DNA of 64,000 bases. Origin: a virus. Position 1 is the stretch's first letter, and each line of letters opens with the position of its first letter. A model generated the notes under the pieces. That model ran no database searches, was not told the origin of the DNA, and saw only the letters and a list, made by a program, of their open reading frames with translations. Where the stretch lies: positions 23,500-87,499 of the IMG/VR virus record IMGVR_UViG_3300008108_000169, one strand, 5' to 3'. Below are positions 1 to 64,000 of this stretch, in pieces. The position numbers were made by a program, and so were the translations under genes.

Positions 1-223
1 TGTATGGTTTTAAAAATTCATCTAAGTCTTGTCTAGCATCTAACACAACCATGACCGTCATTAGTTTGGTTATACTGGCAATGCTACGTTGTTGATACAT
101 GTTCTCACTTTGAATGACATGCCCGTCGGCATCTGCTACTAACCAACTAGTAGCAGTTATTTTCTCAGCCGATGCAGAAAAAGACAGGGATGCTAACAGT
201 AAAAAAAATATATGTTTAATCAT
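1..223 (-). CDS. D-alanyl-D-alanine carboxypeptidase-like protein (peptidase S11), N-terminal part
   Basis: The reading frame starts at the ATG at 221-223 and runs off the window edge. About 19 residues form a Sec signal peptide ending SASA, followed by residues reading TSWLVADADGHVI and then RSIASITKLMTVMVVLDA. SITK at residues 50-53 fits the S-x-x-K nucleophile motif of S11 penicillin-binding carboxypeptidases (PBP5/6 type), which trim peptidoglycan stem peptides in the periplasm. Its start overlaps the stop of the 54-aa gene upstream (TAATG), so it is translationally coupled to the curli/cyclase operon. The SxN and KTG motifs lie outside the window, so activity cannot be judged. A beta-lactamase-like relative is the alternative. 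Confidence 0.8.
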   Translation of the reverse strand, partial: MIKHIFFLLLASLSFSASAEKITATSWLVADADGHVIQSENMYQQRSIASITKLMTVMVVLDARQDLDEFLKPY

Positions 224-387
224 TATCTACAGATGCTAAAAGATTTAATGCCGTTGAGACTAAATTGACTTAGAAACTTTTCCATATCGTCGTTAACGCT
301 AATCATTTTTGCTGGATACATAAACTTGTATTGTAGCATAAGCCATACATAATAGTCAAACCACCAGTCAACCGGAGTATAAATCAT
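223..387 (-). CDS. Small hypothetical protein (54 aa)
   Basis: Not recognised. I start it at the ATG at 385-387, which overlaps the cyclase stop in an ATGA junction, rather than at an upstream ATG that would give a longer overlap. It begins MIYTPVDWWFDYYVWLML, is aromatic-rich, and may contain one short hydrophobic stretch. The stop overlaps the next start (TAATG), so it sits in a tightly coupled chain between the cyclase and the carboxypeptidase. Confidence 0.6.
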   Translation of the reverse strand: MIYTPVDWWFDYYVWLMLQYKFMYPAKMISVNDDMEKFLSQFSLNGIKSFSICR

Positions 388-2426
388 TTTTCGTGTGCGA
401 CAAATTCGCCATTCCAATTATCTGGAAGGTCTTGCTGTTTCATAAATTCGCAACGCTCAATCCAGATTTTGTAGTACTTGTCCATTTGTCCGCCAAATGT
501 GCCTTTCATTTTCTTACACATTTCTGCGGCTTCGTCAAACTTCTTAGCCTTGTATAGAGATTGCATTTCGTTATACTTGACTAGGTCTTTACTCCAATCT
601 TCACCGTTAGGTCTTAAGGCTGTATAGATTAAGTCTGCTACACTTTTGCCTTTTGGTTGTAAATTATCGATACACAAGTAAAAGAAATCGTCCTTGGTTC
701 TATTGTAGGTTTCAGCACCAATAATACATAACACACCATAAGCCTTGCAACGTGCTTCTAAACGTGCGGCTGTTGAAACCATGTCACCTAAGATGTCATA
801 ACTATGTCTATCTGTGCTACCCATCTCACCAATAAAGCCTATACCTGTGTTACAACCCCAACCCATAGCCGCAGGTGGTAATCCCTGTGCTTCCATTTCT
901 TTTGTATAAGCATCAACAGCGTCTAACATTTCAAGTCCAACAGCAACGATTGTACGAGCATGATTAGGATCTTCAATCGGAGCACCGTGTATGTGCATTG
1001 ACGCATCTCCTACATACTTAATGACCATACCTTTGTTGTCCATGATTGGGCGGCTGATAGCGTCCATGTATCCATTCATATACTTGCCTAGGCCAGCAAC
1101 GTCATCACCATAGTGTTCACCAATAGGAGTAAAGCCGCGCAAGTCACTGAACATAACACTTACGTCTTTGCGCACACCACGCTTGATCAAGTCTGGATCT
1201 TTCTGTAACATCTCTACTACTTCTTTTGAGCAGTAGCCAGCAAATTGTTTTTTGATTGCCTGCTTCTGTAAGAATTCACTTACAAACTTAACCCCATAAG
1301 TATGCAGAGCGACGAGAATAAGACCAGCCGTGCTTGCCGTCGCGTCTCCCAAGATTCTGAATTCACTGAAACCGTACCGACTAGCAACAACACAGGCAAC
1401 GATCCCACTAACAGTTGTAAAAATACCGACATAGGTCCACCTCGATAATCCAATAATAATTAAACCTAATACTAACAAGGTTAGTATTTCCGCTCCATCG
1501 GCCCAATCAGGACGTTGGATTACTACACCGTTGGCCATTGTACCGATTACAGCCGCTTGCACTTCATGTGGCCATACTGCTCCTTTTGCTGTAGGTAATG
1601 GATTTCCTATACCTGCGGCGGTTGGTCCTACAATGACTATAGCACCTTCTAAATCTTTAGGCAATTTTAGTAAACTAAAACTGCGCGACTGCTGACTCCA
1701 GTCGATCCACACACGACCTAGTTGATCTGTTGTAATAGGACCAAATTTAGGAATACGCATTTTCTCAATGCCACCCTCAAACATTTTAACTTGTACTGTT
1801 GAATCACCTGCGGCAACACGTAGAGTTTCTAGACTTAGTGATGGATAAAGTTTGCCATCTACTGTAACCAGTAACGGCATACGACGATTGACACCGTCAA
1901 CCTCTGGGAGTGTATTTGTAATACCGACACCAGCGGCATTATTTTCTAATACTGGAATATTAGCAATAAGTCCAGGATACTGGACTATTTGATCTGCGAA
2001 TTCTGAATTAATTACTGCTGATCCCGGAACACGTGGAGTATTCTTTGTTTTTTGTGCAGGAGTAGAACTTAAAACTACTGGTGCTTCTTTTAGAGCTTGA
2101 CCCAGCGCACTGTCGCCACCTGTACGGTCTGCTTCTGGCATGAGTACATTAAGTACAACAAGGCCAGCTCCCCTCTGATATAAATCTCGTACAATTTTAG
2201 CATATTCTGCTCTTGGTAGGGGCCACTGTCCATATTTATTTAAACTCTCTTCGTCAATATTTACAGTTACAATATTGTTAAAGGTAGGTTCTTTGGCTGT
2301 AATCAGTGTGTCAAAATAACGTAGTCTAACGCTTTCGACAAATGTAGGATCTGCAACACGTATGCCCACTACTAACGCTAAGGTTAATAGTGCAGTCCAT
2401 GGGCTTAAAAGTATTTTTTTTACCAT
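384..2426 (-). CDS. CHASE2-domain class III adenylate/guanylate cyclase
   Basis: 680 aa. An N-terminal membrane anchor is followed by an extracytoplasmic CHASE2 sensor region (about residues 25-300), roughly three membrane segments (about 310-390) and a cytoplasmic class III cyclase domain (about 410-600). Visible catalytic elements are FSDLRGFT (first metal Asp), IKYVGDAS (Lys plus second metal Asp) and SYDILGD, whose Asp matches the adenine-selecting position, so cAMP is the expected product. The Arg of the transition-state pair is present (AARLEA), but the usual Asn three residues before AAR is Ser (codon 774-776). The gene follows the curli/FecR genes in the same direction. CHASE2 cyclases are bacterial signalling enzymes; one in a phage is unusual. 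Confidence 0.92.
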   Translation of the reverse strand: MVKKILLSPWTALLTLALVVGIRVADPTFVESVRLRYFDTLITAKEPTFNNIVTVNIDEESLNKYGQWPLPRAEYAKIVRDLYQRGAGLVVLNVLMPEADRTGGDSALGQALKEAPVVLSSTPAQKTKNTPRVPGSAVINSEFADQIVQYPGLIANIPVLENNAAGVGITNTLPEVDGVNRRMPLLVTVDGKLYPSLSLETLRVAAGDSTVQVKMFEGGIEKMRIPKFGPITTDQLGRVWIDWSQQSRSFSLLKLPKDLEGAIVIVGPTAAGIGNPLPTAKGAVWPHEVQAAVIGTMANGVVIQRPDWADGAEILTLLVLGLIIIGLSRWTYVGIFTTVSGIVACVVASRYGFSEFRILGDATASTAGLILVALHTYGVKFVSEFLQKQAIKKQFAGYCSKEVVEMLQKDPDLIKRGVRKDVSVMFSDLRGFTPIGEHYGDDVAGLGKYMNGYMDAISRPIMDNKGMVIKYVGDASMHIHGAPIEDPNHARTIVAVGLEMLDAVDAYTKEMEAQGLPPAAMGWGCNTGIGFIGEMGSTDRHSYDILGDMVSTAARLEARCKAYGVLCIIGAETYNRTKDDFFYLCIDNLQPKGKSVADLIYTALRPNGEDWSKDLVKYNEMQSLYKAKKFDEAAEMCKKMKGTFGGQMDKYYKIWIERCEFMKQQDLPDNWNGEFVAHEK

Positions 2427-2437
2427 ATAATATTTAA

Positions 2438-2734
2438 TTAAATTGAATCACTTAAAAATTTAGAATCTTGGCCCACTCCGATAATACAGGCTATTTTTGA
2501 AGTCATTTGTAATAATGTCCAGAATCCAGTCTTCTCGTTAACAAATAAAGCAAATCTAGTATCGTCTACAGGATTACGTGCAGTCCATACAGGCTTTTCA
2601 TTGTAGTTTTCAGTAAGGCTTTTAATAAGAGTTTGTGTATCATCGCAAAGCACGGGTTTACGGCTTTCAAATGGTTCGGCATTTGCTAAAGAAACAGTCA
2701 AGCTAAGTAGTAACGCTGATAGTAAAGTACGCAT
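2438..2734 (-). CDS. Small secreted hypothetical protein (98 aa)
   Basis: A clear Sec signal peptide (MRTLLSALLLSLTVSLANA) precedes a mature part of about 79 aa with two cysteines (LCDD and KIACI) that could form a disulfide. AAGGAG is well placed before the ATG, and an ATAAATA late-promoter core lies about 20 nt upstream. It lies between the curlin-repeat protein and the CHASE2 cyclase. I do not recognise the family. It does not resemble CsgE or CsgC closely enough to name, although a periplasmic curli accessory role would fit the position. Confidence 0.75.
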   Translation of the reverse strand: MRTLLSALLLSLTVSLANAEPFESRKPVLCDDTQTLIKSLTENYNEKPVWTARNPVDDTRFALFVNEKTGFWTLLQMTSKIACIIGVGQDSKFLSDSI

Positions 2735-2754
2735 AGCATACTCCTTAAAACTAT

Positions 2755-2761
2755 ATTTATT
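2755..2761 (-). promoter_or_regulatory. Late promoter core ATAAATA
   Basis: On the minus strand ATAAATA is followed about 20 nt later by the start of the 98-aa secreted protein gene. It matches the T4 late-promoter core (TATAAATA) at seven of eight positions. The upstream curlin gene ends across it. Confidence 0.5.
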
Positions 2762-4895
2762 GCCTTACTACTGTGGTGCAACCTGCAGGATTTGTACAGC
2801 TCTGTATAATATTAAATGATTTGCCGCCAGTCTGTTGTAAATCGACATTAGCGGCGCCGCCGGAGTTTGTAAGATTAATGCTGGCGTTATTAGCAGTAGA
2901 TCCGCTTTGAGTAACTGTAACTGTATGCCCATTACCTGTTAGCATATTTTCTAAATAATGATTGCCTGTACCTTCTTGTACTGCTGTTACAGAATTGTTG
3001 CTACCATTTACTGTAGTAAACATAATTTTATTTGCATTATCTTTTTGGTTAGTATTGACAATATTATTGCTACCGGTTATAGTAGTCTCTTTAAAATTAC
3101 TGCTGGTACTATTATTTGATTGTTGTGTAGTAATATTATTATAGGCACCGTTAACATCTAATTTATGATAGTTAGTTCCAGTCTGTGTTAAATTAATATT
3201 ATTACTGCCGGACCCCGCGATAGTAGCTTCGGTTGTATTTTTGCCAGCTGATGTAGTCTGTGTCACAGTTACATTGTTAGCATTTCCGCTGACCTGATCA
3301 ATGTACAAATAATTGTTTGAATTTTGACTAGAACCGTTGTTCCAGTTATTAATTCTTCCTTGCTGTTGCGGTGTTGGCATAACACTGCCTGCACCACTGT
3401 TAATAACTTCTTGGCCAGTACCGTTGGTCATTGTGATTGTTCCGCCCTCAACGACTGGTCCTAGGTTAACAGTAGATCCAGTAATGTTAACCACAGAGGA
3501 ATTAGAATACACAACTCCTGTTGTATCCACAGTATAGGTAGGAATAGTACCTGTAGTAAATGCACTATTAGATATAGTTCTTAGGCCGTCGCCGTAATCC
3601 CAATAAAATGTGTTACCAAATCCGCCTTCTGTATTCCAATACCATGCTTCAATATTATATGTTTGTCCTGCTACAACATCCATCCAACCACTGCTAGTAT
3701 AACCAAATATAGCCTGATATCGAACAGTTTCATTTTGATTGATGACAGTATTTCCATTTATACGTAAAACAAATCCGTCATCGGTGTTGTTGTAAAAATA
3801 CAATCTGTAAACAGTTCCTGCAGGCTTTGATGAAGTTATTGGTGCTGTTATAGTTCCCGAGTATCTAATAACTGTACCATCGTTAGATCCAAACCAACTG
3901 TTGTCGTTGTTTGGTAAATCAGAATTGGTTGCAATAAAAATGCCGTTACTAGTAACCCCACTGTTTACTGTGTTGCCATAGTCCGATATATTAGTAGACG
4001 GTGTTCTGTAAGTGAAGTTCCAAGTACATATTCCGAGGAAACAATTATAATTTTTGGGATCATATCTCCATACTTGAAAATTAAGACCTCGCTGTATGGT
4101 TTGAGAGGATGTTACAGCAGTACCGTTTGATTCAATAGTTGTTCCAGATACGCCTGTTGTTGTAACAGTATTAATAGGTGTGTTAATAGTTGTTAGTGTA
4201 TTTCCAACAATAGTATTAGTTGTCACTGTGCTAGATACCTTTGTCTGATATAGTGATTCTGTACCATTACTGCTTGTACTAGTTCCGTCGCTATAAGTTG
4301 TAGTAGTTACAGGTGTACGATAAACATAAGTTGTATTACCACTTGTTACTGTTCTTGTTGTATAGGTTGTAGTTGTACCTGTTACAGTAACTACTGGAGC
4401 ACTAGGTTGTGCTGTTTGACCGGACGTTAAAGGTGTTGTACTTGCCCACGTATAATTAGACAAGTCGGTTGATGATACAGAAGTATCCATATTTGGAAAG
4501 GACGCACTAGCTCCGTAACTATAACCTTGCGCTGTACTAATGACATTACCAAAAAAACCTGAACCTATATAAAATATAGCGCCATTTCCCAAAGCAGTAA
4601 TATCGCCATAGTCATGAACAACTTTTGCCAAGGTTCCGTTGCTGTTATATAAACCTAATCCATATTGACCGGGATTAGTTGTACTAGGAAAGAATTGAAA
4701 ATATTGTCCGCTAGATACTGTAACAGTTTGAAAGTTTTTATCATACGGTGCTATAAAATTACTGGCATATAATGTTGTTCCACTCCAATAATACTGCACA
4801 TCAAAAATTTGGTTGACGCCAAATTTACCGTCGGTGATGGCTGCAAAAGCATTTGAACACATCAGCGTGAGAAGAAATAAAATTCGTTTTATCAT
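2757..4895 (-). CDS. Large secreted PA14-like and curlin-repeat protein
   Basis: 712 aa with a signal peptide ending AFA. Residues about 25-165 form a Tyr/Gly-rich domain and 170-270 a Thr/Ser-rich linker. About 285-455 resemble a PA14/GLEYA-type beta-sandwich carbohydrate-binding domain (YRLYFYNNTDDGFVLRING, then a Trp/Tyr-rich stretch). About 535-700 carry curlin-type repeats with regularly spaced N, Q and G (GSNNINLTQTGTN, GSNNSVTAVQEGTGN). The ending CTTVVRQ has paired cysteines. It probably forms or caps surface fibres exported by the phage-encoded CsgG/CsgF. It overlaps the FecR gene by ATGA. Domain limits are by eye. Confidence 0.8.
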   Translation of the reverse strand: MIKRILFLLTLMCSNAFAAITDGKFGVNQIFDVQYYWSGTTLYASNFIAPYDKNFQTVTVSSGQYFQFFPSTTNPGQYGLGLYNSNGTLAKVVHDYGDITALGNGAIFYIGSGFFGNVISTAQGYSYGASASFPNMDTSVSSTDLSNYTWASTTPLTSGQTAQPSAPVVTVTGTTTTYTTRTVTSGNTTYVYRTPVTTTTYSDGTSTSSNGTESLYQTKVSSTVTTNTIVGNTLTTINTPINTVTTTGVSGTTIESNGTAVTSSQTIQRGLNFQVWRYDPKNYNCFLGICTWNFTYRTPSTNISDYGNTVNSGVTSNGIFIATNSDLPNNDNSWFGSNDGTVIRYSGTITAPITSSKPAGTVYRLYFYNNTDDGFVLRINGNTVINQNETVRYQAIFGYTSSGWMDVVAGQTYNIEAWYWNTEGGFGNTFYWDYGDGLRTISNSAFTTGTIPTYTVDTTGVVYSNSSVVNITGSTVNLGPVVEGGTITMTNGTGQEVINSGAGSVMPTPQQQGRINNWNNGSSQNSNNYLYIDQVSGNANNVTVTQTTSAGKNTTEATIAGSGSNNINLTQTGTNYHKLDVNGAYNNITTQQSNNSTSSNFKETTITGSNNIVNTNQKDNANKIMFTTVNGSNNSVTAVQEGTGNHYLENMLTGNGHTVTVTQSGSTANNASINLTNSGGAANVDLQQTGGKSFNIIQSCTNPAGCTTVVRQ

Positions 4896-6001
4896 TTTTG
4901 TATTAAGGTAATAATAGTATTACCTCCCTGATTAACACGATTTTTAAATTCTAAACTACCCTGTTGTTGATAGATTGTTGAGTTTTGTGTTAATGGAGTG
5001 GTTACGCATTGTACATCTGCACCATTATCTCTACACAAAGTTATGTTAGGGTCCTCTTTAACAACAACTATACCGGACGATTTTTTATAGTCCGGTAATA
5101 CCGGATCAACTGGTTCTAGAAATTTTTCATCTAGTGCATTTCCTATTATGTCAAATAGGCTAGCAAGGAACGCACTATCTAAAAAGTTTTGTTGTAATTT
5201 ATTTTCATAGAAAGTATTGGCCTGCATGTCTAAGAAATTCTCAAGGCCTTTTTCTTTTAAAAAATCAAAATCTAACGGATTAAACATCTTTTGTTGTTCT
5301 TGTACAGCACGTTTGATCTCTGCCGGAGGACTAACAATCAACAGATTACTGATAGCCATCTCACTTAGATTTAAAACTTTAGGTGGTGTAGGTGGGTGAC
5401 TTCTACTAGTTACTTTAGTGACTTGGAACGGCTGATTTAATATTACTGTACCCATTTCGTTACTGACTTCAATTGTTCCAGTTTTACAACTGGCTTCTAT
5501 ATCTTTCACTGTACGAGTCGGGCGATCATTTGGACAACTTGGCAATAAAACAATAGTACTAGCACCAAGTTCGTCAACTGTAGCTGTAAAGTCTGTACCT
5601 CGAACTGCTACTGTAGCAGTGGGCGTATTAAGGGCAACATTCTGTGGACTGTTTTTGGCTATTTGTCCGCTGGCATAACGAACAGTACCGAGTGCAATTT
5701 TAGCACCTAGCTTTCCACTTTTACTCTTGGGGTCATACACAAAATCGTCAATTACAAGTTTACTATTTTCGTTTACCTGTACTTTTGTATCATCTTCAAA
5801 GGTTATTCCGACTTTTCCCTGTAGAGTCTTGATAGCATCGTTCATCTCTACGCCAGTCCCTTTGGATCCCGTTAGTGTCGAATTCTGCCTGGTTATACTG
5901 GGAGGAGTATTTACTAGTTCCGTTACCTTTCCTATCGCGGCGTCGGCTTTCCACGATATACTCAGCAACGGAACGCATAGTATTACCATCCATAGTTTCA
6001 T
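4892..6001 (-). CDS. FecR-domain periplasmic/secreted protein
   Basis: 369 aa with a signal peptide (about residues 1-21, ending ADA). Residues about 25-160 match the FecR fold: AIGKVTELVNT, GVEMNDAIKTLQGKVGITFEDDT, LGTVRYASGQ, and TPTATVAVRGTDFTATV, where the AVRGTDF motif is typical. The remainder is partly helical with a few cysteines, and the C-terminus (NRVNQGGNTIITLIQK) looks like a partial curlin repeat. Known FecR-domain proteins are sensors or scaffolds in signalling and surface systems. Here it lies between two curlin genes and upstream of a CHASE2 cyclase. SD AGAGGG precedes the ATG. It may link fibre assembly to cAMP signalling; that is inference. Confidence 0.82.
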   Translation of the reverse strand: MKLWMVILCVPLLSISWKADAAIGKVTELVNTPPSITRQNSTLTGSKGTGVEMNDAIKTLQGKVGITFEDDTKVQVNENSKLVIDDFVYDPKSKSGKLGAKIALGTVRYASGQIAKNSPQNVALNTPTATVAVRGTDFTATVDELGASTIVLLPSCPNDRPTRTVKDIEASCKTGTIEVSNEMGTVILNQPFQVTKVTSRSHPPTPPKVLNLSEMAISNLLIVSPPAEIKRAVQEQQKMFNPLDFDFLKEKGLENFLDMQANTFYENKLQQNFLDSAFLASLFDIIGNALDEKFLEPVDPVLPDYKKSSGIVVVKEDPNITLCRDNGADVQCVTTPLTQNSTIYQQQGSLEFKNRVNQGGNTIITLIQK

Positions 6002-6010
6002 GCAACCCTC

Positions 6011-6985
6011 TTAGTTTTTCTGTAAAATTGTATATGTATTTCCTGATCCACTAATTGCAAGATTTGTTAAATTACTAACAGTACCTTGCTGTGTTACACC
6101 GATAGTATTTGAACTTCCAGTTACTGCCATAGTTGTATGATGCCCTGTACCAGCACCACCTGTTTGTGATAGTGTGATACCGTTACTACTGCCGGTTACT
6201 GTTATACTAGCATAATGATCAAACAATCCAGTCTGTGTTACATCTGTAGTGTTGCCTGACCCGTTAACATTAACTATTACTTGTGCGCCGGTAGAACCGT
6301 ATGCGCTCTGTGTTATGTTAGTAGTATTTGTTGCGCCAGTTGTAGTTACACTAACTTGACCCTTATTGCCAGTCATGTTAAGTGTTGTTGAATTGCCGCC
6401 ACCTAGTGTATTGCTTACTGTTGCTACAGTTTCGTCTGCATTGATAGTTCCTGTGAAGCTATTGTTTGCGCCGCCTGACTGTGTAACTGATAGATTGTTA
6501 CTTGTGCCTGTCATGTTTAATGTAGTAGTTGCTCCACCACCTGCTTGTGTAATACCTACTACATTTCCGCTTGCTGTGCCCAAGCCGTTGTTATTAATAT
6601 TGATATAACCTGTATTTCCGCCGCCACTAACTACATAGTTTAAGTTAACACCGACATTAGCATAGCCAGAAACTGTTCCGCCTTGTGTACTATTAACACC
6701 TAAAGATAATACGTTTGTCGCACCAGTTTGCTCAATATTGATTGTCTGTGCGTTTCCTGTTAACTTTGCTGGATCTGTAGTGCCGCCAGCATTACCGTTT
6801 GTTAAAATACCTTTTACTTTGTTTCCAGATCCGTCCTGTGTCATAGTAATAGTACTGTTATCACCCGACTGTTCTATGTAAATGCTGTTGTCAGCCGCGT
6901 GACCCAGTGTTGCCATTGCAGACAACACCAGAATAGTGAGTACTTTTCTCGACAACCCACCAGCGCCTGTTCTACTTGTTTCCAT
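6011..6985 (-). CDS. CsgA-like curlin repeat protein (major fibre subunit candidate)
   Basis: 324 aa. A signal peptide (ending GHA, about residue 30) is followed from NSIYIEQSGDNSTITMTQDG by continuous curlin-type repeats to the end (for example TLNMTGTSNNLSVTQSGG, GSSNGITLSQTGGAG, GSSNTIGVTQQGTVSN). Regular Gln and Asn ladders with intervening Gly are the hallmark of amyloid-forming CsgA/CsgB. At about twice the usual CsgA length it has many more repeats. SD AAGGAG lies 8 nt before the ATG. It sits directly after csgG and before the FecR gene, in the position of a secretion substrate. Confidence 0.88.
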   Translation of the reverse strand: METSRTGAGGLSRKVLTILVLSAMATLGHAADNSIYIEQSGDNSTITMTQDGSGNKVKGILTNGNAGGTTDPAKLTGNAQTINIEQTGATNVLSLGVNSTQGGTVSGYANVGVNLNYVVSGGGNTGYININNNGLGTASGNVVGITQAGGGATTTLNMTGTSNNLSVTQSGGANNSFTGTINADETVATVSNTLGGGNSTTLNMTGNKGQVSVTTTGATNTTNITQSAYGSTGAQVIVNVNGSGNTTDVTQTGLFDHYASITVTGSSNGITLSQTGGAGTGHHTTMAVTGSSNTIGVTQQGTVSNLTNLAISGSGNTYTILQKN

Positions 6986-7031
6986 TTTTTTCTGCTCCTT
7001 GGTACTTTATTATTTTTATAAGTGTACCATA

Positions 7032-8246
7032 TTATTTTACTGCGTCTTTCGCTATCCACCCTTTCTTGCCGTTCTCTAATTCAATGTATAAAAGAACACC
7101 TTCTTCTTTTACTACTTTTACTACTTGACCGGATTCAAGAACGGCAATAATTGTTGAACCCGATTTACTACTTTCTCTTACGTTACTCTTACCCTTTGAA
7201 GTTACTGTTTTTTCTTTTGTATCTTCGACGGGCTTGTTCTCAACTTTGTTTCCTTCAGGGCCTTTTCCGTCATTGGACTGCTGTAGTGCGGTTGCAGGCC
7301 CGGAGGTTCCTTGGGATGGCGTAACGGTTTGTGATTGAACCAACTCATCTCGTTTCTCCTCAGGTTTTTTGATTTCTGATGAAATCACAGGTTGCTTAGA
7401 TTCTTCTTTTGCCGGAACAGCTGGTGGCAATGGTGCTTGTGCTTCTTGTTGAAGTTTAAAACCCCAGATACCTTTACGCTGTCCTTCTTTGATTAATTCA
7501 ACAACTGCCATTTCTGTAGCAGCCTTAACTGCGTATGTTCCTGGCTCATTGATATTCATACCTGCTTCTGCTTCAAAAGCCTTTGTTCCAGCATCATAAA
7601 ATTTTAATGCTGTTACACTATCTGCAGAACTTAAAATAGTTTTTTGTACTGTAACGCTGGCCAACACTTTGCCGGTATTTACGCTAACTGCTCGTAAACT
7701 GACAGTAACTGTGTCTGTACTCCACTGTGTTTGTTTTCCGATACCGAAAATTCGTTGTCCGATACCGCCGCTGGTCGTGCTTTGATCGTAACCAACTATG
7801 CCACCTTCAAGAATGATGCCTGCAAACTGCATCGGTAATAAAGGTCTAGCATCTTTACCCTCATATGCTTCTCTCATCTGGCGAATAATTAATCGCTCTT
7901 TAGTTAAATTATCAATACCAACACGTTCGACAACTTCAAACCATTCTCCACGTCCAACATTTTGTAGAGCTTGGATTAAGAATGTTTCTGCACCTTGCGT
8001 AACTGCGGTTGATAGGCTAGCGATATTACTCTGTGGTCTACGTTGACCTGTTTTATCTGTAAAACTGTAAACTGCTACACTTAATGGTTTTCCGGCTTGT
8101 GGTCCGGGAATAGTGTCAAACTCTTTCTTGACTCCTTTCATTTGTGTAGTGACTTCAGGTTCTCTATCCAATACTCCGGTTGCCTGCATCATAGCACAAC
8201 CAGAAAGCATACTCAATACTGCTAGGGATAATATCGTTTTTTTCAT
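7032..8246 (-). CDS. csgG: CsgG-type curli secretion channel lipoprotein with SH3-like C-terminal extension
   Basis: 404 aa. The lipobox LSGC (Cys17) marks an outer-membrane lipoprotein. Residues about 50-275 match CsgG, the nonameric outer-membrane channel that exports curlins: KPLSVAVYSFTDKTGQRRP, FEVVERVGIDNLTKERLIIRQ, DTVTVSLRAVSVNTGKVLASV. E. coli CsgG is 277 aa; this one adds a Pro/Gln/Lys-rich linker (about 275-345) and a terminal SH3b-like domain (about 348-404, SNVRESSKSGSTIIAVLESG to GWIAKDAVK). It lies 3 nt after csgF, so the two are co-translated. Confidence in CsgG is high; the role of the extension is unknown. Confidence 0.95.
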   Translation of the reverse strand: MKKTILSLAVLSMLSGCAMMQATGVLDREPEVTTQMKGVKKEFDTIPGPQAGKPLSVAVYSFTDKTGQRRPQSNIASLSTAVTQGAETFLIQALQNVGRGEWFEVVERVGIDNLTKERLIIRQMREAYEGKDARPLLPMQFAGIILEGGIVGYDQSTTSGGIGQRIFGIGKQTQWSTDTVTVSLRAVSVNTGKVLASVTVQKTILSSADSVTALKFYDAGTKAFEAEAGMNINEPGTYAVKAATEMAVVELIKEGQRKGIWGFKLQQEAQAPLPPAVPAKEESKQPVISSEIKKPEEKRDELVQSQTVTPSQGTSGPATALQQSNDGKGPEGNKVENKPVEDTKEKTVTSKGKSNVRESSKSGSTIIAVLESGQVVKVVKEEGVLLYIELENGKKGWIAKDAVK

Positions 8247-8249
8247 GAT

Positions 8250-8795
8250 TTAGTTCCCTGGCATTTGGAATGACTGTAATGGCACATAGACACAACTCAT
8301 TCCAGTGTCTGTACATGCGGCCGTACTTGGATTAGTAGCAGTAGGATCTGCAATTTTCATCATTATGCAATATCCGTACGCAGTGGAACAGTTTGCATCA
8401 TCTGCACTACTAACTCTATTCCAACTAATGAAGTTTCCTTGGAAGTCAATACTTCCAGTGCAATTTGTGTTTGTACTTGCGGTACAATTATTATTAGCAA
8501 ACATAGCAGTTGCTACGTTTTGGCTAATCTGTGCATAGATACGTGATTCTAAATTACTGACAAATTTAGCTAAGTTTGTATTTTTCTTATCGGCGGCTGC
8601 TTTGTCGATTTCTGCTTGTAATTTGTCTGCACGTTCTTTTTGTCGTGTTCTTTCTTGATTTTCAATCGTTAATACGTGACTACTATAACCAACACCATTG
8701 AAGGAAGGACTCTTAAACTGAAAGTCACCCAATGGAGCGGCTACTGCCACAACTGGCAATATGAATAACGCTATTATTTTTGGTAGTTTGGACAT
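8250..8795 (-). CDS. csgF: CsgF-like curli assembly factor
   Basis: 181 aa with a signal peptide (about residues 1-19, ending AVA). The mature N-terminus (PLGDFQFKSPSFNGVGYSSH) matches the CsgF segment that inserts into the CsgG pore. A helical segment follows (about 45-95), and the C-terminal part has several Cys. In curli systems CsgF caps the CsgG channel at the cell surface and nucleates fibre growth. The SD (GGGAGCGA) partly lies inside a hairpin (8805-8835). It is the first gene of the curli cassette. Confidence 0.88.
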   Translation of the reverse strand: MSKLPKIIALFILPVVAVAAPLGDFQFKSPSFNGVGYSSHVLTIENQERTRQKERADKLQAEIDKAAADKKNTNLAKFVSNLESRIYAQISQNVATAMFANNNCTASTNTNCTGSIDFQGNFISWNRVSSADDANCSTAYGYCIMMKIADPTATNPSTAACTDTGMSCVYVPLQSFQMPGN

Positions 8796-8804
8796 TGGTT
8801 CGCT

Positions 8805-8835
8805 CCCGGTATCCTGTATTATATTTACTACCGGG
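8805..8835 (-). promoter_or_regulatory. Hairpin overlapping the csgF ribosome binding site
   Basis: CCCGGTA (8829-8835 read on minus) and TACCGGG (8805-8811) form a perfect 7-bp stem around a 17-nt AT-rich loop. The GGG of the stem is also the first part of the csgF SD, so folding would mask it. A TAAATAT run in the loop could also be a late-promoter core. Confidence 0.5.
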
Positions 8836-8858
8836 GAGGAACTTATTAAGCGACAATA

Positions 8859-10376
8859 TTATGTTGCTATACCTGCATTCTTTTTTACTGTATCAAGTTC
8901 GTCTGGTTCTGCAGGTTCTTGTGGAATAATTTGTGGTTGATCTTGTTGTGGTTGAACTGCTGTAGGTGTTGTATTGCTAGGTGGTAAACTTGGAGTAAGT
9001 TTAGTCTTGGCCTGCATAACTGTTAATTCTGATAATAACGGTTCCATAGTAATGGAATTCCAAATCTTTTTATTATCACCAGTAGCATGATATCCCATCT
9101 TAACTAAACTTTTACCTGAGTTTTTATCGAAGATGTTTATTTCAGGTCTTGGCTCTCCGTTGTTACTTACACCTTCTCTATAGGAAACAGTTAGGTCAAT
9201 ATTACCTGCAACTAATTTTTGCATTAGACCCTTAAAATTGTGTACTGTACTGATGCCTTTTTTTCCTAGTTGCACAAGACGAACTGTGTCATCACCTTTT
9301 GTAGCATGATGTACAATTACTGATGCTATTCGAGATATAACTCCAGCTTCGTCTCTAGCGTCAAATCCTGCTAATTGTTCTTTTAGTTGACGAGTTGCTT
9401 CTTTATAGGCCTTAGTCCAAAAGGCTACTTTAGTGGTTGGAGTCCTTTTTGGTGTATCGATAGTAACACCAAGAGGTCCGAAAAAGTTTACAGTACTTTG
9501 CCATATCCCCTTACTGCTTTTAACATCAGATGTTATTGATCCTGCGCCTTGTTGTCCAAATTGACTACTACCTGCTTTTAAACTAATCTTGAGATTTTTC
9601 AAAGGTCTAACTTCACCGTTGGCTGTTCTCACAAACGCTTCGATGTCTGTCTTTTTGCCTTTTTGATCACTCATTCCGTCGCTTTGGACCCAGATAGCAT
9701 CAACCTTTCCATTCTTATAAAAGTAGTCTGCGTATTTGTCTATCTGTCCGCTATTAGCATAATGAACAGCACTAGGTAACAAGGGACTATATGTTTCCCA
9801 GAAACTAGGAGACTGCATAAACACTTTTGTAGGTTCACGGACTGCTACTGTAAATTTAATAATGTCAGCAATTTTACTATTCTTATCAGCTACTGTATAT
9901 GTACTATTTCCTTGGCTGATTGCTTTATTAAGACAATCAATCACGTCTTTATCTGTAATGTCTTCTATACTATTGCTACCGCGCTTGATTAGTTTAGCCA
10001 CGACAGCCGCACTTAAAACAGGCTCTGAGAGATCTCCTACATTCCCTTCTGTACTGCCTTTTTGTCCTGGGGCATGTACTAGACCGCTTTGTATGCTATT
10101 ATCGGTTCCAACAATATCTATGTATGTTTTATTTGGACGTTTGAAACTTCTAACAACGCTGCCAGTCCCAAATTGTATTTTAGGAGTTCTTGCAGGAGAA
10201 CTTTTAATCCATTCTAAATCTTCGCTGGGATCAAAATCAGGTACTATCTTTTTAATAGCAGTTAATAGGGACTTGCCCTTCGCTGACGATGCTCCTACAC
10301 GAACTTTGTGTCCGTAGGAATACTTGTCTTTTCTGGTAAAAATGCTGGCTTCGCCGATAATTTCAAAGGTCTTCAT
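8859..10376 (-). CDS. Large phage protein with capsid-targeting-like N-terminus, possible PD-(D/E)XK-type core
   Basis: About 505 aa when started at the ATG at 10374-10376 (MKTFEIIGEASIF). A longer frame to 10409 exists but overlaps the pcyX end. The N-terminus closely resembles the T4 internal-protein targeting peptide MKTYQEFIAE, cut after Glu by the head protease. The middle (about 200-300) has KVDAIWVQSDGMSD, KKTDIEAFV and LKNLKISLKAGSSQFGQ, a pattern that could be a nuclease D...ExK core, but I cannot confirm it. The C-terminus is Pro/Gln-rich. It follows pcyX by 8 nt, with an ATAAATA core between them. Possibly packaged in the capsid. Confidence 0.7.
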   Translation of the reverse strand: MKTFEIIGEASIFTRKDKYSYGHKVRVGASSAKGKSLLTAIKKIVPDFDPSEDLEWIKSSPARTPKIQFGTGSVVRSFKRPNKTYIDIVGTDNSIQSGLVHAPGQKGSTEGNVGDLSEPVLSAAVVAKLIKRGSNSIEDITDKDVIDCLNKAISQGNSTYTVADKNSKIADIIKFTVAVREPTKVFMQSPSFWETYSPLLPSAVHYANSGQIDKYADYFYKNGKVDAIWVQSDGMSDQKGKKTDIEAFVRTANGEVRPLKNLKISLKAGSSQFGQQGAGSITSDVKSSKGIWQSTVNFFGPLGVTIDTPKRTPTTKVAFWTKAYKEATRQLKEQLAGFDARDEAGVISRIASVIVHHATKGDDTVRLVQLGKKGISTVHNFKGLMQKLVAGNIDLTVSYREGVSNNGEPRPEINIFDKNSGKSLVKMGYHATGDNKKIWNSITMEPLLSELTVMQAKTKLTPSLPPSNTTPTAVQPQQDQPQIIPQEPAEPDELDTVKKNAGIAT

Positions 10377-10381
10377 ACGAA

Positions 10382-10388
10382 TATTTAT
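10382..10388 (-). promoter_or_regulatory. Late promoter core ATAAATA, nearly leaderless
   Basis: ATAAATA ends 5 nt before the ATG of the 505-aa gene and overlaps the pcyX stop codon. If used, the transcript would begin at or next to the start codon. Confidence 0.4.
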
Positions 10389-11080
10389 CGTATTTCTGGG
10401 AACAGACAATCCTGGATAAAAACACGTACATCTTCCTCGTCTAAACCTAAACTTGTCATAACACGGGGTGTATGGGGGTTTTGTTTTTGATTTTGTGCGT
10501 AATAGTTCTGTTCAAAAGTAGTGTCTGCAACCATATTATTAGTTTGACCCACAGTTTCTAGGTAGTGTTCAATACCCTTTTCAGCCATAGCAAATATCTG
10601 ATCTAGTTCTGTTTCATCTTGCACATTGCCTGCGGCAACCATGCTAGGACTAAAAATACGTTTTGCCCAATCAGGAAGCTCACGTTCTCTGCGCCATTCT
10701 AGTTTCGATGCTTCATTAGCGAACCAATCACACATAGGATGTTCTTTATCAGAGGTAGGACTATAATCGTAAAAACAGCCAGTGATCTTACGAGCACCGG
10801 CAATAACATCAAAACCAAATATAGGAGCAGGATTGTGTATATGTGGGAAGATGCAACAGTGCATCATCCACAGTCCTTTTGTTTCTCGGGCATCTACTAC
10901 ATCAACGTGGGCTCTTCGATAATTACCTGATGACCATACACGATTAACCCATCCTGGTTGATTAAATCGATTCATTCCAGGTTCGAATACTTCTATTCCA
11001 GTATCGTTAAATGATTTTTCTAAGAGATGCTGGATACTGATCAATGTATCCCAAACTTTACTCTGCTGGTTGTTCAACAT
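10385..11080 (-). CDS. pcyX: Ferredoxin-dependent bilin reductase, PcyX/PebS type
   Basis: About 231 aa. Starts considered are ATG at 11080 (preferred) and TTG at 11083. The signature LWMMHCCIFPHIHNPAPIFG then FDVIAG places His75 and Asp92 where PcyA-family enzymes have their catalytic His and Asp. FDBRs reduce biliverdin with ferredoxin electrons to open-chain bilins; viral PcyX and PebS make phycoerythrobilin by a four-electron reduction. The start lies within the end of the heme oxygenase gene (about 23 nt overlap), so the two are coupled and the biliverdin product can pass directly. PcyX rather than PebS is inferred from the alphaproteobacterial-phage context; phylogeny would decide. Confidence 0.87.
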   Translation of the reverse strand: MLNNQQSKVWDTLISIQHLLEKSFNDTGIEVFEPGMNRFNQPGWVNRVWSSGNYRRAHVDVVDARETKGLWMMHCCIFPHIHNPAPIFGFDVIAGARKITGCFYDYSPTSDKEHPMCDWFANEASKLEWRRERELPDWAKRIFSPSMVAAGNVQDETELDQIFAMAEKGIEHYLETVGQTNNMVADTTFEQNYYAQNQKQNPHTPRVMTSLGLDEEDVRVFIQDCLFPEIR

Positions 11081-11618
11081 CAACGATTTCCATCATCTGT
11101 TCGAAGGTCTTAGCGGCAAAGTCAAAGCATACCTTTGCTTCTTCTGCTAGACTGTCATCAAGTTTGGTACGGATTATTTCTTTAATTTTTTCAGGTTCGT
11201 CGCCAAACTGATAATACTTACCTTGGCCCGGAACACGTTTAGCAATCATCTGTCCGCCGCTAAGGTCTCCCATATGGCGAACATAGATATGAGCCATTAG
11301 TTTGTTAGGATCGTTTTTGATGCTTAGAATATACTTTAAGTATTCGTCAACTACGGGAAAGATTTTAGGTTGACCATAGTCTTCTTTCCATAGCTCTAGA
11401 AAATCTTCTAGGATAGCCGGTGCTCTACGAATCTCAGGAATATCTTGGAATAGACCGTGCGGCATAGCACACACTTCTAACACTTCGTACATAAGATGTT
11501 GATTCTTGAGATATGTTGCGTAGATCTTAGGATCAACGTGTCCGGAAAATAAGACTTTAACAAAAGGCCTAGTTTCTGCTCTTCGATGTTGTTCCCAAGT
11601 TAGTTCTTTTAAACTCAT
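11058..11618 (-). CDS. ho1: Heme oxygenase (biliverdin-forming)
   Basis: 186 aa, a normal length for soluble HO1. The proximal heme ligand is His11 in WEQHRRAE and the distal helix motif GDLSGGQ is at 117-123. It converts heme to biliverdin, Fe2+ and CO using ferredoxin or another reductant. It overlaps clpS by ATGA upstream and pcyX downstream, so it sits in a clpS-ho1-pcyX chain. The small soluble form without a membrane tail agrees with phage enzymes known from marine viruses. Confidence 0.93.
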   Translation of the reverse strand: MSLKELTWEQHRRAETRPFVKVLFSGHVDPKIYATYLKNQHLMYEVLEVCAMPHGLFQDIPEIRRAPAILEDFLELWKEDYGQPKIFPVVDEYLKYILSIKNDPNKLMAHIYVRHMGDLSGGQMIAKRVPGQGKYYQFGDEPEKIKEIIRTKLDDSLAEEAKVCFDFAAKTFEQMMEIVDVEQPAE

Positions 11619-11917
11619 TCTTCCTCCAACTTAATTTGTAAAGGAAACCCGTTACTTCTAGCTTGGTTAGTTGCTTCAACTGCTTTCGCTTCGGCAATCT
11701 CAAAACTGTAAACTCCGGCGATACCGCTACCTGTTTCGTGTACAGTTAGCATAATCTCTTGAGCACTATCTATTGAGTGTCTAAATATTTCCATTAATAT
11801 GGAAATAACAAACTCCATAGGAGTCGAGTCATCATTAAGAAGTATAACCTTCCAACGCTTAGGTTCGCTTACAGTAACCTTAATCTTTTCATCTAGTTGG
11901 ATATCTGTGCTAGGCAT
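11615..11917 (-). CDS. clpS: ClpS adaptor protein
   Basis: 100 aa. RWKVILLNDDSTPMEFVISI is the ClpS core that binds N-degron substrates and delivers them to ClpAP. VHETGSGIAGVYSFEIAEAK completes the fold. The N-terminal 20 aa are a flexible extension as in bacterial ClpS. It lies downstream of dnaK and the hsp20 remnant and overlaps ho1 by four bases. A phage ClpS could redirect host Clp proteolysis toward or away from selected proteins; that role is inferred. Confidence 0.93.
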   Translation of the reverse strand: MPSTDIQLDEKIKVTVSEPKRWKVILLNDDSTPMEFVISILMEIFRHSIDSAQEIMLTVHETGSGIAGVYSFEIAEAKAVEATNQARSNGFPLQIKLEEE

Positions 11918-11941
11918 GTCTTTCTCTTTTTTTTAAGTAAT

Positions 11942-11959
11942 GGGGGAGTTTCCTCCCCC
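11942..11959 (-). terminator. Stem-loop with GAAA tetraloop between hsp20 remnant and clpS
   Basis: On the minus strand GGGGGAG and CTCCCCC form a perfect 7-bp stem around GAAA. No U-run follows (CATTACTT then A-rich), so it may be an attenuator or an RNA-processing/stability element rather than a classical terminator. Confidence 0.55.
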
Positions 11960-11971
11960 GGGTTTCAAAAC

Positions 11972-12310
11972 TTATTTAATCTCGATAGTACGAGGCTTTA
12001 GTGCTTCTGGAATAATACGCTCTATTTGTATCTTGAGCATACCGTCCTTAACTTCTGCACCCTTAACTTCCATATACTCTGCAAGAGTAAATGTTTGTTC
12101 AAAATCACGAGCCGCTAATCCACGATGCAAGTATTCTTTAGTTTCGTCTACATCGATAGACTTAGTGCCTGAGATCATTAGTTGATCTTGGTCAACTTCG
12201 ACTGTAATTTCCTCTTTGGTAAATCCTGCAACAGCAACCTCAATGCCATATTCATTTTCAGTATACTTAGGGCCCGACCATCGGCACCCTACATTTTTAT
12301 TATAAGACTG
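11972..12310 (-). pseudogene. N-terminally truncated Hsp20 (alpha-crystallin) chaperone
   Basis: The frame encodes an alpha-crystallin domain: ENEYGIEVAVAGFTKEE, then SGTKSIDVDETKEYLHRGLA and FTLAEYMEVKGAEVKDGMLK, ending RTIEIK. Phage Hsp20 proteins normally have 30-50 more N-terminal residues and a start codon. Here the frame is open up to the dnaK stop with no ATG/GTG/TTG upstream of the domain, and the residues just before it (KNVGCRWSGPKYT) look unnatural. It is in the same frame as dnaK, separated only by TAA. Translation from an internal ATG (12178) would give 68 aa lacking half the domain. A deletion, an assembly join or dnaK readthrough are the options. Confidence 0.75.
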
Positions 12311-14206
12311 TTAGTCTTTTTTATCAACCTCTTTGAACTCCGCATCTACGGTTTGTTCGCCTTGGGTTGTTTGGCTTTGAGCGGCAGACTCAGAGGCTTG
12401 CTTTTTGGCAAACACTGGACTAGCCGATTCAAATAGTTTTTGTACTGCGGTGTCGATCGCAGACTTATCTTCGCCTTTGATAGCATCCTCGACTGCTGTT
12501 TTTGCAGTTTCAAATAAAGACTTTTCTTCGTCTGACAATTGATCCTTGTAAGTATCAAAATCTTTGTTAATCGAATGAACAGCACCTTCTGCTTGGTTGC
12601 GAGCTTCAATAAGTTCCTTAGCCTTCTTATCAGCTTCGGCATTTTCTTCTGCCTCTCGAACCATACGTTGTATTTCTGCTTCTGAAAGTCCTGAATCCGA
12701 TTTAATAGTAATTTTATTTTCTTTACCAGTCGACTTGTCCTTAGCACTGATGTTCATGATACCGTTCGCGTCAATGTCAAAAGTAACTTCGATCTGGGGC
12801 ATGCCGCGTGGAGCAGGATTAATACCGTCTAATTTAAATTCGCCAAGTGTTTTATTGTATTTGAATAACTCACGTTCGCCTTGTGCTACTTTAATATCAA
12901 CAGCTGGTTGATTATCTTCTGCTGTTGAGAATGTTTGACTGGCCTTAGTTGGGATTGTTGTGTTCTTTTGAATCAACTTAGTAAACACACCTCCCATTGT
13001 TTCGATGCCTAGAGATAATGGAGTAACGTCTAGCAATAGAACGTCTGTCTTATCTCCTCCCAACACCGCACCTTGGATGGCAGCACCGGCAGCAACGGCC
13101 TCGTCTGGATTGACGTCTTTACGTGGAGCCTTACTAAACAGTTTCTCAACTGCTTCCTGTACTTTAGGCATACGTGTTTGACCACCGACAAGGATAACTT
13201 CATCAATGTCGCTTGCGCCTACACCCGCATCTTTTAGTGCTTGTTTACAAGGATCGATAGACCGCTGGATTAGATCTTCGACCATTGATTCAAACTTAGC
13301 ACGGGTAATAGTAACATTCATGTGCTTAGGCCCAGATGAGTCGGCTGTAATATAAGGTAAATTTACTGCTGTTGATTGTGTGCTTGACAATTCAATCTTA
13401 GCTTTTTCTGCGGCATCTTTTAGACGCTGTAATGCCAACATGTCTGTCTTTAGATCAATACCATTTTCTTTCTTAAACACTTCAACAAGATGATCCATAA
13501 TACGTTGGTCAAAGTCTTCGCCGCCTAGGAATGTATCGCCATTAGTTGACAACACTTCGATTTGTTTATCGCCTTCGACGTTGGCAATTTCAATAATACT
13601 GATGTCGAATGTACCGCCACCGAGGTCATATACAGCAACCTTGCGGTCTTTCTTATCTTGTTTATCAACACCGTAGGCTAGAGCAGCCGCAGTTGGTTCG
13701 TTGATAATACGTAATACTTCCAAACCTGCAATCTTACCTGCATCTTTAGTTGCTTGTCTTTGACTGTCGTTAAAATATGCAGGAACTGTGATGACAGCTT
13801 TTGTGACTGCTGTACCAAGATAGTCTTCAGCAGTCTTTTTCATCTTGCGTAGAACTTCTGCGCTAACCTGTGGAGGTGCAAGTTCTTTATCTTGTGCCTT
13901 GATCCAAGCATCACCGTTCTTTGCTTCTGTAATTTCATAAGGCATTAAATCAATATCCTTCTGAACTTCTTTTTCAGAAAACTTACGGCCAATTAAACGC
14001 TTGGCGGCATAGATTGTATTTTTTGGGTTTGTGACTGCTTGTCGTTTTGCTGTTGCACCTACTAAAATTTCTTCTGGTGTGTACGCAACAATTGATGGTG
14101 TTGTACGGGCGCCTTCTGAGTTTTCAATAACTTTAGCTACACCGTTTTCTAGGATGGCTACGCAACTATTTGTGGTGCCAAGGTCAATACCTATGATTTT
14201 GCTCAT
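12311..14206 (-). CDS. dnaK: Chaperone DnaK (Hsp70)
   Basis: About 631 aa from the ATG at 14204-14206, preceded by AAGGAG; a longer frame to 14230 lacks an SD. Complete ATPase domain: [14 protein letters not shown] (phosphate 1), [14 protein letters not shown] (phosphate 2), [14 protein letters not shown]. The substrate-binding domain starts after [13 protein letters not shown] and a helical lid follows. The C-terminus ends [12 protein letters not shown], like bacterial DnaK. Full-length DnaK on a phage is uncommon; it may assist folding of the many phage proteins. The TATAAATA core at 14266-14273 and the hairpin at 14232-14266 lie upstream. Confidence 0.97.
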
Positions 14207-14231
14207 ATCTGTTCTCCTTATGTTAAGCAAG

Positions 14232-14266
14232 AATATTGTAGAACCCTATTGGCGTCCTACAATATT
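14232..14266 (-). promoter_or_regulatory. 10-bp hairpin between guaC and dnaK
   Basis: AATATTGTAG and CTACAATATT are perfect inverted repeats around a 15-nt loop. It lies just after the guaC stop and before the dnaK SD, so it could end guaC messages, be the dnaK 5'-UTR hairpin, or both. Confidence 0.6.
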
Positions 14267-14273
14267 ATTTATA
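14266..14273 (-). promoter_or_regulatory. T4-type late promoter TATAAATA upstream of dnaK
   Basis: A perfect 8-of-8 match to the T4 late promoter core on the minus strand, overlapping the guaC stop and about 60 nt upstream of the dnaK start. Confidence 0.6.
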
Positions 14274-15294
14274 CCTGTTTTTCAAAAATATTATTATACT
14301 GGGTGTTTACTCTAACGAATGTAGTACACTTAGATAACTGCTTTAGAGTCGGAGCACCGACGTATGTACATGTACTACGTAACCCTCCTAGGATATCTAG
14401 TACAGTATCTTCTACAGGGCCTTTGTATTTTACCTGTACAGTACGGCCTTCACTGCTACGATAACTAGCAACACCGCCGTGATGTTTGTCCATAGCAGTA
14501 TCAGAGCTCATACCGTAAAATGTAACCTTACCGTCTTTGACTTCACCGCCACCTTCATCATGCCCAGCTAGCATGCCGCCTAGCATTACAAAGTCCGCAC
14601 CAGCCCCGAAAGCCTTAGCAACATCACCAGGGCAAACACATCCGCCGTCAGCAATAATATGCCCGCCAAGACCATGAGCGGCATCGGCACACTCAATAAT
14701 AGCACTAAGCTGTGGGTAGCCCACACCAGTTTGGATACGAGTAGTACAAACGCTACCAGGGCCAATGCCCACTTTAACAATGTCCGCGCCACGTAAAATT
14801 AACTCCTGTGTCATGTCTCCGGTAACCACATTACCGGCAATAATAGTTTTATCTGGATGTTTAGTTCTAACACGTTCAACAAAATCGCCAAAGTGTTCAC
14901 TATAACCATTTGCAACATCTATACAAATAAATTTTATTGTCGGTAAAACACTTAAGGTGATATTTAATACTTCAAATGCTTTGTCGCCTGTGCCTGTAGA
15001 AACTGCCAGATATTCTTCATTCAGATCATTAATGTGATCAAACCAGTCTCTTACTTCAAGACTTTTAACTAGACAAGTAAACATATTATGATTTTGCAAT
15101 GACTTGGCCATAGCAAATGTGCCTACGCCGTCCATGTTACTGGCCATGATAGGCACACCGATCCATTCTTGTTGACTGTGTCTAAATTTATATTTTCGAT
15201 TAAGCTCAACATGCTGTCTACTTGCGAGCTTACTACGTTTCGGGCGAATTAAAACATCTTTAAAATCTAAAAGAATTTCATTTTCAATACGCAT
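14269..15294 (-). CDS. guaC: GMP reductase (IMPDH/GMPR family)
   Basis: 341 aa, normal for GMP reductase. [11 protein letters not shown] carries the catalytic Cys183; [16 protein letters not shown], then [14 protein letters not shown], are GMPR-type rather than IMPDH-type (no CBS domains). The enzyme deaminates GMP to IMP with NADPH, feeding purine salvage. The gene begins 3 nt after the exonuclease gene. Together with NrdA/NrdB it suggests remodelling of the host purine pool for phage DNA synthesis. Confidence 0.9.
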
Positions 15295-15297
15295 TTT

Positions 15298-15885
15298 TTA
15301 TCTTTCATTTGAAAAGGGCGAGATCATTTTACCATCATAGGTAGTGCTTGATCTCAAAGCATTATACACATTTTGAATACCTACCGCCTGGTTCCATGCA
15401 TCTTGTAGTGCGTGGTGTGCGGTTACTGGGGGTCGATGTGGATTGATTCCAAGATCGAATGCTGTACGAACATCTCGAACTTGCCAGAAACTCCAAGGAA
15501 CTGCTTTGTTTAATCTCTTAAACACATTTTCACAAATGACTATGTCAAAGCCTGCACCATTTGACCAAACACGTTTCGCACCCCAACAGAATTTGTACAG
15601 TTGATCGAATGCTGTTCGAATATGTACTCGATCTTTTCCTTCTCCGAACGCCTCGTCTTGTGCTTCCTTGCTCTGGTTTGACCACCATGCGATGGTATCA
15701 TCATTTACAGCCAATCCTAGATCGTGACAGCTATCAAGGTCGACTCGAACATAGAAGCTTTCCATTTGGGGTTCTTGAAGATCTTTACCAAAAGGATCAA
15801 ACTTAACTGCTCCTATGGTAAGAATGGCGGCATCGTTTGATGTCGCCAAAGTTTCTAAGTCAATCATTACATCTGTATTAGCCAT
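15298..15885 (-). CDS. DnaQ-like 3'-5' exonuclease (DexA/Rv2179c type)
   Basis: 195 aa. VMIDLETLATSNDAAILTIG gives the DxE of motif I of DEDD exonucleases; WSNGAGFDIVICENVF is motif II and PVTAHHALQDAWNQA motif III. T4 DexA and Rv2179c are relatives that degrade single-stranded nucleic acid 3'-5'. It is driven by a strong sigma70-like promoter (15913-15941), so it is probably early, and is followed closely by guaC. Confidence 0.87.
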   Translation of the reverse strand: MANTDVMIDLETLATSNDAAILTIGAVKFDPFGKDLQEPQMESFYVRVDLDSCHDLGLAVNDDTIAWWSNQSKEAQDEAFGEGKDRVHIRTAFDQLYKFCWGAKRVWSNGAGFDIVICENVFKRLNKAVPWSFWQVRDVRTAFDLGINPHRPPVTAHHALQDAWNQAVGIQNVYNALRSSTTYDGKMISPFSNER

Positions 15886-15912
15886 ATACTCTTTCGTTAT
15901 TTGAGAGTATAT

Positions 15913-15941
15913 ATTTTAACACGAAATGTTATTGATGTCAA
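15913..15941 (-). promoter_or_regulatory. Sigma70-like promoter for the exonuclease gene
   Basis: Minus strand: TTGACA (15936-15941), 17-bp spacer, TAAAAT (15913-15918), about 28 nt before the ATG. Confidence 0.8.
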
Positions 15942-16168
15942 TACATTTTTGGTGGTAATTGCTCTTTTTGGAGTTTCTTTTTCCAACGGGCTTTCGCGGC
16001 ACCCTTGGCACGTTTACGAGCAGTAGTTGGTTTCTCGTAAAACTCTTTTTTACGCAGGTCGTCTAGAATACCTGCGTCTTCAACCTTACGCTTAAATCTT
16101 TTAAGTGCTTGATTTATGTTTTCGTGATCTTTTACGATAACACCTGTACCTTTACTCTTCTGAATCAT
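15938..16168 (-). CDS. rpsU: Ribosomal protein bS21
   Basis: About 76 aa from the ATG giving MIQKSKG, chosen because GAGG lies 7 nt upstream; a longer frame to 16195 has no SD. NINQALKRFKRKVEDAGI, LRKKEFYEKPTTARKRAK, then AKARWKKKL is classic bS21. Cellular bS21 sits near the anti-SD region of the 30S subunit and aids initiation. Phage copies are known in marine phages and may bias ribosomes toward phage mRNA. It overlaps the preceding gene by 17 nt. Confidence 0.95.
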   Translation of the reverse strand: MIQKSKGTGVIVKDHENINQALKRFKRKVEDAGILDDLRKKEFYEKPTTARKRAKGAAKARWKKKLQKEQLPPKMY

Positions 16169-16556
16169 TATCATCCTCTTCTGTAAATTGTTCAACTATT
16201 CCGTCCAAATCCCAAATTCTATTTTTACTAATCAAATTATAAGGAGTTGTTTCGTCTAATGTTATATAGTGTGAGTTTGGTTTTGCCAACATAAAAGTGA
16301 TAAAACTTTTAGTAATCGGATCGCAGTTATCGACATCGATAATCACTACGTCAACTTGTTGGCTAACACTTAACATCCATGCTATATCATCGTCATTATG
16401 ATCGTATATAAAAATGTTGAGATCATCTAAACACTTACTAAGAATAGTTTGAAATTGCTGTTTAACTGCATTCGAAGGTTTAACTAACAGATAGCTTAAA
16501 TTGTCATTAAAAAGTTTATCCGGCGGTGTTATTACCGTTATTTTTCCTAAGTTCAT
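16152..16556 (-). CDS. Conserved hypothetical phage protein (134 aa)
   Basis: Not recognised. 134 aa with an alternating hydrophobic pattern (VDVVIIDVDNCDPITKSFIT, then FMLAKPNSHYITLDE) that looks like a Rossmann-type alpha/beta fold, and a very acidic C-terminus (EEDDNDSEE). It overlaps the bS21 gene and, at its own start, the end of the upstream frame described at 16516-16811. Role unknown. Confidence 0.75.
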   Translation of the reverse strand: MNLGKITVITPPDKLFNDNLSYLLVKPSNAVKQQFQTILSKCLDDLNIFIYDHNDDDIAWMLSVSQQVDVVIIDVDNCDPITKSFITFMLAKPNSHYITLDETTPYNLISKNRIWDLDGIVEQFTEEDDNDSEE

Positions 16557-16811
16557 ATATCCTACTTACAAATTCTTTTAATCTTTCAGGGCTATAGTTT
16601 GCAAACTTAGGCCCTTTTGTTTTTGTTTCTTCTACAAACTCGTACAGAGCAGGATCTGTGTATCTGTCGATGATTAGATCGTTAAAATTATCCAATCCAT
16701 AAAGCCTATATAATTCGTCCTTAGGTTTAACTGTGTTGCCTATTCTTGACCAAATTGAATTTTCACTTTGTTCAGCGTTTTGTACATATCCTGTTACGAT
16801 CTGTTCTTGAC
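16516..16811 (-). pseudogene. Out-of-frame C-terminal continuation of the membrane coiled-coil protein
   Basis: This frame has no start codon but codes for natural-looking protein: EQIVTGYVQNAEQSENSIWS, RLYGLDNFNDLIIDRYTDPA, LKEFVSRIYELRK. It lies in the -1 frame relative to the gene at 16794-18023 and continues it without a gap. One extra A near 16803-16811 would join the parts as QVKEQIVTGY. I take it as the C-terminus of that protein, separated by a one-base deletion, an assembly error or frameshifting. Confidence 0.6.
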
Positions 16812-18023
16812 TTGTATCTTGCCTGTCTCGTCTTTGGTCATGTAAGTTTTTTTTTTAGATTCTTCTTCTACTGCCTTTTCTGCCTCTTCGATCATTTTGT
16901 TCCATTGTTCAACTGGCATAGGTGTCTCTTCTAATTGAGCTACTTTTTCCTGAATACGGTCTTCAGCTCTTTTTAGATAGTCTGGTTCTAGATTGACTTC
17001 CTCTGCTGGTTTCTGCTGTTCTTCTTGCGCTGTTTGTTCACCCCCTTGGTCAGTCACAAGCTCGGTTGCTGGAACTTCTTTTTTCTCTTCTTCCCAAGGT
17101 TTACCTTCGGGATAAAGATCTTTTTCATCCGCTAGAAACTTAAAATCATCTTCTTTTTCTTTAACTGGAAATGGCCACGGACTGTGTACATGTCCTGTAT
17201 CTTCAGGCTCTGGCTCTTTAAAATTATCTATTTCATATAGGTCACTGGCCATTTCTTCTGTCTTTTGTTCTCTAGCCCATTGGAATGTCATTTGTGCGGC
17301 CAGCAACATAATAACTGCTAACGGATCAAAAACAAAAACAATAACGATAATAACCCAGGTTACTGCTTTTTCTAAAAGATTGGCATCTGGATTATCTCCA
17401 TAAATCAATTTAGCAATATACTTGATAGGACCAACTTCTGCTTCTACTTTACGAAGATCTTTAGCGATAGGAGCACGTTCTTCGTTAAGTGCGGCAATGG
17501 CTTTTTGTGCCTTAGCAATATCGTTCTGTAGGTTGGTGCGTTCACGTGCTTGATTTCGACGAAGTGCGGCGGCTTTGTCTGCACCTTTTTCATCAGTTGA
17601 ACGAGCCATTGTCTGATCGACAGCTTCGTCCATCTGACGTAATGCTTTACGAGCGGCTTCAATATTATCTTTTTGAGTTTTTATTTTCTCGTCAAGTATA
17701 GCCACCTTGTCAACGACATCACCACTGACAATACTTTGATCTAAATGTGCTTTACTTAAAAAACCAAAGATACCCATAGATGTAATGAACATTAACACAA
17801 CCACAGCAATGGTCATGTAGGTTTTCATTAATCGGGGCACACGTTCCCAATTGGCTTTAAGCCAACTGGCACAGACTAGTTTGGCTACTTCTAATGCACT
17901 TCCCATGATATAGATGGGAATAGCAGCCGCGGCAAAGATAGCAGCCAAACCTACTACGGAGTAGTAGATTGCGACTGCTGAAATTGTTAAACCAGTTAGA
18001 AGTAGTAACCAGGCTAGGATCAT
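16794..18023 (-). CDS. Membrane protein with long coiled coil (409 aa as encoded, probably C-terminally frameshifted)
   Basis: Two N-terminal membrane helices (about 1-45) and one at about 70-95, a charged coiled coil (about 105-210), another membrane segment (about 220-245), then a long acidic Glu/Pro-rich cytoplasmic tail. The frame closes soon after GKIQVKNRS, while coding continues in the -1 frame to 16516. Similar helix-coiled-coil-helix proteins occur in marine T4-like phages with no known function. It follows the virion protein gene by 10 nt. Confidence 0.75.
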   Translation of the reverse strand: MILAWLLLLTGLTISAVAIYYSVVGLAAIFAAAAIPIYIMGSALEVAKLVCASWLKANWERVPRLMKTYMTIAVVVLMFITSMGIFGFLSKAHLDQSIVSGDVVDKVAILDEKIKTQKDNIEAARKALRQMDEAVDQTMARSTDEKGADKAAALRRNQARERTNLQNDIAKAQKAIAALNEERAPIAKDLRKVEAEVGPIKYIAKLIYGDNPDANLLEKAVTWVIIVIVFVFDPLAVIMLLAAQMTFQWAREQKTEEMASDLYEIDNFKEPEPEDTGHVHSPWPFPVKEKEDDFKFLADEKDLYPEGKPWEEEKKEVPATELVTDQGGEQTAQEEQQKPAEEVNLEPDYLKRAEDRIQEKVAQLEETPMPVEQWNKMIEEAEKAVEEESKKKTYMTKDETGKIQVKNRS

Positions 18024-18033
18024 TGATTACCTA

Positions 18034-18642
18034 TTATTCTGCATCGCCGCTGGCGTCTGCGGTAGTTAACTCGGTGCCGTCAATTAGTGTAACAGCCACA
18101 GTACCAAGGGTCTGAGTTGCTGTAGCACCAGTATGGGTAACTGTGATAGGTAATTGCTTGTCTTGACCAGTAGTACCATCATACACTCGAGCATTGGCTG
18201 TTGTTGATACACGAATTGCTTTGGCAACTTCGTTTTTAAGATAAAGTGCTTTGGTAGTAATACTTCCGCCGGCAATGTCAGTTCCAGAAGTAGGAATGAA
18301 CGCATCGCGATCGTACTTAACAGTAAATGCCAATGTTGTAGCCTGTGCATCACCGTTAGACTCGTCGCTGTCTAATTCAATATCTAAAATCTGGCAATCT
18401 GCTATTCCTGAAAGAGCGTTAACGATGTTACGGAAACGCATATTTCCTCTTGCACGGGCTTGTCCTTTAGCTAGGGTAGTTGGCAAGTTAGCAGTTGAAA
18501 AACTGTCAGAACTATTAGGTGTTACGCCACCGTTATCGTCGCTGTCAGCTGTTGGGTAATAGGTTGTGTTTGTCATTGTTAGCACAACTCTGTAAAAACC
18601 AGGTGCTAGTTGGTTTGAGTCTTGTTGAAATCCTGATGGCAT
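18034..18642 (-). CDS. Putative virion structural protein (202 aa)
   Basis: 202 aa, Thr/Ala/Asp-rich beta-type composition (GFYRVVLTMTNTTYYPTADS, LPITVTHTGATATQTLGTVA) like small head or tail structural proteins. It has a good SD (AGGAG) and an ATAAATA late core at 18665-18671 upstream, consistent with late expression. No specific family recognised. Confidence 0.7.
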   Translation of the reverse strand: MPSGFQQDSNQLAPGFYRVVLTMTNTTYYPTADSDDNGGVTPNSSDSFSTANLPTTLAKGQARARGNMRFRNIVNALSGIADCQILDIELDSDESNGDAQATTLAFTVKYDRDAFIPTSGTDIAGGSITTKALYLKNEVAKAIRVSTTANARVYDGTTGQDKQLPITVTHTGATATQTLGTVAVTLIDGTELTTADASGDAE

Positions 18643-18664
18643 AATATGCTCCTAAGTTATCTAA

Positions 18665-18671
18665 TATTTAT
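18665..18671 (-). promoter_or_regulatory. Late promoter core ATAAATA
   Basis: Minus-strand GATAAATATTAG about 22 nt upstream of the ATG of the 202-aa virion gene, with AGGAG between. Confidence 0.5.
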
Positions 18672-18679
18672 CAGCAAAA

Positions 18680-18712
18680 CGCCCTTAAAAACAATTATAG
18701 CTTTTAAGGGCG
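18680..18712 (-). terminator. Terminator hairpin after the holin-like gene
   Basis: CGCCCTTAAAA (18680-18690) and TTTTAAGGGCG (18702-18712) form an 11-bp stem, and TTTTGC follows on the minus strand. It lies 12 nt past the stop of the gene at 18724. Confidence 0.8.
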
Positions 18713-18723
18713 TATATAGCAAT

Positions 18724-19026
18724 TTATTTGAAGAAAATAAGTGCCATCATAACTGCTTGGATGATAAAACCAAATCCAATCGTTACTACATTTAACATAT
18801 CTTTCTGAACTGCGGCCTTAATGAACATCAAACTAAGACCGGCCCAAACTAGTAAAACTAGATCAACAGCAGGTAGTCTATCAGTTAGGCCACTCATAAC
18901 AGCTAGCATACTCGGAATAGTGCTGGCATGTAATACGATAGCCGCTAGCCATCCAAATGTTTCTGCAGAAATATGACTGATTTTTGTGCTGACAAACTCT
19001 TTGAGCTGATTAATATTGTCGATCAT
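18724..19026 (-). CDS. Small membrane protein, holin candidate
   Basis: 100 aa with three predicted membrane helices (about 22-45, 50-70, 75-98: WLAAIVLHASTIPSMLAVMS, LVLLVWAGLSLMFIKAAV, VVTIGFGFIIQAVMMALIFF). It is coupled by ATGA to the upstream SleB-type cell-wall hydrolase, the usual place for a holin. No family signature was recognised, so the holin role rests on topology and neighbourhood only. Confidence 0.7.
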   Translation of the reverse strand: MIDNINQLKEFVSTKISHISAETFGWLAAIVLHASTIPSMLAVMSGLTDRLPAVDLVLLVWAGLSLMFIKAAVQKDMLNVVTIGFGFIIQAVMMALIFFK

Positions 19027-19577
19027 ATACGTCTCTCTTTCTCTTTATAAAAAATGTGTTGTCCTATTACTCCTATCTTTTCCAACTGCCATCTTGGGTT
19101 GACATAGGTGGCATGATAATATAGAGCATCTTTGAGAATGTCCAATCGGAAGTTTTCCAAAAGAACTTTTTTAGCAACGGCATAACTTTCATTATAGGCC
19201 TCCTTGTTTATAGGTCTTGCTTTGTGTACTGAATCACATGCCCATGAGAATTGGCATACAACTTTTTCCATAATTACATTTTTTTGGTAAACAACGCCGC
19301 AGACGTCGTTACCGAATTTTCCAGAAGCTACACGGTTCATAGTAACCTGTGCGACAGCTACTTTACCTTCAAATGGCTCGTAGCCTGCTTCTCTATAGAT
19401 ATTGATTGCTAAACAGTCTAATTGTTTTTCTCGTGTCTTGATCGAAACAATGTCTTGACTGAAAAGACCATTGCGTTCTTTGAGAACAGCAAATTTTTGT
19501 GTAGTCAGTGTTTGTACCAAAAAGGCCACAGCTACAAATCCTATCATGCAGGATATAAATTTAATCGACTTTTCCAT
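19023..19577 (-). CDS. SleB-type cell wall hydrolase (probable endolysin)
   Basis: About 184 aa from the ATG at 19577 behind AAGGAGG; a longer GTG frame is less likely. The N-terminal hydrophobic helix (FISCMIGFVAVAFLVQT) is a signal-anchor, then a Hydrolase_2/SleB domain: CLAINIYREAGYEPFEGKVA, VAQVTMNRVASG, CQFSWACD, YYHATYVNPRW, IGQHIFY. The Glu in YREAGYE is the probable catalytic acid. SleB proteins are lytic transglycosylases of peptidoglycan. A signal-anchor fits SAR-type endolysin export. It has a long structured leader (19597-19860). Confidence 0.88.
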   Translation of the reverse strand: MEKSIKFISCMIGFVAVAFLVQTLTTQKFAVLKERNGLFSQDIVSIKTREKQLDCLAINIYREAGYEPFEGKVAVAQVTMNRVASGKFGNDVCGVVYQKNVIMEKVVCQFSWACDSVHKARPINKEAYNESYAVAKKVLLENFRLDILKDALYYHATYVNPRWQLEKIGVIGQHIFYKEKERRI

Positions 19578-19596
19578 AAGTCCTCCTTTCACTTGG

Positions 19597-19860
19597 TGTT
19601 ACGATATTTTGTAACATTACATTAAGGGAGTAAACTTCACGAGGCTCAATAAAAGAACCCTACTTTCGTGTAGTTGTCTCCATCGGACGCACAAGCTCAT
19701 AACATTGTGTGCCTTTGGCGACCCTTGGCATCCCGAAAATACGGGTTTCTCATTAGCCAAGACCCGCCGGTTTGAGTCAGATATTTCGCTACCATATCAA
19801 ACCAACTATCTTAGTTTCTTTGCGAAACGTATATTATATAGCCCATTGCACTAAAATTCC
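19597..19860 (-). ncRNA. Structured untranslated leader or small RNA upstream of the endolysin
   Basis: Nearly 300 nt without a gene. Several stable stems can be read on the minus strand: GGTTTGA/TCAAACC (19797-19803 with 19769-19775), GGCG/CGCC plus CTTGGC/GCCAAG plus CCCG/CGGG within 19717-19768, CACAA/TTGTG near 19690-19709, CTAC/GTAG (19660-19673) and GTTAC/GTAAC next to the endolysin SD. A TATAATAT box lies near 19835. It does not fit tRNA, tmRNA, RNase P or a riboswitch that I know. Confidence 0.55.
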
Positions 19861-19875
19861 CAGAGAAAAAGGTAA

Positions 19876-20265
19876 TTATCGGCGCATTTTGGCTATTGCT
19901 ACTGCTTCTTCATCACTGAAGATTGGTACTGCATTACTTTTGTGCATAGTGCCAATGCCTTTGATCATTGTACCGGTATAGACCTTATCGGGGGCTTTAG
20001 TACAAGGACCCGCAGTAAATGGCAGGCTGTTAATTTTTGGTGTTTCTCTACGGTACGGCTCAACCTTAGGAGATTGGTAAGTACCAGACTCCATAGCACG
20101 TTTCCGTTTACGTTCTTCTTGTTCAATACCGTGACGCTTGAGCAGATCTTGCCAAGCATCGGCTTGTTCGCGGGCCTTACGAGCCTGCTCAGCATTTCGA
20201 AACTTCTGTTTGCCTTTTTTCTTGCCTGTGGTGCTGAGCCACGGACCTTCCAAATGCATACTCAT
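19876..20265 (-). CDS. Conserved T4-like marine phage protein (129 aa)
   Basis: Begins MSMHLEGPWLSTTGKKKGKQ and ends FSDEEAVAIAKMRR, a pattern I recognise as conserved in marine T4-like phages without known function. The basic, Arg/Lys/Glu-rich helical middle (AEQARKAREQADAW) suggests nucleic-acid or protein binding. It is driven by a consensus sigma70-like promoter 22 nt from the start region, so it is likely early. Confidence 0.8.
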   Translation of the reverse strand: MSMHLEGPWLSTTGKKKGKQKFRNAEQARKAREQADAWQDLLKRHGIEQEERKRKRAMESGTYQSPKVEPYRRETPKINSLPFTAGPCTKAPDKVYTGTMIKGIGTMHKSNAVPIFSDEEAVAIAKMRR

Positions 20266-20293
20266 AATTTCTCCAAAAATTTAATATACTTCT

Positions 20294-20322
20294 ATTATAC
20301 GATTTTTTTTGGATAGAGTCAA
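20294..20322 (-). promoter_or_regulatory. Sigma70-like promoter
   Basis: Minus strand: TTGACT (20317-20322), 17-bp spacer containing eight A, TATAAT (20294-20299), about 28 nt before the ATG of the 129-aa gene. Confidence 0.85.
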
Positions 20323-20327
20323 GTATA

Positions 20328-20654
20328 TTATACTCGAAAAGATTCTCCACAGCCACAGCGATCACGTTCATTTGGATTAATGAATTCAAAACCTTCATTT
20401 AGTCCATTTTTTACCCAATCCATTGTTAGGCCGTTTAAGTAGGGAAGACTTTTAGCATCAACTAATACTACAAAGTTTGGCTGGGCGAAATTTGTAACTC
20501 CAACTTCTGGGTCGTATTTGTCTACATATTCTATAGTGTATGCTAAACCACTACATCCTGTAGTTTTGACTCCTAACCGAATACCGACACCCTTACCTCG
20601 TCGTTCAAGTAGTTGCTTGATTTTCTGTTGGGCTATGTCGGTTACGGTAATCAT
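20328..20654 (-). CDS. iscA: IscA/ErpA-type A-type Fe-S carrier
   Basis: 108 aa. GVKTTGCSGLAYTIEYVD holds the first conserved Cys and RDRCGCGESF the C-terminal CxC pair, the three ligands of A-type carriers. NEGFEFINPNE is typical. It delivers Fe-S clusters or iron to client proteins. It overlaps iscU by about 50 nt, so the two are coupled. Clients here could include host ferredoxin used by heme oxygenase and bilin reductase (inference). Confidence 0.92.
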   Translation of the reverse strand: MITVTDIAQQKIKQLLERRGKGVGIRLGVKTTGCSGLAYTIEYVDKYDPEVGVTNFAQPNFVVLVDAKSLPYLNGLTMDWVKNGLNEGFEFINPNERDRCGCGESFRV

Positions 20655-21012
20655 TGACTGCGGCTTTAATGGCGTCTTCTGCTAGGATACTACAATGTAT
20701 TTTAACAGGAGGTAATGCTAATTCTTCTGCGATGGCTGAGTTTTTAATTGTTCCGGCTTCGTCGAGAGTTTTTCCTTTGAGCCACTCTGTGACAAGGCTC
20801 GAACTCGCGATAGCCGATCCACAGCCATACGTTTTAAATTTTGCATCTGTAATAATACCTGTATCATCATCCACCTTTATTTGTAATTTCATAACATCAC
20901 CGCAAGCAGGGGCACCAACCATGCCGGTGCCTACTGTTGGATCATTTTTATCAAAACTGCCTACGTTACGTGGATTTTCGTAATGATCAATTACTTTATC
21001 ACTATACGCCAT
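20605..21012 (-). CDS. iscU: IscU-type Fe-S cluster scaffold
   Basis: 135 aa. All three cluster Cys are present in context: APACGDVMKLQI, YGCGSAIASSS, and VKIHCSILAEDAIK, with the Asp of GDVM. It assembles 2Fe-2S clusters with a cysteine desulfurase; no iscS is in this window, so a host enzyme would be needed. The C-terminal tail (HSPTENQATT) overlaps iscA. An ATAAATA core and AAGGAG precede the start. Confidence 0.94.
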   Translation of the reverse strand: MAYSDKVIDHYENPRNVGSFDKNDPTVGTGMVGAPACGDVMKLQIKVDDDTGIITDAKFKTYGCGSAIASSSLVTEWLKGKTLDEAGTIKNSAIAEELALPPVKIHCSILAEDAIKAAVNDYRNRHSPTENQATT

Positions 21013-21030
21013 ACCAAACTCCTTGTTTGG

Positions 21031-21037
21031 TATTTAT
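21031..21037 (-). promoter_or_regulatory. Late promoter core ATAAATA upstream of iscU
   Basis: Minus-strand TAATAAATACC about 18 nt before the iscU ATG; AAGGAG follows. Confidence 0.5.
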
Positions 21038-21237
21038 TACTTGCCGGTTGCTTCTTTACGAGCGTTTTTAACTGCTGTGACGTCGTTACGAACTTCTTTG
21101 CAAAGTTTGGCAAGTTCTTGTAGGTGTTTGCGAACACGGGTACCAGCCGCACCAACTTCTTTATCATAGAACTTTTCGAAATCGCTTTCCATTGCTTCTA
21201 CGATTGCGGTAAATTCTGAATGTCTATTTTGAGCCAT
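21037..21237 (-). CDS. Histone H1-like (Hc1 family) nucleoid protein
   Basis: 66 aa. ESDFEKFYDKEVGAAGTRVR then KHLQELAKLCKEVR matches the Hc1-type pattern (DFEKFY..GN.AAGTR.RK..QEL). Such proteins bind DNA or nucleoid components; marine phages often carry a copy. SD AAGGAG is 9 nt before the ATG. It lies upstream of iscU in the same direction. Confidence 0.8.
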   Translation of the reverse strand: MAQNRHSEFTAIVEAMESDFEKFYDKEVGAAGTRVRKHLQELAKLCKEVRNDVTAVKNARKEATGK

Positions 21238-21313
21238 AATATTTCTCCTTGTCTAATAATTATGTCGACTAGGATAGCTTATAATAAAATGTGGTTTTAG
21301 TAAAGTTTTTTGG

Positions 21314-21562
21314 TTAGGCAAATACTTTTGTACTGCCACTTTGGACGTTTCCACCGCCGCTCATAGGATCGCTCTCTCTAGCAATGGCTTTATCATTGAC
21401 TATGACTTTTGAGTTACCGGCTACTACAGTTTTGCCTTTAACATTAGCAGAAGTTACAAATGCTGTTTTGGCATCGTTAGTAATAACATTGACAGAACCA
21501 GAAACTAATAATGATCCAGCGGCAATATCTTTTCCTACTCGTGCTACACTATTCTTAGCCAT
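21314..21562 (-). CDS. PAAR-like spike-tip protein
   Basis: 82 aa. VARVGKDIAAGSLLVSGSVN, VIVNDKAIARESD and SGGGNVQSGSTKVFA form the repeated beta pattern of PAAR proteins, which sharpen the tip of T4-type tail spikes (compare T4 gp5.4). Histidines usual in zinc-binding PAAR domains are missing, so metal binding is doubtful. It follows the 236-aa virion protein gene by 3 nt. Confidence 0.7.
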   Translation of the reverse strand: MAKNSVARVGKDIAAGSLLVSGSVNVITNDAKTAFVTSANVKGKTVVAGNSKVIVNDKAIARESDPMSGGGNVQSGSTKVFA

Positions 21563-21565
21563 AGT

Positions 21566-22276
21566 TTATGGCCCTGGTGGGATTGGAGTTGGATCTACTA
21601 GTAGAGCGCCGCGTGTAGTTGCTTTCTGCTCGGCAACGGTTTCTTTAATAGGAGGATCGGAAATTCCCAACCATCCCTTAAGAGTTCCCCAAGCACTTGT
21701 TGCGGCAGTTCCAATAAAGCTATTTGCAATAATGTTGTTAGCGGTTGTAGTAGTCCAAGCGACAGCACTTGTAATTTGCTCTTCGACCAGTGCTGAAGTT
21801 TTAACCTGTGCTTTAACTGTCAATGTATCTTGTACTGCTGATTGAATGCTAGTTTGTAAATCAGTAGGTAATACAACTGTCTTAGGTAATTCAGCTCTTT
21901 CAAGTGCCGCGTTTGTTGTTTGTTGCTGAAATTGGTTATTTTTAATTTGATCTGCAACTGCCAGCTGTTGTGTTGTTACACCAGCGGCAACGTTTGCACT
22001 AACTGATGCTAGTGCAGATTGTAATACCTGTACAGAAGCAGTTAATTTTTTCTGCTGATCGATAATTTCTGATAATAGAACAGTCATGTCATTGAGAGAC
22101 TGTGCTTGCATACGAGCCACAGCCGCAGGACTTCCTGGTATTGCAGTCGCGGCTTTTCCAAAATTTAAATCTAAGTACGTAACAAAAGTTTCGTAAATTG
22201 CTAACTGTTGTACATTTTGTTCTTTGATTGCCGCGGCAATCGCCATTGCGGCTGTATCGCTGACTGCTACTGCCAT
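21566..22276 (-). CDS. Putative virion protein, Ala/Gln-rich (236 aa)
   Basis: Mostly alpha-helical and Ala/Thr/Gln-rich (MAIAAAIKEQNVQQLAIYET, LQSALASVSANVAAGVTTQQ) with a Pro-rich C-terminus (VDPTPIPPGP). Its position beside the PAAR-like gene, and the ATAAATA core at 22299-22305, suggest a late tail or baseplate component. No family recognised. Confidence 0.65.
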   Translation of the reverse strand: MAVAVSDTAAMAIAAAIKEQNVQQLAIYETFVTYLDLNFGKAATAIPGSPAAVARMQAQSLNDMTVLLSEIIDQQKKLTASVQVLQSALASVSANVAAGVTTQQLAVADQIKNNQFQQQTTNAALERAELPKTVVLPTDLQTSIQSAVQDTLTVKAQVKTSALVEEQITSAVAWTTTTANNIIANSFIGTAATSAWGTLKGWLGISDPPIKETVAEQKATTRGALLVDPTPIPPGP

Positions 22277-22298
22277 AATATTTCTCCTGTGCTAGAGA

Positions 22299-22305
22299 TA
22301 TTTAT
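22299..22305 (-). promoter_or_regulatory. Late promoter core ATAAATA
   Basis: Minus-strand GCATAAATATCTC about 22 nt upstream of the 236-aa virion gene; AGGAG lies between. Confidence 0.5.
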
Positions 22306-22592
22306 GCTAGTTTTATACCAGTAGTTGCCTGTATAAATTGATCAGCAAAGCTCTTGTCTGTGGCTTCTACAACTGTAACTGTAGTTTTAAACAGTTTTAC
22401 ATCCTTTTCTGGATGTACAGTAAACAAGTAGGGCATCAATCCTGGGCCGTTTGCACCCATACCAATAACCATTGGACGACTTAATTTGTAGTAGGAAACT
22501 GCATCTTCTACTAGTTTAGCTACAATTTCCTCTCCGCTAGTTAGTTTAAGAGTAATTACTTCGCCTTCTGTTACACCTTTGTCTATTAGCAT
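22302..22592 (-). CDS. Conserved small phage protein, possibly Sm-like fold (96 aa)
   Basis: GEVITLKLTSGEEIVAKLVE, then SYYKLSRPMVIGM resembles the beta pattern of Sm/LSm-like small proteins found in marine T4-like phages. It starts 1 nt after the glutaredoxin stop, so it is translated with the nrd operon. An RNA-binding role is conceivable but not shown by any specific residue. Confidence 0.7.
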   Translation of the reverse strand: MLIDKGVTEGEVITLKLTSGEEIVAKLVEDAVSYYKLSRPMVIGMGANGPGLMPYLFTVHPEKDVKLFKTTVTVVEATDKSFADQFIQATTGIKLA

Positions 22593-22593
22593 A

Positions 22594-22821
22594 TTATACC
22601 TTTTGTAAATGTGTGCGTAGTTCTGTAAACCCGCCTATTAATTTATCATCTAAAAAAATCTGCGGTAAAGTTCTGGCTGTTGGAACTGCTTCTAGTAATT
22701 GTTCCTTGGTCCAATCTTTATTGATATTTCTTTCCTCGTACTCAATGTTCTTTGATGCGAGCAAGTTTTTGGCTTGAACACAAAAAGGACACTGATCCTT
22801 ACTCCAAACTATTGCTTTCAT
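22594..22821 (-). CDS. grx: Glutaredoxin
   Basis: 75 aa. WSKDQCPFCVQAKNLL has the CPFC redox motif, and TLPQIFLDDKLIGGFTEL the cis-Pro and glutathione-site GG. It re-reduces ribonucleotide reductase. It lies directly after nrdB with SD AGAGGA. T4-like phages use a comparable NrdC. Confidence 0.93.
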   Translation of the reverse strand: MKAIVWSKDQCPFCVQAKNLLASKNIEYEERNINKDWTKEQLLEAVPTARTLPQIFLDDKLIGGFTELRTHLQKV

Positions 22822-22830
22822 AATTCCTCT

Positions 22831-23931
22831 TTAAATTGCTGGTAATTTATCGTAATCAATTACGTCACTCATAACACCAATGACATAATTCGTTGATTCG
22901 TTTTCTTGTAGTGCAGTTTGTTTTTTGCTAGTATCGCTATGTTTATTGAACCACGGAATCGGTGTTGTCTTTGATGCAGAATTCCAGTACTTGATTCCAA
23001 TGTCTTTAAGAGCACCAACTGCTGTGTAGTCAACAAAATCTTTTAGAATATTTGCGTTAAGACCGATAACAGGTCCTTTCATAAACAAATAGTCTGCCCA
23101 TGCTTTTTCTTCTGCAATGACATCCTTATATATCTGTAAGACTTCTTCTTGACATTCCTGTGCGGCCCTAGCAAAACGTGGATCTTCTTTAACTACTTGA
23201 TTAATTAACCAAGCTGTCCAACCTTTGTGTAGTAGTTCGTCTTGTAGAATTAGGCTGATGATGTTGCCATTACCAATAAAGATCTTGTTCTCAACCATTG
23301 CTAGACTTGTAGCAAATGACACCATAAAGCGGAATGCTTCTAAGGCATAACTCGCATGTAAAGCGAGGTAAATGGCCTTGATATGAATCTCTTCAGGTAC
23401 CACTTCGCCAAGCTCTTTCCTGCTGTTGATGATATGCAGGTCATCATAATAACGTCCAACACTTGATGCCATATCGACAATTTCTTTAGTGTCATGGATT
23501 GTATTGAATATGTCTTTTGGTACATTGTAAATATTCCGAATAATATGACTGTAACTACGGCTATGAATGTTAGTTTCAAAGAATGTCCAGTTGTAGACCA
23601 ATGCTTCTAGTTCTGGAAGACTTACGACCGGAGTAAAGATTTGACTTGGGCCGCGACCTTGCAGACTGTCAAGAGCAGTTTGCCTAAGCAGGTTGCTAGT
23701 GAAGATATGTTTAACTGCATCTGATGCATCCTTAAAATCTTGTGCATCTTTGGTTAGACTAATCTCTTCTGGAACCCAAAAGAAACCCCTAGCTGTCTTT
23801 TCAAAGTCTGCAATCTTGTTATACTTTACTTCTTCAAATCGTTGAATGGTAACTGGGCCCGCTGGATCCAAAAACATTTTACGACTCAAGTAGTCAGTTT
23901 TTGTCTGTAAGTTATATTGTTGTTTGCTCAT
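22831..23931 (-). CDS. nrdB: Ribonucleotide reductase beta subunit (class Ia)
   Basis: About 366 aa from the ATG at 23931 (AGGA upstream; overlap with the aldolase stop TAATG). All di-iron/radical residues are in context: TALDSLQGR (Asp), LPELEALVY (Glu), ETNIHSRSYSHIIRN (His and radical Tyr), MVENK (Glu), LQDELLHK (Glu, His). It supplies the tyrosyl radical to NrdA. It sits in nrdA-aldolase-nrdB-grx. Confidence 0.96.
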   Translation of the reverse strand: MSKQQYNLQTKTDYLSRKMFLDPAGPVTIQRFEEVKYNKIADFEKTARGFFWVPEEISLTKDAQDFKDASDAVKHIFTSNLLRQTALDSLQGRGPSQIFTPVVSLPELEALVYNWTFFETNIHSRSYSHIIRNIYNVPKDIFNTIHDTKEIVDMASSVGRYYDDLHIINSRKELGEVVPEEIHIKAIYLALHASYALEAFRFMVSFATSLAMVENKIFIGNGNIISLILQDELLHKGWTAWLINQVVKEDPRFARAAQECQEEVLQIYKDVIAEEKAWADYLFMKGPVIGLNANILKDFVDYTAVGALKDIGIKYWNSASKTTPIPWFNKHSDTSKKQTALQENESTNYVIGVMSDVIDYDKLPAI

Positions 23932-24587
23932 TAGTAATTTCCTGATGCAAGAACAATCTTGCAAATATGTTCTAATCGTTCTATATGTTCGTAGGCACGC
24001 CAAGGACTAGTATCGATAGCAACTACACCATGTCCTTTGATGCCTACTATATCAAATTTAATATTGCCATCACGATCTAATTGTAACTTCTCGTGACATT
24101 GATTTCCTAGTTCTTCGGAAATTGGGGGTACGTCACCTACATTCGGAGCAACTTTAGTGTACCGACTAAGCTCTGGAAAATATTGGCAGAGAGTATTCAA
24201 TTCGATTCCGGCATGCATAGCCGCAACAGTATAAGTTGGATGCACATGAATCACTACCCGAACGTCGTCCTTGTGTTGTCCCATTTCTTTTTGTAATCCA
24301 AAATGTAATGGGATCTCTCCAGATGGTCTTAGTTTGGCGCTGATATCAGTATATTGTATATCTTCCCAACTGTAGTTAAATGCGGCACTACCTACACCAC
24401 TATTAATAGTTCTCCAAATTTTAATTTTCTTGAACTGATCAGGTTGTAGTGTTTGCTTACGGACACCGCTAGGTGTAATATAAAAGTGATCACGGTCGTG
24501 GTGACGAATACTTACATTACCATCACGACTGGTAATCCAATTACGTTGATAAGCATCTTTAAGAACTTCACAAATAGTTTCTAACAT
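23931..24587 (-). CDS. Class II aldolase/adducin family protein
   Basis: 218 aa. SRDGNVSIR and TPSGVRKQ at the N-terminal phosphate-binding side; Glu91 in SGEIPLHF as catalytic acid; His114/His116 in VVIHVHPTYTVAAMHAG and the later GHGVVAI as zinc ligands. FucA, AraD and MtnB are relatives, acting on phosphorylated sugars or methionine-salvage intermediates. Substrate cannot be assigned. It is inserted between nrdA and nrdB with one-base junctions on both sides. Confidence 0.85.
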   Translation of the reverse strand: MLETICEVLKDAYQRNWITSRDGNVSIRHHDRDHFYITPSGVRKQTLQPDQFKKIKIWRTINSGVGSAAFNYSWEDIQYTDISAKLRPSGEIPLHFGLQKEMGQHKDDVRVVIHVHPTYTVAAMHAGIELNTLCQYFPELSRYTKVAPNVGDVPPISEELGNQCHEKLQLDRDGNIKFDIVGIKGHGVVAIDTSPWRAYEHIERLEHICKIVLASGNY

Positions 24588-26935
24588 TATAACTTACACG
24601 CCTCACAATCTTCTTCTACCATCTCGACATCGACACTATGCCCATTCATTCCAGCTGTGTGGTATCCGTTAACTTCCGATGCTACTTCGATTGCTTTACT
24701 GCCTGCTTTATTAATTAGGCTGTAGTAGAAAGTCTTAATACCCCATAGCTGTGCTTGCATTAAGTTCTTAGCAATTAGTGTAGTTGGTACTTTGCGCTCT
24801 GGGAAGTGTGCAGGATTATAGAATGTGTTTGTTGAGATACTTTGATCAACATAGACTTGGAGAACAGCCGCTGTTTTTAAATATCCTACACAGTCAGTTT
24901 GATCCCACATCAATTGATACTTGTTCTTTAGTTTATGATAATCCGGAACAACTTGTGTGAATGATCCTGCCTTAGACTCTTTAGTACTAATAAGGCTCAT
25001 CGGCATTTCTATTCCATTTGTACTATTAATAACAACACTACTAGACTCAACTGGAGCAATAGCCATAAGTGTAGCATTTCGTACGCCATGTTCCTTCATC
25101 TCCTTACGTAGTGGTTCCCAGTCAAGCTCTGGTTTAAAGTTTGCTAGTTCGTTTACACCCTTAGCACGGATTTCCCATGGAAATATACCTTGACCATAGC
25201 GTGTCTTATCACTGTCTAAACATTTTCCACGTTCTTTAGCTAGTTCAACCGTTGCTTCTGTTAGATAATAGGCTTGATGCTCCATCCAGCTCTTAACTTC
25301 TGCTAGTGCATCTTTCTCACCATACTTATGACCTCGCTTGGCATGCCAGTAGGCTAGATTAGTTACGCCAATACCCAGTGGTTGAATTTCGTCGTTACTT
25401 AATTTAGATTGGATGCTAAGAAAGTCTTGGTAATCCAATATATTGCAAAGACTACGCTGAAGTATCCTGCAAGCACGACGCATATCTTCGGGATTACGGA
25501 ACGCTCCCCAGTTGATGCTGCCAAGAGTACATAAAGCGATGCGGCCGGAAGGGTCATCGAGGCGCTTAAAACTACGAGTAGGTAAAAGTATTTCACAGCA
25601 TAAGTTTGACTGATAGATAGTGTGGTACTCAGGATCAAATGGCCCTTGGTTCATGACATTATCAATGAACACCAGGTAGATGCGACCTGTATCAGTCCTC
25701 TCCTTTAAAATACCACCTTTAAATACATCTTCGGCATTCATCGACTTCTTACGAAGGCCGGCCTGCTTCTCATATTTGACATACAATTTTTCGAATAATT
25801 CGGTGTCTCTGTAAAAGGCTTCGTACAAGTCAGGCACTTCATTAGGATCAAAAAACGTAATGTTTTCTTTATTTTTGAAACGGCGCCAAAAGAATGCTGA
25901 TAGCACCACTCCGTAGTCCATGTGACGCACACGAGTTTCTTCAGTTCCTTGATTGTTCTTAAGGACAATGAGGTCGTCAAACTGATGATGCCAAATAGGA
26001 TAAAAGACTGTAGCACTAGCGTTACGTATTCCACCTTGACTGCAACTCCTTAAATCTCCAAACCATTTCTTTAGAAATGGGATCATACCAGTATGCATGA
26101 TCTCACCACCTCTGATGGGGCTACCTAGTGGACGTAGACGCCCAATCTCCAAACCAATGCCAGCACGTTTGCTGGCATACTTGGCCATCATCTCACCAGA
26201 AGCAAATATGCTATCCAGATCGTCGTCACTGCGGATAAGAACACAACTAGAAAACTGTTTAGTAGGAGTCCCGAGGCCAGCCAACACAGGTGTAGCAAGA
26301 GTAAACAGACCATCTGAAGCACAGTTGTAGTACTCTTTGATGTAACGCATACGGGCCGCATTAGGTTCCTCTTTATGGAATACAGTCGCGGCCGCAACCA
26401 TATAACGAACCTGTGGTGTTTCATAGATTTCCTTTGTCGCACGATTGCGTACCAAATATTTTTCAATCAACTGCTCAATAGCGGCGTACGAGTATGTTTC
26501 GTCTTTTTCGTGATCGATAAACTCGTCCATCTTATTCCAATCATCTTCTGAATACCAGTTTAGCAACTCTGGAGTATATAGACCAATGTCTACATTTCGT
26601 TTGACAATTTCGTATAGACGAGGAACTTGATAGTCTCCGTACACATCCTTTCGCAACATACTAAGACGTTGTTTGCCTGCTACATATTGATAATTGGTGT
26701 GCCCTACATCTGGATTATGTTCTACATCAATAAGATCAACGATTGCTCTAAGAGTTATTTCGTCGATTTCTCTAGTAGTAATTCCATCATAGAAATGTGG
26801 TTGACTCTTAATTTCTATCATTGATTGGCTAACGTCGGCAATACCACTGCATACTTTCGCTACCTGAGCTTGCCATTTTTCTACTGCTAGTGGTTCACGC
26901 TTTCCGGATCTTTTAATTACTGTAATGTTATTCAT
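24587..26935 (-). CDS. nrdA: Ribonucleotide reductase alpha subunit (class Ia)
   Basis: 782 aa. An N-terminal ATP-cone-like segment (ITVIKRSGKREPLAVEKWQA) is followed by the 10-stranded barrel: SSCVLIRSDDDLDSIFASGE, NLCCEILLPT (active-site Cys), GRIALCTLGSINWG, ATLMAIAPVESSS. The C-terminal DCEACKL supplies the redox CxxC. It reduces ribonucleoside diphosphates for DNA synthesis. A consensus sigma70 promoter at 27111-27139 lies about 175 nt upstream, giving a long leader. Confidence 0.97.
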   Translation of the reverse strand: MNNITVIKRSGKREPLAVEKWQAQVAKVCSGIADVSQSMIEIKSQPHFYDGITTREIDEITLRAIVDLIDVEHNPDVGHTNYQYVAGKQRLSMLRKDVYGDYQVPRLYEIVKRNVDIGLYTPELLNWYSEDDWNKMDEFIDHEKDETYSYAAIEQLIEKYLVRNRATKEIYETPQVRYMVAAATVFHKEEPNAARMRYIKEYYNCASDGLFTLATPVLAGLGTPTKQFSSCVLIRSDDDLDSIFASGEMMAKYASKRAGIGLEIGRLRPLGSPIRGGEIMHTGMIPFLKKWFGDLRSCSQGGIRNASATVFYPIWHHQFDDLIVLKNNQGTEETRVRHMDYGVVLSAFFWRRFKNKENITFFDPNEVPDLYEAFYRDTELFEKLYVKYEKQAGLRKKSMNAEDVFKGGILKERTDTGRIYLVFIDNVMNQGPFDPEYHTIYQSNLCCEILLPTRSFKRLDDPSGRIALCTLGSINWGAFRNPEDMRRACRILQRSLCNILDYQDFLSIQSKLSNDEIQPLGIGVTNLAYWHAKRGHKYGEKDALAEVKSWMEHQAYYLTEATVELAKERGKCLDSDKTRYGQGIFPWEIRAKGVNELANFKPELDWEPLRKEMKEHGVRNATLMAIAPVESSSVVINSTNGIEMPMSLISTKESKAGSFTQVVPDYHKLKNKYQLMWDQTDCVGYLKTAAVLQVYVDQSISTNTFYNPAHFPERKVPTTLIAKNLMQAQLWGIKTFYYSLINKAGSKAIEVASEVNGYHTAGMNGHSVDVEMVEEDCEACKL

Positions 26936-27110
26936 GTCTTTTACGCTCTTTGTGTATGGTTCTATATTGTTGTTTATTATGATTAGGAAGTATTTAGTGG
27001 CTCATACCGAACCAAAGAAATATCGTGGTTCTCAATGGTTTAAGCCTTGATTTTGCTTGATTTTGGAAAAAAAATTTTTCAACACGAACCTTATCAAAGA
27101 TATAAAGTAA
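26936..27110 (-). other. Long untranslated leader of nrdA
   Basis: About 170 nt between the promoter and the nrdA start. It contains an A/T run pair (AAAAATTTTTTT) and no recognisable ORF with an SD. I see no known riboswitch pattern. Its length is unusual for this compact genome. Confidence 0.4.
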
Positions 27111-27139
27111 ATTATATGCGTATTTTTTGATAAGGTCAA
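27111..27139 (-). promoter_or_regulatory. Sigma70-like promoter of the nrd operon
   Basis: Minus strand: TTGACC (27134-27139), 17-bp spacer, TATAAT (27111-27116). Confidence 0.85.
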
Positions 27140-27152
27140 GAAAGATTGATTA

Positions 27153-27175
27153 GGATGGAAAATAATATTCCATCC
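27153..27175 (-). terminator. Hairpin after the tail-fibre gene
   Basis: GGATGGAA (27153-27160) and TTCCATCC (27168-27175) form an 8-bp stem 7 nt past the stop of the gene at 27183. No strong U-run follows on the minus strand, so termination efficiency is uncertain. Confidence 0.6.
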
Positions 27176-27182
27176 AAACCAA

Positions 27183-29372
27183 TTACATGATTGCAGTATA
27201 TGAATATGTAAATGTGCCACTAGCCAAATCATTTACGACACGTAGGGCAACTGCTCGAGGAGTGTCTGTACCACCAAACACTGATCCATTTTCATTTAAT
27301 AGAACTGCTGAGAATTCTAAGTCTAACGATGATTCTTCAGATACTCCGGTGATAACGTAATCGTCGGAAAGCTGGAGTTTGTTTTGACCGGTGGAATCAC
27401 TTGCATCAACATCAACTAGTAATGATATTTTTCCTTTTCTAGTAAAAGTATTACTGTCTGCTTTGAAAACATAATCAATAACATAACTTATTGATCCACT
27501 AGCTGTCCCATTAGCACCTGTTGAGATTGGTAATACAGTAACCAATGATGGACTTGAAATCGGTCCAAGGTTTACTTGCCTTGTTGCATATGATGTATAG
27601 GTAACATTTCCTGCAACTTCTGGAATATATGGTATCAACGACAGGTCTCCAACTAGTGTTGGATGGGTGCTTGAATTAAATGTTCCAGTCATATTTCCTG
27701 TAGAAACAGTTAATGATCTTTGTGGGCCGCCTAAAGTGTTGCTAATCGAAAACGTATTATCATCAACAATATTTTGAACATAATATGTTGTTCCAGAAGT
27801 AACACCACCTAAGTTGCTGTTAAATGTAATAGGTGTTCCTACTACTAATACATCCGTTGACTGGCTCGATTCAATAGTAAATGCTGTTGATGATGAACTT
27901 ACGATTGTTAATGTGTCTTGATCTGCAAAGGCTTCTGTAAAAGTTGTTTCGCCTACCGGTCTTATTTTCAAATTACTAAAATTGTTAAATTCAGTTAGAT
28001 ATCTTGTTACAAGAGTTATTGTTGAATCTGAAGTATAATCTTGTTTCAACGTTCCTCTAACTAGTGTTGTATTCTGCTCAATAGTATCTCCGCGACTAGC
28101 AGTTATAGGAGCACTCAATGTTAAGTCAACTGTAAATGACAGCACTGACAGTGATTCTTCTCTATCGGATTGATTATTACTACTTACATTACCTATTGAG
28201 CCGAACCACATCTGAGGATACTCTGGAAAGAAAACGCCGGCGCCGTCGTTACCAACATTAACTAATTTAGAATCTTCTACAGTATTTCCTTTGCCTCTAC
28301 CGATGTAAACAGCATGTCTCATTATATCTTCAAACTTACAAGAGCTAATCTGTGTTTCTCTAGGACCATATTGTTGTCCAACTGTAGTACCGTCAGCAGT
28401 TTCGCCTAGAACGAATCCCTGGCGGCAATCTCTTACTACGCATTCAGTAAATTGATTATTTAAAATATCTTGATTAGCATATACAGCAAAGCTAAATCCG
28501 AATATATTAATTCTATTAAACACGTTGTCCTGGCAGGTAACAATGCTAGATACAGCATTCATAACTATACCTTTACTGTCAGGATCATATATACCTTGCC
28601 AGCTACCTTCTATTACTAGATCTTCGAACACACTGTCTTTAACTGCATCTAGTTGTAGTACAGTTTGATCATTGTCATTACTCTTAAGAGTCATACCTTT
28701 GATTATAATGTGTCTTGGCTGTGTATTTGCTGTTGTACTACCTAATGCACTTGGATTGTCAATAACCGAACTATCATTAATAAATTGAATTACAGGACCA
28801 TTGCCTGTATGAGAAATAATAGTGCTGTTTGGGCCTGCGCCAATTAAACTGGCATAACTTGGAATATATAGTGTTCTTGTAGTTTTGTAAATGCCCGGAG
28901 GTAATTCTAAAATCACACGAGCTTTAGCACCATCAGCGTCTTCAACTGATGCTTTTGTTGTTGGGTTGAGAAATAATTGATCTATGGCACGTTGTAATGC
29001 ATCAGTGTCATCTGTTGTGCTGTTGGCTTCTGTTCCGAAGTCAGCTGTAGTAACTCTCTCATCTAACCGATCTTGTAGATCTCTTGATACAGGGTCGTTT
29101 GTTGATGGACCTGTTTGTATGGCAGGATCATTAACTTTATAAATGTAACTTAATAAATTTAGTAGGTTACCCTGAGCAGTTAGGTCACGCTCAGTTAGAA
29201 TCTTTGTATTACCTACAGCAGGTGCACCTTCAGAAACAGACCCGTTACCAATATAAAGCTCTTGGGTATCTAGAGACCACGCTAGTTCGCCCGAAGCTAA
29301 CTGCGGAAGTCCTGTTCCTGATAGTGATTTTCCTCTGCGTATTTGAATACGGCTGATTTGCACAACTGCCAT
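27183..29372 (-). CDS. Tail fibre/tailspike with right-handed beta-helix
   Basis: 729 aa. The N-terminus (IQIRRGKSLSGTGLPQLASG, then ELAWSLDTQELYIGNGS) matches the short phage fibre-attachment domain also seen at Mtd-type N-termini. Residues about 105-390 look like a pectate-lyase-type beta-helix (NSTTDDTDALQRAIDQLF, RVILELPPGIYKTTRTLYIP, with repeated N/V/I rungs). The C-terminal half is Ser/Thr-rich beta structure. It probably binds or cuts host surface polysaccharide. The ATAAATA core at 29394-29400 and SD support late expression. Confidence 0.82.
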   Translation of the reverse strand: MAVVQISRIQIRRGKSLSGTGLPQLASGELAWSLDTQELYIGNGSVSEGAPAVGNTKILTERDLTAQGNLLNLLSYIYKVNDPAIQTGPSTNDPVSRDLQDRLDERVTTADFGTEANSTTDDTDALQRAIDQLFLNPTTKASVEDADGAKARVILELPPGIYKTTRTLYIPSYASLIGAGPNSTIISHTGNGPVIQFINDSSVIDNPSALGSTTANTQPRHIIIKGMTLKSNDNDQTVLQLDAVKDSVFEDLVIEGSWQGIYDPDSKGIVMNAVSSIVTCQDNVFNRINIFGFSFAVYANQDILNNQFTECVVRDCRQGFVLGETADGTTVGQQYGPRETQISSCKFEDIMRHAVYIGRGKGNTVEDSKLVNVGNDGAGVFFPEYPQMWFGSIGNVSSNNQSDREESLSVLSFTVDLTLSAPITASRGDTIEQNTTLVRGTLKQDYTSDSTITLVTRYLTEFNNFSNLKIRPVGETTFTEAFADQDTLTIVSSSSTAFTIESSQSTDVLVVGTPITFNSNLGGVTSGTTYYVQNIVDDNTFSISNTLGGPQRSLTVSTGNMTGTFNSSTHPTLVGDLSLIPYIPEVAGNVTYTSYATRQVNLGPISSPSLVTVLPISTGANGTASGSISYVIDYVFKADSNTFTRKGKISLLVDVDASDSTGQNKLQLSDDYVITGVSEESSLDLEFSAVLLNENGSVFGGTDTPRAVALRVVNDLASGTFTYSYTAIM

Positions 29373-29393
29373 AATAATATCCTCTATATAGGA

Positions 29394-29400
29394 TATTTAT
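29394..29400 (-). promoter_or_regulatory. Late promoter core ATAAATA
   Basis: Minus-strand GATAAATATCC about 21 nt upstream of the tail-fibre ATG. Confidence 0.5.
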
Positions 29401-30119
29401 CAGTTGTTGCGGTAGTATTCCTCTACTCTGTCCCACCAGCGTTTTTCCCAGTAGTCAAAGTCTTTTGATTCAAGTATAAACTCTTGATATTTGGGTTCTT
29501 CCACCATAATTAACTGCTCGTTTAATTTAGGGCTAACACACATTAAGACAACACCTTTGCGTATGTTTGTACCATGTACTTCATTGTGTGCTAGGGCATA
29601 GGCAGTTAATTGTAGATAATAATCCTCAATCCACTCTTGTTTTTTAGGTTTATTAGTTTGTTTGTAGTCTAGGATACTTTCTTCGTTTAGGTGTAAACCG
29701 CATCCATCAGTCGTTCCTGCATACAGCCCCGGAAAATACAAAGGAACTTCTACACCCCATACTTCGTTAACATTTTTAAGGCCTTCACTAATAATGTGCT
29801 GTGCCATTTTATGACTTTGTTTACTGTAAGGATTAGTCCCTGGATCGTTTAAGTTTCCTGTAGTAATATAATCTTCTAGAAACTTGTGCATCCTAGTTCC
29901 CCTGCCGGCAGCTTCTGTAACGATAGCCTGTGCCTTTTCTTCACCTACTCGTTTCTTCCAGGCCTGAAGAGCCTGTACTTTTTCAATAGGTTTTGTTTTA
30001 TCTAGGATTGTTGTAACTGACGGAACTTTGCTTCCGTCTGGAGTAGCATAAAGTCTTCGACCTTCTACGCTTTCTCTGCTGATTGGTGTATAATTAAATT
30101 TTGAAGTTAAGAGAGTCAT
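29400..30119 (-). CDS. RecB/Cas4-type PD-(D/E)XK exonuclease
   Basis: 239 aa. GRGTRMHKFLEDYI (motif I His region), YAGTTDGCG (Asp), ESILDYKQTNK (DxK-type motif III) and YYLQLTAYALAHN (QxxxY helix) are the RecB-family nuclease set, as in phage exonucleases and MGME1. It probably processes DNA ends in replication or recombination. The sigma70 promoter at 30126-30154 ends 6 nt from the ATG, so the message would be leaderless, and a 9-bp dyad overlaps the promoter. Confidence 0.87.
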   Translation of the reverse strand: MTLLTSKFNYTPISRESVEGRRLYATPDGSKVPSVTTILDKTKPIEKVQALQAWKKRVGEEKAQAIVTEAAGRGTRMHKFLEDYITTGNLNDPGTNPYSKQSHKMAQHIISEGLKNVNEVWGVEVPLYFPGLYAGTTDGCGLHLNEESILDYKQTNKPKKQEWIEDYYLQLTAYALAHNEVHGTNIRKGVVLMCVSPKLNEQLIMVEEPKYQEFILESKDFDYWEKRWWDRVEEYYRNN

Positions 30120-30145
30120 GGTGCAAGTATATAGTCACTTGCACC
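30120..30145. promoter_or_regulatory. Operator-like dyad over the nuclease promoter
   Basis: GGTGCAAGT (30120-30128) and ACTTGCACC (30137-30145) are perfect 9-bp inverted repeats centred in the -10/spacer region. It could bind a dimeric regulator, or act as an RNA hairpin on an opposite transcript. Confidence 0.6.
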
Positions 30146-30154
30146 ATTTGTCAA
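30126..30154 (-). promoter_or_regulatory. Sigma70-like promoter of the RecB-type nuclease
   Basis: Minus strand: TTGACA (30149-30154), 17-bp spacer, TATACT (30126-30131); the ATG is at 30119. Confidence 0.88.
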
Positions 30155-30158
30155 TATA

Positions 30159-30479
30159 TTATTTGCCTAGTTTAGTGGCACGTTTAGCCATTTTCTCAAC
30201 TTCACTTTGGCCGGAATCTGTTCCTACTTCTGGTTCTTCTTCTGCCGTCTTTAGTGTAAGTCCTGTGCCGTCAAACTTATCTACCATTTTATGTAAAACC
30301 TGTTGTTCAGGTGGTAGTTGATCTTCTTGATCCCAACGAGCGGCAAATGCACGATATGAAACTGGGATGCCCATCTGTTGAAGAGCATCCCAGGTTAGTG
30401 ATGATGTTGAATTTAAATTATCGCCTGAGCTTTGAGCTGTAAACAATGCCCTAACTAATGGATCGATAGTTTCAGTTAC
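30159..30479 (-). CDS. C-terminal -1 frame extension of the MQIREF virion protein
   Basis: About 105 codons with no ATG or SD at a sensible place. The frame begins as KKKVTETIDPLVRALFTAQS directly where the upstream gene ends in SKKK-stop, over a run of nine A. The heptamer A AAA AAG just before TAA is the E. coli dnaX-type slippery site, and a -1 slip joins the two frames. Ends EKMAKRATKLGK (basic). Expressed either by programmed frameshifting or because one A of the run is missing in the assembly. A separate gene starting at TTG 30446 is less likely. Confidence 0.6.
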   Translation of the reverse strand, partial: VTETIDPLVRALFTAQSSGDNLNSTSSLTWDALQQMGIPVSYRAFAARWDQEDQLPPEQQVLHKMVDKFDGTGLTLKTAEEEPEVGTDSGQSEVEKMAKRATKLGK

Positions 30480-31459
30480 TTTTTTTTTGAAATTGTAGAA
30501 GCAAGCATCATGCCTAGCTTACGGCTATAATCAATGCTTTCGCGCTTTTCGCGGCCAACTTCAGCTGCCGGGGCGGCCATTGGCTCTTCTTCAGCACCTA
30601 ATTCTGGTGGTGCGCCTAAGTCTGCTGTCATTTCGTCGCCTGTTGGTGCGCCCATTGCCATAGGTGCCTCACCGCCTGATACGATAGATAATGCTGATGA
30701 AAGGCCTGTACGTGATGTTTCAAGTGCTGTATAAATTGCCTCAAGTGCTGGCTTGACTGATTCTTGCCAACGTTGTGCAACGTCGCTACCTTGTGTTTCT
30801 CTTATAGAGTCTACTAATTCTAAAAGCTGTTCTGCCTTCATGGCGGCCACGTCTTCTAGCCACCCTGTGATGCGGTCAACCATATCTTTGGTAGCCATAA
30901 TGGTTTCAGCTTTATCTTCTTCGCCTTCCATTAGAACCCAGCCGGCAACGGATTCGTTTAGGTCGTAACGTAGTTGTAGTTCGGCCTTTAATTCTTCCTT
31001 GTCTGACTCGCCTAGTTCCATACGTGATAAAGCAGTATTGATCCAAGCTGTTGGAACTGACTCACTCATTGCACGTTTGCGAATAGTTGCGAAATAAACA
31101 TTTTCGCCTTTCTCTTTACCATATTGTTTTTTCATAGATGCCTTCATTCCTGAATCGTCTGTTTTAGCTTTGATATCTTTTTCTTTCTTTTTCTCAGCTG
31201 GAGTCATTTCTCTTTCTAGGATCTCTTGATTAATAACATCTAGCATTAGTCTTGTTTTTTGATATGTTGGACTTTCTAGCACAGAATCAAAGCTTTCTGA
31301 AAGCTCTAGTTGGCTTATTCGTGTGCGTAGCTTATTACGTGCATCTTCAAGTTGCACATCTGTAAACTGCTCAAAGTTTAGCTTGTAGCCAAACTGTTTA
31401 GCTAGACTCTCGTTGAGCTGACTAGCTGTAGGTTGTTTTGAAAATTCTCTAATTTGCAT
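30476..31459 (-). CDS. Virion protein with capsid-targeting-like N-terminus (327 aa in frame 0)
   Basis: Begins MQIREFSKQPTASQLNES and is charged and helical. It contains the YG.E.G..VYFATIRKRAM motif (about 115-135) common in marine phage proteins, then a Met/Ala/Pro-rich segment (about 265-300). It is preceded by a perfect TATAAATA late core. The frame ends SKKK-stop at the A9 site at 30479-30487 and probably continues in -1 (30159-30479). Function unknown; a head-internal or scaffold-like role is suggested by the N-terminus and context. Confidence 0.72.
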   Translation of the reverse strand: MQIREFSKQPTASQLNESLAKQFGYKLNFEQFTDVQLEDARNKLRTRISQLELSESFDSVLESPTYQKTRLMLDVINQEILEREMTPAEKKKEKDIKAKTDDSGMKASMKKQYGKEKGENVYFATIRKRAMSESVPTAWINTALSRMELGESDKEELKAELQLRYDLNESVAGWVLMEGEEDKAETIMATKDMVDRITGWLEDVAAMKAEQLLELVDSIRETQGSDVAQRWQESVKPALEAIYTALETSRTGLSSALSIVSGGEAPMAMGAPTGDEMTADLGAPPELGAEEEPMAAPAAEVGREKRESIDYSRKLGMMLASTISKKK

Positions 31460-31485
31460 GATTCTGTCCTAGAATTCTTATTACG

Positions 31486-31493
31486 TATTTATA
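31486..31493 (-). promoter_or_regulatory. T4-type late promoter TATAAATA
   Basis: Perfect 8-of-8 core on the minus strand, 26 nt upstream of the MQIREF gene start. Confidence 0.65.
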
Positions 31494-31944
31494 CAAATGA
31501 CCACTTAAACATCTTAGAAATTTCTTGCTTAAAATGCTGTTCTTTGAATGAGCTAGTTTCAAATCTAGTCAGCAATATCTGATATCTTTCGTAGTCTTTG
31601 GTTAATTTCATATTGTATTTAAACACTTGAGAATCAATATGATTTGCCCAGTATTGTGTATCCAAGCGTTTAATTTCTTGTAGTTTTTCTAACTTAATCT
31701 CGTTATAGGCTTTTGCTGCCATAAGAGCACAGGTTTTTAAGAAAAACTCTCCTACATGCTGATCATGTTTAAAATTATACACAGACCAGTTGCCGGCTTT
31801 GGTCTGTTTAACGATAAAGTCTTCGTAGGATATCGAACCGTTGGGTAAAACTGTAATAGGAAGATTGCGATCTAGCTCTTCCTTAAATTGTTCAGCTAGG
31901 GCTCGTACTTTAGAACGATTGATTTTATGTTTTGATTTTTTCAT
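31489..31944 (-). CDS. Hypothetical phage protein (about 151 aa)
   Basis: Start taken at the ATG at 31944 (MKKSKHKINRSKVRALAEQF). Mixed alpha/beta with a basic N-terminus and aromatic-rich C-terminus (MFKWSFV). It overlaps the 69-aa upstream gene by about 20 nt and lies in the late block. Family not recognised. Confidence 0.65.
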   Translation of the reverse strand: MKKSKHKINRSKVRALAEQFKEELDRNLPITVLPNGSISYEDFIVKQTKAGNWSVYNFKHDQHVGEFFLKTCALMAAKAYNEIKLEKLQEIKRLDTQYWANHIDSQVFKYNMKLTKDYERYQILLTRFETSSFKEQHFKQEISKMFKWSFV

Positions 31945-32134
31945 TTGCAACTACAGTAGGATTTTCCATTCCTATCTTAGTTACCAAACTTTTGCGGATC
32001 ATGGCCTCAACTTTGAATTGCTCGTGTTCGCTTAGAGTAGAGAGCTTAACTGGACGAGTTAGCTTTTTTAATATTTCTGCTTCTTCGTTAGTAGTCCAGA
32101 TTTCGAAGTTATCAACTAGTTCGCTTATTTTCAT
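31925..32134 (-). CDS. Small protein with capsid-targeting-like N-terminus (69 aa)
   Basis: Begins MKISELVDNFEIWTTNEEAE; the first eight residues follow the M-[KR]-x-x-[EQ]-[FIL] pattern shared by many genes in this block. It continues as a helical, charged domain (LSTLSEHEQFKVEAMIRKSL). ATGA coupling with the gene upstream. Function unknown. Confidence 0.65.
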   Translation of the reverse strand: MKISELVDNFEIWTTNEEAEILKKLTRPVKLSTLSEHEQFKVEAMIRKSLVTKIGMENPTVVANEKIKT

Positions 32135-32829
32135 AGCCCAGATAGTTTCTTAATTGCTAGTAGTTCTTGATTTTCAAACTTTAGACTTGGATTTGTAGGA
32201 TGTTGTCCAGGAAGACCAATAAAATCTAAACCTCTACCTACCATATTTGATTTTTGTAGGTATTCGGGACTTAGTCCATCCTTGCCAATCAATCTTGCAA
32301 TAGTTGTTGGATCTGTAGTTTTCTCCCACTCAACTGGAGAAAGTACTTTTTTGTCTCTAGGTACTTGTCCTGACTGTACCGCTTTGATTCTATATTCTAA
32401 CTGCTTCTTTTCCCAGGGTTGGGTAGCCTGTTGCATTAATGCAGTCAGCTGAGAAATATAATTTTGTGCTAGTTGATCATTAGGACCTTCTTCCATGTTC
32501 TTTTCAGCATTGACTGTAGTACCAGGTGCAATATTATCAGGAGTATTTAAGGTTAAAGTATTATTCTCGCCGGGTTTTAATTGTGATAGTTCGACAGTTT
32601 TGGCCTGCCCGTCTGGTCCGGTAATAGTTGCTGTGCCTGCGGCTTGGTTAACCTGGGAAATCTTACCCACCATACCACCTGGTTGTGTTTCGTTGACTTT
32701 CTTTTTGTCATCGCCAGGAGCGACAGGACCTTGTGGCTTTATTGGCTCGATGTACTGCTTTGGCTTCTGTGCGTACTTTTTAGCTCTAAAGCCTTTTTTG
32801 TGTTCACCTACGATCTGATTAACCTTCAT
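32131..32829 (-). CDS. Hypothetical protein with capsid-targeting-like N-terminus (about 232 aa)
   Basis: I start at the ATG at 32829 (GGAG upstream), giving MKVNQIVGEHKKGFRAKKYA; the Glu at residue 9 could be a head-protease site. A basic Pro/Lys segment precedes an OB- or KOW-like beta stretch (GGMVGKISQVNQAAGTATIT, GPDGQAKTVELSQLKPG) and a helical C-terminus. Late block; function unknown. Confidence 0.65.
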   Translation of the reverse strand: MKVNQIVGEHKKGFRAKKYAQKPKQYIEPIKPQGPVAPGDDKKKVNETQPGGMVGKISQVNQAAGTATITGPDGQAKTVELSQLKPGENNTLTLNTPDNIAPGTTVNAEKNMEEGPNDQLAQNYISQLTALMQQATQPWEKKQLEYRIKAVQSGQVPRDKKVLSPVEWEKTTDPTTIARLIGKDGLSPEYLQKSNMVGRGLDFIGLPGQHPTNPSLKFENQELLAIKKLSGL

Positions 32830-33520
32830 TTTGTTCTCCAATGCTAAGACTAGCACTTTCTAATTTGTCTATATATTTACGCAATTTATCAATCTTACCT
32901 CTCGCTCTGAGTAACTTAAAAGCTAGATTTTCAACAGAATGTTCGCCGCCTTGTTCTAGGCCTGCTTGGCGGAGTCGTCTTATATTAGCCATAGTTTCTT
33001 TGGCTGTGGTTAGATCATCAGATTTTAATGCTTGATTGATGCGTGAAGCATAGTTTCGAGCTTTGCTTTTTACTTCTTGTGCTGTAGCACGAGGTGCTCC
33101 CGGTTTTGGTTCACTGAGCCAGCTGTTATTTAAAACACTATAGATTCCAGCCGAGTAGTGTCGTTGTTCGTGGTCTTGTACATAAAGTTCTACATCGATA
33201 TCTTTGATTTTAATAGAGTATCGACTGTTGTAGACATTCTTTTTAGCATCGTAGAGTTCTACCTTTTCCGGTGAGTCTACTACTGCTACTAGGTGCAGAT
33301 CTAGATCACTGCTGTCGTTATAACCATAGCTGGCATTTGAGCCACTAATAGTTATGTCTTTAAGATCTAGTTTTTCTACGTTGAGATATTCTGCGAAGTG
33401 TCGAGCTATTTTTAGTAGTTGTAGTCTAACTTCGGGTATGAGTTTATTGTTGTCCCAGAGTTTAGGATTTAACTCGGGATGATAGGTAATAGGAGCAACT
33501 GATAGTTCTTGAAAGTTCAT
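32819..33520 (-). CDS. Predicted nucleotidyltransferase-fold protein
   Basis: 233 aa. ITISGSNASYGYNDSSDLDL then HLVAVVD matches the GS...S-D-x-D core of the pol-beta/MNT nucleotidyltransferase superfamily, and KIKDIDVELYVQD gives the third acidic residue. The C-terminal half is a basic helical region (SKARNYASRINQALKS, LRARGKIDKLRKYIDKL). N-terminus MNFQELSVAP weakly resembles the targeting peptide. Substrate unknown. Confidence 0.75.
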   Translation of the reverse strand: MNFQELSVAPITYHPELNPKLWDNNKLIPEVRLQLLKIARHFAEYLNVEKLDLKDITISGSNASYGYNDSSDLDLHLVAVVDSPEKVELYDAKKNVYNSRYSIKIKDIDVELYVQDHEQRHYSAGIYSVLNNSWLSEPKPGAPRATAQEVKSKARNYASRINQALKSDDLTTAKETMANIRRLRQAGLEQGGEHSVENLAFKLLRARGKIDKLRKYIDKLESASLSIGEQNEG

Positions 33521-33523
33521 TCA

Positions 33524-33808
33524 TTATTTAAAGAATTGTGCTACGCTATCCCAATGACTTGACATCCAACCAAGCACGGCCATGCCGCCTAGTATCATGT
33601 AAGTCCATTTCATCTTAAACCCTTCTAGGTCTTTGATCTTTCCAGCAAGTTGGGCGTGTTGTTCGCAACTGGCATCATACATGGTCTTTAGTTGTGCTTT
33701 GATATCGTCATGGCCAGCTTTGATGTCCACCTGCAGATGGTCAATTTTTTCATCTAAGTTAGCTACTTTCGTTTCGACTATACCAAGTCGTTCTGCTGTT
33801 GTCGCCAT
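33524..33808 (-). CDS. Coiled-coil protein with C-terminal membrane helix (XhlA/holin-like)
   Basis: 94 aa. A long coiled coil (ERLGIVETKVANLDEKIDHL, QVDIKAGHDDIKAQLKTM) is followed by one membrane helix near the C-terminus (WTYMILGGMAVLGWMSS). This topology matches XhlA-type hemolysin/holin helper proteins. SD GGAG precedes the start. Role in lysis is possible but unproven. Confidence 0.65.
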   Translation of the reverse strand: MATTAERLGIVETKVANLDEKIDHLQVDIKAGHDDIKAQLKTMYDASCEQHAQLAGKIKDLEGFKMKWTYMILGGMAVLGWMSSHWDSVAQFFK

Positions 33809-33887
33809 CGTGGCATTCTCCGTTATTAAGTCAGGGCTCTTATGAGCATGTGCCTAATCAAAAATGCCTTGTAGTTGCCTTATGATA

Positions 33888-33894
33888 TATTTAT
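33888..33894 (-). promoter_or_regulatory. Late promoter core ATAAATA
   Basis: Minus-strand TAATAAATATATC about 80 nt upstream of the XhlA-like gene, at the stop of the gene before it. Confidence 0.45.
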
Positions 33895-34172
33895 TAAAGT
33901 TGTTTAAAAATAATGTTGCGGGCATCGCCATCTGTTACAAAAACAGCATAGTTTTGCTCCATAGATTCGTCTAATCCACTAATATAAGGTACACCCTCAA
34001 AGTCATTTATTAAAAATGAAACAGGATTATTCAAATCTCCGAATAGGTAATCTTTTTCTACTTCAAATTCAAAAACCCAAACTTTTATTATTTTACTAGT
34101 TTTAAATCCAACTACGTTACCTGCTACTGTTATTACTTCAGGTTTTTTAGAAAAAGATACATTTGCCCTCAT
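33894..34172 (-). CDS. Hypothetical virion protein whose N-terminal start is unclear (92 aa or more)
   Basis: From the first ATG the product is MRANVSFSKKPEVITVAGNV and onward, ending ARNIIFKQL. The same frame upstream, back to a TAG near 34288, codes for natural-looking sequence (TTVQTLQETDRWKEQNFQTV, LQTLG) but contains no ATG. It overlaps the C-terminus of the 124-aa gene in the +1 frame. Either it starts at an unusual codon or the two are one gene split by an indel. Confidence 0.6.
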   Translation of the reverse strand: MRANVSFSKKPEVITVAGNVVGFKTSKIIKVWVFEFEVEKDYLFGDLNNPVSFLINDFEGVPYISGLDESMEQNYAVFVTDGDARNIIFKQL

Positions 34173-34521
34173 ACCTAAAGTTTGAAGAACTGTTTGGAAG
34201 TTTTGTTCCTTCCATCGATCTGTTTCTTGTAATGTCTGTACCGTAGTCGCCTGAGCTAGTACCGATAGTACCTGTTCCTTGAACTGCTAGGTAAACTGGA
34301 TCTGTACCGATAGTTCCTGCGATACCTGCAACTGTGAATGCATCGTTTGTTGAACCAACGTCTGTTCCAACTGTTAGTGCTTTGATAACTGCAACTAATT
34401 CAGCTTCTGTTGCGTTGCCTGTTCCTTTGTTTACGCTAACAATGCGTGTACGTGGGCCTAGGCCGTTTACTGTTGATAATTGCTCGTAATTAGCAATGAC
34501 TGTTCCTGATAATGCTGGCAT
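34147..34521 (-). CDS. Small virion protein (124 aa as encoded, C-terminus doubtful)
   Basis: Starts MPALSGTVIANYEQLSTVNG with a good SD and an ATAAATA core at 34576-34582. The Gly/Thr-rich beta composition (FTVAGIAGTIGTDPVYLAVQ) is like small head-decoration or tail proteins. The last 25 residues (RNRSMEGTKLPNSSSNFRYE) lie over a region that codes better in the +1 frame, so the C-terminus may be an artefact of a frame break. Confidence 0.65.
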   Translation of the reverse strand: MPALSGTVIANYEQLSTVNGLGPRTRIVSVNKGTGNATEAELVAVIKALTVGTDVGSTNDAFTVAGIAGTIGTDPVYLAVQGTGTIGTSSGDYGTDITRNRSMEGTKLPNSSSNFRYEGKCIFF

Positions 34522-34575
34522 AATAATTTCTCCTCTTTAGCATTAAACCTACCACTCCGTAGGCTTTTGTATATG

Positions 34576-34582
34576 TATTTAT
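34576..34582 (-). promoter_or_regulatory. Late promoter core ATAAATA
   Basis: Minus-strand AATAAATACATA about 55 nt upstream of the 124-aa virion gene. Confidence 0.5.
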
Positions 34583-34603
34583 TATTTGGACTAGAAATCT
34601 AGC

Positions 34604-35446
34604 TTAAAGGGCCAGTTTTTGGCGAATAGATTTGAACCAATCTACTGTGCCTTCTTTTACGGCTACACCCTTTTTAGCCATATCGTCACGGAACTGTGCT
34701 AGGCGAGGGCTGTCTATGCCCCCAACAGCATCTATAATGCTTTCAGCACTGCCTAGATCGTCTGCTGTAGCTTTAGGACCTAGCACAATGCGAGCAAGCT
34801 CGTCAACATCTTGTGTTACGATTTCTCCAGTAGCACGATTTTTTAGGCTACCGCCAAACCCGTCATACTGGAATGTCTTAGGAGGGTGTCCTGGAATACT
34901 GTTAACTAGACTAGATACTGCTAACTGTTGATCAACACCTTTGTACGGACTGTCTTTGCGACTGTAATCATGCTCATGATGACGTCCGATAGCATGGGCA
35001 TTTTTCATAGTCATTAGATCTATTTGAAAGTATGCAGGTAGGCCTTCTATTTCTTTGCCCACAGGCAAGCCTATGTGTACATTTTTACCAATCTGTGTAG
35101 TTGGAAACTGCTGGCTCATTGCTTTAGCCAGGGCAACACGTACTTCTTTGTCGTCTGCTTCCGGTGCTAGGCCAAGTTTGCCTTTGATTGCATCTGTGTC
35201 AATAAACACGTCAACATCACCGGAATCAATTTTAGTAGTTCCTTTCTTGGCAAAACGATGTTCTGGGTCAAATGATCCGGCGCCACCACTACGCCAAAAA
35301 CCTGGATCACCTAGGTCTGCTAGAATAGGCTGTAGTTGCTTTTTGATCTGTAAAAACTGTTCTTTGCTTAGGCGGACTAATACACCCTTTTCTGGGTTAT
35401 TGTCTAGCGCATCTATTCCTAGCTTTTTAAGAGCATTACCACTCAT
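34604..35446 (-). CDS. Nucleotidyltransferase-like phage protein (280 aa)
   Basis: Core GGAGSFDPEHRFAKKGTTKI, then DSGDVDVFIDTD, has the G-S and D-x-D spacing of nucleotidyltransferase folds, and YFQIDLMTMKN could give the third acidic residue. A conserved C-terminal part (TQDVDELARIVLGPKATADD) follows. ATGA coupling to the gene upstream. Substrate unknown; late context. Confidence 0.6.
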   Translation of the reverse strand: MSGNALKKLGIDALDNNPEKGVLVRLSKEQFLQIKKQLQPILADLGDPGFWRSGGAGSFDPEHRFAKKGTTKIDSGDVDVFIDTDAIKGKLGLAPEADDKEVRVALAKAMSQQFPTTQIGKNVHIGLPVGKEIEGLPAYFQIDLMTMKNAHAIGRHHEHDYSRKDSPYKGVDQQLAVSSLVNSIPGHPPKTFQYDGFGGSLKNRATGEIVTQDVDELARIVLGPKATADDLGSAESIIDAVGGIDSPRLAQFRDDMAKKGVAVKEGTVDWFKSIRQKLAL

Positions 35447-35694
35447 TCTTTAGATTCCTGAATACGTTTAACACCACGCTTAAATTTCGCAGGATCACCT
35501 GATTTAATGCTATTGATAAATCTACGCTCAAGTTCTGCGGCTGTTTCGATATCGTAATGTTCTCTAATCAGTGAGATTAGATTGATAGCACTTTGTATGA
35601 TGTTACTGCCCCGGCTTTCTACTACGAGATCAGTATCTCTACTAATCCCTAAATCCGAAAGCTCCTGCAGAATCGATCTAGTTGATTTTCTCAT
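35443..35694 (-). CDS. Small protein with capsid-targeting-like N-terminus (83 aa)
   Basis: The start at ATG 35694 (GGAAG 8 nt upstream) gives MRKSTRSILQELSDLGISRD; an in-frame ATG at 35712 lacks an SD and lies inside the late core. Helical, charged, ends RGVKRIQESKE. Function unknown. Confidence 0.6.
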   Translation of the reverse strand: MRKSTRSILQELSDLGISRDTDLVVESRGSNIIQSAINLISLIREHYDIETAAELERRFINSIKSGDPAKFKRGVKRIQESKE

Positions 35695-35712
35695 ATTTGT
35701 GTCTTCCAACAT

Positions 35713-35719
35713 TATTTAT
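35713..35719 (-). promoter_or_regulatory. Late promoter core ATAAATA
   Basis: Minus-strand CAATAAATAATG 18 nt before the preferred start of the 83-aa gene. A TTGATT-17-TAATAT pair overlaps it further upstream. Confidence 0.45.
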
Positions 35720-35795
35720 TGTATATTACAATATCTTTTTGGTAAAATCAAGCCGTTAGAACAGGTCAATAAATGTGCAGTTGCACACGACTCAG

Positions 35796-35803
35796 TATAA
35801 ATA
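35796..35803 (+). promoter_or_regulatory. T4-type late promoter TATAAATA, plus strand
   Basis: Perfect core within a dyad (CAGTATAAATACTG), 23 nt before the first plus-strand gene. A second dyad (TGTGCA-GT-TGCACA, about 35775-35788) lies just upstream. Confidence 0.6.
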
Positions 35804-35826
35804 CTGATACACACAAGGAGAGAGTA

Positions 35827-35949
35827 ATGTTTAAAAAAGTTCTATCATCAGTATGGGATTTTTTCTGTGCAGTTGGGGAAGCTCGATATGCCGCAGAATT
35901 AGCCCGCAATGGCAAATGGCGTGAAGCCCAGGAATATTGCCAGAAGTAA
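35827..35949 (+). CDS. Small phage protein (40 aa)
   Basis: Product MFKKVLSSVWDFFCAVGEAR and YAAELARNGKWREAQEYCQK. SD AAGGAG in the leader GATACACACAAGGAG. An amphipathic N-terminal helix and charged C-terminus. It precedes the next gene by 1 nt. Function unknown. Confidence 0.7.
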   Translation: MFKKVLSSVWDFFCAVGEARYAAELARNGKWREAQEYCQK

Positions 35950-35950
35950 T

Positions 35951-36160
35951 ATGTTTTGCGAATTCCAAGAAGTACCGTATCACCAGTGGGGGCCGTGGCG
36001 TAATCAATGGGGTTACATAACCACGGTAGCCCAGTTTGCTGAAGATGATATCCTGCTTAAATCTATCACCCCTTATAAAACAAAGATCGTTAAAAGATAT
36101 AGCGACTGGGAAGATTGTCAGCGTGGGATAGAATTAATTGAACAGGATAGGAGATTCTAA
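35951..36160 (+). CDS. Hypothetical protein (69 aa)
   Basis: Start at ATG 35951, one base after the preceding stop; a longer frame from 35909 overlaps that gene. Product MFCEFQEVPYHQWGPWRNQW, Trp-rich, ending GIELIEQDRRF. The TAATG junction leads to the next small frame. Not recognised. Confidence 0.65.
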   Translation: MFCEFQEVPYHQWGPWRNQWGYITTVAQFAEDDILLKSITPYKTKIVKRYSDWEDCQRGIELIEQDRRF

Positions 36161-36237
36161 TGACACAGTTACACTGGCAACCAATGACCGACGAAGATGT
36201 CGAATGGGTAAATAATCCAGGGAAAAAATCATGTTGA
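36160..36237 (+). CDS. Possible 25-aa peptide
   Basis: TAATG overlap with the previous stop; product MTQLHWQPMTDEDVEWVNNP and GKKSC. Too short to judge beyond the coupling and natural composition. Confidence 0.4.
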   Translation: MTQLHWQPMTDEDVEWVNNPGKKSC

Positions 36238-36240
36238 CTC

Positions 36241-36269
36241 TTGATTTCTTTCCTGCAGGTATATATAAT
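36241..36269 (+). promoter_or_regulatory. Sigma70-like promoter, plus strand
   Basis: TTGATT (36241-36246), 17-bp spacer, TATAAT (36264-36269); the start codon follows at 36297. Confidence 0.6.
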
Positions 36270-36296
36270 AATAACACATACACACAAGGAGGAGTT

Positions 36297-36518
36297 ATGT
36301 TTTCACCACACTTTTATATTGAATCTTTTCAGAACACTAAAAAGATTGTTACTGATCAGATCTTCAAAGATCCCGCCCTAAACAAAGCGGCACATGCATA
36401 TATCGATGCACAAACCCAATTCGCCAAGATGGCTGTTAACAACACCATTGACATGGCTAAATATTCTGTGGAAACAGTCAGCAAGTATCTGTTTCCTAAG
36501 AAGGAAGGTACCGCCTAA
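36297..36518 (+). CDS. Phasin-like small helical protein (73 aa)
   Basis: Start at ATG 36297 behind AAGGAGGAG. Product begins MFSPHFYIESFQNTKKIVTD and ends VSKYLFPKKEGTA; FAKMAVNNTIDMAKYSVETV has the amphipathic helix pattern of phasin-type proteins. Related small proteins occur in marine T4-like phages. Function unknown. Confidence 0.7.
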   Translation: MFSPHFYIESFQNTKKIVTDQIFKDPALNKAAHAYIDAQTQFAKMAVNNTIDMAKYSVETVSKYLFPKKEGTA

Positions 36519-36550
36519 AGGTACAGACATACACACACAAGGAGATTATT

Positions 36551-36835
36551 ATGTCAACAGTATTAAATGGACTACCAGAAGTGAAACTACCAGAAGTTAA
36601 ATTTAACAAGAACGGCTACGAAATCCGTACAGACATCCTAGCAATGGCCAAGGACCTAGTTGAAAGCGAATATCGCGTTGCTTTCCAAGGTTGGGAAATG
36701 TCAGCACAGCGTGACGAGAAGACTGGTCAGATCGTTACTACAGTGGCTATGCCACAATTTCCAGGACTTGATAAAGTTCTAGAAACAGCTGAAAAGATGT
36801 ATGGTTTTGTTAACGCTGGTGCTAGCAAGAAGTAA
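36551..36835 (+). CDS. Conserved marine phage protein (94 aa)
   Basis: Product contains FNKNGYEIRTDILAMAKDLV then QGWEMSAQRDEKTGQIVTTV, a pattern I recognise as widespread in marine T4-like phages with unknown role. SD AAGGAG in the repeated leader ACACACAAGGAG. A strong terminator follows at 36886-36910. Confidence 0.75.
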   Translation: MSTVLNGLPEVKLPEVKFNKNGYEIRTDILAMAKDLVESEYRVAFQGWEMSAQRDEKTGQIVTTVAMPQFPGLDKVLETAEKMYGFVNAGASKK

Positions 36836-36885
36836 TTATATCGGCTAAATGCCTTATAGTCACGCATAGCGTTTATTATATATTA

Positions 36886-36910
36886 GGACGGGCACTACGG
36901 TGCTCGTTCT
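36886..36910 (+). terminator. Terminator hairpin with UACG tetraloop
   Basis: GGACGGGCAC and GTGCTCGTTC pair over ten positions (some G-U) around TACG, a UNCG-type extra-stable loop closed by C-G; TCTT follows. It ends the plus-strand small-gene cluster. Confidence 0.75.
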
Positions 36911-36916
36911 CTTATG

Positions 36917-37011
36917 TGAGCTTAGGGAATTTGGCCTTTACCCTTGTGCTAGTGGAAACAAGGAAAACACTAGCATTCAGCATCCTTCCATACCTTGTTG
37001 ATCTAAGCTCA
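36917..37011. repeat. Nested inverted repeats between convergent genes
   Basis: Outer arms TGAGCTTAG (36917-36925) and CTAAGCTCA (37003-37011); inner arms TGCTAGTG (36947-36954) and CACTAGCA (36968-36975). No coding potential. Could be a second terminator, a small structured RNA or a protein-binding site. Confidence 0.55.
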
Positions 37012-37018
37012 ATAGTAT

Positions 37019-37423
37019 TTAAACTATCGACTCTCGATCAAACAGGTTAGGGTGCTTTTTACCCCAATTACGCATAATCACTGCGGCTTCGGCATTGGCT
37101 TCGTTTTCTTGTGGGCTACCGGTAGCACCAGGATCGTCGCCATCAAGTTCTCGATTTAGATCTTGTTTGTAGTGGACAAGCTCGTGTGCCAGTGTACGAC
37201 AGACATCCATGATGTGTCTGTTAACTACAGTAATACGAATATGTTCGTTACCGTAGCCTCCGAAACTAGAATGTTCAACACTACCTTTAGCATCAAACTT
37301 AAATTCAAACTTAGGAAGGCTGTCAAGTTCTAAGTGTTCTGCGGCAAATCGAACAAATTCAAGCAAGGTGCTGTAAGTATCTTTACGACTCATTCCTTCG
37401 GTTAGTAGCTCTTTGATTTTCAT
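37019..37423 (-). CDS. HExxH zinc-metalloprotease-like protein with capsid-targeting-like N-terminus
   Basis: 134 aa. MKIKELLTEG resembles the T4 targeting peptide with a Glu-Gly junction at 9-10. VCRTLAHELVHYKQDL contains HELVH (zinc-binding His pair and catalytic Glu), and EANAEAAVIMRNW may give the third ligand. SprT-like or minigluzincin-like size. If packaged, it would be a protease delivered with DNA. TAATG overlap with the gene upstream. Confidence 0.78.
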   Translation of the reverse strand: MKIKELLTEGMSRKDTYSTLLEFVRFAAEHLELDSLPKFEFKFDAKGSVEHSSFGGYGNEHIRITVVNRHIMDVCRTLAHELVHYKQDLNRELDGDDPGATGSPQENEANAEAAVIMRNWGKKHPNLFDRESIV

Positions 37424-37836
37424 TACTTCTTCCTACCTTGGCAATGAGCACGTTGGCTAAATCCTTTTGGATTGTTACAGTTGATAGAACGCTTGTATTT
37501 GTCGCTCCACTCTTCACCAATATTTTTATCTATACCTCTGCTACCTGTACCACCCTTACGACGTTTGGCAGCTAGTTCTTCAATGCCGTGGCGAATCTGT
37601 TCTAAGTTCTGCTCTAGACCCATAAACAGACCGCCCTTGGCATCACGCACAATACTCTGCCACACTAGTAAATCGTTTGACTCTGCACGTTCTGCTAGAT
37701 CTTTTAATTGAGCACGGGCCTGCATGATGCGCCCTTTTAAGCTCATTGGATTAGCTTTTTCGTGGCCGTAGATTACGGGATCGTTAGGATCACCGGTCAT
37801 ATCTATTGGAGTTTCTAGCAGTTGATGTATCTTCAT
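37423..37836 (-). CDS. Protein with capsid-targeting-like N-terminus and basic Cys-containing tail (137 aa)
   Basis: MKIHQLLETPIDMTGDPNDP at the start; central helical region; C-terminus NCNNPKGFSQRAHCQGRKK, a motif I know from several marine phage proteins. The basic Cys/His tail could bind DNA or metal. Likely a head-internal protein; function unknown. Confidence 0.7.
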   Translation of the reverse strand: MKIHQLLETPIDMTGDPNDPVIYGHEKANPMSLKGRIMQARAQLKDLAERAESNDLLVWQSIVRDAKGGLFMGLEQNLEQIRHGIEELAAKRRKGGTGSRGIDKNIGEEWSDKYKRSINCNNPKGFSQRAHCQGRKK

Positions 37837-37851
37837 AATAATACTTATCTT

Positions 37852-39183
37852 TTAGTAGATTTCGCGCCACTGTAGACCTGCACCTACGTTAGTGCTCTGA
37901 GCGCCAATATTAGTTGCTACAATCAAATAAATTTCGCTATCAGTACTGTCATAGTTTTGTACGATATAATTCTTTTTAGCTTCGCTAGGTAAGTTAGATG
38001 CTGGCGCACCACCTGCTTTTTGACTACCCTGTGTGCTGGCTCCTACCCAACCGTTGTCTAGCTCGTCACCGTCAGTCCAAGTAGTAGCATCTACATTATA
38101 TTGTACACCGCTGTCATCATCTACATCTGTCCAAGTAGTGTCGTTAAGAAAAGTACTATTGGGTAGTTTTAACAAGCGCCATTTAATACTGTCGCCATCA
38201 CTGAACATCTTAAGATTGCCCATACGCACAATCATACGATTGGCATAGGTTCTAAATGCAGTTTTTAATCTAATGGCTATGATAGGCGATGTAGCACCTG
38301 CGGCAATGGTTTTTAGAGCGGGACTGGTTACAGCCCAATCAATACCTGCTTCCACATAGCCACCTTCGCTGGCCACAGTACTACAGATCTGATCAAAGTA
38401 GGCACCTGTGGTTGCGCCTGTGTTTACAATTTCACAGCGTACAGGCAAGTTAGGTGTACTCATATACACAGTAGACAAATTATTAGAGTGATGGAATATG
38501 TGACAGGGTATGAATGAACCTTCGTGTACAAATCCCACAGTAACCGAACCTACCCCTAACCATTGAAACTCTATAAATGACAGTTGTGTTTTAGTAATAT
38601 CTAAGCTAAATTGGCTTCCGCCTTGTCCGTTACAACTATCAATGTTCCATTCGCTTTGTGTCTTACGAACTTCTTGTGGCGCTCCAGTTATATAACTGCG
38701 TATGACCCAACTCAGTGTACCATCGCCCGCCTGTTCAAAGTAGATGCCATTGTTGTCATCGTAGTAACCTGTGCGTTTGGTTACATTAGGTGTTGCCGCA
38801 TAGAAATTAAAACTGCTGAGTATCTGCTGACTCTTGCCAGGCATATAATGATGATAGAATTTGGTCTGATGCACTACACGGCTGCTAGGATCGTTTGAGG
38901 TTGTTAGTCTAGCACAGGCTTTGTTAGGTTGAAATGCCACAGTACCGCCATTGACTAGGTAATCTACAAAGTTTGGATCTAATCCATATAAATGCTTATA
39001 GTCGCCTAAGGTAAACGGACTAGACATACGAATACGGCCAAACGCATCTGTCTGTCCTACCTTAAGTGTGGTACGAAGCACAGGTTGCCCTAGAGCATTG
39101 TACTCCATGGTATTATGTAGGTCTAGTAGATTAGACTCATGCGGATGCTGATAGTTAGTTGAATTAGGTTGTTGAACGCCCAT
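37852..39183 (-). CDS. Virion structural protein (443 aa)
   Basis: Begins MGVQQPNSTNYQHPHESNLL, and contains LRTTLKVGQTDAFGRIRMSS, PFTLGDYKHLYGLDPNFVDY and a beta-rich remainder ending TNVGAGLQWREIY. This arrangement occurs in marine T4-like phage virion proteins. Probably a fibre, neck or decoration component. It starts just past the stop of the LamG gene. Confidence 0.72.
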   Translation of the reverse strand: MGVQQPNSTNYQHPHESNLLDLHNTMEYNALGQPVLRTTLKVGQTDAFGRIRMSSPFTLGDYKHLYGLDPNFVDYLVNGGTVAFQPNKACARLTTSNDPSSRVVHQTKFYHHYMPGKSQQILSSFNFYAATPNVTKRTGYYDDNNGIYFEQAGDGTLSWVIRSYITGAPQEVRKTQSEWNIDSCNGQGGSQFSLDITKTQLSFIEFQWLGVGSVTVGFVHEGSFIPCHIFHHSNNLSTVYMSTPNLPVRCEIVNTGATTGAYFDQICSTVASEGGYVEAGIDWAVTSPALKTIAAGATSPIIAIRLKTAFRTYANRMIVRMGNLKMFSDGDSIKWRLLKLPNSTFLNDTTWTDVDDDSGVQYNVDATTWTDGDELDNGWVGASTQGSQKAGGAPASNLPSEAKKNYIVQNYDSTDSEIYLIVATNIGAQSTNVGAGLQWREIY

Positions 39184-39186
39184 GGA

Positions 39187-40203
39187 TTACAAGCCCCATT
39201 TATTGCTGAGATAGTTTTCCACGTTAGAAATTTCAGTAGAATTTAACGCATGGGTAAAAATTAAGAACTCGCCTATATCACCTGTATAGTAGTTGGCACC
39301 ATTATTGTTACCAATATATAAAGTAGTATTACTTGCACTGAGAGTATCACCTACTGTTCCGGCAAATGTAAGTGTAATATCAGTTTTATCGTATCGGTAC
39401 TTTAAACTTGCGGCATTGGTAGTTTGTGTACCGTCATAGGCAAAAGTATGTATATGGAATGCTGTGCCATCATTGACTACTGTACTAGTTCCTACGCCGC
39501 CAGCAGCCTTGGCTACAAACTTTCCTGCCGTAGTATCATAAATCAATCCGGTAGCACCACTATTGGTTACAAATATATTTGGGCTTCCTGTTGTTGCTGT
39601 CATCTTCATCACTACAAAAACTGTCAGGGCAGGAGCACTGGCTAACGAAGAATACGGATTGATACTTAAACCATCGTTACCGTCAAAACGAACAACACTT
39701 AGAGTATTCTGTTCACTGGTCTGGTAACTGGCTCTAGTAGTAGCACCGCCAATTGGGTTAGCGTTGTGGGCGAAACCAGACTTGTCTGTCCATTGCGTGA
39801 ACGTCTGGCCGTCACTAGGGTTGCTTGGAACGAATTGTACTCCATCACTGCCATCATACCAAGATTCAAGCTGAACAAAAGTTTCTGTAGGAACTGCTTC
39901 TTCAATTGTAGCAGGTGCCGACAATGATGCAATTCCTACCCAGGGCCTAGCTGGTAGTAAAGGGTCTGCATCTGCTGTGGTTCCGTAGGCTAAACTCAGT
40001 GCGTCTAAATCATAAACATTATTAGTTCTATAATAAGGTTTAGATGAATCTACTGATCCAGAAATAGTTCCATCATCAGCAACTATTTTACCTTGACGTT
40101 TTGCCTGTGCAATATCTAATTTAGCCACCTGTCTTGCGGCTTTGTTAGCAACAGGATCAGATCCGTCGCCTGAAATTAAATGAGCAATACCGTTAGCTGA
40201 CAT
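39187..40203 (-). CDS. LamG/concanavalin-like lectin-domain virion protein
   Basis: 338 aa. Residues about 105-335 form a laminin-G/ConA-type sandwich: WYDGSDGVQFVPSNPSDGQT, LSVVRFDGNDGLSI, LYIGNNNGANYYTGDIGEFL, ending NYLSNKWGL, a classic ending for this fold. It probably binds host-surface glycans. TAATG overlap with the 111-aa gene upstream; late block. Confidence 0.78.
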   Translation of the reverse strand: MSANGIAHLISGDGSDPVANKAARQVAKLDIAQAKRQGKIVADDGTISGSVDSSKPYYRTNNVYDLDALSLAYGTTADADPLLPARPWVGIASLSAPATIEEAVPTETFVQLESWYDGSDGVQFVPSNPSDGQTFTQWTDKSGFAHNANPIGGATTRASYQTSEQNTLSVVRFDGNDGLSINPYSSLASAPALTVFVVMKMTATTGSPNIFVTNSGATGLIYDTTAGKFVAKAAGGVGTSTVVNDGTAFHIHTFAYDGTQTTNAASLKYRYDKTDITLTFAGTVGDTLSASNTTLYIGNNNGANYYTGDIGEFLIFTHALNSTEISNVENYLSNKWGL

Positions 40204-40538
40204 TATTCATTCTCCGGATTATGTTGGTGCCCAGGATAAGCACTTGGATGCTGTACACGAATATCGCTAGGATGTTTAGGTTCTTGCCAACCACCGCCAG
40301 CATCTTTAGTTACTGCGTCTATATCTGCATATTCTTCCTTAGGTGCATTTGAAAAAACGCTAGCAGAGCCGTCTGTATCGTCTTTGCTGACTAGATCTAC
40401 TATCTGTTTAAATTTGCGAATAGTATCCGGATTCTCTTCTTGCGGCTCTGCTACAGCAACTACCTGTATTTCTGGTTCTGCTGTTTTCTGGCCGTCAATT
40501 AAGTCTAAAATACTGCGTATGATTTCTTGGGCTCTCAT
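40203..40538 (-). CDS. Small head-associated protein with capsid-targeting-like N-terminus (111 aa)
   Basis: MRAQEIIRSILDLIDGQK, then an acidic linker, and a conserved C-terminus KHPSDIRVQHPSAYPGHQHN. Such ends occur in marine T4-like phage head-region proteins. Function unknown. Divergent from the ALAS gene. Confidence 0.7.
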   Translation of the reverse strand: MRAQEIIRSILDLIDGQKTAEPEIQVVAVAEPQEENPDTIRKFKQIVDLVSKDDTDGSASVFSNAPKEEYADIDAVTKDAGGGWQEPKHPSDIRVQHPSAYPGHQHNPENE

Positions 40539-40580
40539 GATTGTTTCCTGTATCCTATATTTAGTGTTAAATAGCGTACT

Positions 40581-41783
40581 ATGATAAACAAAGAACCTTT
40601 CAAAAAACTACTACAAGATCTAAAAGATTCAGGAAAATATCGTGTTTTTAACGATATTGTACGAGAAGCTGGTAAATTTCCTACAGCTATTTGGTATGGA
40701 CCCTATGCTATTAAAAATATAGTTAACTGGTGCTCGAATGATTATCTAGGCATGGGACAGCACAAAGTTGTTATTGATGCTATGCACACAGCATTAGATC
40801 ATACTGGGACAGGATCAGGCGGAACTCGTAACATCGGAGGAACTAGTCATTATCATGTAGCTTTGGAACATGAACTAGCAACATTACATAAGAAAGAACG
40901 TGCCTTGCTGTTCAGTAGTGCTTACGTTGCAAATGAATGGACACTGATCGCATTGAGCAAGATCGTACCCAATATTGAGTTTATCAGCGATAGTAAGAAT
41001 CATAATAGTTTGATAGTCGGAATACAACATAGTAAAGCTAAGAAAGTAGTCTTTAAACATAACGACTTAGAAGATCTAGAACAAAAACTTAAAATTAGTT
41101 TTGCACAAGGCAATACTCCTTGCATAGTATTTGAAAGTGTTTATAGCATGGATGGAGATGTTAGTCCTATCAAAGAAATATGTCGCCTAGCTAAAAAATA
41201 CAAAGCAATCACTTATATCGACGAAGTACACGCAGTAGGACTCTACGGAAATCGCGGAGGAGGCAAAGTAGAAGAATTAGGCCTAGAAGATCAAATTGAT
41301 ATTATCAACGGAACATTGGGTAAAGCATTTGGTGTTCAGGGCGGATACATCGCAGCCGATAGTGATATCGTTGATGCTATCCGTTCAGTGGCTGCTGGCT
41401 TCATCTTTACAACATCGATGAGTCCTGTAAGTTGTGCCGGTGCTCTGGCCGCAATCAAGTGGTTGAAGGAGCATAACGAAATACGCGAAAAGCACCAAGA
41501 ACGTGCTCGTAAATTAAAGTATCGATTGAACAAAGCAGGTATTACAGTTATGGAGTGTTCAACTACACACATTGTTCCTGTACTAGTAGGTGAGGCTAAG
41601 AAATGTAAAAAGATCAGTGATTACCTATTAGCTGAACACGGTATCTATGTACAGCCAATTAATTACCCAACTGTCGATGTAGGCACAGAACGACTACGCT
41701 TTGCTCCTACACCATACCATGATGACGGTATGATCGAAGATCTAGTTGATGCTCTTAAACAAGCATTTGAGCAATTTGAGTAA
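40581..41783 (+). CDS. hemA: 5-aminolevulinate synthase (ALAS)
   Basis: 400 aa, the usual ALAS length. [35 protein letters not shown], Asp214 in [12 protein letters not shown] and the PLP lysine Lys248 in [17 protein letters not shown] are all in place. It condenses glycine and succinyl-CoA, the first step of C4 heme synthesis in alphaproteobacteria. 2-amino-3-ketobutyrate CoA ligase is a close relative, but the GTRNIGG stretch and length favour ALAS. It is a lone plus-strand gene, so possibly a separate acquisition. No SD is visible. It pairs functionally with ho1/pcyX at 10.4-11.6 kb. Confidence 0.92.
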
Positions 41784-41991
41784 CACCAAAAACTAGCATA
41801 GAGCGAGCTTCGGCATTAGTTGCTTCTTCGTTTAACTTATCTGTATTAACCAAATCTTGTAACAAAGCACGAGCTTCGTCTGCTGATATTTCACCGTTGC
41901 GGTTAGCTTCGGCAATCTGTAGTGCCATCTGGGCACGAGTCTCAGCCCAAGGTAAACCACATCCTGCTAGTTGTAATAGACTATCTGACAT
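41755..41991 (-). CDS. Conserved hypothetical protein (78 aa)
   Basis: Mostly helical: [53 protein letters not shown]. The NGEISADEA region looks EF-hand-like but incomplete. It begins right after the lipoprotein stop, and its 3' end overlaps the ALAS 3' end by 29 nt in convergent orientation. Confidence 0.7.
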
Positions 41992-42375
41992 TTAGAATCT
42001 CCCCTGTACTGTATGAGCAATCATATCAGCCTGTTGAATTAATATCTTCTTTTTGATTTCGCAATAGGTAGGACTTACTGGACCTTTGGCTGTACGATCT
42101 ACCATTTCTTTTACAGAGTCCTGCATCTTGCCTACAGGTACAATTACGTCGCGTGTTGGTTTGCTCTTTGCGTAGATTTCAAACCATTCGATCTTTTGTG
42201 CTAGGTCTCTTGACTGTTGTGCAATATCGCCTTTGCAGTCAAAGTTACGAGTTGTCTGTTGTATTGTTGTAATGCTATGGCTTTGGTTGGCATCCCATTT
42301 AACCGGGATCCATTGTTGAATTGTTGAACAACCGGTTAGCCCAACAAATGCTAATGCTAGTATTATATTTTTCAT
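41992..42375 (-). CDS. Lipoprotein (127 aa)
   Basis: Signal with lipobox LTGC (MKNIILALAFVGLTGCSTIQ), then a mature domain with two Cys (FDCKGD, TYCEIKK). Similar lipoproteins recur in marine T4-like phages. A spanin-like or envelope role is possible but unsupported. Confidence 0.75.
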   Translation of the reverse strand: MKNIILALAFVGLTGCSTIQQWIPVKWDANQSHSITTIQQTTRNFDCKGDIAQQSRDLAQKIEWFEIYAKSKPTRDVIVPVGKMQDSVKEMVDRTAKGPVSPTYCEIKKKILIQQADMIAHTVQGRF

Positions 42376-42383
42376 GACTATCC

Positions 42384-42788
42384 TTATGTAATAGGGCCGC
42401 CTTCGATCCAGGCATCACATGTCCGTTTAGCGGCACATTTAAATTTTAAAAACTTACAGTAGCCTAACTGCCCTGCATCTACTGTATCGTGTGGATTTGA
42501 ACCGGGCTCACTGCCTATACCTGTTGCTATACAATCCTGCATTTTTTCTGATATATCAAATGCTCCGCAGTTACCACAACGATTATTTTTAACTGATTCT
42601 ATATCTTTAGTGTTCCACTTATCTGCTAGTTTTTGCCAATATTCATCATTTGGCTCGTTAGGATTTAGTGGGCCGTAATGATACTCGTTTATAGCCTTTT
42701 GTCTATTCTTTAGATTAAGATCGATATCTTGGGTAGCTGGTGGACACCCCTTCTCTAGTGCCTCAACGACATTGATATAATTTCTCAT
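42384..42788 (-). CDS. Cysteine-rich protein with capsid-targeting-like N-terminus (134 aa)
   Basis: MRNYINVVEALEKGCPPATQ at the start. The C-terminal half has ordered cysteines: NRCGNCGAFDIS, MQDC, GYCKFLKFKC, RTCDAW. The spacing suggests a Zn or Fe-S site (HiPIP-like patterns are known in phage proteins). Coupled by ATGA to the HAD gene. Possibly packaged. Confidence 0.72.
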   Translation of the reverse strand: MRNYINVVEALEKGCPPATQDIDLNLKNRQKAINEYHYGPLNPNEPNDEYWQKLADKWNTKDIESVKNNRCGNCGAFDISEKMQDCIATGIGSEPGSNPHDTVDAGQLGYCKFLKFKCAAKRTCDAWIEGGPIT

Positions 42789-43912
42789 TTCTTTTTTGCC
42801 CTTCCGGCTTTCATGTTAGCTAACCAATGTGCTAGTTGTCCTTTACGTCCACCCTGCTTGGCAGTCTTACGTAGACTACTAATGCTAGCTTTAGTATTGA
42901 TACCATGGCGTTTAGCATCTCCTTTGTCTTGTGGATTGCGTCCATCTGCAAAGTTTTCATCTATGTCGTGTGTTGTTAGTCCTAGATCTTTTAGATACTT
43001 TAAGTATTCGTGTTCTAGTGGTTCACTGCCAAAAGCCATTACAGTCTGTGGAGGTCCTTTACCAAAATCATGTTTTCCTAGACCATCGAGATCGCTAATG
43101 TGCTGTCCTAACTTATACCAATCATATACATCGCTAACGTCGATCTTTACAGTACCTTTAGGCCAAGGTATTAAATCACCCTCTTCTATACTTTCGCCAC
43201 CTCCGTCTCCACCACCGCCATCTCCGCTGTAGCCTGAGTCATACCCGTACCAACCATATGGGCCTGGGCCGTATGCTCCGAAACGATACTTAGTCTTTTT
43301 CTTACGCCGTTTAGCTTCTTCGATATTCTGTGTTACACCACCAGGGCCAACATAGATAGCACGGAAATCTACTTGAGGATATTCTTTTTGTAGTTCCTTA
43401 AATACACGCAGATTGCTCATGCTATCATCATACAAGCGAACATGTCCATATTGTTTAGTGTCGAGGTATTTACGAACCCATACCGCTTTCTTGTAAGCTG
43501 GAGATTCATCTCCAGGTAAGTTACCTGCACGATGCACGTGAACACGGCTCATGTTTATGCCTAAATCTTTAAATGTCTGCAGAAACTCTTCTTTGTTGTC
43601 AAAGTCTGCACGGGCTGTCAGCATGATAACTTTGGCATTACCTGCATGATTAAGAATTGTTTTAAGTTTTCTAATCATCGGAACGATCGGCTTGCTTTCT
43701 TGGCGGAACTTTTCTGCATCTCTAAATTCGCCAAAGTCAAACTTTTCACCCGGTTGTAGTTGGTAGTTATTAAACTCTTGGTTAGTTAAATCACGTATGA
43801 CCTGCCCTTGTGCATTTAAAACTTTAATCTTTGCTGTCGTGTGAAGTAATGTATCATCTATATCAAAGATGATTAGATCTCGATTACCGGGAGTAAATTC
43901 ATTCGCTCTCAT
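42785..43912 (-). CDS. HAD-family phosphatase with targeting-like N-terminus and basic C-terminal domain
   Basis: About 375 aa from the ATG at 43912 (AGGTGG upstream). MRANEFTPGN, then LIIFDIDDTLLHTT (HAD motif I), KVIMLTARADF (II), KKAVWVRKYL (Lys) and VRLYDDSMSNL (IV). Residues about 205-240 form a Gly/Tyr/Asp linker, followed by PWPKGTVKIDVSDVYDWYKL and the tail ASISSLRKTAKQGGRKGQLA, HWLANMKAGRAKKK. That tail recurs in marine phage proteins and looks DNA-binding. Substrate unknown. Confidence 0.8.
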   Translation of the reverse strand: MRANEFTPGNRDLIIFDIDDTLLHTTAKIKVLNAQGQVIRDLTNQEFNNYQLQPGEKFDFGEFRDAEKFRQESKPIVPMIRKLKTILNHAGNAKVIMLTARADFDNKEEFLQTFKDLGINMSRVHVHRAGNLPGDESPAYKKAVWVRKYLDTKQYGHVRLYDDSMSNLRVFKELQKEYPQVDFRAIYVGPGGVTQNIEEAKRRKKKTKYRFGAYGPGPYGWYGYDSGYSGDGGGGDGGGESIEEGDLIPWPKGTVKIDVSDVYDWYKLGQHISDLDGLGKHDFGKGPPQTVMAFGSEPLEHEYLKYLKDLGLTTHDIDENFADGRNPQDKGDAKRHGINTKASISSLRKTAKQGGRKGQLAHWLANMKAGRAKKK

Positions 43913-43988
43913 AAGGTATTCCACCTAAGCCGCAACCAAAGCGGGCTATTGCCTCATACAGGGCTGTAAGGATTTCTTGGAAGGTCAT
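43899..43988 (-). CDS. Possible 29-aa coupled peptide
   Basis: ATG at 43988; product MTFQEILTALYEAIARFGCG and LGGIPYESE. It overlaps the previous small frame and the HAD start. Natural composition, but too short to be sure. Confidence 0.35.
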   Translation of the reverse strand: MTFQEILTALYEAIARFGCGLGGIPYESE

Positions 43989-44031
43989 AGCCGTCGTCCT
44001 CTGGATAAACTGGATAATCGTTTGGGTTCAT
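43954..44031 (-). CDS. Possible 25-aa coupled peptide
   Basis: TAATG overlap with the nuclease stop; product MNPNDYPVYPEDDGYDLPRN and PYSPV. Proline/Tyr-rich, likely translated by coupling. Confidence 0.4.
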   Translation of the reverse strand: MNPNDYPVYPEDDGYDLPRNPYSPV

Positions 44032-44477
44032 TAGTTACACCAACTTTGTTTTGCATCACCATAGTATTCACGAGCAAAGCCGTTAGCAATTAAAGCTGAA
44101 CGTAGGCTCTGTCCGTTGACTAAAATGTCCCCGAGAACACGACCACCAAATTTGTCCCATCCGTAGAGTGTAGCTTGAAATTTACCACCGCTGGCTGCGG
44201 CTTGGGCGATTGCATTTTTAGTAAAAGCAGATGCGGCTTCTCCTCGCTGTGCTTCGCTAGGGCATTGTGCTCTGTGTCCTTTTTCTGGAGTGTCAACTCC
44301 GTAAACTCTGACAGCAAGTTCTGGCTTAAGAGGTGCTGGTAAAAAGGGGGCGGCGATCACAACTGTATCGCCATCGCTCACTCGTAGAATTTGTGCGTCA
44401 TATGTAACACCTTTGGGTGCTTTTTGTGCTAGGGCTAGTGTTGGAACTAGTAATAATAAAGCCAGTAACTTTTTCAT
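44031..44477 (-). CDS. Secreted thermonuclease (SNase family)
   Basis: 148 aa with a signal peptide (MKKLLALLLLVPTLALA). The SNase core: VSDGDTVVIAAP, VRVYGVDTPEKG, GEAASAFT and YGWDKFGGRVLGDI carry the metal Asp, both catalytic Arg and Glu. It cuts DNA/RNA in the periplasm or outside the cell. An ATAAATA core (44503-44509) and CGGAG precede it. May degrade superinfecting or environmental DNA (inference). Confidence 0.88.
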   Translation of the reverse strand: MKKLLALLLLVPTLALAQKAPKGVTYDAQILRVSDGDTVVIAAPFLPAPLKPELAVRVYGVDTPEKGHRAQCPSEAQRGEAASAFTKNAIAQAAASGGKFQATLYGWDKFGGRVLGDILVNGQSLRSALIANGFAREYYGDAKQSWCN

Positions 44478-44502
44478 AGAATACTCCGTAATATTTACAG
44501 AG

Positions 44503-44509
44503 TATTTAT
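44503..44509 (-). promoter_or_regulatory. Late promoter core ATAAATA
   Basis: Minus-strand TAATAAATACTC, 25 nt before the secreted nuclease ATG. Confidence 0.5.
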
Positions 44510-44943
44510 TAGATATAATTGTTGAACCAACCTACTTTACGTCCTTCTGCGATACGACGATCGTGTTCTTCTACACTACTAGGATAACGCCAAGCCCATA
44601 CTGCAACACAGGCCATAAAGACTGCTGTACTGATTATACCAATAGGCTTTACTCCGCCTGTGTACATAAGCACAAGACTTAAACTCATCATGGCCAGCAT
44701 GAAATATTTCATTTTCTGGGGGAATACACGCTTTTCATTCCAGTTGGTTAGGAACGGCCCAAATAGTTTATGATTGTACAGCCAGGCATGCATCTTGGGT
44801 GAGCCTTTGGCAAAACAATAGGCGGCAAAAACCACAAAGGGACTGTAGGGTATGCCGGGTGTTACCACGCCGACATACGCCATACCTAGGCTACAAAAGC
44901 CTAGTATCTTCCAAAACCACTTTTTTAAATGAACTGTAACCAT
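44509..44943 (-). CDS. YbaN/DUF454-type inner membrane protein
   Basis: 144 aa. Two N-terminal and two C-terminal membrane helices; GVVTPGIPYSPFVVFAAYCF, AKGSPKMHAWLYNHKLFGPF is the DUF454 signature. Unknown function in bacteria. The start overlaps the HNH gene end by 19 nt. Confidence 0.82.
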   Translation of the reverse strand: MVTVHLKKWFWKILGFCSLGMAYVGVVTPGIPYSPFVVFAAYCFAKGSPKMHAWLYNHKLFGPFLTNWNEKRVFPQKMKYFMLAMMSLSLVLMYTGGVKPIGIISTAVFMACVAVWAWRYPSSVEEHDRRIAEGRKVGWFNNYI

Positions 44944-45437
44944 TCGTCAAACCTCACGTTGAAGCCTTGCTTCTTACGCTTATTTACAAGTTCAAAGTAG
45001 TCTGGCTTGTAAGGTTTGATTTTAGGCTTGTGGGTGTGGGTCTTGTCTGCCTTATCAGCATTACATGGGCCACATGCAGTCACACAGTTTTCCCAGACGG
45101 TTTTACCACCCTTTGAAATAGGGTGTACATGGTCTAGGGTAGATTCTTTACGTTCTACTCCTGTACCGCAGTATTGGCAAGTTCCTTCGTCGCGTAGGTA
45201 CACATTGCCGCGACTGAAGCGGACAGCATTTTTTGGCTTCATGTAGTCTCTAAGCATGATAACGCTAGGAACAGGTGTTTCCCAACGTGCAGATCTCACG
45301 ATCCAATTGTCATGCCAAGACAGTACATCGGCCTTATCAAGGACCATGTATTTGATGGCTTCTTGCCAATCAATAGTGCTCAACGGTAGGTAGCTGACTG
45401 GTAATCCGTCAGCATTCAGAACTAGGGTGTCTGACAT
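44925..45437 (-). CDS. HNH endonuclease
   Basis: 170 aa. CQYCGTGVERKESTLDHVHP, ISKGGKTVWENCVTACGPCN holds two CxxC zinc pairs around the DHV...N HNH core. The N-terminal VLNADGLPVSYLPLSTIDW is typical of phage/bacterial HNH proteins of the McrA/RecE-like type. A free-standing homing nuclease or a packaging/restriction role is possible. Sigma70-like promoter at 45485-45513. Confidence 0.88.
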   Translation of the reverse strand: MSDTLVLNADGLPVSYLPLSTIDWQEAIKYMVLDKADVLSWHDNWIVRSARWETPVPSVIMLRDYMKPKNAVRFSRGNVYLRDEGTCQYCGTGVERKESTLDHVHPISKGGKTVWENCVTACGPCNADKADKTHTHKPKIKPYKPDYFELVNKRKKQGFNVRFDEWLQFI

Positions 45438-45484
45438 TTTACTTCCTTCTTAGTTGTGTTACAGACCCAACCGAACGAGCTTAA

Positions 45485-45513
45485 ATTATAAGCTCATATT
45501 GTACTTATGTCAA
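45485..45513 (-). promoter_or_regulatory. Sigma70-like promoter of the HNH gene
   Basis: Minus strand: TTGACA (45508-45513), 17-bp spacer, TATAAT (45485-45490); perfect consensus hexamers. Confidence 0.9.
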
Positions 45514-45518
45514 CTCTT

Positions 45519-46070
45519 TTATGCTAGTATTTTTTGGGCGAATTCTAATCCGGAACGGTCAAGGGCGTTGCACCATTGATCCTTATTGTCCGATCCGAAA
45601 ACCAATTCTTCGTCTGCACTAGCCAAGCACCAACTAGTTTCTTTATTCCAGGGCGGATCACCTTTGATTTCGCCTGCCAGTTGCCCATGCGCCCAACCAC
45701 ACATACCGAGAAACATACGCCAACGTTCGGGCTCATCTCCGTTAGCAATTCTAGGTAATATATCATCAGCAGAGCTTATGCTGAAGTGATCGTTAACACG
45801 CATGGTATTTTTACATTCCCAATCGCTGGTGTGTAATAGGCTTAGACTTTTTACGTTAACCGGGCCACCTAGATAAATGAATCCCGGACGATCTAGTGGA
45901 AATCCTAATTGGTCTCCAAACTCTTTTACGCTCATCTGGCTACGTTTGTTTAGTACTAAACCGACACTACCATGATTATGGTTTTCAGTAATCATAACTA
46001 CTGTCTTGTACCAGAAGCTGCCTTTGACCGCAGGCGGCGCGATGATAAGATTTCCAACTAATGTGTTCAT
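45519..46070 (-). CDS. AlgH/YqgE (DUF179) family protein
   Basis: About 183 aa from the ATG at 46070 (MNTLVGNLIIAPPAVKGSFW). FWYKTVVMITENHNHGSVGL, VLNKRSQMSV and FIYLGGPVN, MFLGMCGWAHGQLAGEIK follow the AlgH core. Bacterial members have unclear roles (transcription or stress). The longer upstream frame overlaps the hydrolase gene and is not used here. Confidence 0.88.
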   Translation of the reverse strand: MNTLVGNLIIAPPAVKGSFWYKTVVMITENHNHGSVGLVLNKRSQMSVKEFGDQLGFPLDRPGFIYLGGPVNVKSLSLLHTSDWECKNTMRVNDHFSISSADDILPRIANGDEPERWRMFLGMCGWAHGQLAGEIKGDPPWNKETSWCLASADEELVFGSDNKDQWCNALDRSGLEFAQKILA

Positions 46071-46083
46071 GCAATATTTACAT

Positions 46084-47493
46084 TTATGCGCGAGCTTGGA
46101 TCGCTCTTCTGACATCGCCTGCTGTGAGTATTCCATCCTTGGTAACATCTAACCCGTCGTTCCAGTCGTAGACTGCACTTCCTCTTTTAGCAATGACGTA
46201 ACTGTTAGGTTTTCCTACACCTGCAGGCCAGAACACTGAAAGATAAAGATCGCCTAACTTCATTCCTGGTTGTACACCTCGCATGACAAAATACTTGTAG
46301 ACATAATCTAGCTGTTCAACTGCTGACATTTTCTTTAGTTCATCAACTGTTGTCCCAAGAGATCGTGCTGTGTCTGGCATAAACTGAATTAATCCAGTAG
46401 CCTTAGACTTTTTGTTTTGTATTGTATGATCAAGGCCAGATTCTAACCTCATGATAGCAATTAGATCTGATTTAGCTACTCCTAACTTATCGGCAATCTT
46501 TTGTAGTTTGTTATTAAAGTCTGGATCCTGTATTGTTGTAGTGTCAATCTTACGTTTCTCAAACGATCCTCTAGCTGGTTTAACTTCTGCATCTGTACTC
46601 TTAGTTAGGCCTTTGAATAGCTCAGGTTTAGATTTGATTATTGCATTTAACTTCGCGACAGTTTCTGGTCCTGGATCTCCGTCAACACTAAGTCCATTGT
46701 CTCGTTGGAACAGCATTACTGCCGCAGATGTTTCTCTTCCTCTAATACCGTCGACGCCGTGTGTTGGTAACTTATAGCCTAGAGCCAATAATGCTTTTTG
46801 TACGTCTGCTACTGCTGGCTCTCGTCGAGTCTTAGGAACATCAATTATAAACGATCCAGGTGTGGTGGGCTGTACAGGCTTACCGCTTTGATCCGGCTTT
46901 GCTGGTGTTGTGCTAGCGGACCTACCTGCTAATGATATAGCTTCTTGGGCCGCGGATTTGTAAGCCCCTGGAGTGCCATGTATTCCATCTGAAGAAAGAC
47001 CTTTGCCATCTAGGTCAACAACAGGAACACCTACAGCAGATTTAATTGCCTGTCTAACTTCTTCTTGGTAATCACCTGAATAATACTTGGCCAATCCTGG
47101 AGCTCTCGCCTGGCCGTTTGGAAATAAAATAAACACTACAGTATGTCCTGCAGCCTTGGCAGCATCAACTACTCGTCTTACGTTGCTGGCAATCGTAGCT
47201 GGGGGTACTAAGGGTCTTTTACCTTTAGAATCCATATGTGCTCTTGCACTGTTAGCAGTATCGTTGGCACCTTGGCTAATTAAAACTATTTGATTTTTTG
47301 GAATAGTTTCAATACCTACTGGGCCACCGTTCTTTGTATGGCGCCCATTAAAATTATTTTGGTGTGTCGATGGAACTCCACCGTTGGCTCTATTAATAAC
47401 ACCTTTCTGATAGGCCAATCCTTCAGCATGACTATCGCCCACTGAATAGACTTTTCTTTCTTCTTCAAATAGTTTAAATTCTGCGTATCTCAT
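46084..47493 (-). CDS. Multidomain virion hydrolase: SGNH hydrolase, peptidoglycan-binding and lytic transglycosylase
   Basis: 469 aa. MRYAEFKLFEEE is a capsid-targeting-like start. About 14-190 is an SGNH hydrolase (VYSVGDSHAEGL, LISQGANDTANS, SSDGIHGTPGAY). About 215-285 is a PG_binding_1 repeat (ADVQKALLALGYKLPTHGVD, GIRGRETSAAVMLFQRDNGL). About 325-440 is a soluble lytic transglycosylase (IAIMRLESGLDHTI, KATGLIQFMPDTARSLGTT). The end has an EF-hand-like loop (DVTKDGILTAGDV). It could deacetylate and cleave peptidoglycan during DNA entry. Confidence 0.85.
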   Translation of the reverse strand: MRYAEFKLFEEERKVYSVGDSHAEGLAYQKGVINRANGGVPSTHQNNFNGRHTKNGGPVGIETIPKNQIVLISQGANDTANSARAHMDSKGKRPLVPPATIASNVRRVVDAAKAAGHTVVFILFPNGQARAPGLAKYYSGDYQEEVRQAIKSAVGVPVVDLDGKGLSSDGIHGTPGAYKSAAQEAISLAGRSASTTPAKPDQSGKPVQPTTPGSFIIDVPKTRREPAVADVQKALLALGYKLPTHGVDGIRGRETSAAVMLFQRDNGLSVDGDPGPETVAKLNAIIKSKPELFKGLTKSTDAEVKPARGSFEKRKIDTTTIQDPDFNNKLQKIADKLGVAKSDLIAIMRLESGLDHTIQNKKSKATGLIQFMPDTARSLGTTVDELKKMSAVEQLDYVYKYFVMRGVQPGMKLGDLYLSVFWPAGVGKPNSYVIAKRGSAVYDWNDGLDVTKDGILTAGDVRRAIQARA

Positions 47494-47494
47494 A

Positions 47495-48097
47495 TTATTC
47501 TGCTATTGGGTTAACTTGTTGACCGCTTGCATATTTTTCCCAATGCAAGTGAGGGCCTGAACTAAAACCAGTGCTGCCAACTGCACCTACTGTTTGTCCT
47601 TTTTTCACTTCATCACCTTGTCTTACTGATATCTTTGATAGATGCATAAATCTATGTTTCACGCCGCTGGCTGTAATTAGTTCGACTAGATTGCCTGCTG
47701 AGCCTGCCATACCAGCAAATTGTATCTTGCCATCATCAGGTGCGATAACTGGAGTTCCTGTAGGTGCTCCGATATCAACACCCGGGTGTTTAACTTTATT
47801 TCCTTTAGGGCCAGTTACAGTTCTACCATAGTGTCCTGTGATCGTGCCCTTGGTTGGCATGATTTCACCTGAGGAAGTTGTTGGAGATCTAGGTTGTGTG
47901 TTTGTTCTGGGAGCAGGTGCTGAGCCTGGCGACTGTCCGCTTAGATATTTGTCTACAGCGGCCTTAGTGTAAGGTCCCATTATTCCGTCATCTTTAGTAG
48001 GACCTAGATCATAACCTTTGGATATCAAATATCGTTGCATTTGTTTCACGATTGGACTAAAAACACCTTCGAGTAATTTAAATTCTGAGTAACGCAT
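47495..48097 (-). CDS. M23 peptidase with peptidoglycan-binding domain and targeting-like N-terminus
   Basis: About 200 aa from the ATG at 48097 (GGAG upstream). MRYSEFKLLEG is nearly identical in pattern to the start of the neighbouring transglycosylase. Then a PG_binding_1 repeat (MQRYLISKGYDLGPTKDDGI), a Pro/Ser linker, and an M23 domain: HPGVDIGAPTGTPVIAPDDG, HRFMHLSKISVRQGDEVKKG, SSGPHLHWE (His-x-His). It cuts peptide cross-links. The pair forms a two-enzyme wall-opening module. Confidence 0.87.
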   Translation of the reverse strand: MRYSEFKLLEGVFSPIVKQMQRYLISKGYDLGPTKDDGIMGPYTKAAVDKYLSGQSPGSAPAPRTNTQPRSPTTSSGEIMPTKGTITGHYGRTVTGPKGNKVKHPGVDIGAPTGTPVIAPDDGKIQFAGMAGSAGNLVELITASGVKHRFMHLSKISVRQGDEVKKGQTVGAVGSTGFSSGPHLHWEKYASGQQVNPIAE

Positions 48098-48099
48098 CG

Positions 48100-48441
48100 T
48101 TAACTCCAATCGGGCAAAGGCCCGCCGTACTTGTGGCCTTTGATCTTATGTCCGCCTACCTTAACACGGCTCTTGGGACTTTTACCAAGTTTATGACTCT
48201 TTTCGCCATCACGAGCACGTAGACCTTGACTCTTACAGCTGGACAGTTGGCTAGCACCTAATTCGTCGTCGGGCTTAGAACTTAGGCATAGTTTACGACT
48301 AGCCTTTCCTGCTTCGTCTACATCAACTGATTTGTATTGAGGCACTGGTTCGTGCCCGCGGCTAGGACGGCTACCAGATCTTGCTGGGCGTTTAGGGTTT
48401 ATACCTATAGGGTCTTCGACTATAAATTCTTTTGCTCGCAT
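48100..48441 (-). CDS. Basic small protein with capsid-targeting-like N-terminus (113 aa)
   Basis: MRAKEFIVEDPIGINPKRPA is the clearest targeting-type start here (Glu9 junction). The rest is rich in Ser, Lys, Arg and Gly (RSGSRPSRGHEPVPQ, SHKLGKSPKSRVKVGGHKIK), with three Cys. Likely a DNA-binding internal head protein. The ATAAATA core at 48449-48455 is 7 nt upstream, so the message could be leaderless. Confidence 0.72.
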   Translation of the reverse strand: MRAKEFIVEDPIGINPKRPARSGSRPSRGHEPVPQYKSVDVDEAGKASRKLCLSSKPDDELGASQLSSCKSQGLRARDGEKSHKLGKSPKSRVKVGGHKIKGHKYGGPLPDWS

Positions 48442-48448
48442 AGTTATG

Positions 48449-48455
48449 TATTTAT
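48449..48455 (-). promoter_or_regulatory. Late promoter core ATAAATA, nearly leaderless
   Basis: Minus-strand CAATAAATACATAACTATG: 7 nt separate the core from the ATG. Confidence 0.45.
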
Positions 48456-48460
48456 TGTTC

Positions 48461-49279
48461 TTACTGTGCTAAGAACTCAAATACATTTAGCCATTTACGT
48501 TTGCCTATAGTTGCTTTAAGATTAGTTAAATCTGCCTTAGTTGTGTGTCTAAAGCGGGTTTTTTCGATATCAGGCATGGGTACAAATTCTAAAGGTACAC
48601 CTTCTTGCTCTGCTATCTCTTCAGCAATATCTAAGAAACTGTGGGTAAGCCCGCTACCAACATTCCAAATTCCGGACCCATTAACTTGTTTAATGAAGTC
48701 AATGTGTAGACGACAAACATCACCAACCCAAGTCCAATCACGACGAACATGTTCAGCGTTCTCCCATACTGTTATTTTACCCTCGTTGCGAGCCTGTGTA
48801 CGCCACTTATGTATTGCGTTTGCCCTACGTCCTCTAAGATGCATCCATTTTCCGTAAACATTAAAATAACGGAAACCCTGCACCATTACAGTAAGCCTTT
48901 GTTGAAACACCCAACGATCAAATAGATACTTGCTCCAAGCATAAGGAGTCTGTGGATGACAGGCAGAGTGTTCGCTAAAGTCTTTAGTATCGCCGTATAC
49001 TGAACTCGAACTAGCATATTGTAGATGTGTACCATGTTTGTTGCACTCGTTGAACAACCATTGACTAAACTCGTAGTTCTGTTTCATGACTAGATCTACA
49101 TCTGTACAGGTCATGTCGGCAATAGCACCTAGGTGTATAACCCAATCGTAGTGTTCTACTTCGGGTAAATTTATAGGGTCCCATTCCCAACCATCAACTT
49201 GCCAGCCTTCTTCTTGGTGGCACCAAGCCAGCATATTGCGGCCAATAAAACCCTCATGGCCGGTTATTAGTATCTTCAT
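48461..49279 (-). CDS. NAD-dependent sugar epimerase (SDR, HldD-like)
   Basis: 272 aa. MKILITGHEGFIGRNML (GxxGxxG), VIHLGAIADMTCTD, YASSSSVYGDT, TPYAWSKYLFDRW (YxxxK) and FRYFNVYGKWM are extended-SDR motifs; sugar-nucleotide epimerases such as HldD fit best. It may modify host or phage glycans. Substrate not assignable. Confidence 0.83.
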   Translation of the reverse strand: MKILITGHEGFIGRNMLAWCHQEEGWQVDGWEWDPINLPEVEHYDWVIHLGAIADMTCTDVDLVMKQNYEFSQWLFNECNKHGTHLQYASSSSVYGDTKDFSEHSACHPQTPYAWSKYLFDRWVFQQRLTVMVQGFRYFNVYGKWMHLRGRRANAIHKWRTQARNEGKITVWENAEHVRRDWTWVGDVCRLHIDFIKQVNGSGIWNVGSGLTHSFLDIAEEIAEQEGVPLEFVPMPDIEKTRFRHTTKADLTNLKATIGKRKWLNVFEFLAQ

Positions 49280-49287
49280 ACTGCTAT

Positions 49288-49635
49288 TTAATTCGTAGGT
49301 AGCTCTTGTAAAAAATTATAATTTTCTACAATTAATTTTAATTTGAAATGTCTTTCTTTAATAAGATCTTCTACATATTTCTTAAGAGTCTTCATTGAAA
49401 CATCTTCATTCAGCCACTCTGTTTTCCAGTCTTCTATTTGCCAGATGTTATCAATATACTGTGTTTTGATTGTACGTTCAATGGCTTTGGCGTGAGCTCT
49501 AAGTCCACCGTACAGATGCATATTAACAATACCGCCCGCATGTGAGCAGTATTGTTTATTACGTTCTTTAGGATCCTGTGCAATGCCAAAGCCTGCACGG
49601 CCTCCTAACGATTCGATCAAATAGAAGTAATACAT
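49288..49635 (-). CDS. GIY-YIG-like small protein (115 aa)
   Basis: YYFYLIESLGGRAGFGIAQD, PKERNKQYCSHAG, then GLRAHAKAIERTIKTQY resembles the degenerate GIY-YIG (T5orf172/MUG113-like) nuclease superfamily. The canonical GIY/YIG residues are altered, so activity is uncertain. TAATG overlap with the upstream ParB-like gene. Confidence 0.65.
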   Translation of the reverse strand: MYYFYLIESLGGRAGFGIAQDPKERNKQYCSHAGGIVNMHLYGGLRAHAKAIERTIKTQYIDNIWQIEDWKTEWLNEDVSMKTLKKYVEDLIKERHFKLKLIVENYNFLQELPTN

Positions 49636-50765
49636 TAGTCAGCCATGTCTAGCAAGTCTTGATCAAAGAATTCGATCAAACCATCAAACTGATCTAACAG
49701 GGTTGGAGCAATCTTTTCCTTGCCGCCGAAATGTTGATACAGCTGAACAAGGGCGCAAGCATAAGCGTCATCGTCCCAGTTGGCTTGATAGCCGTAACGC
49801 TTTGTAGTCCAACGACGATGTGCCTCTGTTACACTCTCTTGGAACTGTGACAGATTACCAAACAGGTTCTGCACTAGAGCCGCAAGCTCTTCTAGGAACT
49901 TAGGTGTGAGTTTAATCTTTGCACTGTCAGACTGACGAATTAAATCACGGAAGGCAAAAAACAAACTAACGTGAACATTTTCATAATGGAAGTATTTGTC
50001 ATGCCATCCACAGGCAACACTAATTTCTTCTGTATTAAGAGTCTTAAATGTTGCGATGTTAGTAAAGGTGCCTGGATACTTGCTTAGGTCACTGTCTACT
50101 TCAACAGGGAAGCAATTATGCTTTTCTGCTGTAGCAACTTTCTTTTCAAGTTCAACATCGTCCTTATCACTCTTATCCTTGTCAATACGAATAGCAAAAA
50201 CGCCATTACGGAGATCTTGATAAGCACTCTGTTTCTTTTTACCTTTGCCGTTAAGGATACCAAACGCCTTACGAGCATAAGCAAGGTTGTCCGTTTCTAT
50301 ATACATAAACGGATATTTAAATGTGCGCCAGTTAGTGTGTCCAGGGACTAGTCCTGCATCAATTAAGGCCGCAACGGTACTGACAGAATGTTGTGCGTCA
50401 ATACTGATGAATTTGCCTTTGCTTGTTTTGATACAGATAACTGGCTGTAGTAGGGCAGGGTCAAAGACATCAGGATTAGCGATCGTTTTAGCACAATGCT
50501 TCTCGTCTAACTCGCGCTGAATATCCTCTTCGATATCTAGCACAACTAATTCTTCATTAGTGATTTTTGGAAAACGAGTCATGTCAAAAGTTTTATTTTG
50601 GGCCAGCCATGCCTTGATGGTCTTTTTCCAAACTGCACTCTTGTTTAGTTTATCAACTCGATCCTGTAGGTTAACAACCTTAGCAGATCCACGTTTGAGT
50701 GGATTGATTTTAACCATCGGATTTGGTTTACGAACTACATCTTCGTATTTGAGTTTAAATGCCAT
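49635..50765 (-). CDS. ParB/DGQHR-like domain protein
   Basis: 376 aa. LLQPVICIKTSKGKFISIDA then QHSVSTVAALIDAGL corresponds to the DGQHR/ParB-like box (here DAQHS). The rest is alpha-helical. Phage proteins of this type are linked to DNA modification or ParB-like nuclease functions. Driven by a perfect consensus promoter (50795-50823), so probably early. Confidence 0.75.
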   Translation of the reverse strand: MAFKLKYEDVVRKPNPMVKINPLKRGSAKVVNLQDRVDKLNKSAVWKKTIKAWLAQNKTFDMTRFPKITNEELVVLDIEEDIQRELDEKHCAKTIANPDVFDPALLQPVICIKTSKGKFISIDAQHSVSTVAALIDAGLVPGHTNWRTFKYPFMYIETDNLAYARKAFGILNGKGKKKQSAYQDLRNGVFAIRIDKDKSDKDDVELEKKVATAEKHNCFPVEVDSDLSKYPGTFTNIATFKTLNTEEISVACGWHDKYFHYENVHVSLFFAFRDLIRQSDSAKIKLTPKFLEELAALVQNLFGNLSQFQESVTEAHRRWTTKRYGYQANWDDDAYACALVQLYQHFGGKEKIAPTLLDQFDGLIEFFDQDLLDMAD

Positions 50766-50794
50766 TGTGTGCCTTTCTGTGTTTATGTGCCTTT

Positions 50795-50823
50795 ATTATA
50801 TTCTCGTTTATGCAAACTGTCAA
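50795..50823 (-). promoter_or_regulatory. Sigma70-like promoter of the ParB-like gene
   Basis: Minus strand: TTGACA (50818-50823), 17-bp spacer, TATAAT (50795-50800); perfect hexamers. Confidence 0.92.
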
Positions 50824-51050
50824 AAACTATTCCGATTATAGACAACTGGCATCTCACAAACATACTGCCTATTAACAGTATGTTTAATAAGATTACAGTC
50901 TCCGCCTGTGACTGCAGAACCTGCATGGTCACCTATGCCTTTACCCGTTACGGCGTATGAACCTATACTAGCCGCAGTATAAACAGCACAACCGTTTAAC
51001 GAGATTCCGGCAATGGCGAGAATCGCGATAAGAAGGCTTCTTGTCTGCAT
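50820..51050 (-). CDS. Small lipoprotein (76 aa)
   Basis: Start at ATG 51050. MQTRSLLIAILAIAGISLNG then Cys is a type II signal; the mature part is Gly/Ala-rich (AASIGSYAVTGKGIGDHAGS) with two further Cys. Function unknown. Confidence 0.72.
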   Translation of the reverse strand: MQTRSLLIAILAIAGISLNGCAVYTAASIGSYAVTGKGIGDHAGSAVTGGDCNLIKHTVNRQYVCEMPVVYNRNSF

Positions 51051-51178
51051 GAGTATTCTTGTAGAGTCTTGATATTGAAGTATTCTACCCAAGGGTCGTT
51101 TTCTTCACTTTTATTGAATACGGCTTTGATCTTAAATATCGTGCCATTGCCGCCGCTGTATAAATCGTTTAACTTCAC
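50996..51178 (-). CDS. Conserved small protein (60 aa, GTG start)
   Basis: GTG at 51178 overlaps the upstream stop. Product VKLNDLYSGGNGTIFKIKAV, then EYFNIKTLQEYSCRQEAFLS, RFSPLPESR; small beta-barrel-like phage proteins look like this. The 3' end overlaps the lipoprotein start by 55 nt. Confidence 0.65.
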   Translation of the reverse strand: MKLNDLYSGGNGTIFKIKAVFNKSEENDPWVEYFNIKTLQEYSCRQEAFLSRFSPLPESR

Positions 51179-51465
51179 ATTAGCATCCTTATTAATCCAA
51201 TGGTATCAATAGTAGTCAGCAAGAGGTAGTTAGCCAACATGCCAAATGATTTCCTAGTATAACTAGCCCACCCATACATAGCACAGCCAAAGATCCAGAT
51301 AGGATATAGGACAAGTAAGGGAGGATTGGGAACTGTAAGAGCCATCGTAATGCTACATCCAATCGATATCGCCCAAGCCAGTACCTCAACAACGAAACGA
51401 AACGGATTTGATTGCCAGTCATCTTTTATCCATTCTAGTGTAGGTTTAAAAAAAGTATCTATCAT
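51175..51465 (-). CDS. Three-helix membrane protein (96 aa)
   Basis: From ATG 51465: MIDTFFKPTLEWIKDDWQSN, PFRFVVEVLAWAISIGCSIT, VLYPIWIFGCAMYGWASYTR. I recognise it as conserved in marine T4-like phages; role unknown. The promoter at 51472-51500 ends 6 nt before the ATG, so it is probably leaderless. Confidence 0.8.
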   Translation of the reverse strand: MIDTFFKPTLEWIKDDWQSNPFRFVVEVLAWAISIGCSITMALTVPNPPLLVLYPIWIFGCAMYGWASYTRKSFGMLANYLLLTTIDTIGLIRMLM

Positions 51466-51471
51466 AAGTTT

Positions 51472-51500
51472 ATTATATAACATCTTAACTAAAATGTCAA
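51472..51500 (-). promoter_or_regulatory. Sigma70-like promoter, leaderless context
   Basis: Minus strand: TTGACA (51495-51500), 17-bp spacer, TATAAT (51472-51477), ATG at 51465. Confidence 0.9.
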
Positions 51501-51512
51501 GACATAAAATGA

Positions 51513-51536
51513 AAAAGCCCACCGAAGTGGGCTTTT
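51513..51536 (-). terminator. Rho-independent terminator with UUCG tetraloop
   Basis: GCCCAC / GTGGGC stem (51517-51532), flanked by AAAA and TTTT; on the minus strand the loop is TTCG closed by C-G, followed by TTTTT. It ends the gene at 51560 and could act in both directions. Confidence 0.92.
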
Positions 51537-51559
51537 GGATAGGCCTATCCTCTGATTAA

Positions 51560-51832
51560 TTAGAGGGTGATACCCATTGCCTTAGCCTTGTAGCCAAGTG
51601 CAACGATTTCACGTGATGGCTTACCCATAACATACTCAGTTACTGTAACGCCATTACCTGCTGTACGGCTATTAGCATAGACAGCATAACCGTTTGAACG
51701 GATGCGGCTTGCTTCAGCGGCTAGGTTCTTTACACCAAAACGCTTAGAAGCCTGAGCGGCTGTTAGTGCTTCGCCATTGTAAAGTGCGTTAAAAACTTTG
51801 TATGTCTTTGTCTCTGGGTTAAAAAATTTCAT
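51560..51832 (-). CDS. Small helix-turn-helix DNA-binding protein (90 aa)
   Basis: MKFFNPETKTYKVFNALYNG, EALTAAQASKRFGVKNLAAE, ASRIRSNGYAVYAN reads as a winged HTH. I recognise it as conserved in marine T4-like phages. Monocistronic: its own terminator follows, and a weaker promoter-like pair (TTGATT-17-TAAACT) lies upstream. Probably a regulator of early transcription. Confidence 0.75.
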   Translation of the reverse strand: MKFFNPETKTYKVFNALYNGEALTAAQASKRFGVKNLAAEASRIRSNGYAVYANSRTAGNGVTVTEYVMGKPSREIVALGYKAKAMGITL

Positions 51833-51902
51833 ATCATTTCCTCTTTTAGATTATGCTGTAATTAAACAGCTAGTATTAGTTTATAATAATCTGTAATCTA
51901 AA

Positions 51903-52271
51903 TCAAGCTGTTTGGTTAGATATGTGTTGTTTTTCCAGCCAAAAACTTTTGCCAGGGAATCTTGATTTGGCTACGAGGAAAGCATCTTCAATGCTAGATC
52001 CCTGTGCTATAAATTGATTATCATCAAGCCCAAAAAGATAAACATTTGAGTTGATGACTTCTGCGCGAACTTTAACACCTTCTGCAATTTTCACAGCGTC
52101 TTCGGAATTAAATCCAGCTTGCTCAGCTTCGTTAATCTTTTGGATCTTTTTAAGAGAATCAATTACCTGTTCTGGATTTTCGCTTAGATGGTATAGCATA
52201 ATTGCTCCGCGAGTTCGCCAGCCAATCCACGCTCCAACAAGTCCTGCAACAATGTAACCAAAGTATTCCAT
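51903..52271 (-). CDS. Membrane-anchored small protein (122 aa)
   Basis: One N-terminal membrane helix (MEYFGYIVAGLVGAWIGWRT), then a soluble domain (AEVINSNVYLFGLDDNQFIA, QGSSIEDAFLVAKSRFPGKS). Known as a conserved hypothetical in marine phages. SD AGGAG. Confidence 0.72.
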   Translation of the reverse strand: MEYFGYIVAGLVGAWIGWRTRGAIMLYHLSENPEQVIDSLKKIQKINEAEQAGFNSEDAVKIAEGVKVRAEVINSNVYLFGLDDNQFIAQGSSIEDAFLVAKSRFPGKSFWLEKQHISNQTA

Positions 52272-52292
52272 AGAATGCTCCTGTTTGATTTG

Positions 52293-52622
52293 TTATTTAA
52301 TCAATTCCAAGTTCAAAATCTTAGCTACCCTGGCACCCACGTCTTCTCCACTGGGGATAACATAAGTTTGAGTATCGTGCATGTCTTTACGCTGATCATA
52401 TCTGCGTACATTTAGGATGCGGCCGCCTACTGCTGATGTAAGCTCAAAACTAATACGATCCTCGCCCTCGGCCCGACCCTTTTCGATTGCCATTGCTGTT
52501 CCCACCTGTAATCCCCTATGTGCTTTCGTTTTGTTAACGTAAATGTCTTCTTCGTATTTTTGGCTATTGTCCCACATGTTGCGAACTTTGCCGTATAGCC
52601 ATCGATCAAACCATGTTGTCAT
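52293..52622 (-). CDS. Conserved hypothetical protein (109 aa)
   Basis: ATG at 52622 gives MTTWFDRWLYGKVRNMWDNS, a start pattern seen in T4-like phages, with a beta-rich C-terminal half (RISFELTSAVGGRILNVRRY). Overlaps the 68-aa gene end. Function unknown. Confidence 0.7.
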   Translation of the reverse strand: MTTWFDRWLYGKVRNMWDNSQKYEEDIYVNKTKAHRGLQVGTAMAIEKGRAEGEDRISFELTSAVGGRILNVRRYDQRKDMHDTQTYVIPSGEDVGARVAKILNLELIK

Positions 52623-52812
52623 CAGGTTCTCCCACAGGTTTTTCGATTCCAATCTTGCCACGACCTGCGGCTATATTGGCCAAGATTTGTGTTTTTTGTT
52701 CTGCCCATGCTTGTTCGCTTAGGGTATGTAAGCCTAAACATTTTCCTGTTGGGCTACGGCCACAGCCGCAACGTCCAAACTCTTCAGAATCTTCAGTTAC
52801 TCGTACTTGCAT
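52606..52812 (-). CDS. CDGSH-like small cysteine protein (68 aa)
   Basis: GRCGCGRSPTGKCLGLH matches the CxCxxS...C...H arrangement of CDGSH-type metal sites, but one residue shorter and lacking the Asp. SD AAGGAG. Possible 2Fe-2S or Zn site; overlaps both neighbours. Confidence 0.68.
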   Translation of the reverse strand: MQVRVTEDSEEFGRCGCGRSPTGKCLGLHTLSEQAWAEQKTQILANIAAGRGKIGIEKPVGEPDDNMV

Positions 52813-53275
52813 TCTTTGTCTCCTTGGTAAGTTCGCAAATCATTATAAATTTTTCAAAGGCCTTACGCACGACTGGATTAGTCAACAGATGTTCTGCTTC
52901 AGTCATCATAGCCTTAACTCCTGCTTCGGCAGCTTCTCTATATGAACAATATTCTAGTGCATATACTTCTTTTCCCATGGCCTTACTAAAGTTTTCCCAG
53001 GCAAGACGTTGCTCGTTTGTGAGTTGTTTACGATCACGTTCTGGAACACGAAGTTTACTAGTTTCCATAATATGTTTGCTGATAGCATCTTCGGCAACAC
53101 GGCCGGCTGCAATCATAGCCACATAGTTTGGATCAACATTGAACCTACGACTTGAGCCACCGGGGTAGACCATAACCAGATGGTTTCCTTTTGGAAAAGC
53201 ATCGAGAAAGTCACTATCGTATTCCTGTACAGGAACATAGCGTCGGCCTTTCTTTTCGTAATAAATTTTTTTCAT
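52793..53275 (-). CDS. Hypothetical protein (160 aa)
   Basis: TAATG overlap with the zinc-finger gene sets the start at 53275 (MKKIYYEKKGRRYVPVQEYD). Then GNHLVMVYPGGSSRRFNVDP and a helical C-terminus. Not recognised. Confidence 0.7.
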   Translation of the reverse strand: MKKIYYEKKGRRYVPVQEYDSDFLDAFPKGNHLVMVYPGGSSRRFNVDPNYVAMIAAGRVAEDAISKHIMETSKLRVPERDRKQLTNEQRLAWENFSKAMGKEVYALEYCSYREAAEAGVKAMMTEAEHLLTNPVVRKAFEKFIMICELTKETKNASTSN

Positions 53276-53529
53276 TACAAACCTTTTGAACGTCTTTCTT
53301 CTATAGTCTGGCAATGGATGCAGAGTTGCACTCCTGGGATTGCCTTCTGTCGAGCTTCGGGTATATCTTCTCCACATTCAGCACATTCACTAAGACTTAC
53401 AAACTTACGCTGTTCTGCAAGTTTTCTTTGAACATCGCCGATGGCGTTTAAGTGCATGTGGATACTTTGAAGTTGAGCCATTTCGGCTTCTTCTTCATTA
53501 TTGTATTCAAAATCATTAATATCATTCAT
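53275..53529 (-). CDS. TraR/DksA-type zinc finger protein (84 aa)
   Basis: CAECGEDIPEARQKAIPGVQ, LCIHCQTIEERR is the C4 zinc finger of TraR/DksA, preceded by an acidic coiled-coil tip (EEEAEMAQLQSIHM). TraR binds RNA polymerase in the secondary channel and alters promoter output. The message is leaderless from the promoter at 53535-53563. A probable early regulator of host transcription. Confidence 0.87.
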   Translation of the reverse strand: MNDINDFEYNNEEEAEMAQLQSIHMHLNAIGDVQRKLAEQRKFVSLSECAECGEDIPEARQKAIPGVQLCIHCQTIEERRSKGL

Positions 53530-53534
53530 GCCTA

Positions 53535-53563
53535 ATTATAGCACCTAGTGACATTTCAGTCAA
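53535..53563 (-). promoter_or_regulatory. Sigma70-like promoter, leaderless context
   Basis: Minus strand: TTGACT (53558-53563), 17-bp spacer, TATAAT (53535-53540), ATG of the TraR-like gene at 53529. Confidence 0.88.
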
Positions 53564-53931
53564 CCTGTGTACCATCCTCGCAGAACATATTCTGTCCACC
53601 GTTTGGGCGTTATGTGTGCTGTGATGACAACTTGATATCCGTATGAAATTGGATCTGCATTGATATGATAGGTCGGATCTTTAGAGTTAGCCATTACCCA
53701 TTTGCCATGATCTGTTTGTTGCCATTCGTAGATTGGGTGGGCCATGTATATCTCTGGATCTTCTACATCGCCTAAAACAAATTTGTGAACAACTCGGCGT
53801 TCATATACGTGATCGTCATATACTTGATACTTTTGGGTTTTCTTTGTTGTATCCATGCCTAGCTGTTTACTCACCTGTTCTCGTAGATTTTCATCCAGCC
53901 CAGGCCATCGTACCTTTGAACTTATCGCCAT
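53560..53931 (-). CDS. Hypothetical protein, WxxTDxGKW family (123 aa)
   Basis: PIYEWQQTDHGKWVMANS then NADPISYGYQVVITAHITPK. The related pattern appears in small early proteins nearby (Trp/Tyr-rich, ending near LRGWYTG). It overlaps the HAD-type nucleotidase gene by 41 nt. Function unknown. Confidence 0.65.
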   Translation of the reverse strand: MAISSKVRWPGLDENLREQVSKQLGMDTTKKTQKYQVYDDHVYERRVVHKFVLGDVEDPEIYMAHPIYEWQQTDHGKWVMANSKDPTYHINADPISYGYQVVITAHITPKRWTEYVLRGWYTG

Positions 53932-54418
53932 TAAAAATTTCCTCTAACCAAGGTCTACACTTTTCCCATGTAGTATATTCATGTGCTAGGCCTCCAGCAC
54001 TACGCCATTCCGAACAATTACTGTGTCTGTCATCAATTAGGATATCTCCTACTTCACAATGGCGCCACTTATCGTGACTATACGGGCCAAAGAATACAGG
54101 AGTACCTTTGAAGTATTCATCTGCCCACCACACCTTATCCTGCGAAGCCCAAGGCATAGAGTTGTCATGCGGTAGTGCTGTTAAAAAGAACAGACCTTCT
54201 GCTTGGCCTTCTTCTACTAAAGACTTGCAGTAATTGTAGAGTTCATAGGCACCTGGTTTCAAAGGTAGCTCGCGATAGAAACGGCTGTACTGTTTAATCT
54301 TGTTCCATTCGTGTTGTGGAATACGTTCACCCTCTTTGTTCCAGCGGCGCTTGAGGAATATCTGTGCGGCCTCGTGCCAGTCTGCAACAACATCGTCCAT
54401 ATCTAAATAAATCTTCAT
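53891..54418 (-). CDS. 5'(3')-deoxyribonucleotidase-like HAD phosphatase
   Basis: 175 aa. MKIYLDMDDVVADW is HAD motif I in the NT5C style; GLFFLTALPHDN is motif II and GDILIDDRHSNCSEW motif IV. It may dephosphorylate deoxynucleotides and shift the host pool. ATGA junction with the gene at 54415. Confidence 0.8.
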   Translation of the reverse strand: MKIYLDMDDVVADWHEAAQIFLKRRWNKEGERIPQHEWNKIKQYSRFYRELPLKPGAYELYNYCKSLVEEGQAEGLFFLTALPHDNSMPWASQDKVWWADEYFKGTPVFFGPYSHDKWRHCEVGDILIDDRHSNCSEWRSAGGLAHEYTTWEKCRPWLEEIFNGDKFKGTMAWAG

Positions 54419-54660
54419 TCTTCTGCCTTTAACATATCAAACACTGTACCGTATTCTACTATAGGTTCCATGTGAAAGCCTGTACCCCATACTGCCCAGT
54501 ACTTACGCTTATACACTTTCTTACCCCAGACATATCGACCACCGACTGTCTTAACTGGCCATAAAGCATAAACTTCGCGCCACGGATAGCAATCTGCTCC
54601 GTTAAATATTCGTTGCGTTATTATCATAGGTGTAAATGTATCTTTGCCAAACTTTTCCAT
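54415..54660 (-). CDS. Hypothetical protein (81 aa)
   Basis: Trp/Tyr-rich (RKYWAVWGTGFHMEPIVEYG). Not recognised. It starts 1 nt after the SGNH gene stop and overlaps the nucleotidase by ATGA. Confidence 0.62.
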   Translation of the reverse strand: MEKFGKDTFTPMIITQRIFNGADCYPWREVYALWPVKTVGGRYVWGKKVYKRKYWAVWGTGFHMEPIVEYGTVFDMLKAEE

Positions 54661-54661
54661 A

Positions 54662-55303
54662 CTACTTTGATAAATTATCTTTTAGAATTCTCTGTATCGT
54701 TTTTGCTGTTTCGATTTGAGAAAGAGGCCCCGGGTGCCGATCGTTTTTACATTCATCGATACAACTAATTCCATCTGTATAGAGATTGTCAATCGGTCCA
54801 ATAAAGTCAGGCCTGTGTTCTGATAGCTCGTGTGGGAAAGCTGGGAAATGTATATATTTTAAATTTAAACTCTTAAGATATAAATCAGCATGGTGCATGT
54901 ACAACCAACTCTTTATTATACTGTCCACTGGTTCGACTCTAGATAACCATTCGGCAATGTATCCAGACCTTGCCGACATCCAAACTCCTAGTTGCCGGTA
55001 AGGTTTTATTTTTTTAGTACCAGATATAAAATGCATGTCTCGATTAGGTAAACTCCACATAACGACTACAAAATCGTTAGGTTGAAAATCAAAATTTAAT
55101 ATATGATACAATATTTCAATATTACTTGATCCAGGTACGCCTTTGTTCACTGCTTCAACATTTAGCAATTTTCCTAATTCAAATGGCCAAGATTGTTTAG
55201 CAGGCTTTGAACTTATTTTAGTCGTGTTGTTACCGGTCTTACATCCTGGAAGACCCGACCCGTATGTAAATGAACAGCCAAAGGCAACAACTCTATTAAT
55301 CAT
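54662..55303 (-). CDS. SGNH/GDSL-like hydrolase (213 aa)
   Basis: ATG 55303 overlaps the preceding stop by ATGA. FGCSFTYGSGLPG replaces GDSL with a Ser nucleophile; GVPGSSNIEIL and NDRHPGPLSQIE supply later blocks with the Asp-x-x-His pair. Family members hydrolyse esters on sugars or lipids. Substrate unknown. Confidence 0.75.
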   Translation of the reverse strand: MINRVVAFGCSFTYGSGLPGCKTGNNTTKISSKPAKQSWPFELGKLLNVEAVNKGVPGSSNIEILYHILNFDFQPNDFVVVMWSLPNRDMHFISGTKKIKPYRQLGVWMSARSGYIAEWLSRVEPVDSIIKSWLYMHHADLYLKSLNLKYIHFPAFPHELSEHRPDFIGPIDNLYTDGISCIDECKNDRHPGPLSQIETAKTIQRILKDNLSK

Positions 55304-55566
55304 TTCCAATACTTTATTTTGAACAGCATAAACTTCTTTGGATTCTTTATAGTATAATCAGCCGTGTAATTTCCTGTGCCATCTATAGCCATGGCAAATC
55401 CATACTTTTCTTCTGCCCAATAATGTATGCTAGGACGACTCATGCTGAAGTCTCCTTTATATTCTTCCATGTACTCTTGACGCATCCTACGGATAGCATC
55501 AAAGTATCTTTCACGTTCTGCTTTGTCCTGCATATCCCATGCTCGGTATTCGTAGACCATTCCCAT
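55300..55566 (-). CDS. Small paralogous early protein (88 aa)
   Basis: Ends NPKKFMLFKIKYWK, a variant of the [KD]..[MW]F.[LIM][RK][WY] ending shared by several genes up to 59.4 kb. N-terminal half is charged helix (KAERERYFDAIRRMRQEYME). Function unknown. Confidence 0.65.
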   Translation of the reverse strand: MGMVYEYRAWDMQDKAERERYFDAIRRMRQEYMEEYKGDFSMSRPSIHYWAEEKYGFAMAIDGTGNYTADYTIKNPKKFMLFKIKYWK

Positions 55567-55788
55567 TTAAAAATACTCGTCTGGTTCTGCAAAGTAATCC
55601 CAACCTTGACCGCCTAGAGCTTTCCACATATCCCATCTAGCTTCTTCATCTTTGCACTTCTGTGGCATCTGGTCACTGCCTACTACTGCTTCACATTGAG
55701 CACAAAAATAGTTCATACCGAATGTAGGTTCATCGTAATAGGCAACTCCGCCACAGGGCAGTACCATGTAATCAGTAAAATCTTTCAT
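55567..55788 (-). CDS. Small Cys-containing protein (73 aa)
   Basis: ATGA coupling sets the start at 55788 (MKDFTDYMVLPCGGVAYYDE). NYFCAQCEAVVGSDQMPQKC suggests a zinc site. Function unknown. Confidence 0.62.
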   Translation of the reverse strand: MKDFTDYMVLPCGGVAYYDEPTFGMNYFCAQCEAVVGSDQMPQKCKDEEARWDMWKALGGQGWDYFAEPDEYF

Positions 55789-55979
55789 GACCACCTCATA
55801 ACAAACCACATGGCTTTCTTTTCGTCATTAAAAGTTAATCCTTTGCTACCCGTAAAGGCTGTAACCCCATACTCCTGTTCAAGCCAGTCATAGATATTAT
55901 CAATATCCTGTTCCCACTTTATATGATCGTAAAAATAATCAATAAGTTTATCCCAGTACAGCTCTTTGTCTACTGTCAT
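55785..55979 (-). CDS. Small paralogous early protein (64 aa)
   Basis: ATGA start at 55979. Contains IYDWLEQEYGVTAFTGSKGL and ends FNDEKKAMWFVMRWS, a clear member of the WF-x-MRW family. Confidence 0.7.
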   Translation of the reverse strand: MTVDKELYWDKLIDYFYDHIKWEQDIDNIYDWLEQEYGVTAFTGSKGLTFNDEKKAMWFVMRWS

Positions 55980-56269
55980 CCTAACCACCTCATCTTGAAC
56001 CACATAGCATCTGTGTCTTCTTCAAATAACCAAACCAATCCTCGATTCCAAAATCTTCCTTTGACACGTTTGCTAACCCAAACGTCAACTTCTGTACTCT
56101 GTTCATGTGTCATAACCCAAGGTACAACAACTTGATGCCAACCGATTCCTACCAGCATACCTCTAAGCACTTCAGCATCAATTTCGTCTGCAAGGGCTTT
56201 GGCTTTTTCTTCCAGTATCTGTTCTTGTAGATCACCGGAACGATCGGTTAGTAACTTCTTTTTAAGCAT
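55976..56269 (-). CDS. Paralogous early protein (97 aa)
   Basis: ATG at 56269 within the end of the previous gene. Product ALADEIDAEVLRGMLVGIGW, HQVVVPWV, ending FEEDTDAMWFKMRWLG. Similar proteins are common in marine T4-like phages. Function unknown. Confidence 0.72.
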   Translation of the reverse strand: MLKKKLLTDRSGDLQEQILEEKAKALADEIDAEVLRGMLVGIGWHQVVVPWVMTHEQSTEVDVWVSKRVKGRFWNRGLVWLFEEDTDAMWFKMRWLG

Positions 56270-56492
56270 TGTCTTCTTTCTTGCAACGTTTATTAATTTC
56301 ATCCGACCAGCGTAGTATAAACCACTCTCTGTGTGCTTCTTTCTTAAAAGACCACAGACGTTCTGTCATGCTCATGCCTACACCTTCTGCTTCAGCCCAG
56401 GCGATCATTTCTTCGTTTAGATCTTCAGGCAATTCACCTTTGTCAAAGGCAATGCCTGGCAAACGAAAAGGGCCTACTTCACAGTTTTCCAT
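56262..56492 (-). CDS. Paralogous early protein (76 aa)
   Basis: ATG at 56492. MENCEVGPFRLPGIAFDKGE, then MSMTERLWSFKKEAHREWFI and LRWSDE. WFILRW motif present near the C-terminus. Confidence 0.68.
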   Translation of the reverse strand: MENCEVGPFRLPGIAFDKGELPEDLNEEMIAWAEAEGVGMSMTERLWSFKKEAHREWFILRWSDEINKRCKKEDNA

Positions 56493-56760
56493 TGCTGATA
56501 ATCTCACTGAACTTCATTAAAAACATTGTACGCTTATTCTCACTGTAGAAATCTAAATGTATTTGGAATTGATAATAGCCAACATTTAGATCATCTCCGG
56601 CAGTATCGGGCTTGTCTATCCAAGCCTTGTGTTCACGCACAGTAAAACCCAAGACACGTTTCATCTTGTCTCGGATCATAAACACAGTCTTAGGATACTC
56701 TTCGTGTAGTTCTTTACGAATAGCCTTCCACTGTTCAACGCTTAGTATTACGGGCTTCAT
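56479..56760 (-). CDS. Paralogous early protein (93 aa)
   Basis: ATG at 56760. MKPVILSVEQWKAIRKELHE, YPKTVFMIRDKMKRVLGFTV, ending NKRTMFLMKFSEIIS, a divergent family ending. Function unknown. Confidence 0.65.
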   Translation of the reverse strand: MKPVILSVEQWKAIRKELHEEYPKTVFMIRDKMKRVLGFTVREHKAWIDKPDTAGDDLNVGYYQFQIHLDFYSENKRTMFLMKFSEIISNGKL

Positions 56761-57160
56761 TAGCAATGGCTTGATAGCCCTGGTAAGTTGGATGGACACC
56801 GTCTTTGCTCAGAGGGTGTTGGCGGCTGTCAATAACTATGTCACCATACTTGTCGGCTACCTTACGAACATCACTGCGTTTATTATCTTTGATCGCAGGC
56901 AAGATCCAGTAGACACGATCAGCACGTACTAGATGACGTAGTGTATCTAGTTCTTCATAGGTTTTGATTCTAGCCGTGTCGTTAGAACCCAAACTGATAA
57001 TCACAGTCTTGGCTTCTTTGTTATTTGATCCTGTGTGCATGACGTGTCTATTGACATAGTCATAACTGTTAATACCGCTCTTGGCATAGGTTACACATTC
57101 TTTGCTTACCTGTCCTACACCTACTGCTAGGCTATCGCCCATGATTAAACATTCTAACAT
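56735..57160 (-). CDS. SGNH hydrolase-like protein (141 aa)
   Basis: ATG at 57160. LECLIMGDSLAVGVG (GDS block), TVIISLGSNDTARIK (SND), and SKDGVHPTYQGYQAIA (D-x-V-H). A complete minimal SGNH hydrolase, the third such fold in the window. Substrate unknown. Confidence 0.8.
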   Translation of the reverse strand: MLECLIMGDSLAVGVGQVSKECVTYAKSGINSYDYVNRHVMHTGSNNKEAKTVIISLGSNDTARIKTYEELDTLRHLVRADRVYWILPAIKDNKRSDVRKVADKYGDIVIDSRQHPLSKDGVHPTYQGYQAIANEARNTKR

Positions 57161-57162
57161 TA

Positions 57163-57438
57163 TTATTCCTCGTAAATTTCCCAACATCCGCGATCGTAGT
57201 TCCAATGCCTGGTGTCGTGGATGACCAAAGTAAAACACCATGTAAACAACCCAAACTCAAATCTAAGGCCTGCATGATCCTGTCTATGTGTTAGTTCAAA
57301 CACGAACTCTGCTAGTACATTACTACGATATACTTGGCACTCCCAGGCCTTGTGTTTGGTTAATTTATTACCCCAACACCAACCAGCATCAAATAAGGTA
57401 CTCCAGGGATTAGTAATACTGAATCTAAAGTTAATCAT
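57163..57438 (-). CDS. Hypothetical early protein (91 aa)
   Basis: ATGA start at 57438. MINFRFSITNPWSTLFDAGW, ELTHRQDHAGLRFEFGLFTW, ending HWNYDRGCWEIYEE. Trp/Phe-rich; not recognised. Confidence 0.68.
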   Translation of the reverse strand: MINFRFSITNPWSTLFDAGWCWGNKLTKHKAWECQVYRSNVLAEFVFELTHRQDHAGLRFEFGLFTWCFTLVIHDTRHWNYDRGCWEIYEE

Positions 57439-57800
57439 GTCAACATCCAAACAATAAACAAGTAGGTAAAATAGTGTGCCATTTGATCTAGGCCCAGGTG
57501 ATTCCAAAAAGCAGGCGTAGTAATATCTCTATTACCCCAGTTCATCTTGGCCCAGTCAATGTGATAGTGTAAAATGAAATCTATAATACCAGCTGTGATA
57601 CTAAACCATAGGACCACATCTGCGGTGGCCAGCATCAGTAGCGTACCTATGCCATGTTTAAGGCTGTGCTTGATGCCCAGCCATCGACCGTACTGTCCTT
57701 TGTTGTCTACTTCTTCTTGGGTTTGATCAACAAAGTCTATGTACCAATGTTTGATAAACAGCAGGCCCAGTAAGATGAATATTGCGCTAGAGTAATCCAT
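57435..57800 (-). CDS. DUF3307-type membrane protein (121 aa)
   Basis: Several membrane helices and the conserved DUF3307 pattern IIDFILHYHIDWAKM, with NHLGLDQMAHYFTYLF. Family role unknown. Its start overlaps the 57-aa gene. Confidence 0.8.
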   Translation of the reverse strand: MDYSSAIFILLGLLFIKHWYIDFVDQTQEEVDNKGQYGRWLGIKHSLKHGIGTLLMLATADVVLWFSITAGIIDFILHYHIDWAKMNWGNRDITTPAFWNHLGLDQMAHYFTYLFIVWMLT

Positions 57801-57960
57801 TTCTTATCCTATGAAGGTATTCTCGTTTGAGCCAATACTTGTAGCGTTGGAAGTATTCTTTCTGGGTATAGGGCAGTTCGCCGTAGAGTCTATGTTCCTC
57901 GACGTTGTCGTACCAAATTTCCTGCACCCAACTACGGAAAGATTTTCTACTGATTCCCAC
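57787..57960 (-). CDS. Small basic protein (57 aa, GTG start)
   Basis: GTG at 57960 with GGGAG 5 nt upstream. Product VGISRKSFRSWVQEIWYDNV, EEHRLYGELPYTQKEYFQRY, ending WLKREYLHRIRNGLL. No other frame is plausible here. Downstream of the promoter at 57996-58024. Function unknown. Confidence 0.7.
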   Translation of the reverse strand: MGISRKSFRSWVQEIWYDNVEEHRLYGELPYTQKEYFQRYKYWLKREYLHRIRNGLL

Positions 57961-57995
57961 ACCTGCTCCCTGTAGAGTTTACGATATTATCTTGT

Positions 57996-58024
57996 ATTTT
58001 ATTACAATTAGTTAGATCTGTCAA
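57996..58024 (-). promoter_or_regulatory. Sigma70-like promoter
   Basis: Minus strand: TTGACA (58019-58024), 17-bp spacer, TAAAAT (57996-58001). It overlaps the end of the gene at 58008 and serves the 57-aa gene and those after it. Confidence 0.8.
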
Positions 58025-58331
58025 TGGTCTTGACTATAAGCTCAGTCCAATAGAGTTCGAATAGCATGGCTCGTTTGGGCACCCGTATGTTCATAACCCA
58101 AACATTATCCTGGGCACCGCCTTCATAGATAAACCAATCTTTGTACTTTTCTCCCAAGTTTTGAGCGGACCACTTGTAGAGTTCGTGCTTGTGTGTTTTC
58201 TTGATGTGATAACACCTAAATGGACGTAGATACTCTGTGACCATGCGTCCAAAGTCCGGATCTGATTCACCGGGCATTTTTACTGTGCCGCCACTGTCAA
58301 GGACTTGATTGTACTTGTTCAGATTCTGCAT
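58008..58331 (-). CDS. Paralogous early protein (107 aa)
   Basis: ATG at 58331. MQNLNKYNQVLDSGGTVKMP, WFIYEGGAQDNVWVMNIRVP, RAMLFELYWTEL. A divergent member of the WF-x-RW family. Function unknown. Confidence 0.66.
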   Translation of the reverse strand: MQNLNKYNQVLDSGGTVKMPGESDPDFGRMVTEYLRPFRCYHIKKTHKHELYKWSAQNLGEKYKDWFIYEGGAQDNVWVMNIRVPKRAMLFELYWTELIVKTIDRSN

Positions 58332-58692
58332 CGTTGTCGTGCTCCACAAACTTTTCAATTAGGTCAAAGTTTGCTTCAGCTCGTTGTATAGCTTCCCAGG
58401 CCCGTTGTAGTGCTGGATTGTTTCGTATCAATGATTGACGCTGTGCTTGTCGGTCACGTTCCTGTCTAGCCCAATCTAACAGCATCTGTGCTTCGCTATT
58501 TAGATCTACAGTAGCATAGTTCATGGCCAACTGCATCCAGTTGTTACCATCAAACACTTCCATATTTTGACTGGTAGTGTTGAACCGTATCTGCCCTACA
58601 TTTAGAGCACCTGGAAAGTGATTTACATAGTTACTGGAGGGCTGTCCGTTTTGTACATTTAGGTAGCGGCCACCGGATATTCCTTTGATCAT
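58297..58692 (-). CDS. Conserved phage protein (131 aa)
   Basis: MIKGISGGRYLNVQNGQPSS, GQIRFNTTSQNMEVFDGNNW looks like a fibre-tip or attachment segment; the C-terminal part NNPALQRAWEAIQRAEANFD resembles the neighbour at 58694. Function unknown. Confidence 0.68.
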   Translation of the reverse strand: MIKGISGGRYLNVQNGQPSSNYVNHFPGALNVGQIRFNTTSQNMEVFDGNNWMQLAMNYATVDLNSEAQMLLDWARQERDRQAQRQSLIRNNPALQRAWEAIQRAEANFDLIEKFVEHDNDAESEQVQSSP

Positions 58693-58693
58693 A

Positions 58694-59047
58694 TTATTTC
58701 CTTGACATTTCTAACAGCAGTTGATAGTTACGCCAAGCTCGCTCCACACTGGGATTATTCTTGCGTACCACTTCATCTGCGACCATTTGATTGACCACTT
58801 GTACAGCGTAGTCGTGCTGTCGACTCATTTTAGTCCAGTATCGATCCTGTTCTACTAGAGTCTGGAACTCACGCTGAGGTATCAGCATTTCTACATAGCG
58901 TAGACGCACATGGTCTACCAAGCTCATGCTGGCAGTGACATTGGTCCAATCGTGCAGTCTAGGCACCTGGGGTTCCATATATTCCTTATGGGGGTGCAGG
59001 CTGGCCTGGGCACGGTATTTCTTTAGAAAATCATCTACATCTTGCAT
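58694..59047 (-). CDS. Hypothetical early protein (117 aa)
   Basis: Helical; MLIPQREFQTLVEQDRYWTK and the end KNNPSVERAWRNYQLLLEMS. The NNP..[EQ]RAW segment is shared with the gene before it in the array. Confidence 0.66.
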   Translation of the reverse strand: MQDVDDFLKKYRAQASLHPHKEYMEPQVPRLHDWTNVTASMSLVDHVRLRYVEMLIPQREFQTLVEQDRYWTKMSRQHDYAVQVVNQMVADEVVRKNNPSVERAWRNYQLLLEMSRK

Positions 59048-59048
59048 A

Positions 59049-59414
59049 TTAACTATTCCACCTTAGAACAAACCAATCACGATCTTTACAATCTCGGAAC
59101 CAAAACTTACGATTATTCATATACCAACGTTCACTGGGCGAGGGTGCAGTCTTGTCACCCCACATGTTGTGGCCACTAGAGCCAAATGTAGTCAAACACC
59201 AGGCCTGCATGTCAACCCACGAGCCACCCACGGGCTCTACACAGTAGTAGCGAGCACCGTAGACACGACCTTCAGTGAGTATCAGAGCTTCCAGGGGCTG
59301 ACTGTTTAGATCCTGCATGAGTCGTTCGATAGCCTGGGCTGTGAACTGGCTCTTGCCCTGACCACGCCCTGTGATCTGTATCAAGCCCCGACCAATATAA
59401 ACAGGCTCACTCAC
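59049..59414 (-). CDS. Paralogous early protein (121 aa, GTG start)
   Basis: GTG at 59414, GAGG 6 nt upstream, rather than an ATG at 59444 that would overlap the neighbour more. IQITGRGQGKSQFTAQAIER resembles a P-loop but has one residue too few. Ends FRDCKDRDWFVLRWNS, the family motif. Function unknown. Confidence 0.68.
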   Translation of the reverse strand: MSEPVYIGRGLIQITGRGQGKSQFTAQAIERLMQDLNSQPLEALILTEGRVYGARYYCVEPVGGSWVDMQAWCLTTFGSSGHNMWGDKTAPSPSERWYMNNRKFWFRDCKDRDWFVLRWNS

Positions 59415-59574
59415 GGGGCACCTCAAACAGCAGGGTCTGATCATAGATCTCCAATAGATCCTGATCAGTTAGGTCAGCCAGTTCATCCTCAGTGATGCTG
59501 AAACGCTCAATCAGCTCTTCGGGATCAAAGGCAAACAAGATATACTCTATGATCAGTTCACGTAGGGTCAGCAT
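59407..59574 (-). CDS. Small acidic protein (55 aa)
   Basis: MLTLRELIIEYILFAFDPEE, LIERFSITEDELADLTDQDL, LEIYDQTLLFEVPRE. Acidic helical protein similar to small phage proteins seen in marine T4-like genomes. The stop overlaps the next start by 8 nt. Function unknown. Confidence 0.75.
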   Translation of the reverse strand: MLTLRELIIEYILFAFDPEELIERFSITEDELADLTDQDLLEIYDQTLLFEVPRE

Positions 59575-59575
59575 G

Positions 59576-59851
59576 TTATTCCTTGACTATCAATTTGAAC
59601 AGACCCTGCTTGGCCCTGGGTTGCCAATACTGAGCAGTGGGTCCACAGTCACGTTCACGGATCCTATAGCTGGCGCAGTTTTCATAGCCCCCGGGTATGT
59701 GCTTGACGCCTATCACAGGGTCCTCTACAGAGTGTGCTTCACGATAGCTGAGCCTACACTGTCGGCTGTAGGGCGAATTGAATCCGTGTGCTAACACTAG
59801 ACTGACAGTTCTAAAACTATGGCGACAGTCCTTGCAGGTATATTGGCTCAT
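59576..59851 (-). CDS. Small zinc-finger-like protein (91 aa)
   Basis: ATG at 59851 behind GGAGA. MSQYTCKDCRHSFRTVSLVL, AHGFNSPYSRQCRLSYREAH; four Cys/His suggest a zinc site. ATGA overlap with the SWIM gene. Confidence 0.7.
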   Translation of the reverse strand: MSQYTCKDCRHSFRTVSLVLAHGFNSPYSRQCRLSYREAHSVEDPVIGVKHIPGGYENCASYRIRERDCGPTAQYWQPRAKQGLFKLIVKE

Positions 59852-60201
59852 ACGGTCTCCTTGACATGTTTGCACGAGCCTCTAAAGGTAAATCCCGGAC
59901 AGGTACAGCTGGGGTTTTTGCCCAGGGTTACTGTATAGTCCTGGCCTTTTGAACCCTGAACAATACGAGTAACAGTTTTAATAACACCCTCGCTGTACTC
60001 GTAGGCAACACCATCAATTTCACGGATGTTACGACGCTGTATGATACGGAGTCCCACTTGATCATTAGTCCGGATAGCCAGTTGGTCTGCGCCGGCCCAT
60101 TTTACCTGAGTTTCTAGACCTTCATAGTAATGGAATTCGGGCACAGTAAAGAAGTATGCATCCCGGCGATCATACTGTGTATTATATACTTTGAGTCGCA
60201 T
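59848..60201 (-). CDS. SWIM zinc finger protein (117 aa)
   Basis: ATG at 60201 (AAAGG upstream). C-terminal PSCTCPGFTFRGSCKHVKET is the SWIM CxCx(n)CxH site that binds DNA or protein. N-terminal beta region TVPEFHYYEGLETQVKW. First gene behind the promoter at 60236-60264, so probably early. Confidence 0.82.
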   Translation of the reverse strand: MRLKVYNTQYDRRDAYFFTVPEFHYYEGLETQVKWAGADQLAIRTNDQVGLRIIQRRNIREIDGVAYEYSEGVIKTVTRIVQGSKGQDYTVTLGKNPSCTCPGFTFRGSCKHVKETV

Positions 60202-60235
60202 ATAGACCTTTCTCTGAGTTCGATGTAATACACTG

Positions 60236-60264
60236 AGTATAGCACCTAAACAGATGCTTGTCAA
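60236..60264 (-). promoter_or_regulatory. Sigma70-like promoter of the early minus-strand array
   Basis: Minus strand: TTGACA (60259-60264), 17-bp spacer, TATACT (60236-60241). Confidence 0.9.
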
Positions 60265-60269
60265 CTCAA

Positions 60270-60839
60270 CTAGTTCAAACTGTAGGTAAAGACCACTACA
60301 CGGCGTGTTTGGCTGTCTGGGGGCAGTCTATGAGTGTGTTCATCTCCCCCAAAGGTCAGGGCCCAATCTTTGCGGCAGGGCCATTCATTGACTATCCGGC
60401 CTTCAAGGTCAAAGCTGACTGTTTCGGCTCCGGGCACATCATCCAAATACCACAGCCAATTACAGTGTGGCCAACGATGATCAGTATGGGGCATGACATA
60501 CAGAGCCCCGGGCACCGCATGATGCACCTGATTGACTGCGGCACGATAGACCCTAGCAGGCTCAATGCCCTGCTCTGCTAACCAAGCAATAAAATGATCA
60601 TAAAAGAACTGATAGTAGGGGCTGTTTATGATACCTTCCCGACCTTCCTGTTCACTGGGCAACATTAGGGTATGCGACCAAAAGGGCACGTTAGCCAAGG
60701 GCTGTCCACGATAGCAGTCACGAGGCACATGATTGATCTGATGTGTGTAGTAGTACCAGGGAAACCTAAAGTTCAGTATCTGTTCATCTAGATATTGTCT
60801 AGCAGAATCAGTGATGTTTAGGGGAGCATAGATGTTCAT
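60270..60839 (-). CDS. 2OG-Fe(II) oxygenase-like protein (189 aa)
   Basis: VMPHTDHRWPHCNWLWYLDD has the His-x-Asp ligands; GDEHTHRLPPDSQTRRVVVF gives the distal His and 2-oxoglutarate Arg. T4-like marine phages often encode such dioxygenases. Substrate unknown (nucleic acid or protein). It lies at the boundary with the plus-strand early genes. Confidence 0.82.
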   Translation of the reverse strand: MNIYAPLNITDSARQYLDEQILNFRFPWYYYTHQINHVPRDCYRGQPLANVPFWSHTLMLPSEQEGREGIINSPYYQFFYDHFIAWLAEQGIEPARVYRAAVNQVHHAVPGALYVMPHTDHRWPHCNWLWYLDDVPGAETVSFDLEGRIVNEWPCRKDWALTFGGDEHTHRLPPDSQTRRVVVFTYSLN

Positions 60840-60882
60840 ACTAGTAATTTATCCCCTGTAGGATAACTGTAACCAAGAAGCG

Positions 60883-61011
60883 GCTAGAGCCCAAACATGC
60901 TCGGAGAGCGGCGCGATAGTCCAACAGTCCGCGAAGCGGTCAGCGAAAAATTTTGAGCATCTAGCAAGCCAAAACCACTCGCCTAGTCCAAGGACCTACC
61001 CCTCGGACTAG
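60883..61011. repeat. Dyad-rich untranslated region
   Basis: Within the 228 bases between the oxygenase gene and the next plus-strand gene: GCTAGA (60883-60888) with TCTAGC (60960-60965), ATGCTC (60897-60902) with GAGCAT (60955-60960), CCGCGAAGCGG inside, and CTAGTCC (60983-60989) with GGACTAG (61005-61011). More GC-rich than its surroundings. Could be a terminator cluster, a small RNA or an origin-like element. No known family recognised. Confidence 0.5.
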
Positions 61012-61067
61012 ACTCTGGGCTGATGATTAACTGACAGTTAAATCACAAGAACTGGACCAGTAAATAT

Positions 61068-61241
61068 ATGACCATGATTGAGTATGCACGTTGCATTTAT
61101 CTTGCTTGGGCTAGACTGCACACAGCCGAGTATATCGAGACACACGAACAGGAAGTTCTAGATCTGATCAGCAGAGCTTTGGGCTATACACAACAAGAAC
61201 TACGAGCTAGACTCTGTAACGAAACATGGTATCTACACTAG
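61068..61241 (+). CDS. Small protein (57 aa)
   Basis: MTMIEYARCIYLAWARLHTA, EYIETHEQEVLDLISRALGY, ending RLCNETWYLH. Natural codon pattern and helical composition, but no clear SD (AAATATATG at the start). Function unknown. Confidence 0.6.
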   Translation: MTMIEYARCIYLAWARLHTAEYIETHEQEVLDLISRALGYTQQELRARLCNETWYLH

Positions 61242-61260
61242 TAACCGGCAAGACCCAACA

Positions 61261-61488
61261 ATGACACCCCAGCAGGCTGAACAGTATATACTAGAGCAAT
61301 TACAACTAATGGCTCAAGACCAGTATCCCGACAGTAAAGATCTGCAGAACCAGTTTAAAATTGGATTCCTAACGGGTAATCTCGCATCAGCATTCCTGCA
61401 TGACAATTACACATACTACCGTTTCAAAGAACGTGTAAGTCAATTGGGCTACAAGTATCCACGTAGTAACACACTGAACAAACGCTAA
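61261..61488 (+). CDS. Hypothetical protein (75 aa)
   Basis: MTPQQAEQYILEQLQLMAQD, FKIGFLTGNLASAFLHDNYT, ending RSNTLNKR. Helical; no SD evident. Follows the 57-aa gene on the same strand. Function unknown. Confidence 0.65.
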   Translation: MTPQQAEQYILEQLQLMAQDQYPDSKDLQNQFKIGFLTGNLASAFLHDNYTYYRFKERVSQLGYKYPRSNTLNKR

Positions 61489-61612
61489 CACACTACTGCA
61501 TCGTAATATTCTATACTTACTAGAGTGAGTTATACTAGTTCTATAGTTATGGGCGGAACCTTGTTTAATAGCTAGACTATACTAGACGTATATACTAGTG
61601 AACAAGAGATAT

Positions 61613-61640
61613 CGAGCAAGCTCGCTATGGGCTTACGCCC
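61613..61640. repeat. Two adjacent short palindromes
   Basis: CGAGCAAGCTCG (61613-61624) and GGGCTTACGCCC (61629-61640), between the plus-strand gene and the minus-strand gene. Possibly terminator or binding sites. Confidence 0.45.
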
Positions 61641-61659
61641 GTTAAACACTCAAACATAC

Positions 61660-61965
61660 AGGCCCCGCTGTAGCTTTATACGTACCAATCGTTGTGAGGA
61701 TGCGCTCGTAGATCACTGTCTATGAGCAGAGCCCAAGTGACTAGATGTTCTGGAATATAGAAGTAGTTAACAGGATTAACAGGGCCTGCAGAGAACCATC
61801 CTTGATCCTTGAGCAACTGCCAAAGCTGTTGCTGTGTGTCAGGATCTGCCCAAGATGAATAACAGTAGACTCGCATTGAGTATTTACTGCTGACTGCAAT
61901 ATGGGCTATAGGCCCCGCTGTACGGCCTAGTGTATATAAGCTAGACTAGCATAGGCCCCGCTGTA
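61660..61965. repeat. Three copies of a 13-bp direct repeat
   Basis: AGGCCCCGCTGTA occurs at 61660-61672, 61910-61922 and 61953-61965, all in one orientation, flanking the gene at 61676. GC-rich islands in an AT-rich, CTAG-rich context. Confidence 0.8.
61676..61876 (-). CDS. Small protein (66 aa)
   Basis: MRVYCYSSWADPDTQQQLWQ, LLKDQGWFSAGPVNPVNYFY, ending DLRAHPHNDWYV. Trp/Tyr-rich, natural composition. Flanked by copies of the 13-bp repeat. Function unknown. Confidence 0.6.
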   Translation of the reverse strand: MRVYCYSSWADPDTQQQLWQLLKDQGWFSAGPVNPVNYFYIPEHLVTWALLIDSDLRAHPHNDWYV

Positions 61966-62331
61966 AGGTCTGCTATAGCGAGTAACCATTTTAACTATGC
62001 CCATTTCGACCACCTGTCAAGAATTTTTTGACCCTATGCCGGCACCATGGCCGCCACGATTCTGACGCAAAATCTAGGATTGGCCACACAATTCCACACA
62101 ATTCTACACTTTTCTGCACTTTTCCTATCCTGGCACCACCGTTTGCGGCACCTATACGCAGGCACTAGTGATCTAGATCACACAATTCTGCATTCTAGAT
62201 CAGGTTTACACAAACTTGTTGTATAATAGTCAATCTAGATCAGGGTTATGTAACGCATTATATACAAGCAGGGGCGGTAGGGAGCCTAGATAGTATAGTA
62301 TTAAGGGGCTGGCCTAACCGTTAAATACTTG
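61877..62331. other. Gene-free region with repeats and palindromes
   Basis: 455 bases without a credible gene. It holds two copies of the 13-bp repeat, three CACACAATTC copies (62085-62094, 62095-62104, 62179-62188), three TCTAGATCA copies (one inside a 14-bp palindrome at 62168-62181) and a TATAAT box at 62222-62227 without a -35 partner. Likely regulatory or origin-like; I recognise no specific system. Confidence 0.6.
62168..62242. promoter_or_regulatory. Repeated TCTAGATCA sites with 14-bp palindrome
   Basis: GTGATCTAGATCAC (62168-62181) is a perfect palindrome; TCTAGATCA recurs at 62194-62202 and 62234-62242. Spacing of 22 and 40 bp resembles two and four helical turns, as in operator arrays. 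Confidence 0.6.
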
Positions 62332-62541
62332 ATGATCAACTATAAGATGGTTCCCCTAGCACACGTAAGAGTACGGGATCATGACTATGCTGTATATATT
62401 AGTCTATGTCTACACACCCGTTCAATGCACATATTCAAGTATAATGAAGTCTGCTGTGAATATGATGTATTTGATGTGCAGGAGGAGGCCACACGATTTA
62501 TAGAACAACCATTGCCCAAGCCCAGAGCCCGATCTAAATAA
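62332..62541 (+). CDS. Small protein (69 aa)
   Basis: ATG at 62332 (a TTG just upstream is not needed). MINYKMVPLAHVRVRDHDYA, VYISLCLHTRSMHIFKYNEV, ending PLPKPRARSK. Basic C-terminus; function unknown. A terminator follows. Confidence 0.6.
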   Translation: MINYKMVPLAHVRVRDHDYAVYISLCLHTRSMHIFKYNEVCCEYDVFDVQEEATRFIEQPLPKPRARSK

Positions 62542-62555
62542 GAACGATTCGCACG

Positions 62556-62570
62556 TAAGAACTGTTCTTA
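62556..62570. repeat. 15-bp palindrome
   Basis: TAAGAAC-T-GTTCTTA, just after the 69-aa gene and before the terminator. Confidence 0.55.
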
Positions 62571-62582
62571 TCTAAGTTAATA

Positions 62583-62610
62583 ACCCTTGTGTCAACCAGG
62601 GTATTTTTTT
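62583..62610 (+). terminator. Rho-independent terminator
   Basis: ACCCT (62583-62587) and AGGGT (62598-62602) form a short stem followed by ATTTTTTT. It ends the gene at 62332. Confidence 0.7.
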
Positions 62611-62682
62611 CTGTGGCTTTTATGCCACGGGCGAGTGCGGTGTTTGTGGCTCAAAAACAACACTTTTCTAGGCGGATTTTGG

Positions 62683-62711
62683 TTGACAGTTTGGCTGGGG
62701 TCTGCTATACT
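62683..62711 (+). promoter_or_regulatory. Sigma70-like promoter of the GIY-YIG gene (module 1)
   Basis: TTGACA (62683-62688), 17-bp spacer, TATACT (62706-62711), followed by ATAG and AAGGAGCGAAC before the ATG at 62736. Confidence 0.92.
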
Positions 62712-62735
62712 ATAGTCATAGTGAAGGAGCGAACA

Positions 62736-63059
62736 ATGGCAAGAACCCGTAAAATCCGTTCAGACTGTAATTACATCATCTACGAAGCGGTGGACGAGCA
62801 TGGTGAGAACTACATTGGGCTCACACGAAAAGCCACTACCGTAGTCCGTTCAGTCAAAGAGCGGTGGCGTAAGCATCTGTCCAGAGCTCGTAACGAGAAT
62901 CGCGAGTGGGTACTATATCAGTATCTAAAGGCGGGTGCCCTGGACTTCCACTGGGAACATAGAGTCCTGGAGATCGTCCGAGGACGCAAGGCGGCCTATG
63001 CTCGTGAGCGTGAGATCGTTAAGATCCAAAAGCCCACACTCAACGATCAGTATCTCTAA
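62736..63059 (+). CDS. GIY-YIG endonuclease domain protein (107 aa)
   Basis: ATG at 62736 behind AAGGAGCGAAC; a longer frame from 62589 runs through the promoter and is rejected. CNYIIYEAVDEHGENYIGLT carries a GIY-YIG-like motif (YIIY...YIG), KERWRKHLSRAR the Arg/His block, and EREIVKIQKPTLNDQ the end. Single-domain GIY-YIG proteins are phage mobile or host-DNA-degrading nucleases. Early promoter. Confidence 0.85.
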   Translation: MARTRKIRSDCNYIIYEAVDEHGENYIGLTRKATTVVRSVKERWRKHLSRARNENREWVLYQYLKAGALDFHWEHRVLEIVRGRKAAYAREREIVKIQKPTLNDQYL

Positions 63060-63066
63060 GGATTGG

Positions 63067-63095
63067 TTGACAGCTGGTCCTTAGAGTGCTATACT
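63067..63095 (+). promoter_or_regulatory. Sigma70-like promoter of gp88 (module 2)
   Basis: TTGACA (63067-63072), 17-bp spacer, TATACT (63090-63095), then ATAGGCTACAGT and AGGAGCGAAC before the ATG at 63127. Confidence 0.93.
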
Positions 63096-63126
63096 ATAGG
63101 CTACAGTAAACGATTAGGAGCGAACT

Positions 63127-63849
63127 ATGAAACTGTTATCTACAGCCAACCCAAAGATCCAAAAGGGCACCAAGCTCGGCTATTTGAGCTTTATCCTGCA
63201 TCTTGCACCTGCCCAACTCAGCGGTAAGGAGACTTGCCCTAAGCGAACCGCAGGCTGTACTGAGGCTTGCCTTAATACCGCAGGCAGAGGGGGCATGTTC
63301 CGCAAGGGCGAAAACACCAACGTGATCCAGCAGGCTCGTATCCGCAAGACCAAGATGTTCTTTGAAGATCGCGATACCTTTATGGAGTACTTGGAGCAGG
63401 ACATCAACCTGGGCATCAAGCAGGCAGCTCGCTTGGGCTTGAAGCCCGTGTTCCGCTTGAATGGTACTTCAGACCTTGCTTGGGAGAAGTATAAGCTCAA
63501 AGGTTCGGACATGAACGTCTTTGAAATGTTCAACGACATTCAGTTCTACGACTATACTAAGGTCCTGGGGCGCAAGGTTAAGGATATCCCCAACTACCAC
63601 TTGACATTCAGCGCCGCAGACGGCAACGAATCAGACGTACAAAAGGCAGTGAGTGCAGGTATGAACGTGGCTGTGGTGTTTGATCGCCTGCCCGAAACTT
63701 ACCTGGGCCGTGAGGTTATTAATGCAGACGACACTGATCTCCGCTTTTTGGACCCTAAGGGTACTATCGCAGGGCTTAAGGCCAAGGGTCGTGCTAAAAA
63801 GGACACCACTGGCTTCGTGCGCAGGGTGATTGACATCCAGGCAGTTTGA
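63127..63849 (+). CDS. Gp88-family phage protein (240 aa)
   Basis: NPKIQKGTKLGYLSFILHLA, CPKRTAGCTEACLNTAGRGG and RLNGTSDLAWEKY match the Gp88 family of mycobacteriophage and marine phages. The cysteines CPK..GCT.AC may bind metal. Function unknown. Flanked by identical-type promoter modules on both sides. Confidence 0.88.
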   Translation: MKLLSTANPKIQKGTKLGYLSFILHLAPAQLSGKETCPKRTAGCTEACLNTAGRGGMFRKGENTNVIQQARIRKTKMFFEDRDTFMEYLEQDINLGIKQAARLGLKPVFRLNGTSDLAWEKYKLKGSDMNVFEMFNDIQFYDYTKVLGRKVKDIPNYHLTFSAADGNESDVQKAVSAGMNVAVVFDRLPETYLGREVINADDTDLRFLDPKGTIAGLKAKGRAKKDTTGFVRRVIDIQAV

Positions 63850-63858
63850 GCTTATACT
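63830..63858 (+). promoter_or_regulatory. Sigma70-like promoter of the last gene (module 3)
   Basis: TTGACA (63830-63835), 17-bp spacer, TATACT (63853-63858), then ATAGGCTAAGT and AAGGAGCGAAG. The -35 lies inside the end of the gp88 gene. Confidence 0.93.
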
Positions 63859-63888
63859 ATAGGCTAAGTTAACAAAAAGGAGCGAAGT

Positions 63889-64000
63889 ATGGACATCAAA
63901 GCAATCAACACCGCAATCATTTCGGGTAACTTTACCGCTACAGAACTGGACAGCCTGCAGGATGCTATCAAGTTCGCCCGTAGCAAGACTGCTCGTACCA
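63889..64000 (+). CDS. Conserved small phage protein, N-terminal part
   Basis: Frame from the ATG at 63889 runs off the window: MDIKAINTAIISGNFTATEL, DSLQDAIKFARSKTART. The NTAIISG.F...EL..L.DA.KFAR pattern is conserved in marine T4-like phages, often followed by a small beta domain. Function unknown. Confidence 0.75.
   Translation, partial: MDIKAINTAIISGNFTATELDSLQDAIKFARSKTART

What the first reader, a model, noticed from the sequence alone, without database searches (positions are those of the whole stretch)
30476..48441. A shared capsid-targeting-like N-terminus marks a probable packaged enzyme cargo
At least ten proteins start with a variant of M-[KR]-x-x-[EQ]-[FIL]-x-x-E (for example MRAKEFIVE, MRYAEFKLFE, MRYSEFKLLE, MKIKELLTE, MKIHQLLE, MKVNQIVGE, and MKTFEIIGE at 10.4 kb). 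T4 internal proteins begin MKTYQEFIAE, which directs them into the prohead and is cut after Glu. The bodies here include an HExxH protease, a HAD phosphatase, SGNH/transglycosylase, M23 peptidase, a Cys-rich protein and Lys/Arg-rich tails. Inference: a multi-enzyme set packed in the head and injected with DNA, much larger than known T4 internal proteins.
Basis: partly seen in the sequence, partly recalled or inferred. Interest (0 to 1): 0.85.

Follow-up and report, generated by a model that had tools for sequence, protein, structure and literature searches.

The report
Head-targeting tags on phage cargo proteins
A large uncultured relative of phage T4 puts a T4-like address tag of about ten residues on a swappable set of proteins, several of them predicted enzymes, which suggests that it packs them into its head and may inject them, though no virion of it has been examined.

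Summary
The shared N-terminus is real, though looser than written. Seven window proteins end the tag with [ILV]-x-E; five more keep only the core. Relatives keep the pattern while letters, and sometimes bodies, change. A profile trained only on this lineage's tags ranks T4 IPII, IPIII and IPI 1st, 2nd and 5th of 255 T4 ORFs, but only if one extra spacer residue is allowed. Relatives encode a gp21-type S77 protease, and 10 of 10 capsid proteins read, PA5oct's included, carry a matching L-x-E site. ORFs carrying any of four basic modules are tagged in 45 of 54 and 28 of 31 cases, against 15-16% of neighbours. I read it as a T4-type capsid-targeting system extended to many cargo proteins, wall hydrolases among them. 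Packaging, cleavage and injection are untested; PA5oct virion data lean the same way but are weak (P 0.02-0.23 by threshold; shuffled-profile control not passed).

The parts
8859..10376 (-). Tagged protein A, 505 aa, MKTFEIIGE|ASIF; body tentatively restriction-endonuclease-like (HinP1I/MspI fold), weak
30476..31459 (-). Tagged protein B, 327 aa, MQIREF core without Glu site; PHROG 14154 'virion structural protein' (E 2.6e-8)
31486..31493 (-). TATAAATA, 27-34 bases upstream of the B start; same element upstream of B in G001 and G020 (that it is the T4 late-promoter consensus is recalled)
31925..32134 (-). Tagged protein C, 69 aa, MKISELVDN, no Glu site
32131..32829 (-). Tagged protein D, 232 aa, MKVNQIVGE|H
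32819..33520 (-). Tagged protein E, 233 aa, MNFQELSV, no Glu site; weak nucleotidyltransferase match; tag not recognisable in the G020 ortholog
37019..37423 (-). Tagged protein F, 134 aa, MKIKELLTE|G; HExxH metalloprotease-like
37423..37836 (-). Tagged protein G, 137 aa, MKIHQLLE|T
37426..37515 (-). C-terminal module 1 of G (W-S-x-K-Y-K-x-S-I-N-C...)
40203..40538 (-). Tagged protein H, 111 aa, MRAQEIIRS, no Glu site
42785..43912 (-). Tagged protein I, 375 aa, MRANEFTPGN, no Glu site; HAD-like domain (below Pfam cut-off); middle part replaced by a dCMP-deaminase domain in G001
42788..42958 (-). C-terminal module 4 of I (ENFADGRNPQDKGD...AGRAKKK), its E preceded by I-D
46084..47493 (-). Tagged protein J, 469 aa, MRYAEFKLFE|E; GDSL/SGNH + PG_binding_1 + SLT
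47495..48097 (-). Tagged protein K, 200 aa, MRYSEFKLLE|G; PG_binding_1 + peptidase M23
48100..48441 (-). Tagged protein L, 113 aa, MRAKEFIVE|D
48103..48309 (-). C-terminal module 2 of L (GKASRKLC...KYGGPLPDWS), Cys/Lys/Arg-rich

Best explanation
The N-terminal peptide of about ten residues (M-[KR]-x-x-[EQD]-[FIL]-...-[ILVF]-x-E) is a T4-type capsid-targeting propeptide. It docks otherwise unrelated proteins into the prohead core. Where a Phi-x-E site is present, the phage's gp21-type S77 protease cuts after the Glu during head maturation. The freed proteins stay in the head with the DNA, helped by Lys/Arg/Cys-rich C-terminal modules that I take to bind DNA, and are ejected with it. Peptidoglycan hydrolases would open the wall, while the nuclease-like, HAD/deaminase and metalloprotease-like proteins would act inside the new host. 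Shown here: a non-random shared tag, its conservation as a pattern with body exchange, its likeness to T4 internal-protein CTSs (with a one-residue spacer), protease and matching capsid site in relatives, association with the modules. Inferred: targeting, cleavage, DNA binding, ejection and every enzymatic role.
For: Enrichment over column-permuted N-termini in G000, its near-copy G002, G001, G020 and G021. Out-of-sample profile: T4 IPII, IPIII and IPI rank 1, 2 and 5 of 255 ORFs, and 1-3 of 106 in a 62-kb subset, which column-permuted profiles reached in 0.2% of 500. F family: 19 of 20 loci start with the tag, some of them near-copies; Synechococcus phage B23 starts MNYKQFLRES, while the S-SRM01 homolog has no tag. 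A family: 7 of 7 loci read (of 10 found) have different tags before a constant ASI. Body exchange: I has a deaminase in G001; the J-K-L slot holds different wall hydrolases in G001 and G020. S77 protease: in the same 7 of 18 long tag/module records that hold gp23 over the cut-off, and in G020, E 6.5e-27. Capsid proteins: 10 of 10 read (PA5oct one of them) have [YF]L-x-E-[SN] before the conserved core, x being L, K, S, Q, V or M. Carriers of any of four modules tagged: 45 of 54 and 28 of 31, against 60 of 380 and 61 of 400 other ORFs. PA5oct: MS-positive ORFs score higher than the rest, Mann-Whitney P 0.0003 (but see against). Model of A: residues 1-17 below pLDDT 50.
Against: No virion data exist for this phage. 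In PA5oct the tail that matters is thin: regex 3 of 90 MS-positive vs 4 of 358, P 0.15; profile score >=3 5 of 90 vs 5 of 400, P 0.022, other thresholds P 0.08-0.23; among the top 28 a column-permuted profile did as well in 21.5%, and the top-scoring ORF is MS-negative. Five of 12 window tags lack the Glu; E has no recognisable tag in G020. The profile has false hits: the IMP dehydrogenase at 14269-15294 scores 12.5. Of 8 DUF6321 proteins scored from phages of cyanobacteria none reaches 5. No S77 or gp23 match in the window's own record. S77 goes with gp23 in T4-like phages anyway (recalled), so co-occurrence is necessary, not discriminating.
Confidence: 0.68

Rival explanations
1. The tag is a real assembly peptide but addresses the tail or baseplate, so the wall hydrolases are tail-borne entry enzymes and nothing is in the head.
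For: The SLT part of J matches PHROG 196 'baseplate hub' (E 1.2e-34) and M23 of K matches tape-measure and endolysin families. PA5oct MS-positive proteins with tag-like starts are not all next to head genes.
Against: In T4 it is internal head proteins that score best. A PA5oct protein with a strong tag (82921-83142, MS-positive) lies between portal and prohead genes. HAD, deaminase and basic-module bodies have no obvious tail role (inference). Tags with a Glu site fit the consensus seen in the capsid proteins.
Confidence: 0.15
2. The shared N-terminus is only a recombination landmark: gene starts exchanged among paralogous, fast-evolving accessory genes, giving lysis or host-takeover proteins made and used in the infected cell without packaging.
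For: Bodies are exchanged behind similar starts. Five of 12 tags lack the Glu site. Wall hydrolases could be ordinary endolysins.
Against: In the F family key tag codons show 102 synonymous and 87 non-synonymous pairwise differences, the residues staying in class. The A family keeps the pattern with very different letters. The F homolog of S-SRM01 lacks the tag and lies among replication genes. Tags precede ORFs that are little more than one basic module.
Confidence: 0.14
3. Chance or composition: MK/MR starts followed by acidic and hydrophobic residues are common, and the reader picked them out.
For: Exact matches are few (4 of 139 ORFs), and some unrelated genes score well, such as the IMP dehydrogenase.
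Against: Column-permuted nulls did not reach the counts in G000 in 2000 tries; the enrichment recurs in G001, G020 and G021 and in module-selected contigs.
Confidence: 0.03

Closest known systems
T4 internal proteins IPI, IPII, IPIII and their capsid-targeting sequence
   Same: Short N-terminal peptide followed by divergent bodies; L/I-x-E site cut by gp21 (passages of PMC9026906); ranked 1, 2 and 5 of 255 by a profile trained on this lineage.
   Different: Spacing one residue shorter here; a dozen tagged proteins instead of three plus Alt, including predicted wall hydrolases and a HAD-like protein; C-terminal basic modules; packaging not shown.
T4 Alt
   Same: Large enzyme packaged in the head and injected (passages of PMC5512222 and PMC9026906).
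   Different: Alt's N-terminus is not recognised by the lineage profile (rank 69 of 255); no ADP-ribosyltransferase match among the 11 of 12 tagged window proteins scanned with Pfam.
Phage P1 DarB capsid-targeting N-terminus
   Same: The N-terminal 30 residues suffice to send a reporter into the head (passages of PMC9024508).
   Different: That paper's BLAST found no consensus among Dar N-termini; here one pattern is shared by many bodies.
SPN3US and phiKZ ejection proteins
   Same: Head cargo processed after Glu by a gp21-related protease (passages of PMC5694885 and PMC9026906).
   Different: Several SPN3US propeptides exceed 100 residues and only one is of T4 CTS length; here about ten residues.
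Polyvalent proteins (Iyer et al. 2017)
   Same: Multidomain proteins with disparate activities, inferred to be packaged and injected (passages of PMC5512222).
   Different: Here many smaller proteins share one tag instead of one long polypeptide; such a tag is not mentioned in the passages seen.

Membership tests
T4-type capsid-targeting sequence | N-terminal peptide of 10-20 residues shared by otherwise unrelated proteins | tested here: met
T4-type capsid-targeting sequence | Sequence like the T4 IP propeptides | tested here: inconclusive
T4-type capsid-targeting sequence | L/I-x-E cleavage site at the end of the peptide | tested here: inconclusive
   7 of 12 window proteins, one of them with V at P3; 5 of 12 lack it
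T4-type capsid-targeting sequence | gp21-type S77 prohead protease in the same phage | tested here: inconclusive
   No match in the window's own record, a fragment without gp23 match too; present in G020 and in the same 7 of 18 relatives that hold gp23 over the cut-off
T4-type capsid-targeting sequence | Capsid protein of the lineage carries the same protease consensus | tested here: met
   10 of 10 capsid proteins read (G020, 8 other records, PA5oct) show L-x-E before the conserved core; sequence only, cleavage not shown
T4-type capsid-targeting sequence | Peptide sends a protein into the head and is cut off | not testable with these tools
   needs fusions and virion N-terminal mapping; PA5oct MS list only weakly supportive
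Polyvalent proteins | 2 to 15 disparate domains in one polypeptide | tested here: inconclusive
   J has GDSL + PG_binding + SLT; I of G001 has HAD-like + deaminase; most tagged window proteins have one or no assigned domain
PD-(D/E)XK nuclease (protein A) | Fold of HinP1I/MspI with D...K active site | tested here: inconclusive
   Best VIA Z 5.3, 5.1, 4.9 are HinP1I, HinP1I, MspI, all under 8; Foldseek best E 0.023; invariant K-T-D and S-L-K

The most novel reading that the evidence does not exclude
A modular cargo format in large T4-like phages: tag | enzyme | basic DNA-binding module, with a prohead-protease site at the module junction too. One maturation step would free enzyme and module inside the head, and each lineage would load its own exchangeable set of wall hydrolases, proteases, nuclease-like and nucleotide enzymes for injection. 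Internal modules are preceded by [ILVFM]-x-E within two residues in 14 of 14 (module 2), 7 of 8 (module 1), 4 of 5 (module 3) and 8 of 18 (module 4) distinct cases, against 3-7% at other positions. The ten module-4 misses keep the E but not the hydrophobic residue, and these boundary residues are inherited together, so the cases are not independent.
Probability: 0.33. Interest if true: 0.86.

Novelty: new variant of a known kind. Interest (0 to 1): 0.72.

Why it matters
If true, a sequence-readable address tag lets one list the proteins that uncultured T4-like phages carry in their heads, many of them now without an assigned function. It would turn the question of what large phages inject into a testable list, give function hints for DUF6321 and three unnamed modules, and supply many natural tag-cargo pairs for protein delivery by T4-type capsids.

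Tried and rejected
PA5oct as proof: the GenBank 'ESI-MS/MS' notes promised a direct test, but the regex gave P 0.15 and the profile 0.022-0.23 by threshold; the Mann-Whitney P of 0.0003 over all scores is not backed by the permuted-profile control. Kept as weak support only.

Finding the protease in the window's own record or in G001: no S77 or gp23 match, nor a portal match in G001; both are fragments.

DUF6321 (module 3) in isolates as a tag test: 12 of 88 matching records fetched, 8 proteins scored, 4 not scored because their CDS was cut at the 5' end of the stretch (S-SRM01, DSL-LC02, ACG-2014f, S-SCSM2R). None of 8 reaches score 5; P-TIM40 looks tagged by eye (MKNFAQYIEE, score -0.1); the two podoviruses S-RIP1 and S-CBP4 have a bare module; the five larger proteins (P-TIM68, S-CREM2, B23, S-8S55, S-H34) score -2.2 to -10.6.

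F homologs in isolates: of 7 matching records the Synechococcus phages B23 and S-SRM01 were read; the four Flavobacterium records (26% identity) were not.

Relatives of B: 26 of the 28 weaker loci (L013-L040) were read. They are mostly large proteins sharing only a short segment with B and without a tag-like start; a loose pattern hit 20 of 250 ORFs there, most of them one neighbouring family (MNVKTEIVKE) that I do not count as tagged.

Protein A as a nuclease: the model is middling (pLDDT 71) and the matches weak; the G001 ORF in A's place is not evidently homologous (23%).

TATAAATA: upstream of B in three records and of a tag-like gene in G020; too few to prove late expression of the cluster.

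Module 4 in cellular genomes: 106 stretches matched a pattern, none confirmed (the tool finds close relatives only). Papers: no hit for DUF6321 or DUF7230; searches listed nothing that I recognised as describing such a tagged enzyme set, judged from the listings and from passages of the papers opened; no bioRxiv preprints are held, and no paper was read whole.
Full report
Setting. The window is bases 23500-87499 of an 87,499-base virus record, G000. A near-identical record (G002, 91 kb) extends it to the right, and a syntenic 191-kb record (G001) aligns along much of it in pieces of 67-92% identity. Two more distant relatives are G020 (356 kb) and G021 (148 kb). By the G001 terminase the best-matching listed isolates are Pseudomonas phage PA5oct and its kin at 54% amino-acid identity.

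Observation. Twelve minus-strand ORFs begin with a recognisable tag (A 8859-10376; B-L between 30476 and 48441). Column-permutation nulls under the same rule (2000 each) average 0.13, 0.64 and 1.85 and did not reach the observed counts. Seven of the twelve have an [ILV]-x-E site ending at residue 8-10; five do not. G001, G020 and G021 repeat the enrichment (G001: 2 exact, P 0.009; 6 flexible, null maximum 5; G020: 3 exact, null maximum 2, 8 flexible, null maximum 6; G021: 3 exact, null maximum 1, 4 flexible, null maximum 3). The flexible patterns were written after seeing the data. The tag profile also hits some unrelated genes: the IMP dehydrogenase at 14269-15294 scores 12.5.

The tag evolves as a unit apart from the bodies. 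In the F family 19 of 20 loci start M-[KR]-x-x-E-[LIFV]-L-x-E-[GS], some being near-copies of one another or of the window; the twentieth (L080) sits inside a longer ORF. Key tag codons (2, 5, 6, 7, 9) differ among 14 sequences by 102 synonymous and 87 non-synonymous pairwise differences, the residues staying in class (K/R, L/I/F/V); positions 3, 4 and 8 vary more (56 and 154). Of isolates with an F homolog, Synechococcus phage B23 starts MNYKQFLRES, while S-SRM01 has no such start. In the A family seven loci read out of ten found show seven different tags (one the window's own), each followed by ASI. In I the HAD-like part and the C-terminal module are kept, but the middle is Gly-rich in the window and a dCMP-deaminase domain in G001. 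The J-K-L slot holds GDSL+PG_binding+SLT and PG_binding+M23 in the window, Phage_lysozyme2 and M23 in G001, LysM+Phage_lysozyme2 and a GH19 chitinase with module 2 in G020.

Likeness to T4. A ten-column profile was trained on 44 tags of this lineage only. Over 255 ORFs of T4 it ranks IPII 1st, IPIII 2nd and IPI 5th; Alt is 69th. In the 62-kb subset used first the three were 1-3 of 106, a result that column-permuted profiles reached in 0.2% of 500. The permuted control counted a stricter event (all three on top: 0 of 500) that the real profile did not meet either. Passages of the review PMC9026906 say that the first ten residues of IPIII suffice for head entry, that residues 4 and 7 matter most for targeting and 8 and 10 for processing, that gp21 cuts after L/I-x-E, and that Asp at position 10 blocks cutting but still allows targeting; the last point shows that a tag can work uncut, as the five window tags without Glu would have to.

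Protease. PF03420 (S77) is in 2 of 14 records of the first set, 1 of 14 of the second (G020, E 6.5e-27) and 7 of 18 of the third. In the third set the same 7 have gp23 over the cut-off and the other 11 do not (one weak sub-threshold match, G049). In a first-round set of 15 records gp23 is in the 2 that also have S77. In the second set gp23 is in G020 and G021; the G021 gene lies at 1.1 kb of its contig behind the scaffold gene, so the protease would lie off the end. The G020 head genes run portal, acidic prohead protein, S77, scaffold, capsid (roles other than S77 and gp23 are by position and recalled likeness). In 10 capsid proteins read (PA5oct one of them) the segment before the conserved core is [YF]L-x-E-[SN] with x = L, K, S, Q, V or M: only L and E are fixed, as expected of the gp21 consensus. 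S77 goes with gp23 in T4-like phages generally (recalled), so this is a necessary condition only.

Modules. Four short Lys/Arg/Cys-rich segments recur, mostly at C-termini; one is Pfam DUF6321, for the other three no Pfam match was found in the proteins scanned. Scans with module 4 found 556 relatives and with module 2 158, 80 of each kept by the tool. ORFs in these loci that carry any of the four modules and have a known start score 5 or more in 72 of 85 and 57 of 64 cases, against 107 of 600 and 107 of 633 other ORFs; 11 and 2 module ORFs truncated at the 5' end were dropped. Dereplicated and without training N-termini: 45 of 54 vs 60 of 380, and 28 of 31 vs 61 of 400. Some of the tagged 'other' ORFs carry modules that my patterns missed; both classes were scored by the best of their candidate starts. 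The smallest forms (about 63-95 aa) are a tag fused directly to a module. A scan of cellular genomes confirmed no relative of module 4. In phages of cyanobacteria the rule fails: 0 of 8 DUF6321 proteins scored reach 5, and the two podoviruses have the bare module. Where a module sits inside a longer protein, [ILVFM]-x-E precedes it within two residues in 14/14, 7/8, 4/5 and 8/18 cases (modules 2, 1, 3, 4) against 3-7% elsewhere; those residues are inherited together, so this is suggestive only.

Virion evidence. The PA5oct GenBank record marks proteins 'ESI-MS/MS'; 93 such CDS were entered and 90 matched to called ORFs. Regex: 3 of 90 vs 4 of 358, P 0.15. Profile: Mann-Whitney P 0.0003 over all scores; score 3 or more 5 of 90 vs 5 of 400, P 0.022; 5 or more P 0.079; 7 or more P 0.23; 8 or more P 0.16. 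Among the top 28 by score 9 are MS-positive against 6.9 for permuted profiles, reached by 21.5%. Two strong hits are MS-positive: 82921-83142 (MKINDIITEG), between portal and prohead genes, and 157529-157843 (MKIKDILVES). The highest-scoring PA5oct ORF is MS-negative. So the virion data lean the right way but do not prove it.

Protein A. The AlphaFold model from seven sequences has mean pLDDT 71.4, the tag region being below 50. The three best VIA matches are the restriction endonucleases HinP1I (Z 5.3, rmsd 5.7, 196 aligned; second entry Z 5.1) and MspI (Z 4.9, rmsd 5.3, 201 aligned), in a range that the tool warns may mean only a common arrangement; Foldseek has none below 0.001. With invariant K-T-D and S-L-K a PD-(D/E)XK nuclease is a lead, no more.

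Verdict. The best reading is a T4-type capsid-targeting propeptide put to wider use: a lineage-wide, exchangeable cargo set in which wall hydrolases recur. Targeting, cutting, DNA binding and injection are inferred.

Noticed in passing
window 384-8246 (-): CHASE2 + guanylate cyclase (384-2426), a 712-aa protein without Pfam match, FecR (4892-6001) and CsgG + SH3 (7032-8246): a bacterial-type signalling and curli-secretion-like operon in a phage; part of it aligns with G001.
   Followed up: partly
left of the window, L001 and L002 (G000:C1:1-23800): 36 tRNA genes and a tmRNA (flagged with * by ARAGORN) within about 15 kb.
   Followed up: no
window 40581-41783 (+): Class I/II aminotransferase-fold gene that reads as 5-aminolevulinate synthase (name recalled; Pfam), on the + strand inside the mostly minus-strand tagged cluster and kept in G001 and G020.
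   Followed up: partly
window 20328-21012 (-): Overlapping Fe-S_biosyn and NifU_N genes, an Fe-S assembly pair in a phage.
   Followed up: no
window 14269-15294 (-): IMP dehydrogenase / GMP reductase gene.
   Followed up: no
window 45519-46148 (-): AlgH-like (DUF179) gene inside the tagged cluster; similar ORFs in G001 and G020 by eye.
   Followed up: no
G020 89082-90281 (L090:9082-10281): 399-aa protein starting MKVLDVILEG, behind the head genes with TATAAATA upstream: a candidate tagged head protein.
   Followed up: partly
window 34604-35446 (-): 280-aa protein with a nucleotidyltransferase-like G-D-V-D-V-F motif by eye but no Pfam match at E 0.01; perhaps a second such enzyme near E.
   Followed up: no
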